Of a DNA stretch of 64,000 nucleotides, positions 1 through 64,000 are shown one piece after another. The first letter of the stretch is position 1. Every line of letters starts with the position of its first letter. This DNA is from Halichondria panicea. Lineage: Eukaryota; Porifera; Demospongiae; Suberitida; Halichondriidae. A model generated the notes under the pieces. The model did not search any database. It was not told where the DNA came from and was given only the letters and a program-made list of their open reading frames with translations. Position numbers and translations under genes: made by a program. The stretch is taken from assembly GCF_963675165.1 (NCBI RefSeq), contig NC_087377.1, positions 13,078,198 to 13,142,197 on the forward strand, given 5' to 3'.

Positions 1-17
1 AAAAAGAATCAACTCAC

Positions 18-2133
18 TTTCTTTGAATTCCTTGGACCGTCATGCCTCAGCTCACTGTAGTCTCCCTGAGCAGTGACACATACACTACTGTAACACACTG
101 AGTTTATGATCTTACCTGAAGTCCCGACATTTCCACAACATCTTCATTGAGCTCATCTGATTTCTGTCTCCTCAGTAACAGCAGGGCAATCACCACAATG
201 ACCACGAGGCACACAACCACCAGTATACCACCAACAACACCACCTACTACTATAGGTCCAATGCCAGTACCTGGGGGTGATATAATTATGTACAGAGCAA
301 TGTAAAACTAAACAAGTTTATATATAAACATCACCTTCAGTCCTAACTACACACATGATTGCTTCGGGTTCAGTGCTCCATTCTCCAGCATTATTGCAAG
401 TGATGGTGTTGGGCCCAGTCAGTGAGAGTTCATTGTCACACTGGTAAGTCAGCACTGTTCCCTCCAACACTGTCTCGTTCAACCTTTTGTAGTTCACTAT
501 AGTCCCGTTTAAGGGCTCGTCAGGAACAGTGCAGTTGACTAAAATTAGATCAAGGATTGGAAACGGTCGATATTCTGCGATACAACTGTACTGTATTACC
601 TGGACTCACTCTGCATACCAAGCTCCCAGGATTCTCCACCCACTCTCCCCTACCCCCTACATCAGTGCATGTGCTGGTCCTCACATCAAGGGGGAACAGT
701 CCATCATCACAGCGATAGATGACCTGTGAACCCAGTGAGAAGGGTGGTGTTTCCATACCATTGATGTCCACAGTGCCATTGTACGGTACTGTTGGAGAGT
801 CACAGGTGACCGAGGGATCTAATAAGGTCACCATAGAAATATGTACACATTCAATCTGTTATGTATGATATCTATACCTGTAACTGGACTGCTGCAGTCA
901 AAGGTCCCAGGGTCAGGAGACCACCCACTACTGCCACAGGTTGAGGTTATCACTTCACTGTCTCTGCAAGTGAAGGTGAGCATGGATCCACCAATAGTGA
1001 CAGGAGGTGTGTTGGTGATAGTCACATCAGCAGCAGTAGACGGTGTGGGGCACACAACTGCATTAAGGAGGAGGAATTATATAGTATTAGCTATATAAAT
1101 CATGACTGACTTAGATCCATAATTAAACTCTCTTGGCTCATTCCTGCACAGTTGTCAGCTCTGATAGTCACATTGTAGAGAGTGTTGTAGGAGACAGTTA
1201 TCTGTGCCGAGATGGCCTCCACGGTGACTGGTGACCCGGACAAAGGTGTTGGGGAGATAGTAACGACATAGTTGACAGACACACTGCCAGTAGAGGAGGG
1301 AGGGCCCCACTCCAGGGTAGTATTAGAGTAGCTGGGTTGGTTTAGAGTGAAGGAGACTCTTGGACTCAAGGGAGGGGAGGGTGGATCTGTGTGTGTGTGT
1401 GCATTATACAGGGTGTCTTACAGGATTTTGAAGTAGAGGGGGGAAGTAACAAAAGTAACCAGAAAATTTTGCTACCCTGTTAGTATGTAAAATTGCCAGC
1501 TATGGACACTCAGGTCATACATGAATGCACATTTTAGGGGGGGGGGGGAGAAATTGGATCTAGGGGGGGATATCTCCCCTTCCCCCCTGTACAAAACCAT
1601 GGCACATCATACACTGCATGCACTGTATTATTCGTTTCACGGAAACCAGGCAACGCCCAAACTCTGTCATTCTCATTCATCAACCACTCACCAGCAACAG
1701 TAATGGGAAGAGGACCTTCTCGTGAGCTAGCCCCAATACACTCCACCATAAAACCCTCCACAATGGAGGCCTCGGACAGTGAAGTGAGAGTGGCAGTGAC
1801 ATTATTTTCACTCGTGTCATTGCGAACACCACGGAATGCTGGAATACCTTCTGTGGCATCATCATTATTAAAACGTAAAAATATGCTGAACCGGGCCCCT
1901 TGCAGTGGAGTGATATCCCATTGTATAAAGCTACCAGGCAGAGTGCAGGTGAAGGTGACAGTGTCATCAGGACAAGCCACAGTGGGGGTTATTGTCAAAT
2001 AAGCTGCTTTGTGTAACATTGTTTAATAATAATTTATTATATACATCTACCTACCTTCCCCTCGGCATGACCAACTTAAAATAAGCAACGCTAGAGTGAC
2101 AGCAATCTGTAGATCTGATGATCTTGCATTCAT
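18..2133 (-). CDS. Receptor gene A: signal peptide, Ig-like, FN3, three sushi domains, membrane helix; 3' end outside window
   Basis: Type I membrane protein, read right to left. Exons by eye: 2055-2133 (ATG and hydrophobic signal peptide starting MNARSSDLQIAV), 1692-2006 (Ig-like, CPDDTVTFTC), 1111-1386 (FN3-like), 878-1057 and 600-818 (sushi/CCP), 335-538 (third CCP), 116-270 (membrane helix rich in V/G/L followed by LLLLRRQK), 18-65 (tail with GDYSEL, a tyrosine motif of YxxL type). All joins have GT-AG ends and matching phase; the Ig, FN3 and CCP exons are flanked by phase-1 introns, as usual for shuffled extracellular modules. The 3' end of the gene lies beyond position 1. Likely a cell-surface recognition or adhesion receptor; ligand unknown. 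Exons 1-5 are nearly identical to gene B at 41742-45412, but the membrane and tail exons are unrelated to it. Reading frame is intact in every exon seen. Confidence 0.82.
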
Positions 2134-2192
2134 CTCTGCTACTCTCTCTCTCTATATATTAGGTCTGCACAAAAACCATTCGCTACTAGTAC
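545..2192 (-). repeat. Left arm of inverted segmental duplication (receptor ectodomain)
   Basis: Pairs with 41690-43340 in inverted orientation. Exons 1-5 and introns 1-4 of the receptor genes align almost base for base, including a poly-G run, a TG microsatellite and 48-base intron 1. Differences in exons are few: three in the 315-base Ig exon, three in the FN3 exon. Identity drops in the exon for the third sushi domain and is not visible beyond it. Confidence 0.9.
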
Positions 2193-2298
2193 TCTCTCTC
2201 TATATTTAATATTTAGATCGAAGGTCTGCACAAAAAAAGAATGGTTTCCATATGCTGACTCGAATTATGATCGCCCTCTATATCTTTTCTTTGCAGTC

Positions 2299-3031
2299 GA
2301 TCCCAGGCCGCACTTCCCAGGCCGGTGAAGGAGGCTAGCTCATGGTAGCCTCCTTCACAAAGGCCTCAAAAAGGAGGAGAGCAAAGAAGAGAGGCCTGGG
2401 ATCGAGGCTAAGCTCATGGGTGCTTCTACTCTATACATAGTCTCATGAATCAGCCGCACCTTTGGTGTCAGTCTGAGCACTCTTTATGTGAAGTCATTTC
2501 ACAATGGAATGTATTACGTCACTATACAAGCTGACAAAACCATAAAAATGCAACCACATCCGCTATCTCTGCTCAGCCACATCACTGCTTGCTGCTCAAC
2601 CGCATGTAACGTTTCACTATTTGCTGCCTCCTATTCAAGTCACCTGATGCTTGTGAGCAATCTCATTGGTCACGTTGGAAATCCACTGTGGCCCATGAGT
2701 TCACGTAAAGAGTGCTCAGACGGACACCAAAGGTGCGGCTGATTCATGAGACTACTCTATACGGTGGCCCAGAGAGTTCACAGAGTACGATTGACCTTCG
2801 CTAGTAGACAGTACAATTTACCTTCGCTAGTAGAGAGTTGACCGCTAGTGGACAGTACGATTGACCTTCGCTAGTGGACAGTACGATTAACCTTCGCTAG
2901 TGGAGAGTAAAAGTGACCTTCGCTAGTGGGCAGTACGATTAACCTTTGCTAGTAGAGAGTATGATTAACCTTCGAGTGGAGAGTTCTAGTAAAAGCTCAC
3001 CTTCTAGCTAGAGACCTTTACCTATGTACGT
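2299..3031. repeat. Inverted duplicate of 60674-61726, with short tandem repeats
   Basis: Aligns in reverse complement to 60674-61726. The shared part includes GATCCCAGGCCGCACTTCCC at one end and a tandem array of a roughly 25-base unit (GACCTTCGCTAGTGGACAGT and variants) at 2777-3000. The left copy holds the MITE 2437-2753; the right copy holds a LINE 3' end. A 13-base hairpin (GTGAAGGAGGCTA arms) lies at 2323-2357. Confidence 0.8.
2437..2753. mobile_element. MITE with long terminal inverted repeats and 9-bp target duplication
   Basis: Terminal inverted repeats of about 45 bases (GTCTCATGAATCAGCCGCAC at the left, its complement at the right) enclose an AT-rich core. The 9-base sequence ACTCTATAC stands on both sides (2428-2436, 2754-2762). 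The empty site is present once, without the insert, in the inverted copy of this region near 61650. A diverged relative lies at 45690-45950. A 9-base duplication fits Mutator-like elements. Confidence 0.85.
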
Positions 3032-4258
3032 AGGGGGGTGCTGACCTTATATTTGACCTTTGCTACACACAGATGCTATCTAAAGAGCCATGTGTGGCCT
3101 GCTTTGCAGGGCCGTAAGAAGATTTTTAAGTGGGGGAGGCAGAAAAAAGGAATGGATCCTCTCCTTGCGACGCAGGGGGTGGGTCCCTCCCGTCCCGCCG
3201 GAGGCGAACTTTTTACATTTTGAGAGATAAACAGCTAGGAGAAAGATACATAAATGAAATGATCTGCATGTGAGCTGAGAGCTATACGCAAAATAATTTA
3301 TTCGACGTGTGTTAGTGGAAGCAAAGTCACGAGCAACTGCTTCAAAGTCAAGCGAATCAGTTAGCTACTTGTGTATATAAAGTAAGAATAGACGCTGGGG
3401 ATTCATCGAGCTTCGTAAGAAGAAGGTCTTAGTTCGCCTATACCTCATTCATATAATGGGCAGGCTGAGGTAGTACTGAAGAGAAAAAAGAATGAATATT
3501 GTGCCATAATGAGCTCTAGCTATATAACTTTCAGCTGCATGTGGATCAACTTACTTTAGTTACTGTACAGTGTTGTTGCAACAAACCACATGCATTTAAC
3601 CATAATAACAGGACTGTGATCTGCTGGACTCTGCAGAGGAGCCCCACCCCATTTCACTGTCTGAAAGCCAGGGGGGCTCTGCCCCCCTGGTTTACAGAGT
3701 GGGTGGGCAGTTTCCCCCTAGCCCCCCTGGTTCTTACGGCCCTGCTTTGGACAGCAGGCACAACACTAGATGTCCTAGTGACTCACTAGCCCAGTAGGCT
3801 ACAGTTGAACAGTAAGCAATTAAGCTGCATGGTTGCTTATTTGTGTGCATGTTGGCGCGGCCGGAGGCCGGGAGGCATGCATAAAACATTTGAAACACAT
3901 GCTTTGGTTCCAAGTTTACATTAATAAGTGCATGCACCTTCTGTATATTATACATACAGAAGGTATTGATTTATATACCATGGTACAGAGACTATTAATG
4001 CACATTTAATGTAAAACTTATAACAGAAATTATGGTCAGGGAAGTGAAGTGAAGTGAAAATTTATCATGTATAGTGAGGTTGCATGTATTATTGTATCCC
4101 ACGTTTCTTCCTCTGGAAACTCTCAGCTGAAAAGTAATAACATTGTTATTAGATTATAATGCTTACTTATTCCTCCTTTTTATATACCTTTTACCTTCTT
4201 ACAAGTAGATGAGTCTAGTGCCACAGTAGTTAGTGTATATGGTGCATTGTGAGTATAC
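3032..4258. other. Non-coding stretch, no gene seen
   Basis: No convincing exon. Short repeats only: a GGGGGCTCTGCCCCCCTGG inverted motif near 3675 and a purine-rich GAAGTGAAGTGAA run near 4047. Confidence 0.4.
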
Positions 4259-4261
4259 TTA

Positions 4262-4457
4262 CCTTAGCGGGTAATTTTCGTGGGGTAAAATAATTATTCG
4301 TTCAACTCGAGAAAAGGTGGTTTTCGTGAGTCGTTTAGTCGCGTGGCTGCACGGCCGGCATTCCTATGTTCCGATAAGCCACGCCTACGTTAAAATTTTG
4401 TGGAGGTCAGCCTGCCCACGAATATTTTACCCCACGAAAATTACCCGCTATACGGTA
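4262..4457. mobile_element. MITE with terminal repeats of the GCGGGTAATTTTCGTGG type
   Basis: Left end AGCGGGTAATTTTCGTGGGG and right end CCCCACGAAAATTACCCGCT form an inverted pair about 200 bases apart; the right end continues as ATACGGTA. Member of a family whose ends read TACCGTATAGCGGGAAATTT, seen again at 6089, 9714, 12455, 47088 and 48238. Confidence 0.75.
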
Positions 4458-4776
4458 TTGTCGTGATAGTGTGGTTGGACTCCGCCCAACTATTTCGGTA
4501 CGTGAATGTGAACTCGACTATACTACTGCACTGCACCACACTGTAATTTTTAGCGTACAAGATTTCAAAAACTATTATACCACAATGCTTCATTCCCCAC
4601 CTAGTACCTATGGATTAATTATGATGTGCAAAACCAAGATGACATTTGTAGCAACATTAGCGGTAAGTTGCTGTAGGTACATGTATTATAATATATTTTA
4701 TATTTTTAGTTATTGAGTTGCATCTATCGATGTCAGTCCCACTACCCCCCCCCCCGTGTGGCATAGTGGGGACATA

Positions 4777-4935
4777 CCGTAAAACCTCTATTTAAGGCAA
4801 CCATCTAAATATGCGACACTTGGACATTTCGCCCATATTATAACACCATATAAATTCATTTTTTGTGTACATTAAAACTCTACTTTCGCAAAACGTAATT
4901 ATTTAAAAGTGTCGCCTTAAATCGAGGTTTTACGG
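4777..4935. mobile_element. TA-flanked MITE, 159 bp
   Basis: Perfect or near-perfect inverted ends CCGTAAAACCTCTATTTAAG and its complement, bounded by TA on both sides (4775-4776, 4936-4937). The TA duplication and short length suggest a mariner/Tc1 or pogo-type non-autonomous element. Confidence 0.8.
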
Positions 4936-4937
4936 TA

Positions 4938-6085
4938 GTTAAGTTAGGATTTGATTCAGCAAGTAATCCCGAGGTGCGGGATAGGGTGGGCAATTTGACT
5001 TCCTCAATATACAAACTTTCAACAGTAATATCTAGCCGCGTGTAGTCAAATCCCGATGTTGTTAAGTGGGCCTGGGGGGGGGGTATGGGAGGGGAAGTGG
5101 GGATTTTATTTCAACCAGGCTCCCAGAAGTGGGGCAGTTGATATTGATGTAACCTGGAATGACAGCTTATCGGAAGCCACGCCTTTAATCTTTGCATGTT
5201 ATAGCAGATACTTCTAATTAAAGAACAATTGTCGTGGACTTAATTTTCGTGTAGGATTACTAACCCACAAAATCAGCACCCCTTGAAAATTTCGCGCTAT
5301 ACTCATAATTATAACTTGTTGCCTGAAGTTGATCCATGGTTAACTTCAGTCAACAGATTGCCTGAGTGATCAAATTTGTTATTATTACTAAACCATACTA
5401 CCTATGCCGTCATAATTATCTGAACACGTATCAAAGTGGCCATTTGTGAGTGGCAGAGATTAGTGAACTGATCAAGTTGTATGTAGTTTAAGGTAGTTAA
5501 ACGTAGTTAACGAGGGAGCGGCCTTACCTCGAGGTAAGGGGCACACAGACATACAGGCGTGCCCCTTCTTGCTAAGCTACCGCGCATGCGTAGCCTACAC
5601 GTGCAAGTACACCTGCTTACAGAACTGTCTCACGAGCACACTGGCTGCTGCTCAATTTTCGAGCCTTCCCCCCCCCAGTCGGTTACCACCTATCACCTAT
5701 TTCCATCTGACGATGTGATTACCGGGAGGGGGCTGAATGAGGGCCCCTCAAAAATAACTGTTATTTCAATACCCTGTTATAGTATGTAAAATTGCCAACT
5801 CAGTCCTACAACTAGTACCTGAATGCAAAAAGGGGGGGAAATTGGAGTTAGGAGGGGGATATCCCCCCTTTCCCCCCCTGTATGACACCCTCTCAGGACT
5901 CCCCCAAAACCTAACCACAGTCATGTGACCTTCGACTTCTAGGGCGACAGAGTCCACGGGACACCTGACTCCAGCTTAGACCCGGTACTGCCAAAATGTT
6001 AATAATATCCGCGCACCGGATATGACACTCTAGTTATTGCAACACTCTTGTGACCGTAGTTAAATGAAGAGAGACCCTGCTTTTA
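4938..6085. other. Non-coding stretch with an intron-related repeat
   Basis: No gene seen. The part 5765-5890 (CCCTGTTATAGTATGTAAAA, G-rich tract, CTGTATGACACCC) resembles repeat sequence inside intron 2 of receptor genes A and B (1400-1600, 42250-42480), so an unnamed dispersed repeat is present at all three places. Confidence 0.45.
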
Positions 6086-6088
6086 CTA

Positions 6089-7133
6089 TACCGTATAGCG
6101 GCAAATTTTCGCGTGTGCACATTTTCGCTATTTCGTTCCAGAGCCCTCAGCAGACATTTTCGTGGGTTTTACTTTTCAATGCTAGGAAATCACACCATAG
6201 ATATATAAGAAGGGAGAGGGATGGGAAACGCTACATAAATAGCATTGACGATCCGCGTTTCAGTCAATGTTTTCTTCTTTATTTCCTCCAGCCCATGCTT
6301 TTAGCTAGTACTAGGCTATAAACTAGCTACTGAGCTCCATGTATTAGCAATGGCTAGTGGAACAGTCACAACAAGGTAGCAGCAATAGTTAGTGAGACCC
6401 CTCCAGGCAGTAAAAAGCAGCTTGGACAGGCAAATTCTTGAGAGGAGCTCTGTCTGTATTGTTGAGTATTCTAGTACAGTCACAGACATGATAGGAAATG
6501 TAGCAAAGTTCTGTCGTAAATTATTGTGCCGATACGATGAACCAACTATCAATGAATACAAAGAGACATTTACCTACATTCAATCATTGATATAACTTTC
6601 TAAATGAGTACACAAAAAGTATGCTTGTCAAAACCAGAACATTACTGACCAACCTAAAGCCAAGTAGCTTTGATTTTACTTGCATACAATGCCCAGCTAC
6701 TTAAGAAAGAGGGAATCATTAATATTTTGGGCTGTAGTCACAGCCTCTCCTTGTAGAAGGTACACAAAGCCACTAGATAACCGAAACGATAATACTTGGT
6801 GAGATACACAACGCTTCTATAGGAGGCGTGGATGCTCAGCACAGGACTAAAAGTCCCAGTGGGGAGCTGTGAATGATAGTAATAACATTTCCCGCTTGGT
6901 TGGCGGGGTGTCTAAAGGCGAAACGTGGATCAACTTTTGGCATTACACAGAAGTGATTGTGCGCACGTGCTCCGTTTCCCATCCCTCTCTCTTCTTATAT
7001 CTATGATCACACCCACCAATAGCTTTGCATGTGAAATACTGGTGTGTGGGAGTTTATCCATTTTCGCGTTAACTTCTCTGCCCTCGAAAAACGCAAAATG
7101 TTGCATCCCACGAAAATTTCCTGCTATACGGTA
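6089..7133. mobile_element. Long member of the GTATAGCGG inverted-repeat family
   Basis: Ends CCGTATAGCGGCAAATTTTC and GAAAATTTCCTGCTATACGG are inverted; inner parts (TCTTATATCTATG with CCCATCCCTCTC) also pair across the element. About 1.05 kb with no coding capacity recognised, so it is either an internally expanded MITE or one carrying a later insertion. A possible end of another family (CTAAGGCCACTCCAA) follows at 7213. Confidence 0.6.
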
Positions 7134-7605
7134 TAAAGTCCAATCATTAATCCATTTTTCAGACTCTATTTCAATAATTTAGTCCTTAGTGCCGTAACCA
7201 GTAGAACAGAGCTAAGGCCACTCCAAATCAATTACTTGTTTCTCATCCCCCTGCCGTACCTACTTTGAGCCTGGTCAATTTACCTTGAAAACATACCGGT
7301 TGCTCATCACAAGTTGACCTTTGACCTGCTACTAGCGTGATTTAGTCAAGCACGTGATCTAGCACATAGCCATAGCTAGCTATAGTATCAAAAGAAGACT
7401 GGCTGCTAATTATCTTGCAAAAGAAGGTCTGCGTGATTACAGACACTCCTGCAGACACTCATAGTACATTTGTACACTACTGGTCTACTGTATATGATGC
7501 CTGAAACTTCAGCAACTAATTTTAAAACCAACTATTAAAACAGGAAGTGACTTCATAATTAATAGACCACAACTTCTGGTACCGGCCTGCCGGTGCACTA
7601 TTTTT

Positions 7606-8150
7606 ATGCCTCGAGGCGTAGCCGCACGAGGGATACGGTAAAGCTGACTGTGTGTGTGTCTGTGTGTCTGTCTGTCTGTGTGTCTGTTCCAGCTGTAACT
7701 GCTCAACGGTTGCAATGCGACGAAAGCTAACAGCTTCTATAAGGCTTCTAGCCACGTTCTCTTGGATTTTGATTCGTGGATTAGCAAACTAAAGCTTCTT
7801 TCTCGAGTTATGGCTAGTTTGACTCACATTGAAGGCTGTTGCAGTCTCTTCAGAATCTTTCATAGCATCATCTGTCCGCACAAACTTTCTATTCAACATA
7901 TGAGTTAGCCTTGCACTAAAGCGCTAGCTTTTTGTTGGCTACAATACTCAGAAAATATCTGTTAAAACAGCTAGCTAAGCTAGCATGCAGTAGCCATTTG
8001 TGAAATTGATCTCTTTGGACACACCCTTTAATTATTCCAGTGGATGTAATGCGCATGCGCGCTCATTCCCATGTGTGAGAAAATAATATCCAATCCAGAT
8101 CCAGATCCTCCTGGCAGAATCATCTTTGTCTTGAGGGCCTGGTAAGCCAC
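7606..8150 (+). mobile_element. Hairpin-ended dispersed element, TG-repeat subtype 1
   Basis: Starts with a hairpin (CCTCGAGGCGTAGCCGCACGAGG read in halves: CCTCG with CGAGG), then ATACGGTAAAGCT, a TG microsatellite, GTTCCAGCTGTAACTGCTCA and a conserved body containing GCGCTAGCTTTTTG. Other copies: 9150-9560 (minus), 14064-14559 (minus), 18565-18925 (plus). A 130-base part of its distal region is tandemly repeated at 8098-8340 (CCTGGTAAGCCA twice). Superfamily not recognised. Confidence 0.65.
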
Positions 8151-8548
8151 AAAACACTACCATATATTACAATATAGATAACAATATGCATGTACACAGG
8201 TCTTTTCTTCTTAGATATTATATACACTGAACTACAGATCCTGGAAGAATCAATTTTCTTCTTTCTTGAGGTCCTGGTAAGCCATATAATACAATAAATA
8301 ACAACAATAGATGCATGTAAATAAGTCTTTTCTTCTCAGTGACTTTATATAGATAAGCTAACTTTAATAAATTCATTATAGAAACTAATAATTATAACAC
8401 GGCGAGAGGCATTAGCACAGCGCCAGCTTGAACACTAGTTACCACTATTTTTAAAGATCAGGGTACAAGTAATAGTTGTACCATGGATATCAAGGGTGTA
8501 TTGGATTTGCCTCCAAGGGAATACATACAACTGCTTGAGGTACAGTAG

Positions 8549-8792
8549 AACCTCGATTATCCGGACACCTTGGTTCCAGAGGCAGCCCGGATAACTGAAT
8601 ATACCGTATAATCGAATAGATAAACCACGCCTTGATCCACCCACTTTATTGATAAACAGCGGCATGGTTGTCTGCGTATGCGCATGCGCAGAAGATAAGC
8701 AGACCTGTCTCCATAGTAACAGCTGCAATGCGCATGCATTCCAAGGACACGCCCATTTTCTAAACAGAAACTTCCAAGCCAGATAATCGAGG
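8549..8792. mobile_element. Tigger/pogo-like MITE, damaged right end
   Basis: Left end AGTAGAACCTCGATTATCCG after a TA; right end CCAGATAATCGAGGTT inverted to it. The expected outermost right bases are missing. The CAGTAGAACC start and TA flank are typical of pogo/Tigger-type ends. Confidence 0.55.
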
Positions 8793-8799
8793 TTACCTT

Positions 8800-8817
8800 G
8801 AGCAGCTGTAGCAGTCT

Positions 8818-8848
<31 letters not shown>

Positions 8849-8888
8849 ACCGTATACCTCGCTTGCGCATGCGCACCGAGGCATAATA
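8800..8888 (-). mobile_element. End fragment of hairpin-ended element, subtype 2
   Basis: GAGCAGCTGTAGCAGTCTAC, a CA microsatellite, then TACCGTATACCTCGC and the hairpin around the palindrome TGCGCATGCGCA, ending CCGAGGCATAAT. Same end as 13420-13951 and 46357-46905. Confidence 0.6.
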
Positions 8889-8993
8889 ACAATGCACACG
8901 CAGATATCCATGGTACAGGTAGCTTGTAATGAACACATATTGCAATTAGAAGCTGTTATCCAACCCATTTACAACTGAGTAGTAGTAAACACT

Positions 8994-9130
8994 CTTTGAT
9001 CTCTGCCGTGCATGCACTGTGCACATTTTGTGTGGTGTGCTTGCACTTCACAAACCACATTTACAACTTTAGACACCCACTTCCAATAGGGTCGGTGAAT
9101 CTGATTGGATATTGACTTCACAATGTGATC
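8994..9130 (-). repeat. Dispersed repeat, inverted copy of 22470-22625
   Basis: TTTGATCTCTGCCGTGCATG to CACAATGTGATCC aligns in reverse complement with 22470-22625. Unnamed repeat; no coding capacity. Confidence 0.65.
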
Positions 9131-9149
9131 CAAGTGTGTCACAGTAGTG

Positions 9150-9482
9150 TCCTAAGGGGTGTGTCGGCAAGTTACAAGAAATTAAGAATGGCTACTAAAA
9201 TAGCTAGCTTCTTTAACAGCTCTTTCTGACTATTGTAGCTAACAAAAAGCTAGCGCTTTAGTGCAAGGCTAACTTATAATTATGTTGAATAGAAAGTTTG
9301 TGCGAACAGATGATGCTATAAAAGATTCTAAAGAGGCCTTCAATGTGAGTCAAATAGTCATAACTCGAGAAAGAAGCTTTAGTTTGCTAATCCACGAATC
9401 AAAATCCAAGAGATCGTGGCTAGAAGCCTATAGAAGCTGTCAGTTTTTGTTGCATTGCAACCGTTGATCAGTTACAGCTGGA

Positions 9483-9517
<35 letters not shown>

Positions 9518-9560
9518 CAGCTTTACTGTATCCCTCGTGCGGCTACGCCTCGAGGCATAA
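9150..9560 (-). mobile_element. Hairpin-ended dispersed element, subtype 1
   Basis: Reverse-orientation copy of 7606-8150, with an AC microsatellite of about 17 units (9485-9517) and terminal CCTCGTGCGGCTACGCCTCG hairpin. Confidence 0.65.
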
Positions 9561-9691
9561 TGAAAGAATCACAATGCCTACCCAGACTGCACTGAGAGTG
9601 AGATGGGGTGAGGCTGCTTGCTTGCAACTGGCTAGGTTGAAAAAGTCTGAGAAATCTGTGCTCCAGAATTCCATGTTCATGTTGCGGTAGC

Positions 9692-9953
9692 CTCGAATCC
9701 ACGCTGATCAAAATATCGTATAGCAGGAAATTTTCGTGGAGGTGCAAAATTTCGCGTTTTTCAAGGGCAGATCGATCGAGTAGTTAACGCGAAAATTAAA
9801 ACTGGTATAAACTCCCACGCACCGGTATTTCAGTATTTCACATGCAAAGCTATTGGTGGGTGTGGTTTCCTGGAATTGAAACGCGAACATTTGCACCCGT
9901 GAAAATTTCCCGCTATACGGTATATGCGTATTTTAATCGACGTGGATTCGAGG
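9692..9953. mobile_element. Small palindromic element split by a GTATAGCGG-type MITE
   Basis: The outer half-sites TAGCCTCGAATCCACG and CGTGGATTCGAGGCTA are the two arms of the 46-base palindrome also found at 40950. Between them sits a MITE (about 9714-9925) with ends CGTATAGCAGGAAATTTTCG and its counterpart CCCGCTATACGGTA. The order of events (palindrome first, MITE second) follows from the nesting. Confidence 0.65.
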
Positions 9954-9959
9954 CTAATG

Positions 9960-10556
9960 TTGCAGTAGCATGCAGGTGCAAACCAGAGGAGGTTGGCCAT
10001 GAGTCATTCCTAAAGTCTCTGCTCACATTACCATAGATACCGAACAATTCTAAAAAGTTATGGCTACTCTTGCTTTGCTGAGCTTATAACACCAAAGAAA
10101 GAAAGAAGGAAGAGACAAACAAAAAGGAGAGCTTGCCTTTCTAAGTCGCGTGACGGTAGACAAGTGGTAGACAGGTGAAAATGAACGTGGGCAATCACTA
10201 ACTGGGCGGAGCCTGACAGAGCAAAAAGCTACAGCATGCCTACGCATTGCAAACTCTAACATAAAAGCTGTTAGCATCCTAGATAGTGCGCCAGAATCAA
10301 GTGTGGAGACATCGTAGACAATATCTAGATCTAGATCTCATTTATTTTCCTGGGTTCAGAACAGACCCACTTGACTAGTAGATACAGCAGTATAGTCTAC
10401 TCTAGTCTTTCTAGTCTTTTATACTTACTCTACTGACTAAAGGTCTCACGAAGGCTGTTCCTCCAATTTTCCTCTTCTTAATTATTGATCTTATTGTGAC
10501 AAAGAACAGAAAAAGGAGGGCCTGCGAAGGAGGCTATATTATATATGTATCTATAT
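9960..10556. other. Non-coding stretch, nothing recognised
   Basis: No exon or element ends seen; one short tandem AGATCT run at 10324-10338. Confidence 0.4.
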
Positions 10557-10558
10557 TA

Positions 10559-10966
10559 CAGTAGACGCTTGCTGTTCCGTCTCTCTGAAGTACAGCCACC
10601 TCGATATACCGGCCATTTGGTTTGGCATGGATTGCTAGCTAGATGTTTACTGCACAACTCACCCTAAAGTATGGTCACTCGCTATTCCGCATACTGGCCA
10701 GTGCTGGCTGCCCCAAACTATAGGTTTCAATGTAATTTTATACATTTGTTACGGCCAGATATGGCGTTTTAGGTGTGGTTTGGTAGTATTACACTTAATA
10801 GTGAGCAGAATGATTCGATCATTATCCTCGAGACAAGAACAAATTAGTCATTAGATTCGAGGTAAGGTCGTTTTTAAGCCTTGGCTATTTCCTGAAATAC
10901 AGCCACCTCGCTATTCCGGCCAAGCTGCACTGTCCCAAGGGTGACCGGAATAACGAGAGTCTACTG
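10559..10966. mobile_element. Tigger/pogo-like MITE (CAGTAGAC family), TA target
   Basis: 408 bp between TA dinucleotides. Left end CAGTAGACGCTTGCTGTTCC, right end AACGAGAGTCTACTG; the interior (CCACCTCGATATACCGGCC, GGTAAGGTCGTTTTTAAGCC) matches the copies at 20937 and 29945. The left end is the most diverged of the family. No transposase inside. Confidence 0.85.
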
Positions 10967-10999
10967 TATCCTACAGTTTGACCAATGAGATAAATTAGT

Positions 11000-11940
11000 G
11001 GTGACGTAAGTGTGATATAAGAAGCTTAGCAAGTCTGGAAAAGCTTGGAGCTACATGTTCTTAAAACAATGAACAGAAACAAGAAAACTTAGCTAGCTAA
11101 CTCGATCAGTCCAAAAGGGGGCGGGGCTCACTTACTGGTGTGCAATTAATAATGCCGTAATTATTGTTATGAGCATGCGCAGTGAGCTAGTGAAGCCATG
11201 AGCAGTGATAACTGCATGGGACCATCCCCACAACAATTCAACATGTAAAAACATGGTATGAATTGGTATGAATTACACTGAAAATTATACTCGCGCGTTT
11301 AATTATTGTGAATTCCCCCAAAATTTGCAATGCCCCCATGTTTTGTCCCGGAAATTTGGCTGGGAAAGTTGCCAATCAGATTGCGAAGGGTATAAAATTT
11401 TATGTTTGTGTGTACCTATACCCACAAATTTATTATCGCAGCATGCAGCTGCAAAAAGCCTGCTATTCCGCGAAAAAATAACCTTTTCCAGTGGTCTTTC
11501 CGTGAAAGTTTGTATATACCGTATGCTCCCACAGTTGTAAGTTTGTTTTCCCAGCCTGTGTTGTAATAATAAGTATAATGAATAATGACTGACCGAAGCA
11601 GAATCAATAAATCTTCTTTACTTGGCCTTAGCAGTATCTTATTCCATTTACTCGTGCACAGCAGCAGCTCAAAGTCTTCTGTGGTTCTTGCGAAAGCTTA
11701 TAAAAGTCTTGTTATGACTTTCTAGACACTTGTGGTATGTATACCTACCATGCCTCATACGATGCTCAGGAGTGTGTATAAAGGCCCTTTGCTACGGTAA
11801 ACATATAGACCAGGAGAAGTGCTGAGTGAGCATGATTGGACCCTAACTCAGCACTTTTCCTAGTCTTAATCTGCTCAATACATATAGCACTGGAATGCTT
11901 TGGCCAGGCGACAATGCTGTATAAATGTGTGATTTGTAGG
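11000..11940. other. Non-coding stretch upstream of receptor gene C
   Basis: Part 11265-11530 has the look of another GTATAGCGG-family MITE (ATACCGTATGCTCCC at its right end, scattered GAAAATT and CCGGAAATTT motifs), but a left terminal repeat was not clear. No signal-peptide exon for gene C was found here. Confidence 0.35.
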
Positions 11941-11974
11941 CCATTATAAGTATAATTGTTATATTCTTGTTTAG

Positions 11975-13869
11975 GTGGTGACGTTTTATATTGCTGCACC
12001 AGTTATTGGTAAGTACAGTAGTTATGGCTGTCCATCCCCATTCATTCAACTATCTTGTTTTTCATGTCTAGGTCAGGTGGAGTACATTAATTCAGATTTG
12101 AATTCTGCCGGCCGTAACTTTTCTTGTTCTAATGAAGTTGTCACATATACTTGCAGAGGGCAAGGAGGCACTCTCTTTGTAGATTCTCCACCATTGTTTA
12201 ATCATCCTTTCGGCAGTACCGGTCCTGTTCCAAACGCTCAAGTATTCCCCTCTGCTCCAAATGTTGTTCTTAATCTTATAAACAGATTTACAAACTTGTC
12301 GGGTACATATTATGATGTTAGTCTTCAAATCGGAGTATCGAGTGATGTGCGGATTAATGTTTCATGTTCTACGGATGTTCCTGGCCCTCTGAATGATTTT
12401 GTATTACCATTGATCCACGAGTGTGAGTTTCTCTAGTAATATGAGTAATTGTTAGCTGGTAATTCCGGGGGACAAAATTTTCGTGGTTGGAGCTCAGACA
12501 ATGAATATTTACCCACGAATGAAGCGACTGCCTACATTTACCTGCAGTGCAAGCAGCAACTACGAAAATATATTCCACGAAGTGACTAAATATTGCTCAA
12601 CCACGAATGTTTTGTCCCCGAAAATTGCCAGCTGTACGGTATTACATTATACCCGATAGAAGGTATTTTGAGGTTGCGTATTTACTAATGTACCACGAAA
12701 TTTATACCCACGAATTATTAATTTTGGTTGTCCACAAAAATCGGCAAAACCCTTTTTAATAGTATTCCGCAAAAGTTTATACCCTCTTGCTATACGGTAT
12801 TGCATTCTTAGAGTGCAATATGCATAAGTACTTGTCCCGAATTAGCCAGCTAGATTTAGTACCCCTGTTTCTTGTCCCGAAAGGAAAATTCAAATATCCA
12901 GGAAGGGTTATGCAGGCATGAAGGCATGAAGCACCGCGCAGTGCCGCAAATCTTTTACGGAAGCATAGATAATTTAGACAATAGAAGCCTATTTAGCTAT
13001 ATATACGAACAGAAGCATATGCATGAGGAGATGGAGCGACTTACTATGCATAATAATTATTGCGGACTCAATATCGTCTAACCACATTTCCATGTGCTGT
13101 ACATGTGCGGCTGATAACGCAGCTCTTAGCGGTTTAACATAGTTCCATCTCCTCCTCATGTGCTCCTGATACAAACGAGTGTGCAAGCGCACGCTTGCTA
13201 ATGCCTCTCGCTATGTTTTTGCTTTCGCTCAAAAGTATTAGAGTGTACGTTTTGCAATGGGCTTTGATTGTTTCACAAGAAAGGGGTATCCACAGTTAAT
13301 AGTGCATACTGATTGTGCCTGTAGCCAAGGCATAGTCAGTATAGTCTGTGAGATAAACGACAGAATTCAATCACAGAGAGTAGTATCTATAACAAGCAGT
13401 CTAAAAAGAGTTTAATCAATAAAAGCACCGCGGGTGCTGATGTCTCGGTGGAGATGCCAAGGCTACATAACATAAAGTTACTAATAGCTTTTATACACAT
13501 GATAAACAATTGCTGCATGCAAAAACTCAGGAATGGGTAATGATCGACCGTGATTGTTGTTAAAAACTATCGATGCCAAAAGTTCAAGTTTAAATTAATG
13601 GCTGCATTAGCAGAGCCTTTGCAGCTCTCTTCTCACTCTTGCAGCTACCAATAGCTAGCGTTCTAGTGCAGAGCTAACTACTAAGTAGAGTAGCAACACT
13701 CGGTAAACAAGTTTGGCTACGTGCTCTTCTGAAAAGGCTGTAATGGCTCCAAGTAGGCATAACTCGAGAACGAAGCATTATTTTGTAAATCCACGAATTA
13801 AAATCCAAGTGAACATGACTAGAAGCCTATAGAAACTCTTGATTCATCCTTGGAGCAGCTGTAGCAATC

Positions 13870-13902
<33 letters not shown>

Positions 13903-16900
13903 ACAAACACACTACCGTATACCTCGCTTGCGCATACGCACCGAGGCATAATCACAGAGAGTAGTATCTTATAACAAGCAGTCTAAAAAGAGTTTAATCA
14001 GAGAATTCAATCACAGAAAGTAGTATCTATAACAAGCTGTCTAAAAAGAGTTATAAAAAAAGGTTAGTTTGTGGCTTACCAGGACCTCAGAAGATTTTGC
14101 CAGGATCTGAGGTTCAAAATGGATTCTCTTACACGTGGTATTGAGCGCGCATGCGCATTACATCCAGGAATAAGGGGTGTGTTTGCAAGTTCAATATAAT
14201 GGCTACTAAAATAGCTAGCTTCTTTAGCAGCTCTTTCTGACTCTTGTAGCTAACAAAAAGCTAGCGCTTTAGTGCAAGGCTAACTCATAAGTTGAATAGA
14301 AAGTTTGTGCGAACAGATGATGCTATGAAAGATTCTGAAGAGACTGCAACAGCCTTCAATGTGAGTCAAACTAGCCATAACTCGAGAAAAAAGCTTTAGT
14401 TTGCTAATCCACGAATCGCTAGAAGCCTATAGAAGCTGTTAGTTTTCGTCGCATTGCATCGTTGAGCAGTTACAGCTGGAACAGACACACACACAAACAG
14501 ACACACACACAGTATAAGCTTTACCGTATCCCTCGTGCGGCTACGCCTCGAGGCATAACAAGAACTAGTTGATAGATTTAAGCCACATAATAGCTCTCAA
14601 AGTCTGAGACCTTAGTTGTTTAACCCTTTCCCGGCTTTAATTAAAACAAAATAATACAGAATAAATACATGTTTTTCTTTAAAAATCCATATCTTATGAA
14701 CCGTACATTGAAATCACTCGTAACTATTTCCTACAGGTAGCCCAGACCCCGGGGGTACCATGACATCATCATCGTTACCTAGCAACTGACCACCCCCAAC
14801 TAATTAGCGATTGTTTACAAACATTCACAATTATGTACACAAACAATATTATACGAAGGCACAAAGTGACTATAGACACTAAGTAAGTGTTCTCAATGTT
14901 CTCACGGTGACATAGTTCGATCAGGATCTGCCGAAACTTCTCTGCGAGGTCGTATCAGCAGACGCCCTTTTCCCGGGAAACGTTCTTCACCTACACACAC
15001 GTTTACAAGTTCAATGGTGGCTCATGATATCCACTGCTGTACTAACTAGCCTAAGCAAACCTATACTGAAGCTATCCTGAAGCTATCAGAATACAGTAGG
15101 TTGTACAAATGCTACTCTAGACTTACCAGATCCAGAAACTTGGTCCAGCTCCTTCAGGCTCCTCAGGCTCTTTATTTTTTAGCTTGAGGTAGCTTCCTAC
15201 CTAGCTACGATCCCAGTCACTGTCCTCTCACTCTACAAGGCCATAAGCATCGATATTCTCACTGTCTAGCAGCTCTAGAGCCCCACTGAGGTTGTACTAC
15301 AAAGATCTTGAAGTCATCATCAAACGGTCACTTTTCTTTCGACAGTACTGCACAAAGCGTACCTCAAAGCAAGATGTTGAAAATACCACGTGAAAGAGCA
15401 GCTCAATGCGCATGTGCTGGTACCTACAGCGTGCGCATAGCTCCAACACAGCCTGCACAGCAAATTTTTGAAAAATCTCGGTCCGCTGGACGACATATGT
15501 CGTCCAAAGCCGGGAAAGGGTTAAGCTTACTCCCACTATAACAATTTGCTGTTCTAAATTAATCCCCCTAAACCCACCACCTCATGTTTTCATGGACATT
15601 TTTTTTTTTTAATATGTTGTAGCTGGAAAACGGTCACTACAATAGAAAGCTAGAATTGTGATTGGTTTGTTGTCCCTGGCCCTGTTAGCTAGCTGACTCT
15701 GGGATCCATACAGGAGCAATACTTCTAGGCTTCTTTGCTGTGATCCTAGTCCACAGTGCATACCGTATATGCTCGATCAGAGGCCGATCTTGTATAAAGG
15801 CCACACTCAAATAGTAGCCTCCCTTGCTAACATTTAGTAGCCGCTCTCAAATAGTAGCCTCAGTGAACTTTGACTCTAGCATTTCTGTACGTGGCAGCCA
15901 AAAAAATTATTGATACTAGCAGCTAGCTACATGTACATAGCTACTAGGCAGCTTGTTAGTGTGCTACTTGACATTACCATTAGCTATAATAAGCTATTTC
16001 TGTCCTTCCCTGTATCAAGGGCGTATACAGAGAAGAGGGCATGCAACTCATTATGTGCCGTACGTACTCATCCGACTTCGTATCAAAGACCGGATATACA
16101 ATCCAGTATACGGACGGGAACAAATGGGCGGTGTTATTTACGGAGTTATAATTATGGGCGTGTACATCAGAGCTAGCTAGCTAGCTAGCTAGCTGCCTTG
16201 CATGCTAAAGCGCTAGCTAGTCTAGCTATTTTAGAGAAGTGTCATGACCAGTCCTAGTCCAGCCAGGTCCAAGACAACCCCTTCGAGAGGGAAGTTAAGT
16301 GCTGGGCGTATTGTTAAGAAGTACCAGAGACTCAGGAAGACAGGTAGGTTTCATCTTCTTGGCGTTGCAACTGTTGGATGGTTTGCCTTTGCCTTTGACA
16401 CTGCTAGTACGAGCCATACTGCTGCTGAGAACTAGTTCTATCCATGCTGCAATCGAGCTAGCTAGCTGCAGATATAAAAAAAGATCTTGATTTACCTTGT
16501 GCGGTCAAATGTTATGCGTAGGCGTTTTTGTGGGCAGTTCTAAAAATAGCTCAATACGAAGTCGGATGATTCTGAGAATAGGGTGAGTTGCATGCCCTCT
16601 TCTCGCCCTTGCCTGTATGCAATGCATCTAAAAAAAAAAAAAAAAAGACTCCCTCATGGCAGAGTTCAAGTTTATGCAGGTGAAAAGAACTTTTGATGAC
16701 AAACTAATGGTTGTTGAATTAGCTGGAGCTAATAAACGCTGCTCTTGAACAGTGGCCTCTCTCGAATTGTAGCCAGCCGCCTCTTCTAGCAAAAGAAACA
16801 TTTAGTAGCCGCGGCTCCTGATCAAGCATATACGGCAGGGTTCAGCCCACACTGATTGGGGGTGGTTAGATCCGACCATGCACCGTTCTCTTCAATCCGA

Positions 16901-19900
16901 CCACCACTTACCTCTCTCCGACCAGTTGCTAATCTACTTTTGCTTATAGCATGCTCAGTAGGAGGCCACACTACACACGTGGCTGAATCTCCACGATCTA
17001 GGAGTGATAATTATGAATACATGTAGATCTAGTTCAGATAAGACTTGATGACAGTGAATCTAGCATGCAGTGGTGATGCATGGATCTGAGACTATGCAAG
17101 CCTCCTCAAAGAAGACAGCAGCCATCTGGTGCAAGCTAATGCACTGATTCTGCATGCTGCTATTAGTATCAGCAACTGATGCAGAATCAGTGCATGAGCT
17201 TCTATGACTCAAAGTAAGGCCACTCCAAGTGATACTCTGGTTTCTGGTCCACCGCCCGCATCAGATTTTATTCTTGGATTTCTATCTCATTATTGGATTT
17301 CTATCTCATTATTTCTACTACGCATGCGCATAATGGTCCATGTGGTACAAAATAGTGTGATAATGATATTCATTTGCAAAATAATGAGATTCATAAGGTA
17401 AACTTGATAAAGAAAAGCCGCCCGCCCGCATGCAATTAGAAAAACTTCAGGACCAGAAACCAGAGTATCACTTGGAGTGGCCTAAGCAAAAAGTAAGCAA
17501 GGAAAGAAGAGCATTGGCTAAAATAAGTATAGCCTATGTAGGCCATAGGATTTTTTTGTGTGTTGTTGTATGCTTTTTGTGTTGTATGCCAGAAGCACAT
17601 TACAGAAGGAGCGTCTAACTGTGCATGGGTTCGGAAATCGCATCTCGTGTGCTTTCCTAAACGCCGCATTGCCTTATAAGAAAAGTGTGTAAGTACTGTG
17701 TACATAAATTACAGACCGCGGTCAGCCTGTGAATATCATTATAAACGGATTTTGTATGTAGTGCAGCAGCAGGAGAGCTAGGTTGAGCCAGAAAGAGCTA
17801 AAATGAATAGCTAGATCTTTGATGGATGTTGGTATATATCATGGAAGAGACTGTCATCGGTGAGGTACAGAAAGTTCTAAAATAGGAGCATATCCAGTCA
17901 CTTTGTACAGAGAAAGTTTGCTAGACTTAGACTAACACATACTAGGCGTTTTGTTTTTGCAGTAGGGGGGGTTCTTAGAAGAGAGACAGGCCTATAGCTA
18001 GCTAGCTAGCTGTAGCTTTTCACTTTTATTGACCTATGCTTGGTAAAAGTGCACCGTCAGCTCAATTAGCATTCGCCCGCAGACCCACTTAGTGGTTTTG
18101 CATATAAGGTCATGCTTTGCAAACTTCCATGAGATGCAATTCCCGAGGTGAGACGCTCCTTCTGTAATGTGCTCCTGGTGCCACTAAAACCCTGTTCTCA
18201 AATGTTTCAGCATCTGGTTTAGTTTTATTGTTCCTGAGTTTCTGTGCTAGGACAGTTACGTCATACATGATAACACCACTACATGCACTGTATTATATCA
18301 TTCTTCTGGTTTCTTTGTAATCATGTCCCCAGCCGAGGGTTTGCACTTTAATGCTGTTCTGTCGTAAGTTTGCAGTTATTTATGTGTTATAGTGATGTTA
18401 GTGATGTCTTGTTTTCTTCAGGACCATGCGGAGACTATATTTATCAACTATCGCTAATTAGATCTATGACGAGTAATTCACATATACATACTAGACATGC
18501 CTCGCGCAGAGTTGTATTTAAGTATAATTTTAAGAGAAAATTAATAGAACAACAGCAAATTGTTATACCTCGAGGCGTAGCCGCACGAGGGATATGGTAA
18601 AGCTGTCTGTGTGTGTATTCCAGCTGTAAGTTATGGCTATTTGACTCACATTGAAGGCCTCTTCAGAATCTTTCATAGCATCATCTGTTCGCACAATTTT
18701 CTATTCAACATAAAAAATTATAAGTTAGCCTTGCACTAAAGCGCTAGCTTTTTGTTAGCTACAAGAGTCAGAAAGAGCTGCTAAAGAAGCTAGTAGCTAT
18801 TCTTATAATTTCTTGTAACTTGCTGACACACCCTTTATTCCTGCGCATGCGCTCATTACCACGTGTGAGAGAATCCATTTTCAGAAATCAATGGTCTTGG
18901 TAAGCCACCAAACACTTGTACAATGATACCAGAATACAGTAGATGTGTGCACACAAGATATTGTGTACACAAGATATTGTGTACACAAGATATGTACTAG
19001 TTAATGCACTGTTGCAAGTGCTCTATGGATATTATTGGCCAAGTGGAAGTTCGAGAAGCTCATGTACATGATGCTTCGAGAACTTAGCAATACTAGCCTT
19101 TACTCGAGAATAAAGCCTTTGTTAGCAAGATAGCATTGCTAGAAGCTTATAGAATCAACTTAGCTGTACTCTCATTGCAACCATGGAGCAGTTGTAGTTA
19201 TTATAAAATTCGATGGCTTAAAAATCAATTATTTTAACCACCAACCGTGCTCTAACTACCCCAGCCATGCTCTAACTACCAAACTGTTCCAAAAATGCCA
19301 ACCACAGAATAATAGAGCACGGTCTGTGGTTACTACAGTTGTAGATCCTAGTCTATGGCATTTGTTACCCGAGACGCGCGTGGGCGGCCACGGGTATAGT
19401 AGTATGTTGGTTTGTTTGTCTGTTTGTTTGTCGCGAGTATATCTACTCACCTGGATGCCACAGCGCTGCGTTTACAGCATGGATAGCCTTCACACAACAA
19501 TATCTTGGTTTAAGTAGTGGCAGATTTTGATGTTAAAGCTTCTTTGTCGAGCAAAAGCTAAGAAGCTTGAACAAGCTTGTGACTGGGTCTGCTTACCTGG
19601 ATGATCTAGCACTGCGTTTACAGCATGGGTAGCCTCCACACAACAAGTTAATACTTTTGATAGTGGCAGCTTTTAGTGTTAATGCTTTGTTGTCTAATAA
19701 AAGCGAGCAAAATTTAGCTTGAACAGAACTTGTAAACTTCGCACTACCAGACCGCATCTTAAGTGGGTGCGTAGGTGTAGTGGTAAAAATGATATCAGCA
19801 TACACACACGTGTGGTTTGTACCTCCAGCCCACATTTAATTTTATTCATGGCTAACAGTTTACATAACTACAAGTGTTAGTGACGGATTCAGTCCGAGAT

Positions 19901-21914
19901 ATAGAATGGAATGTGCGTGGGAGTTGCATACTCCTCTTCATACACTCCTGTTAAAACTAATAACTTATTGTGTGAAGACTATTCATGATGTAGACGCAGT
20001 GCTGTGGCATCCAGGTGAGCAAGCTCAGATCTGACAAACACAACTATACCTGCTGGCCGTGCAAGTCCAAACGACTACTATACCCGTGGCGGCTCACGCG
20101 CCTCGGATAATGATACTAATTACGTAAAACATGCAACAAAGTGATTCCCGAAATCCTTCCGTGCAACGGTAGAGGGCAGCGGTGCCTGACTACTCAACCA
20201 CGATGAGTAATTGTGATCCTTCATATAATTATACAGCACGAGTGGAACCACCATCCGATGTGAGGAGTTTTTACACTGTTAAGTGTGCTGAGCTTATAGC
20301 AAGTCGATCAGTTCGTGTCTGGTGGACCCCACCTGCGAACTCCCAATTTGACATTGATTATTATCTTGTAAGAGTTTACAGGAACAGAGTGTTGTACACA
20401 ACTATAACGTCTACTAACAATAGTCTGAATGTTAGCATTCCATTTGGAGCAATAAGTGCTGATGTTAGAAGTGTTTCCACTTGCGGCACTATCAGTGCTG
20501 CAGGAGCATCAACAGACGAATCAGTTAATGAAGGATGTCCAGGTTTGTTTGAAACAAATCCTCATGCATGAATCTAATTATCTTTGTTCCCTTTTGTAGA
20601 GTTTTATTTTGGTTTTTTGGTTCCAACACTAATCGGTTTTCTCCTCATCGTCACTGTTATCATACTGGTTATGTTTCTTGTGATAGCAAAGAGGAAGGTG
20701 AGCATAATAATTATTATAATAATAATAATAATTTATACATAAATTGTGTATGCGTGTACTGCCTTGATGTTAAATATCGACAGTTCACGCATGTGTACTT
20801 AGCCTTATTTTGCTCCTCTTGCAGATATCACTCTTGCAAGTAAATGATGAAAAGGTGTGTATGTATGTATATCTATTGATATGCATGTAACAATGTTGGC
20901 TGTATCAAAATGGTAGTATATATATATATATATATACAGTAGACTCTCGCTATTCCGGCTCTCTGAAGTACGGCCACCTCGATATACAGTAGACTCTCGC
21001 TATTCCGGCTCTCTGAAGTACGGCCACCTCGATATACCGGCCATTTGGTTTGGCACGGAATGCTAGCTATATGTTTACTGCACAAAACTCACCCTGAAGT
21101 ACGGCCACTCGCTATTCCGTTTACTGGCTGTCCCAAACACATGCTAGCTATATGTTTACTGCACAAAACTCACCCTGAAGTACGGCCACTCGCTATTCCG
21201 TTTACCGGCCAGTGCTGGCTGTCCCAAACAAGGTTTTCAATGTAATTTTATACGTATATTACGGCCGGATATGACGTTTTGGGTGTGGTTTAGCAAATAA
21301 AATTGGATTACACTATATTGGATTACAAATTGGATTAGAATAGAGAACAGAATGATTCATTATCCTTTATTATCCTCGAGACAAGAACCGCAAAAGTAGT
21401 CATTAGAGATTCAAGGTAAGGTCGTTTTTAAGCCGCGGCTATTTTCTGAGCTACAGCCACCTCGCTATTCCGGCCAAGCTGCATGGTCCCAAGGGTGACC
21501 GGATTAACGAGAGTCTACTGTAATGATAATAACCTTTGCATAATTATGTTAAATCAGCTGTGGATTTTCTAAGAGTATGTAGTAGTAATTAGGCCTTGAT
21601 AAATAATTATTATGCTTTTTTTCACCCATTATTCTATTCTTTAATTCTTGAAAATGTGCCTATTATTCACATAAAAAATCCGATTATTCTCATAAAAGTG
21701 CAAAAAAATGCGACATATTAATTATAGACATGGACATTGATGCCTATTATTCCCAATATTGTTTAGATGCCTATTATGCTTAAATTATTACGAGCATAAT
21801 TTATCAGGGCCTAGTAGTAATTTATAATTTCATATTAATTTTGTCTCACTACTTTTATGTTTGATATTTCCCCAGGGCGAAGCTCTTGAACCACATCGAC
21901 AGTCATCGCAATAA
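11975..21914 (+). CDS. Receptor gene C (partial model): Ig-like, FN3, membrane helix, short tail
   Basis: Third receptor of the cluster. Supported exons: a short one at about 11975-12009, Ig-like 12073-12421 (CSNEVVTYTC then DVRINVSC), FN3-like about 20233-20542 (WWTPPANSQFDIDYYLVRVY), membrane helix 20600-20697 (EFYFGFLVPTLIGFLL.. ending AKRK), a 30-base tail exon 20825-20854, and a last exon 21876-21914 ending in TAA. Phases match across each join (phase 1 up to the helix exon, phase 0 after). The Ig domain resembles those of genes A and B in its CxxEVVTYTC core and spacing. No sushi exon and no clear signal exon were found, so the 5' end is missing or hidden. The tail (about 22 residues) has no tyrosine. 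The 7.8 kb intron between Ig and FN3 is full of mobile elements; joining the two halves into one gene is inference. Confidence 0.6.
12455..12641. mobile_element. MITE, GTATAGCGG-related family
   Basis: Left end AGCTGGTAATTCCGGGGGAC and right end GTCCCCGAAAATTGCCAGCT are inverted, about 190 bases apart, ending in GTACGGTA. It lies 30 bases after the Ig exon of receptor gene C, inside its long intron. A diverged second copy follows at about 12660-12800 (ends CTTGCTATACGGTA). Confidence 0.7.
12802..13420. other. Intronic stretch, one internal inverted pair
   Basis: No exon recognised. GCATGAGGAGATGGAGCGAC (13022) and its approximate complement near 13143 pair, suggesting a small foldback of about 120 bases. 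Confidence 0.35.
13420..13951 (-). mobile_element. Hairpin-ended dispersed element, subtype 2
   Basis: Ends with ACCGTATACCTCGCTTGCG and hairpin ending CCGAGGCATAAT, preceded by a CA microsatellite. The far end carries TCTCGGTGGAGATGCCAAGG, shared in reverse with 46357-46905. The body resembles subtype 1 (lines such as GCATAACTCGAGAACGAAGC) but the terminal hairpin sequence is different. Confidence 0.65.
14064..14559 (-). mobile_element. Hairpin-ended dispersed element, subtype 1
   Basis: Starts GTGGCTTACCAGGACCTCAG and ends CCTCGTGCGGCTACGCCTCG plus AGGCATAA; near full-length copy of 7606-8150 in reverse. Confidence 0.7.
14624..15520. mobile_element. piggyBac-type non-autonomous element, TTAA target
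   Basis: 897 bp flanked on both sides by TTAA (14620-14623, 15521-15524). Terminal inverted repeats CCCTTTCCCGGCTTT and AAAGCCGGGAAAGGG. A perfect palindrome GGACGACATATGTCGTCC sits just inside the right end (15487-15504). TTAA duplication with CCC/GGG termini is the signature of piggyBac elements. No transposase is encoded; the autonomous partner need not be the piggyBac gene at 62.5 kb, whose ends were not found. Confidence 0.85.
15762..16838. mobile_element. TIR element with nested inverted repeat
   Basis: Outer ends TACCGTATATGCTCGATCAG and CTGATCAAGCATATACGG... are inverted. Inside, a second inverted pair (AGAAGAGGGCATGCAACTCA near 16032 and its complement near 16590) encloses about 0.55 kb including a GCTA microsatellite (16165-16193). 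Two layers of terminal repeat suggest one element inside another. No transposase recognised. Confidence 0.55.
16839..17213. other. Intronic stretch with a short foldback
   Basis: No gene. GCACTGATTCTGCATG (17140) and its reverse complement near 17180 form a foldback: AATGCACTGATTCTGCAT and ATGCAGAATCAGTGCAT. Confidence 0.4.
17217..17484. mobile_element. MITE with AGGCCACTCCAAGTGATACT ends
   Basis: Inverted ends of at least 34 bases (GGCCACTCCAAGTGATACTC and GAGTATCACTTGGAGTGGCC continue into GGTTTCTGGTCC). Flanked by TAA on each side, so the target duplication is TA or TAA. About 270 bp. A related end lies at 7213. Confidence 0.8.
17485..18564. other. Intronic stretch, nothing recognised
   Basis: No exon or paired ends; simple AGCTAGCTAGCT run at 17995-18015. 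Confidence 0.4.
18565..18925 (+). mobile_element. Hairpin-ended dispersed element, subtype 1 (shortened)
   Basis: Starts CCTCGAGGCGTAGCCGCACG then ATATGGTAAAGCTGTCTGTG; the middle is deleted relative to 7606-8150; ends near CTTGGTAAGCCACC. Confidence 0.6.
19362..20110. mobile_element. TIR element, about 0.75 kb
   Basis: Left GGCGGCCACGGGTATAGTAGT and right ACTATACCCGTGGCGGCTCACG are inverted. It contains two copies of a CACCTGGATG..CAGCATGG..CACACAAC block (19447 and 19605). The same block, as GCTCACCTGGCTGCCATAAT, opens intron 6 of receptor gene B near 43647. It ends about 120 bases before the FN3 exon of gene C. Confidence 0.55.
20937..21520. mobile_element. CAGTAGAC-family MITE with duplicated left end
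   Basis: 584 bp between TA repeats, inside the last long intron of receptor gene C. The first 50 bases are present twice in tandem (20937-20986, 20987-21036), and an inner block of about 82 bases (GCTAGCTATATGTTTACTGC..) is also doubled (about 21060 and 21142). Right end AACGAGAGTCTACTG. Confidence 0.85.
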
Positions 21915-22469
21915 GGTAAATAATTATTATCTTTAATTCATCGACCCTACATGTAAGACTCCACACTGTATGCCAATACAATAATTGTTCGTTCTCGCTG
22001 TAGATTGTAAGAAGAATCTTTCAAGTCTGCAAGACTTAGTACACTGTTTAAGTATAACGGACTGTAGAGAATAACAGACTGTAGAGAGACTAATGTATTA
22101 TAATTATAGGTGCTGTGTTAATGATGATAATATCTGTGCAAGCTTCGTTTCCCTCAAATAATGGCAATATGTATATACACGCTTCTCCAAAACCGGCCAT
22201 GCAGCTAATTGCATGGAGCACAGCATATCTGACCGAGAGTCTACTGCCTCTACACTAATATGCCACACATACATAATACTTAAAAGGCACTTGTACCATG
22301 ATGTGCTCCGACACTAAGGAATATCCATTGAAACCTCCACGGGTACAAATCCCATCCATGTACCCTGCTATAGGCGTACATTCATGTACCCTAGGGTATA
22401 CATTGGCTGTGGTCAGCCTAAAGCCCACCCTCCACCCCATTCTTTTATAGATCACTACTGTGACACACT
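21915..22469. other. 3' flank of receptor gene C
   Basis: No gene seen. A small tandem GGACTGTAGAGA/AGACTGTAGAGA lies at 22061-22090. Confidence 0.4.
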
Positions 22470-22960
22470 AGGATCACATTGTGAAGATAAATTCTTCAGT
22501 TTCCAATCAGATTCACTAAAACTACTGGACCACATTGGAAGTGGGTTGTAAATGTGGTTTGTCAAGTGCAAGCACACGCACACAAAATGCATGTGCACAC
22601 AGTGCATGCACGGCAGGGATCAAACTACTACTCGGTATAAGTTATAAATGGCCATTCTATGTAGCACTTAATAACCAAGTCAATGTACTTTGCTGTTTTG
22701 ACTCCACAGCAGGGAAAGAGAAAAGTTGACATAGAGTAATTCATTGTAAAGACAACGGACTTAGAGCTTGTCAGTGGTATAAACTTACTTCTCTAGAGTA
22801 CCTCCCAGCCCCTGAGTGATCGCTAGTGGATAGGATAGCTAGAAACAGTTAAAATACAACACAGAACGATCAACCACGAAAATATTTGCGAGCGCGAATT
22901 CAACCTTTTACACAGGGCGGCCCGGTCGTTTCCAATCCCTCTTACTGTTCTATTTATGAT
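22470..22960 (+). repeat. Truncated copy of the repeats at 8994-9130 and 33061-33826
   Basis: First part (22470-22625) matches 8994-9130 inverted; second part (22650-22960, AAAGTTGACATAGAGTAATTC, GACAACGGACTTAGAGCTTG) matches the right half of the TIR element at 33061-33826 and ends with its terminal sequence CGTTTCCAATCCCTCTT. Confidence 0.65.
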
Positions 22961-23158
22961 TTATGATGAAACCCTAATGAACAGTATACCCCCAATGAAA
23001 AAGTATACCTCCTATTATGAAAAAAGTATACCATACTTCAATTTGGCACTAATATAGCGCCATACGAAAAAAAAGTATAATTTGTCTTTGTCATTCTCGA
23101 TGTTTTAGAGCAACCCCATTAATCTTGAGTTGCTGGCTAATCATAGAAAATAATGGGG

Positions 23159-23283
23159 ACCCTTGGGACCATGCAACTTGGCCGGAATAGCGAGGTGGCT
23201 GTATATATAGCTCAAGAAATAGCCGCGGCTTAAAAACGACCTTACCTCGAATCTAATGACTAATAATTTTGTGGTTCTTGTCT
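23159..23283 (-). mobile_element. Right-end fragment of CAGTAGAC-family MITE
   Basis: CCTTGGGACCATGCAACTTG to GTGGTTCTTGTCTC matches the inner right part of 20937-21520 and 29945-30372 in reverse; both termini are missing. Confidence 0.7.
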
Positions 23284-23289
23284 CTTTTT

Positions 23290-24950
23290 TATGAAAGATT
23301 TAGCAATTATACATAATTATACACAAATACACAAATAGCTACAAAGCTAGGGTGAAGTGAGTCCTATAACATACGTTTTAATAGTTACAACATGTCAACT
23401 AGATGTGAATACAGATGAGACTTAAATGAACTTATACTAGTACAGTCTACTAAAGTAAAGTCCTTGTGGCTAACCATAATTATTGTGACGCCCATGAGAA
23501 AACTGAAGTAGCCGAATAGCCGCGGTTAACGCAAATTTGTGTCATTAAGGAACTCTACTCTTATTTAATTTGTGGTAAGCTACAACCTTCCTGAGCTCCA
23601 CATCTTTGCAAGGCTTCTCTCGAAGGTTAACAGAAGCCATACCAAGTCCGATTGCCATAGGTTAGCAATCAAAAATTTGCTTAAAATTTCGTATGAAATT
23701 TGTATTTATATAAATTCAATATCAATCTCAAAAATGAACATACATTATAATAAATACAATTACAATAATTAATTCTATGGTGCAACAATAACAAAGAGGC
23801 CTCTGTACACAGGGGATGAGGTATCCTGGATAGTAGTCACAGTGAGTAGAACTTCTCAGAACCATAAGATGGTGGTGGTTCCATGGCAGATAGCAGTGAC
23901 GATTGTTTCACAGACCTGCATGAGGAAGAAAGAGTATTACCAACCAAGCAGATCACCTCTAGAATCAATGGTTCTTACACACAAGTAGCACAGAACCTGA
24001 CAAACACCAGCCAACAAGCCAGCCATAAACAATTGAATTTTAAATGTAACCTTGGGGTGGTGCCTAAAAGATCAAAAGATTATCATGCAATCAATACACA
24101 CACTAAATTGAATAATAACATTCAGCCACATAATTATAATTGAATTGCTATAATAGACAGCAGACTAAAAATTGGGTAGATACATGTAACACAGCACTAA
24201 CTCACAAGCCAACAAACCTAAAGAAGTATACTGAGAACAGCCATACACAAAGTACAGTACATCTCATACAAGGGTGACAAAAAAATAATTATGAATCATG
24301 CAACCTTAGAACTCATAGGCACATATAAAGCAATTGTGATCCTACAATAAACTGGGAGTTTATAAAAAGATTCAACTTTGGGCACAAAAGAGTTACAATG
24401 CATATCACAGGCAAACACACAAGCCAACTAATGACAAATTATGACCTAATCCTAGCTGGGGAGCATAACACAACCAACAAGCCTATTATGTTGGGAAGAA
24501 AATGTCCTTACACAAGTAAACAGTACACTCATAAGCCCAACAGCCTTTGCTTTCCCCTGAAAAGGTCAGAACATTATTATGCAATCAACCTCTGTACAAG
24601 TCATGTACAGTGAGCCTAATAGTAGTGAGCCTAATTGAGTAGTAGACTAATTGAATTGTAACCTTGGAAGCAAGCAGAAACTTCACACAAGCCTAGGCAT
24701 AAGAATTAACTTTTGGCAGCACTGATAATGTAAATTGTTAGCAGCATAAAGTATCATGCCACAGGCACACACAGGGGGCACACACGCACGCACGGGCGGG
24801 CACGCACACACACACATGCACGCACACACGCACACACACGCGGGCACCAATAGTGAATACACATGCAGCTATTAACAGAATACATTGTGGATGAGACCAA
24901 CAGATAGCTAAGCATAACACCTTTACATTGCAACACTGCTGAGCGTACAT
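23290..24950. other. Non-coding stretch with CA-rich and imperfect tandem repeats
   Basis: No exon supported. ATCAAAAGATTATCATGCAA (24070) and GGTCAGAACATTATTATGCA (24562) and several CAAGCCAACAA strings suggest old tandem duplication. CA/CG microsatellite at 24765-24845. Confidence 0.4.
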
Positions 24951-24959
24951 ATATAGGCT

Positions 24960-25540
24960 TCTGTATTTTAAACTCGGGCTTCAACACACTGCTGGAGCAA
25001 GTATACTTTACAAGCTACGTAGGTAAGCGTATAGTATTATCAGCTAAAAACATACGCACACAAAGCTTACCTCTAAAGTAATCTCTCGCTCTGTCCTTGG
25101 CTGGATAACTCTTCGACTGTTCAGATAGAACTACAAGGTAGCTTGAAGAGAACTGTTACTGTTACTAAGGGGTGCATCTTTCTTTGCCACACTGAAACAA
25201 ATAAATTGAATATCAAACACTGTACACTACACTCTAAAAACAGGCTCTAAACTAACTCAGCTTCTACACCAGTATACTTTACACACTCATAAGCTATCTA
25301 GGCAAGTGCATAAGCATATTAAATCAGCTCAGAGGCTTCTGAAGGCTTATACTAGCTACATAATGCTTGCTATATACGCACACAAAGCTTACCTCTGAAG
25401 TGATCCCTTGCTCTGGCCCTTGGCTGGTTGACTGTTTCGTTGGAAACCAGGAGATCCTGACACAGTAACTACTGTAGACTACTTTAGTAAGAAGTTGAAT
25501 AAAGAAAACTGTCACTGTTTCCAAGGTCTGTAAATTTCAC
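24960..25540 (-). repeat. Tandem duplication of a possible short exon
   Basis: Two copies of a block containing (minus strand) an ..AGAG|GTAAGCTTTGTG donor, at about 24990-25190 and 25270-25530. Both can read a short basic peptide (AKDRARDYFR and RARARDHFR) before the donor. No protein family recognised; could be remains of a multi-exon gene. Confidence 0.4.
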
Positions 25541-25554
25541 CTCTACTGTATGTT

Positions 25555-26636
25555 TATAAATTCAGGTTTGCACGTTGTTATGGACTTTTGAAGCTGGAAC
25601 ACTGGCCAATTTTACAAGGTAAACGTTTCGTTTTGCTTCCTTTTTGAAATAATCCTCCTCATCGTAGGCTCCCATCTGAAGTTTTTTCACTATTGATAAA
25701 GATGTGTTGAAGAATGCTCCCAGGTTTGTTATTCTCTTTCACTAGCATTCACATATTAAACACGCAATCAAATTGACTTTAGATAATGCTGCCGAGTTGA
25801 AGTCTGGACTAATTACGTAAGTGCCACTGTTCTATTGTGTTTTGTGATACGTTATTGCTTCTGTAGACACTAGATGTTGTCAGAAGAATGAACTAAAGAT
25901 AAAGCAACAGTTTCCTGGTAAGAAAATTCAGCAAGTATGTAATCTGTGTGAATAGCGTATTGGTGTACAGTTGCGGGATATCTTCGAGATGAAAAAGAGC
26001 CCTTGTAATGTGTACAGCACACTGTAAGCTGTTGACTGACTTCATAGTACGCCGGTAAGATTATTCACAGTGGACAGTGGTGTGTTCTTCTTTTAATCTT
26101 CTAACTCTTCTTCAGATGTTGCAAAACTCAAGGTTTGTTTATTGTTTTCATCTTTAGCACTCGTTACACATGTTATTTAATAGATTTCTTTATTGGCATG
26201 CCGAGTTGGAGTCTGGATGTGTTAGGTAAGTGCCATTATTTTGTATGTGTTTGGTGGTGCATTATATGCCTCATAGATTGAAGTTTTTAGACGAATGATA
26301 AAGAGAATGCAACAATTGCCTGGTAAGCAACTTAGTTTAATCTATGTGAATAAGTATTATTAGTGTACAGCTGGCGAGCTATCTCGGAGATGAAGAACGG
26401 CCCTTCAAGCTGTTCACTGACTTCATAGTACGCCGGTAAGCAGTGGTGTATTTTTTGTATAATTCCCAGCCTCTTCTCCTCAGAGTCTATCTTTGTGCAC
26501 AAAAACAAGACAAATATAAATACAGTAAGTTAGTATACTTATGTGGCGTTAACGTACGATTCAACTGGTTGTTTTTATCTGCAGTGCCACCGTGGGGATG
26601 TGAAGACACGGATATGATAATGAGAGACATAATGTA
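25555..26636 (+). pseudogene. Tandemly duplicated mini-exon gene remnant, product unknown
   Basis: A chain of short stretches with good AG and GTAAG borders appears twice: unit 1 about 25780-26052 and unit 2 about 26183-26435. Matching pieces are GCCGAGTTGAAGTCTGGA/GCCGAGTTGGAGTCTGGA, then an RRM..Q-P exon before GTAAG, then an exon reading GYLRDEKEP in unit 1 and SYLGDEERPFKLFTDFIVRR in unit 2. Frames do not stay open through the joins: stops or one-base shifts occur in each unit, so it looks like a decayed gene with internal exon duplication. A last open stretch ends in TAG at 26636. Family not recognised. Confidence 0.45.
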
Positions 26637-26933
26637 GCTGAACAGAAATTAATATATATGTATAATTATCTTGTTCTTGTCTTCTTTGTCTTTGAATTGT
26701 GACCTTTTGAAGCATGATACTAGCTTATTAAATTGTGCATGAGAACAGTATGATACAGGCTGAATACAGGCCGTTTGTACGGGCTGTATGTGAACGGCCT
26801 GTTTAGTAGTGTCTACCCAACGGTCCCGTATCAGGATGTGGTAAACGTCCTGTAACGGACATGTAACGGACCTGACACGCCCCGTGGATTTTTGGCTGTG
26901 TAGGAGCTGATAATGAAAGTAATTTAAAATTAA
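26637..26933. other. Short repeat-rich spacer
   Basis: Contains imperfect repeats of CAGGCCGTTTGTACGGGCTG and CCTGTAACGGAC at 26755-26880. Confidence 0.35.
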
Positions 26934-28493
26934 TTAGATTTTCGTTCCGCGGTGGGTGGTACTACGTATGAAATCATAACCGCGGCTAGTGAGGGTGGAT
27001 TTAGATGCTAAAGCACGTGAAATGAAGTTCGAAAAAATATCTGATATTCTATTAAGTGGTTTAGAGATTGGAACAAGTACACAATCTCTAAGCGCAGAAG
27101 GAATGTATCCATGGCGAAGGACAGCCGTGAAGAAGGTTGCAAGGGATGGCGCAATGACAGATGCAGCAAGCACAAAATGGTTTGATAACAAATTGGAACC
27201 GTCAGATTTGTTACGGCCAAGATCTTTTAAACAGTGTTCTACAAGTTCCACTGAAATATCAACCTCTTCAATGTCAGAAACCGTTATCTGGGAGGCCACC
27301 TTATCTAAAAGAACATTCCTGTGTGTAGTATCACTGTAGTTCAAGATGCCAGATAGCTTTGAACGAAAGCACTCACTGATCTCCTTGTCATTGCTGAAAC
27401 CATCCACAACTGGGGAATTGCACTGTTTAGAGCGAGACTTCATTTTCATCACTTCTTTCCAGAATAGAGAGTTATTGGCCGACAGAAGTGCATTACTAAG
27501 CTTCTCACTGACAATGTGTTTTTGTCTCCGCTTGACATTCCTAACCGCATACTTGTAAGCTTTCTTAGTCTGCTTTCGCAGATCAAACACGACACCAGCC
27601 TCAGGACAGCCTGCCTCTACCCATATCTTGTTCCAAACCATGGCAGATTCTCTTACTTCACGCACGTGATCATTCCATCCAGGCATTGTTCTAGCTCTTT
27701 TGCTTATGACCGGGAAACAAAGTTTGGATGCAACAGAAAGACAGGACAGTAGCTAATTACAGAACAAATCAATTTCCTCGTGGTGTAATAAACAGCACGT
27801 TGAGCCGCAATTAAGAAGGTCCTATGACAAAAGTGGTAGAGTTTGAAATATAATTTGTCTGTAATCCTCAATATTATTTGCACTTAAAACCGACCAATTG
27901 ATACCACGAACGGGCTGTTGAATAGGACAATTTCTAGTGAGTCTTCCAGAAACATCGTTGACACTAGAATCCAGTTTAAGCACAAACGCGAGTGGTGCAT
28001 GATCCGAAAAATTGCTTGGAGAGTGAACACTATGGACACCACAAATTATATCAGTGTGATGTTGCAGCGTGAGAATGTGATCATGATCAGGCCACGACCT
28101 GACAGAACCCCCATCACGTTCATACGTGAAGTTTACACATTCTCTATAAAAAAGGTCCACAGAACAAAGATTAAAGTCAGACATGAAGGACAAGAGACTA
28201 TCACGAAAAACTGATGGACGTATCATATCAACATTAAAATTACCCGCAATAACAATCTTATCAAATGAGTGAGACTCAATAATACCCTTCAATTCTCCAA
28301 GAGTTTCAAGATATGTGGCATGTGAGTGTGCAGTGCCATAATTTGTGGGCATGTATACATTAAGAAGCAAGACAGTCCAACAATTTGTAGTGATCGTAAT
28401 AGCACAGAATCTTAGAATTAATTCGTTTGATAAAGGGAAGGAGTGATTTTCGAATGAGGAAACCACAACCACCAAAAGGTCGTCCTCTTATAA
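26934..28493 (-). pseudogene. LINE fragment: APE endonuclease plus start of reverse transcriptase
   Basis: Read right to left. 28493-27822 encodes an apurinic-like endonuclease: FGGCGFLIRKS, then LLNVYMPT, the IAGNFN block where active enzymes carry GDFN, DHILTL and FSDHAPL near the end. 27686-26934 continues with the linker and the start of the RT region (GWNDHVREVR, GRNKSDGSN, LVPISKP) and is then cut off. At least one frame change near 28470, a stop between the two ORFs, and loss of the RT core make it inactive. Order EN-linker-RT is that of CR1/L2/jockey-type non-LTR elements. Confidence 0.8.
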
Positions 28494-28639
28494 ATTGCTT
28501 TTCGTTTTTGCTGACTCAGCAGTAACGGCTACTGCACTTCAGCTAGTCTCATATTTTAGTCGCCCTCTAAAAGTTGGGCGGCCTAATCACGAGTCTATGT
28601 TATAGAGGGCGACTGATTTATGAGAGAATGTTTTTGCAC

Positions 28640-29010
28640 GCTTTCTGTCGCTGAATCGATCCGTTGACAACTAGTTGGTGTCTGTGATGGTTACTGGACC
28701 TAACCCTATCAGCACATAATAGCCATTCTAGCTAGATCCAGTCGTGTTATATTGCTGAGTCAGCAAAAACGAAAAGCAATTTGGCCTGGAATGTCATTAA
28801 AGGTCATAATTAGTGAAAGTTGGTAGAAAAATCTGTTGACAGCTAGTTGTGTTTGGTGTCTATGATGGTTACCGGACCTAACCCTATCAGCACATAATAC
28901 CCATACTAGCTAGATCCGCCTAGATCCGGTCATGTTCTACTGCTGAGTCAGCAAAAACGAAAAGCAATTTGGCCTGGAATGTCATTAAAAGGTCATAATT
29001 AGTGAAAGTT
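28640..29010. repeat. Two tandem units of about 185 bp
   Basis: GGACCTAACCCTATCAGCAC, GCTGAGTCAGCAAAAACGAA and GGCCTGGAATGTCATTAAA occur in each unit. A third copy of the GCTGAGTCAGCAAAAACG motif stands inverted at 28495-28525, at the edge of the LINE fragment. Confidence 0.7.
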
Positions 29011-29775
29011 CAAGTGATGTCCGACCTCCTCTGGAACCAGAGGAGGAATGCCAGTGTCAAAAGGTCACTAATTAAAACACCATGTGGCCCTATGTTTTAC
29101 ATGTAAAACTGAGTTTACCCTCGCGCCCCTGAGTTTATACACCATCAATAGCTTGATCCTCTTTATAATCACAACAGAAATCGGTTGAGCTATCGCGCCC
29201 CAGAGGAATCAGCTTGAGAGAGAGGAGATCCAGGATTTAATTGCAACCTTTGACCTTTTATTGCATTCTTCAAAACCACAAGATATGGAAATTAGCCTTC
29301 TGTGGCTAGGGTATAAATTTTGATGTACTGGCTTGCTGCACTGGATAGATCTAGGTATAGTAAGCAGGCATATAAAGAACAGAAGCGCTAAGCTGCTACA
29401 TGTATATGCAGCAAAGGTCAAGAACCCAGAACAAGAATGTTTAATCCTTCATTAAACGTGACCCTATTGACCCTGGCGTTCCTCCTCTGCTCTGGAACAC
29501 CAGGCCGTATTTTAATCGGCGTGGATTCGAGGCTAGGGCGTAACTAAAAATTTTACGGAAAGGAGGCAACACCCCCGCAAAATGTTTGCCCGGAAACCAC
29601 ACCCACTAATTATCTCGCGTAGACGTGCATGCAAATGGCAATTTACCTGCTCTTCCTACATCAACAAGACTAAACTGTGAAGATCTATATACCTATAGTT
29701 ATAGCTAGTTATCCAGAAGTTAGCTATAGCTAGAGCTATTAAAAACTAGTGATGTGAGTCACATGACACTTGAAG
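29011..29775. other. Non-coding stretch with a palindromic-element half
   Basis: No gene. GGCCGTATTTTAATCGGCGT followed by GGATTCGAGGCTA (29503-29535) is one arm plus centre of the 46-base palindrome family. Confidence 0.45.
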
Positions 29776-30640
29776 TTCTATAGTACAGGAGACAAGGGCC
29801 TCCTGTGCCTCATTGCTAGTTATGCCACTGTTTCTACTAGCAAAATACGTTAGGGTCATTGTCATCAAGGTTCTCGATTGCAGAAAAAGGCCGATTCTGT
29901 CTTTTTTGGGATTGGTTTCATCTTTTTCATGGGGAGTGGTAGTACAGTAGACTCTCGCTATTCCGGCTCTCTGAAATGCGGCCACCTCGATATACCGGCC
30001 ATTTGGTTTGGCACGGAATGCTTGCTATATGTTTTCTGCACAAAACTCGACCTGAAGTACGGCCACCTCGCTATTCCGTTTACCGGCCAGTGCTGTCTGT
30101 CCCAAACAAGGTAAATTTATACGTATATTACAGCCGGATATGACGTTTTGGGTGTGGTTTAGCAAATAAAATTGAATTACACTTAATTAAAAAATAGAGA
30201 ACAGAATGATTCATTATCCTACATTATCCTCGAGACAAGAACCGCAAAAGTAGTCATTAGGTTCGAGGTAAGGTCGTTTTTAAGCCGCGGCTATTTCCTG
30301 AGATGCAGCCACCTCGCTATTCCGGCCAAGCTGCATGGTCCCAAGGGTGACCGGATTAACGAGAGTCTACTGTATTCTATAAACTGCTTCTTAGGCACTG
30401 ACTTGCCTGTGTGTAAGAAACACTGAACTAAGGTCTTCGGTTCTAGTCTCGTTTGCTACACGCTTTAAGAGTTCACCCATGGTTCTATATCTGTTTTCAT
30501 TATAATTAAAATAATATGTACGAGGCTATATACATCATACAAGCATAGCCATTGAGGACATACTGTATATCCATGTTAGCCTGCCAAGCTCGTAGTAGTA
30601 CATGCGAATTGTAATTGCTAACGTTACATTCATTTGGTTT
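29776..30640. repeat. Dispersed repeat, filled copy (pair of 58446-58935)
   Basis: Aligns directly to 58446-58935 (GTACAGGAG.. to TTTGGTTTACG), except that it carries the 428-base MITE 29945-30372. Contains no gene of its own that I can identify. Confidence 0.85.
29945..30372. mobile_element. CAGTAGAC-family MITE with proven TA insertion
   Basis: 428 bp; left end CAGTAGACTCTCGCTATTCC, right end GGATTAACGAGAGTCTACTG. TA precedes and follows. The empty site (GGAGTGGTAGTATTCTATAA) is at 58623-58642, which fixes both ends and the TA duplication. Non-autonomous; pogo/Tigger-like by ends and target. Confidence 0.92.
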
Positions 30641-31264
30641 ACGCTAAAGCACATTAAAGGGAAGGTACTATGAAAAAAATTAAGTTTTATTTTTTTCCCT
30701 TAGGTGCTGGAACACCTACGCCCACGTACGCCCACACACACGTTGCTAGGGAAATCTAACTATGAAACTACCTCATTGCCAGCAATGACTGGACACCAAT
30801 TAAAATATGTCAGTAAATCAGTTAGTATTTTCTGTATAATTATTACGGTATGATTTTATATGTGTTCTTATGAGACCAAAGGCTATGCTTCCCTTTTTCC
30901 CTTGTAGGGAGTTACTTTCAGTTGATTTGCTGATACAAAGAAGAAGAAATACACCTTAGCTAACCTTGGAATCATGATCCCACAAGAAGCTAGCCAGCCA
31001 GCTTGTATAAGTTCCCTAACTGCTTTTGTTGATCAATGTTTCAGCGCTTGTCTCGTGTATTGTATTGTAAAATTTGATTATTTTGTATTTTTGTGTTTGA
31101 TTTGCGGCATTCTTACACATATATTTTCATTTTTGCCGATTGCCAGCAAAAATATACGGCCTACTCTGCTGCTTAAAGCGGCTGCTGCTCGATATAAAGT
31201 GGACTAAGCGGATCCAAAATGTGTCCAGTTTTGTCAAAAAATCCACAATTATCAATGACGTATC
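30641..31264. other. Non-coding stretch, nothing recognised
   Basis: AT-rich with no exon or paired ends found. Confidence 0.35.
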
Positions 31265-31271
31265 GCATTAT

Positions 31272-32811
31272 CATAGATGATACAGTACTGACGTGGATGT
31301 GAAACGTTTCCGGATTCCGGTATTCTGCTTGACGCTATCATAGTAACGGGCATATCCGAGGTAATTTACTAGTTTCCGTAAATTAGGCAATTTGATCCAA
31401 ATAAACGCCGAGGAAATTATCGAGGTTATACCAAGCAGCTGTGTAAGTGAGTTGGCAGAACTGGCCAGAGACAGATAAAAGAGAATCTATGTATTAACAG
31501 AAAGGATATTGATGCTGCAAGTGTATTAAGAGAAGACAGTAGTAGTGACTGTGAGGAGGTAGAATGAGTAGAGGAAGTACAGTCCAGTGCAAGATTTAAC
31601 TATTCTATAATTAGTCTAGTAAATAGTCTATAATTATTATTTTATAGTAGATCTACCCCTGTACCCATGTAATTATATCCAAAAAGCAAGCCACTCAATG
31701 TTGGTAGCATGCATGTAGATCAAAAGAAGTGTGGCTGACTCATAACACTAGCATGAGATAAGCAAACGGGTGAAATTGTTGATGATCTGTACGTGTACGT
31801 GTATACGTGTAGCTACATGCTAATATTATAATAGTCTTGAGAGTATTAATTTATAGTACACGATAAACTGTTTCTTGATCGTTTACGAAGTGGCTGTGAG
31901 AGAGACACATTCCAACTTGCCGGTTTGAAATTCCTATACAAGTGTAGATACACGGCACTTGAAAAGAGGTTGGACGTTAATGCTGTCTTCACCGATGGTG
32001 TTGCCTAGAGAAGTAGCACTCGAGTAGGTCCTGGGATAAATTTCACTTGATAGTATAATTAGCTAACATTTGGCAATTGATATCTTAGCTCAGCAAAAGA
32101 CAACACTGCAATTTGGAAAGTTAATGACATGTACATGTACGTGTGAACTTATTGATAGAAATCATAATTGTATAGTTGTAATAAGAACGTAGCATTAATT
32201 TTTGTTTAACAGTACATGTACATGGATTTTACATATTTTTCTTGAGGCTGTATTTTTCCTTACTGTATGCTTAGTTAATAGATTCTCCTGCTGCATCAAT
32301 ACACGAAGGTTTTCATCAGCTAAATATGCAAAAAGTAGGTTCAACAGGTTTAGAAATAATCTCACGCAAAAAGTGCAACTAACTCATGCTTTAGCCCTTT
32401 CTATAGCACTTAAACTTTCATAACAGTTGTCAAACATAGATTCTCCTTGTAGTTTACAGTGTACTTCAAGTATTACTACTGAATGGTAACCTGAATATTT
32501 ACTGTCCAAGCCAAAAATCTCACACAAAGTATTTTTACAGGAAAATTTATGCTAAAATATGATATTCTCCCATGAGCTTAGAGAAACTAGTCTTACCTAC
32601 AAGCCCACTGCAAGTATCAATGTGTGCCGGTCATTTTCACCAGTTTTCAGACACGGAACACTGTTTACTACGCTCTGGTTGCTATATAAACATGACAGTT
32701 ACAGGGTTTCTAACATAATCTGCTCGTTACAATGATAGCTTAAGACAATTTCCGTGGACCCCTCCGGATACTAGGGCGTTTCACATCCACGTCAGTACTG
32801 TATCATCTATG
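31272..32811. mobile_element. TIR element, 1.54 kb, 7-bp target duplication
   Basis: Inverted ends of 35 bases starting CATAGATGATACAGTACTGA; the right end is the complement ending CATCTATG. GCATTAT stands on both sides (31265-31271, 32812-32818). Interior shows no intact transposase. Superfamily uncertain; hAT elements usually duplicate 8 bases. Confidence 0.82.
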
Positions 32812-33060
32812 GCATTATCTACACATACCTAAGAGCTGTGTAGAGCCACTAATTTGGGGAATTCCCCATTAATCGCAACGTACCAGCAATGTAAAGTGTA
32901 TATGGCTGCAAGTAAGTATAGGCTAGCAGTCATTTACTTGAAGATAGTAAATGTCTACAATCTATCAGGATATATAGTACACTATATTATTATGTTGGGT
33001 AGAATTAATCATGATTCAGAGTCAAGTCGTGGCTGTTTGTTCATGTCTACTAAATCTAAT

Positions 33061-33826
33061 CAGAGATACAAAAGAAAGGGGATTGGAAACGAAATTTTTA
33101 CGAAATTTTTGCGTGAAGCATTCCGTGTTATAGGGCGTGGCTAAAACTACAAAGGATTATATTTATAGTCAGCATGCTCATTACCAGTCTTGACTGCTCT
33201 ACAATGTGCTGTACATAGAAACAGTGAAATTGATCATTTTTAATGTTGATTTTTCTAAAAAGTAAAGAAAATTTAGCTCTAAAAAGTCGACTAAGCCATG
33301 CAGCCACTATTACTAGACAAATAAATGCTATGCAAGAAGAAATAGCCTTTACTATGAAGTCGTAGGAGGGACAGGCCCGTGGCGTGTCTAAAAGTATACT
33401 AAAGCAGTTTGAAGGACTATACTGCAAACGTTTATGAACAGTACAGCTTATTTATAGCATGAAGCCATTCTATGTAGCACTTAGATACATAATAACCAAG
33501 TCAAGCAATGTCCTTTGCTGTTTTGACTTCACAGGAGGGACAGAGAAAAGTTGACATAGAGTAATTCAAGCTAAACTCAAAAAAATTGGAAACAGAGTAA
33601 AGACAACGGACTTAGAGCTTGTCAGTGGTATAAGCTTACTTCTCTCAAGTATCTCCCAGGCCCTGAGTGATCTCTAGTGGATAGGAGAGCTAGAAACCAG
33701 GGATACAAAACTTTTCCATGTAATTATTTGCGAGCGCAATAATTACACGGAGTGCTTCACCGGATGTCAGTCCTTTTACATAGGGCGTGGGCGGTCGTTT
33801 CCAATCCCCTTTCTTTTGTATCTCTG
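33061..33826. mobile_element. TIR element, 766 bp, 7-bp target duplication
   Basis: Ends CAGAGATACAAAAGAAAGGG and CCCTTTCTTTTGTATCTCTG. ATCTAAT stands on both sides (33054-33060, 33827-33833). CAGAG termini recall hAT elements but the duplication is 7 bases as read. Right half is shared with 22650-22960. Confidence 0.85.
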
Positions 33827-34329
33827 ATCTAATGGAGTTTTTCGTATGTAGACTTTCGTTTCTTTCGCTTAAATTGTGATGTCTCGTCTATTCTCGCTTC
33901 AGCTTTCAGAACCTCCCCCACTGGGTCATGCAGATTACTGGAGAAGTAGTGTCTCTTGGCGTCATCATTATTTTTCTCCACCCCTAGAGAAAAAGGTGAT
34001 TAAAATATTATCTCTTTACACTCGAACTCACCTTGTCCACTAAACATCTTGACATTTCCGTATTTTGAAATAAAGTAAGGGAAGTGAAAGACTGGTGTGC
34101 ATATAGGGCGTAATATTCTTTTCCTGAAACCCTTGACACTTGTGCTTCAAGCTCAAGAAAAGCCTTATCCAGTCTTTCGCCTATCATGATAGATTATAGT
34201 AAATTAGATACAATGGTTCTCCCTACTAGTAAACTAACACTATACCTTTTGCTCAACCACTTCACTGGGAGGTGGAGTCCAGCTAGAAACCATCTTTTAC
34301 AAAGAGAGAAATTCCTATAGAGCCAGACC

Positions 34330-36402
34330 ATATAAATAATTATGTTTGTAAAATGCGAAGGGAAATTTAATTAGTACTCACTGTCCAAAGTTGGGCCATT
34401 TTAGCTTGAATTTCTTCCTTCAGTAGGTCAGCAAACCTCACTGGGAGACGTTCCAGAAACTTCTTGGTGTCGTTCCCCTGCAGTGATGTCCATTCGTAAT
34501 GTCCAGAAGCTTTGCCATCTGACCCCTTGCTTCCCATACCCTGAACGTGATACCACAGTCTTTAACGATCGTCTGTAGTGTTTGTAGGTGAGTGAGTATA
34601 TGTGCGTTTCCTTGTCTGTCTTGTTTAGCAGATGCCACTATCTCTAGAATGAGATTTCTTGTTAAAACGTCAGCTATACGTAGGAGTAGGTGTAGCTCAT
34701 CGGGTATTATATGGTCTGGCTCTATGTTCAGTAGTGGTATTGTAATTGATCCTAGTCGTACACTTGCTGGTTTACTGCTGGGAAGTGCGCCTTTTGCTTG
34801 TAGGGAACTCAATGTTCTTGCATTTGTTACGGTGTAGTCAGCCCTATCCTTTGACATATCCCACCTATAGCGGCAAATGGGGAAGCTAGGTTTAAGCATA
34901 ATAATTATAGATATACCTTTCATCCTTCTTGATGGTACACCAGACACAAGCGTACATAGAGGTTGCTTTGTTGAGGCCCATACTCAGTAAAAGAAACTAA
35001 TAATGCAATTTTTATAGTCAGTAATTAACTATACATTCTCACCTTGTAATCACTACCCAGGAAAAACTCAAGGCGGTACTCTGTTTCATCAATAGTGAGT
35101 AGTGGGTGTGAAATGATGTCGTTCAACTCCTTCAATACCTCAGATAGTCCTGAACTAATTGTTTCATACGACTCTTCGGCTTTTAGGCCAGCAAAAGTAT
35201 GATTGCCTGTATGAATGTCAATATAAAAATATTTTCACCACTTTCTCGTTTAATATTTTTATTGGTAAGCTTACCTATGCCTGATAAAACATTGTCTTGA
35301 ATTTCTGGAAATGCAAATGAGAGAAGTATGATATTGGATGATCTTGTGAATCTGGCTCCGTCACCACTGAGTTTTACTTTTACTGGTTGGGTGATAGCTT
35401 TCCCTGAATGAACCTAAAATAATCCATAATAATAGTGTATAATTTCTTCTTTACTTACGATCTTAGCTAGCTCTTCCTGGATTGCAGCTTTCGGTGGTCT
35501 ATAAGCACCAGGATAAGCACCTTCGAGATATCGGATGTCGAGAGAGTTGTTAATTGAGAGGCGAGCATCCTTGATTCGGTACAGTGGTGGTAAATCAGAT
35601 GCGACGCTCAATTCATGATAAGCTTCGTTCACTCACAACAAACCTGTCAAGTACATAAAGAGCTTGCTGTACCCTCGCAGAATCGTTTGGTGAAAGAGCT
35701 GGCGTTTGATGTTGTGGCTTGTGAGATGGGCTAGATAAAAAATTGATGGGAGATCCTGTCTGTTTGCGTAGCTCTAGAGATTCTGGCTGAAGACCGAATG
35801 ATTCACAAAACCAAAGCGCTTGCTCTGCAGAGCTCTTACAGTGTGCTAGCTTTCGTTTTACCTGTCGTGGTGATATATACCTCGTGAACTTTTTTGCCTT
35901 TGTTGATGTGTGCTGTGGTAGGTCTACTTGTTTCGGGGATTGTTGTTGGCTGTGGAGATTCAGTGGATAGTTGCTGCTCAATTTCAGAATACGATTCTGC
36001 TTCTCCATCAAGCACGAAGAGGTTGTATTCTCCAGCAAGTACGGCATACCTCCTTCTTCCTTTTAGCCCCCGTATCCTTCTTGCTACCTTGCTAGCTTGT
36101 TCTGCAAGCCTTTTCTCCAGACGATCGCTTTGTGCTAGTTTAACTATTGTTACCATGCTATTAACTAAGCTAATGAATGTCTCTTCTGCCTTCTTGTTCA
36201 TGTACCAATGATGCAGCAACTCGATAGGAATAGAGAGAGAGAAGTTTGGCTGTACTTGTGGTTCTGTGTGGCTGAAGTCAGAGTACTTCTTTGCTGAATT
36301 TGAGATGGTGATGGACAGGCTCTCTGCTCTTCTGGACTGCTTGTTTACTGCCATAGCTAGGAGGCCCGGGATAATGGAACAAAAGGTCCCTTGAGCTGTC
36401 AT
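34330..36402 (-). pseudogene. Multi-exon repeat-type protein gene, function unknown, with frame breaks
   Basis: Read right to left; likely start MAVNKQSRRAESL at 36354. Exons cover about 36402-35613, 35632-35414, then short exons near 35400-35270 (KVKLSGDGARFTRSSN), 35210-35040 (HTFAGLKAEESYE, FFLGSDYK), 34990-34905 (YACVWCTIKKDER) and 34900-34360 (RWDMSKDRADY, PDELHLLLRIADVLTRNLI, EWTSLQGNDTKKFLERLP). I know such block order (GDGA, YACVWC, DELHLLLRI) from proteins repeated many times in sponge and cnidarian genomes, probably mobile-element derived; no enzyme family can be named safely. One-base shifts near 35870 and 34530 break the frame. Further 3' exons toward 34000 were not resolved. Confidence 0.55.
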
Positions 36403-36568
36403 GTAACAAAATTAATTAGCCATGTCAATATGAGTGGGTGGGTGAATAGGCTGCGGTGTTGTCACCCACTAAATTAACCACAGTACTCATTCAATAGCAT
36501 GATAACACTTCTCAGATGCATTATGGCGGGTATTTTGCGATCTCTGGTTCTCTTAGACTTATTACAAA

Positions 36569-37702
36569 ATGGCTGACCAGCAGAAAGAGACATTCTAAAG
36601 ATCCAAGCTCAAGAGGCTCAATCGAAAAGCTAGAGTTGACAAAATTGGCAAGCAGCTGTGTATGGAGAAGAAGAGCCTTGAATGTGCCGAGAAAAATGTT
36701 CAGAATTGGAAGAAGAAGGCAATAGATTATAAACTGTAAGTTGCTGATTAACAGCCAGTAAATAATATTGTTCATACAGGGAACTCAACGTGTATCGAGC
36801 TAAGCAATTACGGACAGGAACTCTGGGAACATCCTGCAGTCACCAACGACCACTAAAGTTGCTAACAGCAGCCATGAAGACGAGTGCAATCAGTCTACCC
36901 AAGGCAACTCCAAGAATGTGTACGAATGCTGATATTATGCGAGGAGTTACTGTAGTTCCAGAGATAAGTGAGAAATGTTTAGCAGATGGGGGTGGTGATG
37001 TTCATATAGGAAATGGTCGGTTTGGAACATGCTCTCGTATGATTTTTAAAGAGTGTTTTGACGTCTGTGTCAAAACATTTACTTCCGACTCCTCAATCGA
37101 ATCGATTAGGCATGAAGCCAGTATATTACTTACATTAAATTCCAGCCCTTATATACCACACTGTTTTCCACCAGGAGAGCTTTAGTAATGTCTAATGTAA
37201 GCGTGAAGCAGCAACAAGTTTCATTATATTCTGCCTTGTATTCGACTAACGAAATTAAATTAAGCCCTAAGACATGCGTGGATGCAAATACTGATCCAAA
37301 TTTGTGATGGTCTATCATACATGCACAAGCTGAGTCTTCTTCACAATGATCTTAAAGTAGACAACGTAGTATTAGGGACTACTTTGTTAGAATGTATCCG
37401 GCCATGTATTGTGGATTTTGGAAAGGCATGTAAAGAAAAGCATGCTAAGAAGTACTGCCTGACCGAGGAACAGAAAGTTATTTACAAAAAAGAACACACT
37501 CAAGTAGCTCCAGACCTCCGCGATGGGCTTGTTTTACAGAGCACATGCACAGAGCGATATATACTCATTAGGTAGAATAATGAAGAAGATGAACTCCATT
37601 GTAATTAAGTCAACTGAACTTGCCCATGTAATTAAGGAATGTCTTTCTTATCATGCTCATGACCGTCCTAGCTTAGAAACCATTTCTCTTAATGTTGAAT
37701 AA
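36569..37702 (+). pseudogene. Coiled-coil plus protein-kinase-domain pseudogene
   Basis: Starts ATG with MADQQKETF, then an in-frame TAA, then a charged helical segment (SKLKRLNRKARVDKIGKQL). A 44-base GT-AG intron ends at 36779. The kinase part shows the glycine loop GNGRFGTC, the VK lysine (DVCVKTF), the C-helix glutamate (IRHEASIL), HNDLKVDN in place of HRDLKxxN, DFGKA, then SDIYSLGRIM and HDRPSLETI up to TAA at 37702. Single-base shifts are needed near 37183, 37280 and 37540 to keep the frame. The catalytic Lys, Asp and DFG are present, but HRD arginine is replaced by Asn. Divergent to the repeat-type gene on its left, with only about 170 bases between. Confidence 0.72.
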
Positions 37703-38001
37703 TTATTATGACTATGTGACTAATTATGTCGTACATTCATTCGTTCATGTTTAAATCTGGTGCTAGCTTTAACTATGACATAGTCTATGTATATAATTGT
37801 AGGCAAATCCGTGCTCTCTAATGGAAGGCTGACAAGGTTAGCTGTAAGTCGGGATGCGTGTTGACCCAGCCATTTGTTTGAGAGTCATTAAAAGCATTAT
37901 GGTAGAGAATTGGCCTGAAGCAGTTAGTTATGAGTCACATAGTGCGTATTGGCTGCTCAGGTTGGGCCATGCATGCATTAACAATTAACAATTAACAATG
38001 A
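37703..38001. other. Spacer between kinase pseudogene and chromodomain gene
   Basis: No gene; tandem ATTAACA repeats at 37977-37997. Confidence 0.35.
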
Positions 38002-38826
38002 TCAACAACATTTTTTCACCAGATTTACACATACAATTTCAGATAGTAGTCTAGGTGACTCTAACATTTCACCATTGCTATTTCTATATGTTTTCGGTCC
38101 ATACTTAATTCTAGGACATACTACAATAGGAAAATCTACTGTGCAGCCATTGCCATATCTATCATACAAAATATACCAACTACCTATAAAATATTCATCG
38201 TTAAAATCAGTTTGTTGAAGTTGGAGCTTTCCGCGGGTCATTTGGGTTCCTCGATCTTTAAATAGGTAACGAAATACATCTAGCCGGAAATCTATAGTTA
38301 AATTACAGGATTTTACAGTACCTAAATTTAAACTACATTGAATGGACAGAACAAATCTTCTTGTTGCGTCACTTATAAGCTCGGTATGTGGTGCTTGTGG
38401 TGTATTGTATGATCTGAAAGGGGGGAAATGTGCAGATATAATTATAGTAATACACAGTGCACTGGCATGCCATACTTAATAATCTTACTGGATAGTAGAG
38501 ACAGTCACATCTTCCTTAGCGACCCATGAAGACTGTTCCAATGAGTAACCAGCCCACTTTACCAAATACTTCGTTTTCCCCTAGAAATAGAATCAATCGT
38601 ATAGGGCTATATATCATAAAATGTTACGTACCTTAGTTAGTCGATGATGAATTATCCTCTCAACAAGGAAGACCCCTTCTGGCAGACTGTCATCAGACTT
38701 ACAGCTCAGAGTGGTTCTCACATCTCGTGCTTCCCGCATGCTAGATAAGTCCATGTCAGCCGAGCTTATATTATGGAGGTAGGAATAGTATCCTTTCTCA
38801 GGTCGTTGCCTCTTTGACGAGTCCAT
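38002..38826 (-). CDS. Chromodomain protein with an unrecognised C-terminal region
   Basis: Three exons read right to left: 38632-38826 (ATG, MDSSKRQRPEKGYYSYL .. VFLVERIIHHRLTK), about 38499-38581 (KYLVKWAGYSLEQSSW .. EDVTVSTIQ) and 38002-38414. The first two join to a canonical chromodomain: VERII, YLVKWAGY, W..E. Such domains bind methylated histone tails or related marks in chromatin. The last exon (about 135 residues, IQCSLNLGTVKSCNLTIDF, GSWYILYDRYGNGC, VVCPRIKYGP) matches nothing I know; it contains several cysteines. The full product is about 230 residues and appears open through all joins. Could be a host gene or part of a mobile element, since chromodomains are common in both. Confidence 0.68.
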
Positions 38827-39096
38827 AACAGGTCGATCTGCATGAACAGGTCTGCTGGAAGATTAATAATTAGTGACCATAAAGATTTTATCTCTATTCA
38901 TTTGACACACTTTACTACCATTGATTGCATGCTATTACTGTCATGTGAATCAGTAAATTACTATACAAAAAATAACAGAGAAAGAATTGAGATGGGAAAT
39001 TGCTGCCACTTCCACCCGTACCCGTACTACATCGACTCCGACTTATGAGAGATCAGGCACCACAGGAACTCCTTTCCTATTGGGTCGCTAGTAAAG

Positions 39097-39369
39097 ATGG
39101 GAACTGAGGGAAAACAATTTTATTTTACAACAGCAGATGATACTGGAACACATTATTTTCCGATGGGGTCTCAGAAAAAGGCCCAGAACTATTTAAAGAA
39201 AGTTGTGAGGCTCAGCCAAACATACGATGTCCAGGTGTCAGAAGTTTTAAACCCAGACTACACGTTGCTAGGATTTAGAGCCAAAAAAACAAAAGAAGAA
39301 AGCACAAAAGAAGCGGACAACAAAGAGCCAAGAAAGAAAGTTAAATTAAATTTAGTAAAAGTGTTGTAA
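39097..39369 (+). CDS. Small lysine-rich hypothetical protein
   Basis: 90 codons starting MGTEGKQFYFTTADDTGTHY and ending in a basic tail (KEPRKKVKLNLVKVL). ATG to TAA is one open exon. The composition (folded-looking N-terminal half, charged K/E tail) is protein-like, and it stands 270 bases from the chromodomain gene in divergent orientation. No family recognised; might also be the last exon of a longer gene. Confidence 0.4.
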   Translation: MGTEGKQFYFTTADDTGTHYFPMGSQKKAQNYLKKVVRLSQTYDVQVSEVLNPDYTLLGFRAKKTKEESTKEADNKEPRKKVKLNLVKVL

Positions 39370-39756
39370 CTATAGAACAGGACTGAGAAGAATATGACTG
39401 AGAACTCACTACTATACTGTACTGTTCTATATAATTATTTACTGTGGTAGATCTCTCTAGTCACTGTTACAGGCCGATAAAAGTAATAACAAAATACTGA
39501 GCTGGCAGTACTGCATGCTCAGTATTTTGTTATTACTTGTACCGGTGTCATAGGATAGAACCTCCGGGCGACAGTTTCTCCCCCGGAGCCTGCGGTCTTA
39601 GGACAATGCCTCCCCCCGGTGGTTTTGTCCTAGGACAGAATCCCCGCCCCCAGGATATATCATCCGGGTACATGTACCCTGTCAAAAAACCTGTCAAAGC
39701 TTTAGTATAATAAGCGTGCGCGTGCATGCGAAATGTATAGACTGTTAGCAATCAGA

Positions 39757-41072
39757 ATGGCTACTCAACAAGAGTATGAGGACATACTGCTGTACAAGAC
39801 TGCTGCCAGCAATGCTGGCCAGAAGAAATACAGAGACGGGCTTTCCACTAATGACAAGAGAAGTATAAGAGACAAAGCTCAAAGGTATGCTCTGCAGCAA
39901 CAATGCTTATACCTGCCTGAGAAGGACAGCACTGGCATCCATAGAATGAGAAGAGTTGTGGTGAAGCAAGAGGAGAAAAGCAGGATACTAAACATGTGCC
40001 ACGATGGACTGGATGGAATGCATTTTGGGAGAGACAAGACCTATGGAAAGGTATATTTATCATCATATCTTATAAAGTATAATTATATCTGTTTCATGCA
40101 TGTAGGTTGCTCAGGATTTCTACTGGAAAGACCTACATGCTGACGTCATACAGCTCTGCAAGCACTGCGACAAATGCCAACGAACGAATCACCAACTGCA
40201 GAAGCCCAGAGCAGAACTACATCCCATCCCTGTGACAAAGGTCTGGTACAGAGTTGGTATTGACTTGGTAGGACCTGAAACAAGCTCTGGAAACAAGTAC
40301 ATTATCACGCTCTCAGACTATTTCTCTAAGTGGCCTGAGGCTGCCCCACTCCCATCAAAATCAGCAGAAGGTGTAGCAAAATTTCTGTTTGACACATTTT
40401 GCAGGCATGGGTGGCCAAAAGTGATTCAATCAGACCAAGGAAGAGAGTTTGTCAACGAAATCAATGTACACATGCAGCTGTGCAAATCTTCTTTGTTGAA
40501 GAATGACAGCACTGGATTGCCACTTCTCTGTTTAAGGGTGAACTGTATTTGTACGACAGCTGCTTCAATGGAACGCTTTCCCCAAGTACTGAGCTCCAGA
40601 TAGCACAAGTGTATAGCCCATTAATTCAATGCAATGGGCTGTTGATTTCTGTGGTGGCTCTCCAGCAGCAAGAGGGTGCTAACAACTGCGGACTATTTAG
40701 CATTGCTGCTGCATATCACGCTGCTATGAACGATAATGTGGATTCTCTAGTGTTTGATGAGGCCAAAATGAGAGCACATCTCATTAAGTGCTTTGAGAAG
40801 GGCAAACTCTCACGGTTCCCTCGCACAAAGAAAGCGATGCCCAAAAGACCAACACCACAAACCATTGCCATTACAATATACTGCATGTGCGAGAGACCGG
40901 ACTCTTTTGAGGATATGGTCATGTGTGACAAATGTAGTGAGTGGTATCATAGCCTCGATTCAAGGCCGTATTTTAATCGGCCTGGAATCGAGGCTAGTGG
41001 TATCACTATCGCTGTGCCAAAATTCACAAAGAACCAGTAGGTAATTGGTTTTGTTCTGGTTGTATCACTTTA
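39757..41072 (+). pseudogene. Integrase, Ulp1-like protease and PHD finger of the Ginger-like element (decayed)
   Basis: Exon 1 from ATG (MATQQEYEDILLYK) to 40050; intron 40051-40105; exon 2 follows in frame. Integrase: zinc-binding H2C2 (CHDGLDGMHFG, LCKHCDKC) and the catalytic core with the first two acidic residues (GIDLVGP, QSDQGREF); the glutamate region is missing because sequence jumps at about 40465 straight into a C48 protease. The protease shows HWIATS, YLYDSC and QQEGANNCGLFS, giving His, Asp, Gln and Cys. Then a PHD finger (YCMCERPD, MCDKCSEWYH, RCAKIHKEP, FCSGC) that is split by a 46-base palindromic insertion at 40950-40995. A frame change lies between integrase and protease. 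Not able to transpose itself. Confidence 0.8.
40950..40995. mobile_element. 46-bp palindromic mini-element with 10-bp target duplication
   Basis: TAGCCTCGATTCAAGGCCG at the left pairs with CGGCCTGGAATCGAGGCT at the right around TATTTTAAT. AGTGGTATCA stands on both sides (40940-40949, 40996-41005). Removing the insert and one repeat restores the PHD finger reading frame. Confidence 0.85.
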
Positions 41073-41432
41073 TGATTTGTGCACTTTTGGTTATATTTAT
41101 TGTACTTCTTTCTCTTGCATTGTTGTATAATTATATTGAGTATTGAATTTGAGATCTATAACATAATAGATACAGCATCTAGTTAGGCTTTGTCTATGGC
41201 TGTTACTTCGTAGCCTAGACTAGTCCTCTCAGATTACCTGTGGACTGACTTTCACCTGCACCGCAGAATGGGGGAGCTCTGGTCCTGGGGTAGGAGCTTT
41301 TGTCCTAGGACAGAAACTCCGGGGGGAGGAAATATCCTAAGGACGGAACCCCCCCCCCCGGAGCTCCTGTCCTGGGGGAGGCCGTGTCCTGTGACACCGG
41401 CCTGTAACAGTGACTAGAGAGATCTGCCACAG

Positions 41433-41689
41433 GATAGAATCTACCACAGAAGTCTACATGATCTCAACCAACAGGTAAACAATAATATTACTCACCAGCA
41501 CCAGTGCAGTGAACGTAGCTAGTTCAGCAAAGATCTTGCGCACGCACTACAATAGTCTATAGTAGCATTTATTTCCGCAGTAGTTAAAATGATTGAGTAA
41601 TATTTGAGTTTTCATATAAATAGAACAAATATTTAGACAGGATGCTAGAACATTAGTGTCCAAAATACAATGGCAATTGTAGGGGAGTC
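41433..41689. other. Spacer upstream of receptor gene B
   Basis: Nothing recognised except ATCTACCACAG, an extra piece of the palindrome arm at 41449. Confidence 0.35.
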
Positions 41690-41741
41690 TGTAGCGAATG
41701 GTTTTTGTGCAGACCTAATATATAGAGAGAGAGTAGCAGAC
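41690..41741 (+). promoter_or_regulatory. Shared proximal 5' flank of receptor genes A and B
   Basis: The bases just before the ATG are the same in both paralogues (2134-2192 on the other strand): a TAATATATAG stretch followed by a GA-rich run. The TATA-like string lies about 20-30 bases upstream of the ATG, so it could be a core promoter or part of a short 5' UTR. In gene A the flank has an extra partial duplication of this block (about 2160-2245). Homology between the genes ends just upstream. Confidence 0.3.
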
Positions 41742-43340
41742 ATGAATGCAAGATCATCAGATCTACAGATTGCTGTCACTCTAGCGTTGCTTATTTTAAG
41801 TTGGTCATGCCGAGGGGAAGGTAGGTAGATGTAAATAAGAAATTATTATTAAACAATGTTACACAAAGCAGCTTATTTGACAATAACCCCCACTGTGGCT
41901 TGTCCTGATGACACTGTCACCTTCACCTGCACTATGCCTGGTAGCTTTATACAATGGGATATCACTCCACTGCAAGGGGCCCGGCTCAGCATATTTTTAC
42001 GTTTTAATAATGATGATGCCACAGAAGGTATTCCAGCATTCCGTGGTGTTCGCAATGACACGAGTGAAGATAATGTCACTGCCACTCTCACTTCACTGTC
42101 CGAGGCCTCCATTGTGGAGGGTTTTATGGTGGAGTGTATTGGGGCTAGCTCACGAGAAGGTCCTCTTCCCATTACTGTTGCTGGTGAGTGGTTGATGAAT
42201 GAGAAGGACAGAGTTTGGGCGTTGCCTGGTTTCCGTGAAACGAATAATACAGTGCATGCAGTGTATGATGTGCCAGGGTTTTGTACAGGGGGGAAGGGGA
42301 GATATCCCCTCCTAGATCCAATTTCTCCCCCCCCCCCCCCTAAAATGTGCATTCATGTACTAGTTGTATATGACTGAGTGTCCATAGCTGGCAATTTTAC
42401 ATACTAACAGGCTAGGGTAGCAAAATTTTCTGGTTACTTTTGTTACTTCCCCCCTCTACTTCAAAATCCTGTATGACACCCTGTATAATGCACACACACA
42501 CACAGATCCACCCTCCCCTCCCTTGAGTCAAAGAGTCTCCTTCACTCTAAACCAACCCAGCTACTCTAATACTACCCTGGAGTGGGGCCCTCCCTCCTCT
42601 ACTGGCAGTGTGTCTGTCAACTATGTCGTTACTATCTCCCCAACACCTTTCTCCGGGTCACCAGTCACCGTGGAGGCCATCTCGGCACAGATAACTGTCT
42701 CCTACAACACTCTCTACAATGTGACTATCAGAGCTGACAACTGTGCAGGAATGAGCCAAGAGAGTTCAATTATGGATCTAAGTCAGTCATGATTTATATA
42801 GCTAATACTATATAATTCCTCCTCCTTTAATGCAGTTGTGTGCCCCACACCGTTTACTGCTGCTGATGTGACTATCACCAACACACCTCCTGTCACTATT
42901 GGTGGATCCATGCTCACCTTCACTTGCAGTAGAGACAATGAAGTGATAACCTCAACCTGTGGCAGTAGTGGGTGGTCTCCTGACCCTGGGACCTTCGACT
43001 GCAGCAGTCCAGTTACAGGTATATATATCATACATAACAGATTGAATGTGTACATGTTTCTATGGTGACCTTATTAGATCCCTCGGTCACCTGTGACTCT
43101 CCAACAGTACCGTACAATGGCACTGTGGACATCAATGGTGTGGAAACACCACCCTTCTCACTGGGTTCACAGGTCATCTATCGCTGTGATGAGGGACTGT
43201 TCCCCCCTGATGTGAGGACCAGCACATGCACTGATGTGGGGGGTAGGGGAGAGTGGGTGGAGAATCCTAGGAGCTTGGTGTGCAGAGTGAGTCCAGGTAA
43301 TACAGTACAGTAACAGAACAAGGTCAGCCATTAAATTGTC
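41690..43340 (+). repeat. Right arm of inverted segmental duplication (receptor ectodomain)
   Basis: Partner of 545-2192. See that entry for the alignment limits. The spacer between the arms is about 39.5 kb. Confidence 0.9.
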
Positions 43341-45412
43341 AATCCTTCTTTTAGTCAACTGCTCTCTTCCTGCTGAGCCATCCAACGGAACTATAGTGAA
43401 CTATAATGAGAGGTTGAATGAGACAGTGTTGGAGGGAACAGTGCTGACTTACCAGTGTGACAATGGATTCTCATTGACTGAACCCAACACCATTACTTGC
43501 ACTAATGCTGGAGTCTGGAGTATTGAGCCTGAGGCAATCATGTGTGTGCCACCAACTGAAGGTGAGAGTAATATGAACCCGAGGCACATAGCAACCATGG
43601 GGGTTATGGTAATCCCTTGATTTGTTTGTCTGTGTATTTAAAGTCTGCTCACCTGGCTGCCATAATTATATACTATAGCACCTTCTTTTACAGCACGAAT
43701 AGCCTCAACACAACATATTATAATTAGTGGGAGCAGATTTAATTTTGTGGCAAGCGAGCAAAAAAGTTATAGTTTATAAGACGGTATACAATATTATGTA
43801 GCTAAACATGATAAAAAAAATATGCCTTTAATTTGAGGCACGCCATTACACATGCATGTGATTGTGCACTTGTGCACTATACATGCAGCCATGTGCATGC
43901 ATGGAGCCTTATTTCACGGGAAGACTTCTTAACTTGCTGGCTTCATTATTATACTGTGAGCCTATACTCCGGTCCCACACATATATAATGTGTTAGGTGT
44001 GTCCTATACATGTATACTTGTAACACTCCAGGCCTCGATCTCTGCTAGCTCTGCTGTAATTAATCCTAACGGTCCGGGACTCTCAATGCATGTCAGATGC
44101 CACTAGGGTTTATTTCAGTGTGGCTTAGCAGGTTATAATTATTTCACCTGCTTAAAATGTTCTGTCACCTTATAGCTTGGAGCATGTTCTCACAGCTCAA
44201 CAACTGTAAGGCAATGGCGTTCCCTATCAAAGACACCATCTGCTGGCTATGGGATTTTTGACAAGTAGGAACTATAATGAAACAGAAATTCGTCTATATA
44301 ATTATCACCCCCTCCTCAACTATAACCTCAATCCCAGGCAGCACTTCCTTTCTTCAATGGAAGGCTTGTGGCTACCTGGCCCTCAACTTAGTGCATGTAA
44401 CAACAATTAATTAATGACTGTACATTATTAGTCACAATACTATACTACATTGTATAGATCTACTATGAGCAGTAAGGCAATTACATACATGTATGTACAT
44501 GTAGCACACAGGCTGGCTTACAAAGCAATCTTCTTGACGACAACCAGGTAGATGAAGAGTATGACAACTATAGCTCGTACATTATTATACCGGTATAATA
44601 CAACATCGCTTGCTCCAGGGTTTGCAGCAACGTTGCATGAAGTTACCACAAGTCAACCATTTTGTCTGGAAAACGTTAAAGTAACATTTTTCTGGGGGGA
44701 CGCAAGCAAGCATCCTATATGCTAGCTACGTGTCAACCACATGTCACCTACATGCTTGGGAAAATCTGAAATAAATCCTGATTTGGACTTCTTTGCCGAC
44801 TTTACTGAGATCCTATAGTGAATTATATAGTCCCATGCATGAAGTGCATGTCTGACAATGTACACCACCATCTATCTACGTGCACGTGTCAAGTGGCACC
44901 ACGACCGTTTCAAAACCTTTAATTAGTTAAAAATTATGCACTTCCGCTTATTGAGGAAGTTAGGGGTGTGTTTTCAATTAAAATTCTATGAATATCATTA
45001 TCATTAAATACCTCAATCCGCTTGCTATTTTAGCCTGAGAAACTACAAATTGACTTTGCATGGCCTAAGTGTATTATACTAGTAGGGTATATACGAATCT
45101 GATTGTGCTCTATATAATAATTATTATGCCAATAATTACTGCCAATCCTTCACAGCTGCCACCCTATCAACTGGTGCAACTCTTGCCATCGGTGTTACTA
45201 CTACTTTCGTTGCGTCTACTATCCTTGGATTTCTCGCTGGACTCCTAGTGATGTATTCGTTCACGCGTAAGAAGGCAGTGTACTACACAAGAAAAACAGC
45301 ATTATCTGTTGTACAACCCACGAAACCAGTTGGTCCTGTTTATGAAGAGGTGTCACCCAAAGAGGAGATTGAACTGAACACTAACCAGGCGTATGGACCA
45401 GTAGGACTGTGA
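41742..45412 (+). CDS. Receptor gene B: signal peptide, Ig-like, FN3, three sushi domains, membrane helix, tyrosine-bearing tail
   Basis: Complete inverted paralogue of gene A. Exons: 41742-41820 (signal peptide), 41869-42183 (Ig-like), 42506-42781 (FN3-like), 42836-43018 and 43078-43296 (sushi), 43355-43561 (third sushi), 45156-45412 (membrane helix, stop-transfer FTRKK, about 45-residue tail, stop TGA). The tail holds VYY, PVYEEV and AYGPV, tyrosines in YxxV-like settings that could bind SH2 proteins when phosphorylated (inference). Exon lengths equal those of gene A except for 3-base differences in two sushi exons. Domain families are extracellular modules typical of animal receptors; the exact ligand is unknown. 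The acceptor of exon 2 reads AAAGCAG, so two in-frame acceptors three bases apart are possible. Intron 6 is about 1.6 kb and starts with repeat sequence related to 19440-19500. Confidence 0.87.
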
Positions 45413-45689
45413 ATTTTGTACTACTAACTTTTGTACTAACTATCATCATGCATACAATTTAAGTTTTCTAGCCAGTATTATAAGTGTTTCATCGATCTGC
45501 TATAGATTGCTAACCGTTTAAACAGTTACTTTAATTATATAATTAAAAACAATAGCAATTACATAATAATGTTTTGTTAACAAAAATATACACACAAGTC
45601 ATAATAATTAATATGCACAACATTGAGAGAAACTACAGTACTGTTACTGTTCTGTCAAACTGTCCAGATACCTGCAGTTAATAACGTAT

Positions 45690-45950
45690 TACAACGTACA
45701 CTGTATATACAAGCTGACAAAACCATAAAATCATAACAGTGCCACATCCGCTATCTCTGTTTAGCCACAACATTTGCTTGCTGATCAACCGGACGTAAAG
45801 TTTCATATTATTTGCTGCCTCCTATTCAATTCAAGTCACCTGATACTTGTGAGCAATCTTATTGGTTACGTTGTAATTCCATCGAGGCCCATGAACTTAC
45901 GTAAAGAGTGTTCAGACCCTTTAGGAGGGCGACTGATTCATGATTGCCAA
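45690..45950. mobile_element. Diverged copy of the 2437-2753 MITE
   Basis: Shares the core (AAGCTGACAAAACCATAAAA, TTTGCTGCCTCCTATTCAA) and the right end (GATTCATGA) with the element at 2437-2753, in the same orientation. The left terminal repeat was not seen, so it looks truncated. Confidence 0.65.
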
Positions 45951-46356
45951 TAATAAAATTATGGCTTCTTAGCCTTTAAAATTCACCATAATTATTTTGG
46001 TGATCACCCAGGTCATAAAACATAAACTTTTGCCATGATTCGAATAAAAACTGATAGGACTGTACCACCGTACTCCTTATGATATGGTATTTTAGGTGAC
46101 ATGTTTAAAGGGGATGGGCACTCGTTAAAGGGTCAAAGCTTATTGTTGCAACCTTTAATTACTCAAAAATGGTGTCTTTAGTTACTATTGTCCGCCTTTT
46201 ATAACTTAATTTCGTGATGGGATCAAAAGATATGGACATTGCAATATAAAAGTGAACTACAGTTATAGACATGATTGTGGGTCATTCCATAGGAATTGCC
46301 TATAGCTAAAAGGGTGACCTTTCAGAATTCTCCAAAGCATCGTACATTATAATTAT
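45951..46356. other. Non-coding stretch
   Basis: No gene or element ends seen. Confidence 0.35.
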
Positions 46357-46905
46357 TATGCCTCGGTGCGCATGCGCAAGCGAGGTATACGGTAGTGTGT
46401 TTGTGTGTTCTGTGTGTGTAGACCGCTACAGCTGCTCAAGGATGAATCAAGTGCAAGTAAGAATTTCTATAGGCTTCTAGTCATGTTTACTTGGATTTTA
46501 ATTCGTGGATTTGCAAAATAATGCTTCGTTCTCGAGTTATGCCTAGTTTTGCTTACTTGGAATGCCATTGCAGCCTTTTCAGAAGAGCACATAGCCAAAC
46601 TTGTTTACTGAGTGTTACTACTCTACTTAGTAGTTAGCTCTGCACTAGAACGCTAGCTATTGGTAGCTGCAAGAGTGAGGAAGAGAGCTGCAAGGCTCTG
46701 TTGATGGCAGCCATTAATTTTAGACTTGAAGTTTTGGCATTGATCGTTTTTAACAACAATCATGGTCGATCATTACCCACTCTTTGAGTTTGCATGCAGC
46801 AAAAGCAAAAATGTTCATCAGTACAAAAGCTATTAGTAGCTTCATGTTATATAGCTTTGGCATCTCCACCGAGGCATCAGCACCTGCGGTGCTTTCATTG
46901 CTTCT
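46357..46905 (+). mobile_element. Hairpin-ended dispersed element, subtype 2
   Basis: Starts TGCCTCGGTGCGCATGCGCA, then AGCGAGGTATACGGTAGTGT; far end ACCGAGGCATCAGCACCTGC. Direct counterpart of 13420-13951 in reverse. Confidence 0.65.
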
Positions 46906-47087
46906 GAGGTAAGGCCACCTCTTAAAAAGAAAAACAACTTACGATCAGAGTGTTTCCAGAGTGTATTCTTGTAGCTAATGTAACAACTAGGTTTTCACAA
47001 TGTTGTGTGGCCAGATTATGGGATAATTAACGTTAGAATTTGGTTAACAATTTGGTTTGAAACAACTAATTGAAAGGTATACTGTAT

Positions 47088-47250
47088 AGCGGATAATTTT
47101 CATTGGTGCAATTTTCATACTAACTACCCATTTGTATTCGTACAGGTCAGGATGGTGACGTTGAATATAATATGAACAATTTCTCAGTTTTAATTTTTGT
47201 AGCCACTGATACGAAAATTTCCACCATACGAAAATAACTATAAGGTAATT
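47088..47250. mobile_element. GTATAGCGG-family MITE fragment
   Basis: Left end ACTGTATAGCGGATAATTTT; right end only approximate (ATACGAAAATTTCCACC). Diverged. Confidence 0.45.
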
Positions 47251-48235
47251 GGCAGAAATTATGCTCTATGAAGCATATAGGTGGCCGGGTCACCAACATT
47301 TTAGTGAATTTTGAAGGACTCGTAAATAAAACGCCATAATTATGATACATGGGGCTAAGGTGTTAGTATGTATGTTTCGTTGAAATCTGAGGGGGTGCTC
47401 ATTTTTTGTGTTGACTAAATTGAGGAATGTCCCATAAACGAAGTAAGTACTTTAAGTGACACAAATTCACACATGCATGTACGTGGTATAAAGTTGAGGT
47501 TTAGCCTAAGCTGAGTGGGTTTGGTTGTGAGTTAGCTTAAGGGTCATACTGAATGACACAATAAACATACGTGGGTACAGTAACAATCGTCCTGTATAAG
47601 GAAAGTTGGACTTGAGCCTATGTCATGCCATACAGTGCTATCACTACACATAGACAGAAGCTAGACATTATACGTAATAACTCACGTCGGATTATGTTGT
47701 TCTATTCTCCCCAGCAGCTGACAGAGTGAAGTGAGACAGACCACTACAGCAGACTGCATGCACCAGGCATTATCACTGCTGAGTGCTCTGTGAGGGGTAA
47801 ATGTAGTATCTCTACATTATCAATAATACTGAGGAAACAAGGACACATTTAATTTATACTACATGTACAAAATTAAGTACCCTTATCAAACACATCTTTG
47901 TACATGATCAGTACACCTAATCTACACAACATTAACATACCTTTATCCCATACCTCACTACACCCTTAATCACATAGCATACCCACACACATCTCACACC
48001 CTCACACACGATTCTTCTCCCACGGATCTCCCGGCTTGTGATAGTGTGAGTCCACACATTGATCCTCCCCTCCTCATTTTGGGGCCAGTAAACCACATGA
48101 GAACATCTGCTGATCTGTGTGGGTCGGGTCGTTATAGATACGAGGCATGCACCACCCCAATACAGCCAGTCCACGATCAATACCAGAGGAACTGAGGAAG
48201 GAGGAGGAAGAACTGTAGTAAAAATAATTTGCTTC
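47251..48235. other. Non-coding stretch, nothing recognised
   Basis: No exon with a protein-like reading and no paired ends noted. Confidence 0.35.
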
Positions 48236-48237
48236 TT

Positions 48238-48455
48238 ATACCGTACAGTGGGAAATTTTTGTAAGGTACGTTTCGAGGGCACAGACAGAATACGGGAAAA
48301 TTAAACCTGGGATAAACTCCCAGCACTGGTATTCACATGCAAAGCTATGTGAGTGTGGTTTCCTGGTTGAATGCGATTATTAGAACTCACGAACGTTTAT
48401 GCTGAGGGCTCTGGAGCTAAATAGCGAACATTTCCCGCTATTATTATACGGTAGC
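48238..48455. mobile_element. GTATAGCGG-family MITE
   Basis: Left end ACCGTACAGTGGGAAATTTT and right end ACATTTCCCGCTATTATTAT then ACGGTA; interior shares CACATGCAAAGCTAT and TGGTTTCCTGG with 9714-9925. Confidence 0.65.
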
Positions 48456-48756
48456 TTAAAACACGATCAGCATTAACATTAAAGCACATCCGCACACAAT
48501 CTTTCAGACAGCTGTTCAGGTAGTAACACAGTGGAAAGTAAAGCTCAATGCACAACAATATTAATTGCCAAGCAGCAGCTTACAAAGTTAAGGTTACGGT
48601 ACACTGTTCCACCCACGCTCAAATTTGCGTGGGTGTTCAATGCAGTACACTAGTAAAATGGCTCTCATCTGGCAATGGTCACTTGGCGTCAATTCTAAGC
48701 ATCAGGAAACCCCTCCTTACCGTATAGTCTGCTGTTTCTTATTATACGAATAAAGG

Positions 48757-48926
48757 GGCAGGGCGACTCGAAGAGTTTTTCCCAAGAGAGTAAGTTGAAA
48801 CAAAGTTACGGCCATTTCTAGCTGTTTTTGTAGGCTAATATGGCGACTGTAGAGTAGTAACAAGGATATATTTTTTGCTGTAAGGTCTCTATGAACAAGA
48901 TCTCTTCGAGTCGCCCTCCAGTAAGT
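48757..48926. mobile_element. Small TIR element
   Basis: GGGCGACTCGAAGAG at the left and TCTCTTCGAGTCGCCC at the right are inverted. The rest of the ends was not clear. Confidence 0.5.
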
Positions 48927-49351
48927 CTTTAGGCATCGAATACTGGTCAGAAAGACAACCTGGAAGCTATGCGGTCAATAAAACTTGACACTAAAATTTT
49001 CAGTTTTTTCCAGCTGACCTCAGACCACTTCATTGGATTATAAGACATAGATACTTTTAGCTACAATAATAGCTAGCATTGTTTCATGTTCTCTTTTCAT
49101 TGATAATCATTGCTAGTTACAAAAATAATGTAGTGATGAGAAATAAAGAAAATAAATATCTTATGAATTATTCATGAGCAATTAGTATTCAGGATTCATA
49201 CAAAAATCAACATACTATATGCACCATACTATGATTATGCATTCACCTATATAATTATATATATATATGATCATTATCTACATCGTTAATATTATTCTTC
49301 GAATACGTATAACAATAAGATTATTGTTCAATTAAGGCAGTTTCAATATAG
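48927..49351. other. 3' flank of the HECT-type gene
   Basis: AT-rich with no gene recognised. Confidence 0.35.
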
Positions 49352-51450
49352 TGTTAAACCATTGTGAAGTTTTTGTCCGCAATAACAGCTAGCACAGCCG
49401 CTTTAAAAACTTCGAAGCTTTCAATATACGGGTAGAGATTACAATTTCTCTCGAACAAGTGTGAGAGACGATGTATTCATCCTCTTGTTGGATCTGAACA
49501 TGAATTCTGTTTCCTGTCACCACAGGACATCCAGTGGCAAACTGTACAAAGTCACGGAGAACTGTTACGGAACAAGAGGAGATGGGACGATTTAGCATAA
49601 TTATGTATAATTATAATTATTATAGGAAAATAAACATTCCGAACGAGTGGTGCAAGCTGCACTGTGCTAATGCCTCTCGCCATGTTTTGCTTTCGTTTAG
49701 AGTGTTACAGTAATGATTTCAATGCTATAACATGCTCCCCCAGAGAGGTATCTTTGTGTAATAAAATTGTTATTGTCATTGAATCACACAGTCATTATAA
49801 AAGAGGAGCATGGCTTGATGAATTGATCTTCAAGGATCTGACGATAAAAGCATGTGTATAGATTACCAATGTAAAAGTCTATTTTTTGCATTTTCTGTCA
49901 ATGAAATAAAGGGTGGATTTGCAATGAGGTCAGAGTTCGCAAGGGCAGCATACATGCATGCAGCTTTAGTACAAGGCTAACTCATAAGAAAGTTTGTGGG
50001 ACGCAGCAACATGTACAGCCATCACTGTGAGTAAAAAACCATAGCCATAACTTGAGAAAGAAGCTTTAGTTTGCAAATCCACGAATATAGAATAACCAAA
50101 CAGCTCTATAAACATATAAACACAAATAATAATTATACCTTACCTTGTTCAGGGCTCTCTCCAATGAAAGCCAGAAGATAGTTCCAAATACGCAATACTA
50201 CTTCACCTTCCAAGCTGGATGCTGCTTTTTCAAGATACTTGAAACGTCTGAGGGGCTGATCTCTTTTGAAACAGTGAACACACTTTTTAACACATCAGGA
50301 AAGGCACGCATTACAGTGCGAACACTAAACTCTTCTAGGCCTTCCGCAAAAGAGTCCAGGTACACCTTCCTCTTTTGAAAGGCGTCATATGCCATTATAT
50401 TCCCTATGATTTGAGCTCTGTTCTCCACCTACAATTATGCATGTTATGTAAGGAAAATGTGTGTGTGTGTGTGCAGTAACCTTATCACTAAAAAAAATCA
50501 TCTGGGTGGAATCCGGACTAAACCAATCCGTGTTACGGCATAATCTGGATTAATGCCAACCAACCTCTGGAGGTGGTTCAGATTGATTAAGAAGCAGTTA
50601 ATTTAGCTGTGGTAAACACAAAGGGCTAATTCTGAGGTGTTGCATGCATGCATTCATAATTAACCTTAATAGGTACATCACATCCACTCTGGTCCATTAC
50701 TTTGCAAAGTTCGTCCACTCTATTGAAGTTGTGCAGCAACTCGGGCGTGTTCATCTCTTGCAACTACATAAAGAGATCACACAATAAACACAGTGTAAGT
50801 ACTCCACATAGTGTTACTTACATCAGACACAAGAGTTTTAACGTTTTCACTCAAGTCTTCTTCTCTTACCAAAGACAAGGCTTCGTCAACATTACAACCG
50901 CACATATAATAGTAGCAGCACTGTGACAGATAAGGGAAACCTTGACCATCCATTAAGAAGCTGTGTCCCACCATCTTTCCAATGACTTTCAGTAGACCAG
51001 ATGACAAGTTCGACACGCGGAAAACAGGGCGACGACCAGTCGGAGGGCCCTCAAAAATTCTCAATTTGTCAGAAGCGCCAATTTTCTCAAACACTACTGA
51101 AAAGAACTGTCGTCGAATCCCCCCTATAGAGAAACAATTGGATAGTTGTAAATCAATGAATAATATTTTCGCGATCAGTTAAACCAGGAGCCCATAAAAT
51201 AAGGCGACTAACTTCAACGTATACTCAGAGATCACGTTTCATAATTTAGCGACTAAGTGCTTGCAAACTGCAGCCCTATATTACGTATAACACATGTAGG
51301 TTCAACCACTTAGTGACTTTGAATACATGGAAATGTGGTCATAATATTATAGCCACTTACAAAACGTGATCCCCTATGTGCTAACACAAGTGCAACATGC
51401 CATACTTACCAGTATCAATTCCTGGCTGCCCAATGATTGCTACCCTAAGC

Positions 51451-52358
51451 CAGGGGCGTACACAGGGTGGTGCTTAGGGTGCTCCAGCACCCCCATCCAG
51501 GCTCTGGTGCTCCAGCACCCTATCCAGACTCAGAGAAGCTCAAGTAGATAGTTCAACCATCACTGGCTGGCTAGAAGGAAGCTACACTTACTGCAGCTAT
51601 CTACAGCTTAATAGTGATAGTTACAATAACTTTATACCAGTTAGATCTAGCTAGCTAGCCTAAAAAACTTACTTTTCTTCGATCGTTACTGGGATATCCA
51701 TGGGAACTAATAAAGAGTGGGGAGGGGCTCAATAATAAGGCTAGGCAGCAGGAAGTGGTTTGCTGTATCAAACACTTGAGCTGGCCTCACAACATGCAGC
51801 ACAACAAGGTTCTTGGATCCAGGTACATGAGGTGCATGAATGTATAGTATAATTAAGCCTACATGTATGTACAATAATAATAATCAATGTTTGCAATGTA
51901 AACTACAAAGTCTCTTTTCCTCAACATCAAGGTACGTACTGGTGGTCATACTTTGTACGCTGCCTGTCACCTCCTGGTAAGCTGATCAATCTTTTAGTGG
52001 CCTGAAAAGAAAAGAATCAAGACTGTCGTCAGATCAAGCAAAGGAACAAACGTTTATCATCACTTAACTTCTACATTTACACAGAGACTAGACATGATTG
52101 CATTGACATTTGACATACCTTAAGAAGAGTTGGCTAGAGTTTGCCATCCCAGGCGAATTGAGCTTCTGGTCGTAAACATTCTTGACTTGCTGATGGCACT
52201 GTAAAATACTGTCAGTACTGTGGCTGTGCACCATCTAGAAAACAGTGGGTGTTGCCGACAAAAGGGGTGTCACCCCGGAAGTGGGCGTGGTCTAAATTTT
52301 GATGCGCGCTTTGCGCGCAATGAGCACCACCATTGACTGAATCCTAGGATCGCCCCTG
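51451..52358. mobile_element. TIR element in the HECT-type coding exon, 6-bp target duplication
   Basis: 908 bp with ends CAGGGGCGTACACAGG and CCTAGGATCGCCCCTG (inverted, imperfect in the middle). CTAAGC stands at both sides (51445-51450, 52359-52364). On the gene strand the uninterrupted reading is ..MKDGQ joined to LRVAIIGQPGIDTG, so the target is coding. A CAGCACCC/GGTGCT run lies inside the left end. Superfamily not assigned. Confidence 0.82.
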
Positions 52359-52420
52359 CTAAGCTGTCCATCTTTCATGACCCTAGGATCGCCCCTGCTA
52401 AGCTGTCCATCTTTCATGAC
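52343..52420 (-). repeat. 39-bp in-frame tandem duplication at the transposon edge
   Basis: Two identical units (CCTAGGATCGCCCCTGCTAA start) made of 16 bases of transposon end plus 23 bases of gene sequence. Translated, the gene strand repeats RVMKDGQLSRGDP. Confidence 0.85.
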
Positions 52421-53812
52421 CCTGGAGCTTTTGTAGAAAGCAATAGCTGAAAACACCCAATCGTCCTCATCTTCATCTTCATCAATTCTCAAACGAGGGC
52501 TCTCACTTGCTGTCTTCTTGATTTGGACTTTGTGCAGCAACTTCTGTAGACGGACAGCTGACAAAGGTGCCTGTAAAATATCCAGAACTCTATTTAAGTC
52601 ATGACCAGTTACTTCCAGAAGCGTCCTGAGTTGCTGGCTAGTACTATTAGGAAACATCTCCGATAAAGAAGCAATACAGTCGGTGAACAGTGGAGAGACG
52701 ACAGAGGGCCCTGGAGTGACGAGTCGCTGAGGCATTGGAGTGAGGGGTGGCTGAGGCGTTGGAGTCACGGGTGGCTGAGGCATTGGAGTGAGGGGTGGCT
52801 GAGGCGTTAGAGTCACGAGTGGCTGAGGCATTGGAGTGAGGGATGGCTGAGGCGTTGGAGTCACTTGTGGTTGAGGCATTGGAGTGACAGGTGGTTGGGG
52901 CATTAGAGTGACCAGTGGCTGAGGTATTGGAGTCACGGGTGGTTGAGGCATTGGAGTGACAGGTGGTTGAGGCTGCATTGGAGTGACAGGTGGTTGAGGC
53001 ATTGGAGTGACAGGTGGTTGAGGCGTTGGAGTGACAGGTGGTTGAGTCTGAGATATTGATGCAGAAGTGGTTGTTTCGCTTGAAGTGACATACTCTAGGT
53101 AGCTTGGAAGTCCATCTGACTCAGCAGGACTATCAAGCTCTGCATGGGCTATGGTGTTCAGGTGTGTTCTTGAGTGCTTCAGTTGAACCACCACTAGCAG
53201 CAAGATCAGCAACCCCTTCAAATTCTTTTGTCATTCGTACATATAAAGCACCACAGCCTGCTAGTTTTTTAACGGTCTTGCAATTGAATGTCATTCCAGG
53301 TTTGAGATTTGGTAAAGATGCATTTTTCCCACAGACATCAATAAAATCAAAATCGAACTTGTCACACTCAGATAGGTCATATTCACAATTAGTATGGACG
53401 ACAGCTACAATGTCCTCACGAACACTAACCTCAGATGCATTTAGTGGAATTTCTGGTAGCATTCCGCGCATTAGGATGATGTGTTCTTTTCTTGTAAACT
53501 TAGACGGTGCACTTCGGCCCATGACACAAAACACAACTAGTTTTCGCTGAAACATTTCTGTCTGATACTTCTGTTTTTCTTTCGGCTTTTGATATTTTAA
53601 CCCAGCAATTGAAGATTTGCTTAAACGTTTTGGGCACCGTGGAATAGGGTTCCAGGAGGAATTATATGATGTGCTTGGAAGCGATCCACTCATGATGGAA
53701 TGGGTTCGAGCAGTGACTTGTTCCGCTATATAAATAAAAGGGTAAACATGTCAAACAATTCTGTGACATAGATCCAATGCATGTCACATAATTACATTAT
53801 ACACTGCAAGTA

Positions 53813-53952
53813 CACTGTAAAAAATGGTGTGTGGTTTTGACGCAAGTGCGTGACTATTGTGGCAACTATCAGGAAAAAACGCAAGAAAAAACGCACGTTT
53901 GCCACAATAGCCACGCACTCTGCGTCAAAACCACGCATCATTTTTTACAGTG
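53813..53952. mobile_element. Foldback MITE, 140 bp, TA target
   Basis: CACTGTAAAAAATG and CATTTTTTACAGTG ends; arms continue as GTGGTTTTGACGC / GCGTCAAAACCAC and GTGGCAAC / TTGCCACAATAG. TA on both sides (53811-53812, 53953-53954). Lies in the intron between exons 3 and 4 of the HECT-type gene, touching the donor site of exon 3. Confidence 0.85.
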
Positions 53953-55035
53953 TATGGACACTTACTCTGGACGGATTCTGAGCATCTCCTTCTTATTTCT
54001 GCCCTGACACTAATCTTATCGAGGCCTAGCTCCTTGAGATGGCTGTCTGGCAACAGCTTAACTGTTGCCACATACACCTGAAGTGACACAATAAACAAAA
54101 TCAAATTAAGTGGCAGTGAATCACTATTACTGTAAAATAGCCACCCCACTCTATAATTACACGCAATTCTATTCGCCCAGTACCATATAAATTCGTTCGC
54201 TTTTCGTATATACGAAAATGAGGTTTTTTATGGACCATTCTTACATGCTATGGATCATTCGTGCATCATTTCTACATGGTTATACGTAGGCTCTTTCTTT
54301 ATCTGTTCTTTGACAATTTATTGTTAAACTACGGTATTATAAGAAAGAAATATAGAGGTAGAGATAAGAATAATTCCAGCACGGTTGTTTTAGAATTATG
54401 CTGATGCTGACGTGGCACTTAAATTAGGGGGCGCTGCAATTAGGATATTCCACCTTTCTAATGGTAATTCCACAAACGTTTATACCCTGGAAATATATAC
54501 CCACCATGCATGCATACGGTACACACGCAATACAGCGCTGCAGTTTGCAAGCGATTTCCATGTAAGGAAATGCGCCAATAATATTATTACTAAACATGAT
54601 CTCGAGTATATAGTGTGCAACAACTCACTTTTTCTCGTTTGAAGTTTTCTAGTACTGATTGTCCGACATCTAGGTGTTGTAGCAGGGACTCCATCTACAA
54701 AAAACAGAAATTATTGTCAGTGTGTGCATATGTATACTCCTCACTGTCAGTACTATACATGCATTTACAATGCTATAGATCTATATAGCAGTATAGTGGG
54801 AAAAGAAGACGGTATTTCCATACTATCATAAAGTAAAGTAAAAGTCTGCCTACCGCTGCCTCTTGTGTGGCATGCCATTCATCATCCATGGTGTCTGCCA
54901 GTCCAAGGAACACAAGAACTGAAGAAACTGCTGAAGTGCTGAAGAAACTGATTTACTGTCTATATATCCTACCATATATAGTCAATAATAGCTAAGTATA
55001 GCCTATATCAAGTGTATATACCATATATGTGTGCA

Positions 55036-56096
55036 TACTATATATAAGGGTTGTTATAAAACAGGGAATGAGAAATGAGGAAATGAGAAATAAGAAATGA
55101 GGAAATGAGGAAATAAGAAATAGGAAATGAGGAAATAGAAATAGAATAATAATAATATATTTTGGTTACGATCATCACCATGGCATTAATTTTCATCACA
55201 ATAATTATGACATTGTTATAATTATTATTATAGATGCACAAAAGTATAATGACTGATATCAGCCAAGAAGCTAGTAGGTGACTAAGTATTTAGTTATCAA
55301 ATATAATTATAATTATAGTGGCACCTCCACACAGTACAGGTTGTCGGACACATTGTAAGAATTAAATTTTACCATCGCTTCAGATGGCACAGTGAGCTTT
55401 CTTCATTAAAGGTAGCATCAGCTTTAACTATATTATAAGCATTGCTTGTGAGAATGGTAATGGGAATTGCTTTCTTCACCCTGTAGCGAGATTGGATATG
55501 ATACCAGTACAGTGTACTAATGTCATTACTTCCTGCAGCTTTATGACAGGACTGGCAGATCATTAGAATTTGCTTGGTTTGACAAACAGTTTTGGAGGTT
55601 TCTTTGCTGTTACTTACATGTAGATGTTGACATTGAGTCCAGTCCATTGACTATCACTTGCCCACCGGATTGTGAAATCGGTGAATGTATTCCCAGTATA
55701 GCCACGCATAGGTAAATTGTTTGAGACTGTGGGACTGTAGGACAGTACATGTAAGTACCGTTACGTAGGTAGATCTGATGTCTGAACCATGCCAGTCGTA
55801 TACATGGCACACAAGTAGATAGAGGTAGAGAGTGTCACACCGTGTACCAGAGGAACATAAGTTCTGTATGGTGGCAGAGCACCAGGAGACTTGTCACCAG
55901 GAGGTACGTACCTGTAGCTCAGTAGATGTTAGCTTCGTCTTCAGACTTGCTCTGCCCATAGATACGCTCTGCCTAACAGCTCATTTCTCGTTCTCATTTC
56001 TTCATTTCCTCATTTCCTATTTCTTATTTCCTCATTTCCTCATTTCTCATTTCCTCATTTCTCATTCCCTGTTTTATAACAACCCTATATATAATA
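55036..56096. mobile_element. Candidate TIR element with GGAAATGAGA-repeat arms
   Basis: TATATAAGGGTTGTTATAAA with AACAGGGAATGAGAAATGAG.. (to about 55145) is inverted at 55983-56096 (..CTCATTCCCTGTTTTATAAC). The arms contain a short tandem of GGAAATGAGAAAT. Between them, minus-strand ORFs (55369-55647, one reading IRWASDSQW) are open but match nothing known to me. Confidence 0.6.
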
Positions 56097-56129
56097 GATC
56101 TATATATATCATGCATAAATTATACTATA

Positions 56130-56299
56130 CACAGTAAAAACAGATTCGTTATAATAACATAAAACATCTCAAATAAAATGCATCATTTGAAATTTAATGT
56201 AGAAATGACATAAATTTCTGTCATTTCTACATTAAATTTCAAATGATGCATTTTATTTGAGATGTTTTATGTTATTATAACGAATCTGTTTTTACTGTG
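56130..56299. mobile_element. Perfect palindrome of 170 bp, TA target
   Basis: Two arms of 81 bases, identical as reverse complements, around an 8-base loop (TAAATTTC). Ends CACAGTAAAAACAGATTCGT. TA on both sides (56128-56129, 56300-56301). No coding capacity. The perfection of the arms suggests very recent origin or continuing correction between arms. Confidence 0.9.
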
Positions 56300-56512
56300 T
56301 ATTTATAATTATACTATGTTTGTCATAATTATATAATGTATCATGTGACATACAAAATCTTGTGTAGTGTGTGATCACATGCAGTAATTATATGGAAATT
56401 TGTTGACTTATATTAAATGAGCATCACATTCAAGACAACCCAACATGCATGCATGCAATTAGCATGCCATATAAACAAGACATCATGCATGCAATAAGTT
56501 TAGTCAGCAAGT

Positions 56513-57056
56513 TCACAACAGAGTGTTCATGATGGTTGAGTGCAGAGGGTTGAGTGCATGGGTTGTCAGAATCCATCTCTTTTGACCAATTTGTAGGCGT
56601 ACAACCACTCGAGCGAAGTTCACTGTGCATGCTTTCTGTTTTTTATCTATAATTATACTGGCTGCATGGGGTTTTGGAGAGAGGACTTCTTGCAAAGACC
56701 ATGCAATCACTGGACTTGGTGGAGGGCTTTGGATAGGACTTGGCAGAAGAGAGTTGCACATGACAGGAGTTGTTTCTTCTTCCTATAGGGAATACTGCAG
56801 TAGGATATAATATATAGACAGCAATTAATGCATGCATGTTAATTATAAGCATCATTATATATTAAGTTCAGATCAAACCTGTAGTATTATTTCCAATTGG
56901 CAAGGTAAAATGCACTCTAATGCTAATGGAATAAGCGCAGCCTTCTGTGGGAGTCCTACCAGTGTTCTTTTTTGGTTTCTTCTCATTTGATGCAGGAGAA
57001 ATTCTTTTTAGAGAAGGAGGTGAAGTTGAAAGATCAGTGCCTGTGCATGTGACCAC
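56513..57056 (-). CDS. Possible two-exon hypothetical gene
   Basis: Exon 56881-57056 (MVTCTGTDLSTSPPSLKR .. IRVHFTLPIGNN) with a GT donor, and 56513-56790 open in two frames (SPIQSPPPSPVIAWSLQEVL in one). The phase of the join does not choose clearly between frames. Proline/serine-rich; no family recognised. May be a decayed gene. Confidence 0.25.
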
Positions 57057-57469
57057 AGAATCTCTGTCTGAGCTACTCCGGCCTGCTGTAGTGTCTAGTC
57101 TCTGTGTTGTGCTGTTAAGCTAGCAGGTTTACTATCACAAGACACAAGACCATGCTGAACCTCAAGTAGACAAGCATTTAGTTATTTACTGTATATCCAT
57201 GAAACATAGCAAGTAAGCTGCTGTGACCTCCTACCTCCTGCAGGCGTGCCTGCGTGATCTCAGGCTCAGAAGGTCCCCATCTGAGCTACTCTGAGTTGCT
57301 GTAGGCGTGCCTGTGGCCTCAAGAGTATCTGTGTCTTGTCTGTCTGTTGCGGTACTAGAGTGCGCGCAGCCATAGATATATAGCCAGCCGCCCTAGAAAC
57401 CCTTGCCAGCGGCCTGTAATCGAGGCAACCCATGCTAATCCCCACCCACCAGATCGATCACATCAAGTC

Positions 57470-57727
57470 GATCCTTACCAGAAGAAGTCGACGATTCGAT
57501 CCCTACGCACATCGAGTCGATCCCTACCAAAATCGAGTCGATAAAACACATCGAGTCGATCCCTACCAAAATCGAGTCGATAAACACATCGAGTCGATCC
57601 CTACCAAAATTGAGTTGATAAAACTCGAGTCGATCCGTACCAAAATCGAGTCGATAAAACACATCGAGTCGATCCCTACCAGATGAAGTCAATAATCGAT
57701 TTGATAAAACACATCGAGTCGATTTTA
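57470..57727. repeat. Minisatellite, unit about 38 bp
   Basis: Repeats of ATCGAGTCGATCCCTACCAA followed by AATCGAGTCGATAAAACAC, about six units with drift; the half-unit GAGTCGAT recurs every 18-20 bases. Open in several frames only because of the repeat. Confidence 0.85.
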
Positions 57728-57782
57728 TCCTGACACCAACACATGGTATTTTGTATCGCCATTTTGAAACAAAAGGCTCACC

Positions 57783-58446
57783 ATAGATAGATAGATAGAT
57801 AAATTTTCATTTGGATAGGAATCCAACATAATGGTAGGTTTTCATGCAGGTCCTATATAAAAGAAGAAGAAAAAAATATATAAAACATACATATAGATAA
57901 TTAATTCTTATATGACAGGTGTTCTCCTAGATTGTACTGTGTAGTGTTTTCAGGGAGGTTTTTTGAACAACTTTAAGGTGGGACATGATTTTGAGGATAG
58001 CGGGAGACGGTTGTAGTGCAGAGCACCTGAGTATTCAAAGCTCCTTCTGTAGTGATCAGAGTTTGGCTGGCCTAGGTGGATATTACCTGATCCACGGGTC
58101 CCCATGTTGTACAGTGTCGAGTTGAGTTTAAACTTGTTCTTCAGGTAAGAAGGGGCGAGGTTCAGCAGACATCTGTAAACTAGAGTGAGCATAAACCTCT
58201 GCCGCCTTTCTTGGAGTGTAGTCCAGCCAAGTTGGTCCCTGAGGGGTGAGCTGCTAGTGTGCGGAGGTTTTCCCAATATCACACGCATTCCATAGTTCTG
58301 TATACGTTCAATTCTCTTACTGATGGTAGAGTTGCATGAATGCCATACCACTGAGCAATAGTCTAGGTGGGGGCGAACAAGGCTGTTAAATAATAGTTTG
58401 CGGGTGTTGATTGGTAGGAAGGAGCTAGAGCGTTTGATTGTTGAGA
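57783..58446 (-). pseudogene. LINE 3' end: reverse transcriptase C-terminal part
   Basis: Reads ALSTIKRSSSFLPINTRKLL, LVRPHLDYCSVVWHSC, RIQNYGMRVILGKPP, TLVYRCLLNLAPSYL down to LKLFKKPP (stop near 57950). The LDYCSVVW block and following region are the C-terminal part of CR1/jockey-like RT proteins. The element is 5' truncated at about 58446 and its 3' end has a GATA repeat tail (57783-57802 on the plus strand), as in LINEs that end in microsatellites. The upstream 60 codons of the same open frame belong to another repeat. Confidence 0.8.
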
Positions 58447-58935
58447 GTGCGGTACAGGAGGCAAGGGCCTCCTCTGCCTCATTGCTAGTTACGCCACTGT
58501 TTCTACTAGCAAAATACGTTAGGGTCATTGTCATCAAGGTTCTCGATTGCAAAAAAAGGCCGATTCTGTCTTTTTTGGGATTGGTATCAACAAACAACAC
58601 AGTTCTGCTCATCTTTTTCATGTGGAGTGGTAGTATTCTATAAACTGCTTCTTAGGCACTGACTTCCCTGTGTGTAAGAAACGCTGAACTAAGGTCTTCG
58701 GTTCTAGTCTCGTTTGCTACACGCTTTAAGAGTTCACCCATGGTTCTATATCTGTTTTCATTATAATTATAATAATATGTACGAGGCTATATACATCATA
58801 CAAGCATAGCCATTGAGGACATACTGTATATCCATGTTAGCCTGCCAAGCTCGTAGCAGTACATGCGAATTGTAATTGTTAACGTTACATTCATTTGGTT
58901 TACATTAAAGGGAAGGTACTATGAAAAAAATAAAG
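58447..58935. repeat. Dispersed repeat, empty copy (pair of 29776-30640)
   Basis: Same sequence as 29776-30640 without the MITE; the uninterrupted target GGAGTGGTAGTATTCTATAA is at 58623-58642. Confidence 0.85.
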
Positions 58936-59318
58936 TTTTATTTTTTTGCCTTAAAATGTTCTTTGTGAGGTATAAAATAACCTTGTGATGCAAACATTTT
59001 AAATTAAAGTTTCTGAGGAACAGGAAAGGCTTAACGTTTTACTTCCTGTTGAGGTGTCAAACGTGACGTCAGAGTAGGTACTAGCATCGATCTGACTGGC
59101 AGACACATGCATGTGATTCTAGCTATGATTTTCAAGCCAGTTGAGTCTTTCCTACTCGATCCTTCTCATATCTTTTGAGCATGAAAAAAGCTGCAGTGAA
59201 GATGAAATAAGCGCTGTGGAGCCATATCTGTATGAGCCAGAAAGCCTTCCCATGCTAGTTCGAGTGGTGATGATGATGGTGACAATGAAGGCAGGATAGA
59301 AAATGTTAATTGTATATA
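58936..59318. other. Non-coding stretch
   Basis: No gene seen; ends in a short CAGTAGACTCCGGTTAATCC end (59322) of a CAGTAGAC-like element whose other end is not found. Confidence 0.4.
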
Positions 59319-59343
59319 CTACAGTAGACTCCGGTTAATCCGG

Positions 59344-59690
59344 TCACCCTTGCCGGTATGGGTTAAATACCCTAACATCAAAAAATGCACTCTGTCTATC
59401 TCTTCCCCAAAAGCTTTGTGCGACAATGTCCAAACGAGCACCATCCTCGCGATTGGCTGTCCTGTGTTCAAATTGCTCCCCAGTTACAGGTTGTAATCCA
59501 GGTTCTATTTTCACGTTGTGGCAGACTTCGCTCATTATAGGGTTGCAGTTATATCACGAATCTCATTGTGGCGTATCGATGGAAAGCCTCCCCTGCATGG
59601 GACAGCTAAGCGCATGTTCTACTGTGAAGAACTTTCCACAAACACAGTGGGAGGGTAAATATTCTGGGTAATTTGAAGCGCATGATGCGC
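59344..59690 (-). pseudogene. Fragment of a mobile-element protein C-terminus
   Basis: Minus strand reads CGKFFTVEHALSCP, GGFPSIRHNEIRDITATL (different frame), then SEVCHNVKIEPGLQPVTGEQ, EDGARLDIVAQSFWGRDRQS and AFFDVRVFNPYRQG. I recognise this string of blocks from proteins repeated in cnidarian, sponge and vertebrate genomes, probably element-encoded; the enzyme is uncertain. One frame change near 59540 breaks it. A half of the 46-base palindrome family follows at 59711-59750. Confidence 0.6.
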
Positions 59691-60297
59691 ACTATCATCC
59701 CTGCAATAGGTACCAAGCCGTATTTTAATCGGCCTTGAATCGAGGCTAATAGGGAGTTTGCCAGTCACTCTACTACACACACACACTACCGTATAAATAT
59801 ATTTCGATTGGAACATTTCTAAGAAATGGTGCTGATACTAATGTGTACTAGGTGAATGACCAAGCTACAACATACCCAAAAATCAAGTGTTTCCATGGAA
59901 GCATATAAGGTGGTGGGTTTGTGGTGATTTAATAGCAAATTGTTATAGTGGGTAATCGGTAGTATGTACAGCTAAGGCCTAAGGTCCTATAGACTTCATC
60001 ACATAATTGTTCAATACATGGTTTAGGTTTCCTGACCATCCTTTATGGGTCTTACAAATGTCCACAGTGCATGTAATTCATGATTTACTGGTTTTTAGGT
60101 ATTAAAACAGCTTCTGAACTAACAGTTCTGTTTATGGTATGTTAATTTTATGCAAATGTTTGAATTCTTGCGATTTCATTATTTTCATTGAATATAGCTA
60201 ACACTCAAAATTGTTGTTACAGTAACTATTCAGAATAATCTCCCAAGTTTAGAAACAGCAGAGTTTCACTGAAACATTGCATTAATAATGAAACTGG

Positions 60298-60620
60298 TTA
60301 ATTACTAACTATGACATGAGACTCTGGTAAATTAAGTTTAGCATATTGTGCTTTCAGACGTTCAATAGTTGTTTTTCTAAGGTGCTTGGTGGTAGTTAGT
60401 GTAAAACCAAACAAGATGACAGACATTTTGGGAATCTGGTCGGTCCAGTTGACCACCTTTCTCTTATTTTTTTCGTCTCACACTTTCCAATGCTTCCATG
60501 ATGAGGTGTAAGTGCCTTCCATCCACACAACATCTATTGTAGTGTCAAGCACTTGTGTGCAGAGACCAATAACAGGTTCCCGTGCATAATTTTCGCAATG
60601 CACTGCCACATGTCATCAAT
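60298..60620 (-). pseudogene. Fragment of an unrecognised repeated protein
   Basis: Minus strand reads HCENYAREPVIGLCTQVLDT, TIDVVWMEGTYTSSWKHWK, stop, NKRKVVNWTDQIPKMSVILF and HLRKTTIERLKAQYAKLN to a stop at 60298. The open, protein-like reading interrupted by one TGA suggests a decayed exon of a repeated gene. No family name can be given. Confidence 0.45.
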
Positions 60621-60673
60621 TTTCAGAGTTGTTATGTCAGCGAGACTTGAATTGCGAGGCTGTCGAGGCCCAC

Positions 60674-61726
60674 GTACATAGGTAAAGGTCTCTAGCTAGA
60701 AGGTAAACTTTTACTAGAACTCTCTACTAGCGAAGGTTAATCATACTCTCTACTAGCGAAGGTTAATCGTACTGCCCACTAGCGAAGGTCACTTTTACTC
60801 TCCACTAGCGAGGGTTAATCGTACTGTCCACTAGCGAAGGTCAATTGTACTGTCTCCAAGTCTTCCAAACAACTGCTAGGTAGAATACATAGGAACTTTC
60901 GTGACGCCCCAAAACATCTTCGCCACAAGATATATCAAACCACTGTACTCCCGAAGCTAGACTACTGCGGGGCAGTTTGGGACCCCCACCAACTCAAATC
61001 CACAAAATTACTGGAAAACGTTCAGAAATTTGCGGGAAGAGTTATAACTCAAGACTGGTCATCAAGCTACCCGTTTCTGTGCTCCTCCCTGGACCTAAAG
61101 CCACTGTCTATCCGAAGACGCATGCAAAAGTTGAAGCTTTGCTTTAAAATCCTAAGAAAAGACTCATGCATCCCTCCAACAGCCTTCACTCCCCACCCAC
61201 AACCATCTCCAAGATGTTCAAACTCAGTCCAACTCTTCACCCCGTTTGTACCAACAGATGCACACAAATTTTCATATTTCATAGATGTCATCAAACATTG
61301 GAATGCCTTGCCTAATGAAATTGTCTCGGCACAGACCCCGCTCATGTTTAAAAACCACCTGCACCGTTTGTATACCTGCACTCCGTAGTTACTGCATGCA
61401 TGCTCTGAACAAACCTATAACATTTTGTTTTTTTTACTGCCTTGTTCGTCTGTTTGTTCCTAGGTAGACAACGTTTTATTAGCCTAGCGCTATTTGTTGT
61501 AAACCCTGTATGCTTTTTTGCATAAAAAATTTTAAAGATAAAAAAAACTGTCCATGCACTAGCGACGGTCAACTCTACTAGCGAAGGTAAATTGTACTGT
61601 CTACTAGCGAAGGTCAATCGTACTCTGTGAACTCTCTGGGCCACCGTATAGAGTAGAAGCACCCATGAGCCAGCCTCCTTCACCGGCCTTCCTAAGTGAA
61701 GTGGGAAGTGCGGCCTGGGATCGAGG
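60674..61726. repeat. Inverted duplicate of 2299-3031, carrying a LINE insertion
   Basis: Tandem unit CTAGCGAAGGTCAATCGTAC at 60707-60855 and 61556-61625 is the complement of the array at 2777-3000. The LINE 60856-61548 sits between the two halves. Confidence 0.85.
60856..61548 (+). mobile_element. 5'-truncated LINE insertion
   Basis: Inserted in the tandem array; ACTGTC stands before (60849-60854) and after (61549-61554) the element, a short target duplication. Coding part 60861-61388 reads SSKQLLGRIHRNFRD, VLPKLDYCGAVWDPHQLKST, then FIDVIKHWNALPNEIV to a stop at 61388, the C-terminal region of a jockey/CR1-type RT. The 3' end is GCTTTTTTGCATAAAAAATT followed by TTAAAGATAAAAAAA. Different from the LINE at 57783 in sequence and tail. 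Confidence 0.85.
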
Positions 61727-61765
61727 CTACACCGCCATGAGCACACTCCAGGATTACGATTGACC

Positions 61766-61806
61766 TTTTTTTTTTTCTTTAAAATTTTTTATGCAAAAAA
61801 GCATAC
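61766..61806 (-). mobile_element. Second, extremely short 3' end of the same LINE
   Basis: TTTTTTTTTTTTCTTTAAAA then TTTTTTATGCAAAAAAGCATAC is the complement of the last bases of 60856-61548. Only about 40 bases were inserted. Confidence 0.7.
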
Positions 61807-62546
61807 CCCTTTACCGTTCAGCCGCACACAATCTGGAAAATCTGGAACAGTTCCTAGTTTGCATCTGAGCCCAACCCACCAAATTATAGCTTGATGTTAT
61901 CTCCGCCCCAAATGAAGTGGCTAATGGCTTGGGGCGTGGGTCAATGGCTGTGCACAAACTAACCATCGATTTTATGCCTTGCTGCTGCCTCGATGGAAGT
62001 ATGTGTGGCCTTTAAAAGCTGCACTCTGGTCAACTAAGCTGCTTAGCAAGCATGTAGACTATTGTAGAGCTTGTGTCCACTTGTGAAGTGCCTGTGTACA
62101 CAAATGGCTTGCTGCTTCCTCTTCGAAAATATTCTATGGCTACCAAGATAGTCCAGAGGGTCTACCAATGGATACTACTCAGTCCTACGTACTGTATAGC
62201 TTGTTTTAAACCTTTTTTTTAAGTGTCCTAATTGAACAGCTCAGCAGAACATCAAATTAGGATAATCGCATTCATGATACTATCCAATCTGCCACAGAAT
62301 CCAATATCATGCAACATTCACAAGTTGATAGCACGCTCCCTCCCAGATTGTTGTTGTAAAAATTACAACATTTTGACCGGTAAAGGATAATCTTTACAAC
62401 AATGGGTATGGATCGTCGCCCACTGGGTTGTTTTTCATGACTGACACTTGTAGCTTAGTAATATTTCATGTTTAGTTGCAAAATAATGACAGAAAAACAC
62501 TTGAAAATGACATGTACACAATTAATATTTATTAGCACGTTCACAC
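61807..62546. other. 3' flank of the piggyBac gene
   Basis: No gene. A TTAA-flanked CCC-type terminal repeat was looked for and not found. GTTGTAAAAATTACAAC (62350-62370) is a short hairpin. Confidence 0.4.
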
Positions 62547-64000
62547 CTAGTCTAGTTTACTACATCTATGTCCAATAATAGCATGTTCATGGCAGATCCT
62601 GATGGTACAGTTTGGGCAAGCCATTGCTGTGTGCTTTTGCTCCTTGCTGGGTATCCTGTCTTGCACACATATTTGACATCTACCTCTGCTCAGTCCCACT
62701 CTGCTGACACTCACACGGATGTCCTGTGAGGGAGGATTACCAAGGTTGAGACCAGACACACCTCTAGCACATGTACGTGACATACTCAACAGACTACCAA
62801 TCACTTCCAAACGAAACCCTTTCAAACACTTAGGCTTTTCACCTACCCTCACACAATTGTGCTTGTACAGAATATACCCATTATTAACAGTAATATCCAC
62901 AAAATGAAACAAGATCCTGAACCAATACCGGCGACACTTTCTATCATATCCATACGTCTTCCTCATACGCCCTGTATTGTCAACCCCTCCCATGTACAAG
63001 TTATAGGCAGGGAGACAAGGGGGAACACTCTGTGCGCATAGAGTACCATCTGCCTGCAATCTGAACACAGCGTCTGGCATTGTCTCAGGAAATACATTAG
63101 TAGCAAAACACACCACCTTACGGTCATTGAACACAAAGTAACAGATGTCATCCACAGTCTTAGATACATATTCACCTTTATGAGGTACCACACCCTTTAG
63201 ATCTGAGGGGAAACCAGCGGCTGACTTTGTCATTGTACCCACTACGAATACGTCATGCTTACGTAAGTATACAATCAACGGACCAGATGTATAAAAGTTG
63301 TCCATGTAGACCACATGATTCATTGTAAGAAAAGGCTCAACTAATTGCTTCACTACCCTCATCAGAAGTCCCTTCTCTGACACCTTTGTCCCGGAAGAAC
63401 CGGTGAGCCTACCACTATACACATCAAACGTACATAGATACCCACAACAAGAACAAGAGCAGCACCACACCTTGAAACCTAGCTTTACAGGCTTTCTGGG
63501 CATATGAATTTTACCCCATTTTCTACCCTTGTACTTAATCATCATTTCATCTACGGAAAGCTCTTGGCTAGGATGATATTTGGCCAAGTGGTTTGTACTG
63601 AGCGTTTCCGAAACTGTATGTATCTTGCTTGTTATCTTTCTGCTATCAACTATGCACGTATTGTCGTTACAATGGAGATAGCGCCGCAAGGATTTAAATC
63701 TATTGAAAGGCATGGTGTCCTTAACAGCCTGTACTCCTAAGAGCCGATCTGTGGACCAGTAGTCAGTATACTCGGGGAGCCTATGAATACCCATCTCCAG
63801 TATTATGCCAATAAATACCCAGATCTCGTCTCTATGAGTACCCTTCCAACTTTTAGCTCCACACTGTGTGGCATACAGGTTTGTTTGCTCGGCTATGTGC
63901 TCACACAAGCTATCTGGCCACAATAGTTTCACAAAGTCTATGAACGCAGTGTTACAGGGGTCAACTTTATCTGCAGCACCAACTACACCCTTGAACTCGG
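62547..64000 (-). CDS. piggyBac-type transposase, open to the window edge
   Basis: Continuous open frame from the right edge (EFKGVVGAADKVDPCNTAFI upstream, no start seen in the window) to TAG at 62547. Domain order of DDE_Tnp_1_7: HRDEIWVFIGIILEMGIHRL, MPFNRFKSLRRYLHC, first Asp in LSVDEMMIKYKGR, second Asp in VVYMDNFYTSGPL, third in YMGGVDNTGRMRK, then WFRILFHFVDITVNNGYILY. The C-terminus is a cysteine/histidine zinc-binding region (CQICVQD, MACPNCTIRICHEHAIIGH). No stop or shift in 484 codons and all three catalytic acids kept, so it may encode active protein; it cuts and inserts at TTAA in this family. A domesticated host gene is possible because terminal repeats were not found. Confidence 0.9.
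   Translation of the reverse strand, partial: EFKGVVGAADKVDPCNTAFIDFVKLLWPDSLCEHIAEQTNLYATQCGAKSWKGTHRDEIWVFIGIILEMGIHRLPEYTDYWSTDRLLGVQAVKDTMPFNRFKSLRRYLHCNDNTCIVDSRKITSKIHTVSETLSTNHLAKYHPSQELSVDEMMIKYKGRKWGKIHMPRKPVKLGFKVWCCSCSCCGYLCTFDVYSGRLTGSSGTKVSEKGLLMRVVKQLVEPFLTMNHVVYMDNFYTSGPLIVYLRKHDVFVVGTMTKSAAGFPSDLKGVVPHKGEYVSKTVDDICYFVFNDRKVVCFATNVFPETMPDAVFRLQADGTLCAQSVPPCLPAYNLYMGGVDNTGRMRKTYGYDRKCRRYWFRILFHFVDITVNNGYILYKHNCVRVGEKPKCLKGFRLEVIGSLLSMSRTCARGVSGLNLGNPPSQDIRVSVSRVGLSRGRCQICVQDRIPSKEQKHTAMACPNCTIRICHEHAIIGHRCSKLD

Follow-up and report, generated by a model that had tools for sequence, protein, structure and literature searches.

Near-identical Ig-FN3-sushi heads on two unrelated tyrosine tails suggest paired receptor units in a sponge gene cluster

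Two receptor-like genes, A and B, lie within the window, by which we mean the whole 64,000-nucleotide stretch of Halichondria panicea DNA that was analyzed. A COX1 search aimed at the species gave a single short match, in which TGA stands at an expected Trp position. Gene A (minus strand) and gene B (plus strand) both splice in frame with GT/AG introns, and they share one exon order: signal peptide, Ig-like domain, FN3-like domain, sushi 1 (S1), sushi 2 (S2), sushi 3 (S3), and membrane/tail. Alternative splicing in cis joining A and B was rejected because the genes are on opposite strands. The basis of each assignment is given in parentheses.

18..65, minus strand: gene A exon 8, the GDYSEL tyrosine exon; the gene continues beyond the window (splicing)
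116..270, minus strand: gene A exon 7, membrane helix and beginning of the A-type tail (splicing; TM search)
335..538, minus strand: gene A exon 6, sushi 3 (splicing; 83.8% nucleotide identity to B; Pfam sushi)
539..599, minus strand: gene A intron 5, head/tail breakpoint (56.9% identity to B)
600..818, minus strand: gene A exon 5, sushi 2, the final closely B-like exon (97.3% identity to B)
878..1057, minus strand: gene A exon 4, sushi 1 (splicing)
1111..1386, minus strand: gene A exon 3, FN3-like domain (splicing; Pfam fn3 score 20.8 bits, under the cut-off of 25)
1692..2006, minus strand: gene A exon 2, Ig-like domain (splicing; weak profile matches to antibody VH)
2055..2133, minus strand: gene A exon 1, signal peptide, ATG at 2133 (in-frame splice, GT donor)
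41742..41820, plus strand: gene B exon 1, signal peptide (splicing)
41869..42183, plus strand: gene B exon 2, Ig-like domain (splicing)
42506..42781, plus strand: gene B exon 3, FN3-like domain (splicing; Pfam search)
42836..43018, plus strand: gene B exon 4, sushi 1 (splicing)
43078..43296, plus strand: gene B exon 5, sushi 2 (splicing)
43297..43354, plus strand: gene B intron 5, head/tail breakpoint (identity step relative to A)
43355..43561, plus strand: gene B exon 6, sushi 3 (splicing; Pfam search)
45156..45412, plus strand: gene B exon 7, encoding the membrane helix and then the B-type tail (PVYEEV ... NQAYGPVGL) with its stop codon (splicing; B-tail search)

Profile matches of the Ig exon were weak and mostly to antibody heavy chains (best E 0.007). 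A Pfam search of this exon in 14 members gave no match below 0.06, and its single-sequence structure model reached a pLDDT of 39, too low for use.

When the window was compared with itself by BLASTN, the match between A and B was the top-scoring repeat, with positions 349-2194 (minus) aligning to 41685-43547 (plus) at 94.7% identity over 1871 bp (E reported as 0.0). As the initial annotation had claimed, the two genes match nearly base for base, introns included, as far as the second sushi exon, at 96-100% identity from ~56 bp before the ATG, where similarity starts (signal peptide exon 100%, intron 1 95.8%, Ig 99.0%, intron 2 97.7%, FN3 98.9%, intron 3 100%, S1 98.3%, intron 4 96.6%, S2 97.3%). 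Farther upstream, B is unrelated to A (41-48% identity in 80-bp steps). Past the head, identity is 56.9% in intron 5 and 83.8% in S3. The alignment puts the sharp drop, expected near 43340, at B 43297-43354, which is intron 5, and of the 69 positions of sushi 3, where about 14 residues were said to differ, exactly 14 do, one being a gap. At the protein level, BLASTP aligned A 1-425 with B 1-427 and found no match between the tails, in keeping with the description of the membrane/tail exons as unrelated. The sole other BLASTP match, 17 residues at E 3.8, paired the A signal peptide with the B membrane part.

This pair belongs to a chromosomal cluster (C1) where at least 149 matches to the B-type tail were listed. 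Clear A-type tails are carried by seven genes (7 of 21 TM matches are ≥72% identical, and the other 14 are ≤58%). Each of the seven can be matched to a B-tail gene whose head is nearly identical, and together they span four head classes; this matching was counted among A-tail genes. Nucleotide identity of the Ig exon to the B-tail twin is 100, 96.6, 100, 97.8, 99.0, and 95.0% (n = 6; the value of 95.0 is from a partial exon), compared with about 49-82% between the four head classes. The seventh A-tail gene matches its twin at 97.1% in FN3; in a13606, an Ig exon was looked for and not found. The rule used for these comparisons would omit exons with pieces spanning >700 bases, and the tail types of b12010 and b13452 come from the listing of B-tail matches rather than from fetched exons. 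Loci were initially picked for their closeness to B. Class-1 heads, found in four more genes of the genome beyond A and B, are over-represented as a result; the set of A-tail genes and the partner search for a13606 are independent of that choice.

Among the matches listed on C1, the minus strand carries all seven A-tail genes, vs. 25 of 149 B tails. The next plus-strand B tail to the right has the same head class for 6 of the 7, the exception being a13634, whose twin is to the left. Both this neighbor rule and the strand count rest on the at least 149 B-tail matches listed on C1, and the neighbor count, like the Ig-position counts below, was made post hoc, with the pattern already seen.

Heads and tails in this cluster have separate histories. 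On the head trees, tail type must change 6 (Ig), 5 (FN3), or 6 (S1+S2) times, and on the Ig tree, tail labels were scattered as much as shuffled labels. A single origin of the A-tail genes was rejected by these trees, as the AU test excluded one A-tail clade at p 2e-35 (Ig), 5e-8 (FN3), and 5e-6 (S1+S2). The clearest case is A and a13001, an A-tail gene at C1:13.001 Mb. Their heads are 98.6% identical; in the tail region, intron 6 is at 54.7% (unrelated), the TM exon at 90.1%, and intron 7 at 72.0%. Because the heads are this similar while the TM exons stand at 90% and the preceding introns are unrelated, the heads are younger than the tails. However, the TM exon taken by itself puts A slightly nearer to a13001 (90.1%) than to a12187 (88.2%), so only introns separate the tails of A and a13001 strongly. 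Intron 6 plus the TM exon of B are 97.5-98.3% identical to those of two whole-gene copies of B.

This mismatch in age between head and tail is most simply read as gene conversion, and we infer conversion rather than another form of exchange. The initial annotation had left open whether one gene was copied upstream of a different tail or conversion keeps the 5′ part alike; the heads and tails of A and a13001 favor conversion or recombination of 5′ exons and disfavor duplication. In class 2 and 3 pairs sharing S2, near-identity stops at intron 5, with S3 still at 84-88%, and in a13001-B and a13606-b13609, it continues through S3. Exchange has also mixed B-tail genes: b13045 carries a foreign intron 4-S2 segment, and b12057 has a class-1 head joined to a B2 tail.

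The tail motifs first pointed out, GDYSEL in A and PVYEEV in B, do belong to mutually unrelated tails, but neither fits the ITIM rule. The A-type ITIMs lie in later exons beyond the window and were read in paralogues; the last exons of gene A itself are unreadable, and its ITIM exons are assumed from six paralogues. Each of these six readable A-type tails contains seven tyrosines, three of them in ITIM consensus (LTYDEV, VVYAAL, VTYATV), and the three ITIMs are also conserved in the divergent gene c13762. In a composite A-type tail, all seven tyrosines are Yxx[ILV] or YxxM; shuffles reach three ITIMs at 0.0009 and six Yxx[ILV] at 5e-5. The dN/dS was 0.12 for the ITIM exon and 0.10 for the final 30 codons of the B2 tail, compared with 0.82-1.52 for the Ig exon within head classes; over the B tail exon as a whole, it was 0.52. 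These ratios come from dN and dS summed over pairs, sums that are not independent, in a set without exons split into several pieces or carrying stops. By these ratios, the A-type tail motifs are under purifying selection. The B tail holds a weaker ITAM-like pair, YEEV-x13-YGP[L/V]; shuffles reach such a pair at 0.19, and its 13-residue tyrosine spacing is long for an ITAM. A charged adaptor residue is absent from the membrane helices of both A and B. Matches in the order SH2-SH2-phosphatase were found at C3:8404573-8406287.

From these sequence patterns, we consider it probable that the cluster contains paired inhibitory/activating receptor units whose heads are matched across two tails by repeated conversion. 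The cluster is very large, and A and B would form one of several such units. The paired units would have in common a recognition head (Ig-FN3-sushi ×3), presumably with a common ligand, and carry two opposed tails. An A-type tail with several ITIMs would recruit an SH2-domain phosphatase and thus inhibit, and the B-type YEEV/YGP[L/V] tyrosine pair would recruit Src-type SH2 kinases and thus activate; it is from these motifs that we infer opposite signaling. Repeated ectopic conversion of 5′ exons, mostly between inverted neighbors and probably from B-type head onto A-type tail, would keep the heads matched, with tracts often stopping at intron 5, ahead of sushi 3. The likeness to paired receptors proposed at the outset is strengthened by recurrence of the pattern in 7/7 A-tail genes and by the three ITIMs in six readable tails.

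Head matching may also be a by-product of proximity, because exchange mixes heads among B-tail genes as well. Under neutral concerted evolution, near and similar copies would swap 5′ exons between two tail subfamilies, and the matching would have no function. The foreign segment of b13045, the hybrid b12057, and the fact that head twins are mostly near neighbors are all in line with this account. Still, we judge it rather unlikely, given that tyrosine motifs are kept in both tail types (dN/dS 0.10-0.12) and that a matched partner exists for 7/7 A-tail genes, the group in which matching was counted.

We also regard as unlikely that the A-type tail is an activating multi-tyrosine scaffold or an endocytic tail, in which case the difference between the two tails would be one of strength or route and not of sign. 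Yxx[ILV] and YxxM sequences, which make up all seven composite-tail tyrosines, are also compatible with PI3K or endocytic motifs, but three of the tyrosines match the full ITIM consensus and are kept even in c13762.

The inverted arrangement of A and B, together with the two whole-gene copies of B, could be explained by one whole-gene inverted duplication followed by tail capture or divergence in one copy. This seems improbable, as the pattern repeats in four head classes, the head trees require 5-6 tail changes, and A and a13001 have a common head, yet an unrelated intron 6 and a membrane exon at 90%. That the assembly is at fault, with alleles or a single locus appearing as two genes, is very improbable even though the comparison rests on one assembly, since the upstream region and tail of B are unlike those of A, the six class-1 copies are at different places, and other head classes repeat the pattern.

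Primate SIGLEC11 and SIGLEC16, one inhibitory and one activating, lie head-to-head ~9 kb apart and are termed paired receptors; ~3 kb with the N-terminal exons is highly similar through repeated gene conversion (PMC5701461). The sponge genes resemble them in having matched heads on two tails, kept in register by what would here also be conversion. However, SIGLEC11/16 is one vertebrate pair of sialic-acid lectins with ITAM-adaptor activation, whereas the sponge cluster has seven A-tail genes, four head classes, and FN3 and sushi domains. In CEACAM1/CEACAM3-type pairs, one kind of member carries an ITIM and the other is ITAM-like, their ligand-binding exons match and are maintained by conversion and recombination, and the two subclusters are oppositely oriented (PMC2832619). 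Unlike the sponge cluster, these pairs belong to the vertebrate CEA family. We know of no FN3 or sushi domains in that family.

Among invertebrates, paired Ig+sushi receptors have been described in the tunicate Botryllus, where genes of the fester family and fester co-receptors lie next to each other as pairs, in a multigene locus that is polymorphic, with ITIM or hemITAM in the co-receptor tails (PMC12065747). The fester co-receptor (FcoR) order is Ig, sushi, and two C2 Ig domains, whereas the sponge genes have Ig, FN3, and three sushi domains; moreover, the Botryllus FF/FcoR pair is two different receptors, whereas the sponge pair is one head with two tails. Hydractinia Alr is a large Ig-superfamily cluster of 41 genes, with ITIM/ITAM reported in candidate genes (PMC12065747, PMC11999971). 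The suggested likeness to cnidarian allorecognition genes is partial: it stands for a large cluster of receptors with Ig-like exons in a non-bilaterian but not for domain make-up, as Alr ectodomains consist of V-set/I-set Ig domains rather than Ig-FN3-sushi, and the host is a sponge. Papers listed by searches of open-licence PubMed Central, judged by title, abstract start, and in some cases passages, included none that describes ITIM-bearing or paired receptors from a sponge. To our knowledge, sponge allorecognition genes are not settled, and paired stop/go receptors have been described mainly in vertebrates.

A sponge cluster that repeatedly joins one head to an ITIM tail as well as to a second, likewise conserved tyrosine tail is a source of candidate genes, and it suggests conversion between inverted neighbors as a process that could tie opposite signals to one specificity. 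The cluster may have a self/non-self or microbe-sensing role. We put forward only tentatively that it is a sponge self/non-self locus, in which Ig-varied germline heads are copied onto ITIM and activating tails, giving many specificities in both signs. If true, paired receptors would extend to the base of animal evolution, by descent or convergence. Diversifying selection on the Ig exon is not established, because its excess of changes is modest, its dN/dS is 0.60 over all genes (0.82-1.52 within classes), and FN3 dN/dS within classes is likewise high (0.40-1.37, from few changes). In class 1, where columns gapped in B were dropped, skipping a 4-base insertion in b13145, 34 of 315 Ig sites had changed vs. 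21 of 347 sites in introns 1-2 (p 0.03).

Genes A and B lie inverted in the window, each with a head (signal peptide, Ig-like, FN3-like and sushi exons S1 to S3) and a tail (membrane, TM, and cytoplasmic exons). The features are as follows.

2133 down to window start, minus strand: gene A, in-frame splicing of signal peptide, Ig-like, FN3-like, three sushi and membrane/tail exons
41742-45412, plus strand: gene B, in-frame splicing of signal peptide, Ig-like, FN3-like, three sushi and membrane/tail exons
37264-37575, plus strand: protein kinase piece, domain match
40106-40600, plus strand: integrase core with zinc-binding domain, domain match
62550-63998, minus strand: transposase frame of 483 residues, DDE_Tnp_1_7 match of 228 bits, open at window end

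In A and B, respectively, Pfam scores were 45.8 and 49 bits for sushi (cut-off 20.7) and 20.8 and 20.3 bits for FN3, under its cut-off of 25. The initial annotation had described a near-identical 5' part through the second sushi exon, 14 of 69 residues differing in the third, and unrelated tails. All of this held: identity was 95.8-100% in each exon and intron between the signal peptide and the end of S2, falling to 56.9% in intron 5 and 83.8% in S3 (with the same 14 differences), and protein comparison of A with B gave no match between their tails. The stretch upstream of B (41440-41684) is unlike that of A and three other genes with the same class of head (a13001, b13045 and b13145), which have a proximal upstream stretch in common that B is without; B may possibly have a different promoter. 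Between A and B, plus-strand open frames at 11975-12436 (Ig-like in look, with no Ig match in the Pfam search) and 20173-20571 (a weak FN3 match) could perhaps belong to a further receptor.

The window spans 13078198-13142197 of contig C1, in a genome of 131 Mb and 39 contigs that is probably that of a sponge. C1 also carries a 64-residue COX1 fragment that reads TGA as Trp; its closest PDB entry is a COX1 chain of a plant. A search of this genome found at least 200 matches to the B protein, every one among the matches listed lying on C1. Counted as exon matches, not every one of which need be a working gene, the B-type tail gave at least 150 scored matches (among those listed, 149 on C1 and 145 within 11.2-13.95 Mb), the Ig exon 119 (all except two on C1), the A-type TM exon 21 (the strong seven being those on C1) and the ITIM exon 22 (all on C1, the final three short). 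These counts place A and B in a very large family whose tails are mainly of two types. Sets of matches at C1 11.69-11.71 and 12.41-12.43 Mb, and at 11.80-11.81, 12.04 and 13.23 Mb, recur with identical scores and similar spacing, suggesting that segments of the cluster were duplicated recently.

We compared 7 A-tail, 24 B-tail and 3 divergent ITIM-tail genes. All seven A-tail genes had a B-tail partner with a near-identical head, and these genes and their partners fell into four head classes, A and B in class 1.

Head identity (%) between A-tail (a) and B-tail (b) genes, named by kb position on C1
a11409 / b11436: Ig 100, FN3 99.3
a11510 / b12441: Ig 96.6
a11510 / b11532: S1 99.4
a12187 / b12198: Ig 100, FN3 91.4
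a12187 / b11605: S1 98.3, S2 99.0
a13001 / B: Ig 97.8
A / B: Ig 99.0
a13606 / b13609: FN3 97.1, S3 97.4
a13634 / b13609: Ig 95.0, partial exon

A search for an Ig exon in a13606 found none. Judged by its exons, a12187 is a patchwork, with Ig identical to that of b12198 and S1-S2 closest to b11605. The gene b12057 joins a class-1 signal peptide, Ig and FN3 to S2-S3 that are not class 1 (98-99% like b11943 and b11847) and to B2, one form of B-type tail; in b13045, intron 4 through S2 is foreign.

The head trees required 6 tail-type changes for Ig (30 rows), 5 for FN3 (31) and 6 for S1+S2 (31), compared with means of about 5.6, 6.5 and 6.6 under shuffled labels. Values this close suggest that tail type is distributed across the head trees in a nearly random way, and the AU test rejected the A-tail genes as a single clade (p 2e-35, 5e-8 and 5e-6, respectively). 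A and a13001 were 98.6% identical from signal peptide to intron 3, with an unrelated intron 6 (54.7%) and 90.1%, 72.0% and 93.3% identity in the TM exon, intron 7 and the GDYSEL exon. For A and a12187, these four values were 96.6%, 88.2%, 76.0% and 89.1%, with Ig merely 75% identical. This discordance argues that the heads are younger than the A-type tails carrying them; class-1 heads would either have joined A-type tails twice or been homogenised after the tails separated. B, b13045 and b13145, 97.5-98.3% identical across intron 6 and the tail exon, look like whole-gene copies.

Near-identity ended at intron 5 in A-B and in class 2 and 3 pairs with a common S2, whose S3 was still 84-88% alike; it continued through S3 in a13001-B and a13606-b13609, and stopped after FN3 in a12187-b12198. 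All seven A-tail genes were on the minus strand, compared with 25 of the 149 B tails that C1 has among the matches listed (Fisher 8.6e-6, uncorrected for shared descent). For six of the seven, the next plus-strand B tail to the right, among the matches listed, had the same head class, 4-48 kb off; the exception, a13634, has its partner to the left. Because partners are inverted, and unequal crossing-over would then produce inversions, we infer that gene conversion is the simplest process for head exchange.

In six paralogues (A itself being readable up to GDYSEL), the A-type tail is a row of short exons, all carrying tyrosine, in the order GDYSEL, EGYSRV, LTYDEV, EGYSTM, PGYGQL and a last exon with VVYAAL and VTYATV. 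Three tyrosines match the ITIM rule, [ILVS]xYxx[ILV]; a composite tail, when shuffled, reached 3 ITIMs at 0.0009 and 6 Yxx[ILV] at 5e-5, and dN/dS of the ITIM exon was 0.12. Divergent Ig-FN3-sushi genes with an ITIM exon lie at C1:13762758, 13517391 and 12295050 and may form another ITIM-tail branch. One of these, c13762, matches at 38-45% in its S3, S2, FN3 and Ig exons and retains the A-type motifs or near forms of them; its pS against A-type was 0.15 in the ITIM exon, which seems to have been homogenised with the A-type one, vs. 0.6-1.0 across the remaining small exons of the tail.

The B tail had YEEV in 22/22 copies, AYGP[LV] in 21/22 and an exact C-terminal VYEEVSPKEEIELNTNQAYGP[LV]GL in 12/22, with dN/dS of 0.10 over the final 30 codons of the B2 form and 0.47-0.52 for the exon as a whole. 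YEEV is close to pYEEI, the optimum for Src-SH2, and the tyrosine pair is like a widely spaced ITAM; the motif count was no higher than in shuffles (0.19). Opposite signalling by the two tail types is likely, if unproven. Two SH2 matches and then a partial phosphatase match (C3:8404573-8406287, minus strand) would fit an SHP-like gene. C4 0.04-2.6 Mb holds most of the tyrosine phosphatase exon matches listed (176 in all), plus many sushi matches, and may be a second large expansion.

The sequence facts on this cluster are strong, and by its anatomy it would work as known paired receptors do. Primate SIGLEC11/16 are described as head-to-head genes ~9 kb apart, inhibitory and activating, in which repeated conversion has homogenised ~3 kb at the N-terminal exons (PMC5701461); CEACAM pairs are described as similar (PMC2832619), and Botryllus FF/FcoR as paired Ig+sushi receptors with ITIM or hemITAM co-receptor tails (PMC12065747). 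However, the domain make-up of the present cluster differs from, and places it outside, the Botryllus and Hydractinia families.

Across six class-1 genes, the Ig exon had pN 0.052 and pS 0.035, compared with 0.018 in intron 1, 0.022 in intron 2 and 0 in intron 3. Variable class-1 sites were more frequent in Ig (34/315) than in FN3 (6/276, p 2e-5) or introns 1-2 (21/347, p 0.03). Ig dN/dS was 1.52 for class 1, 0.82-1.00 for the other sets of close genes and 0.60 with all genes included; for FN3 it was 0.40-1.37 inside classes, from few changes. These rates would be compatible with relaxed constraint as well as with diversifying selection. Nearly half of the variable Ig residues (12/25) fell in positions 29-60 of 104, roughly strands C to C'' if the exon encodes a V-type domain, a fold that is unconfirmed. 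The third class-1 B-tail gene, b13145 (C1:13145318-13149119), carries a frameshifting 4-base insertion in sushi 2 and is either a null copy or an error; it recalls the 4-base deletion described for the SIGLEC16P allele (PMC5701461).
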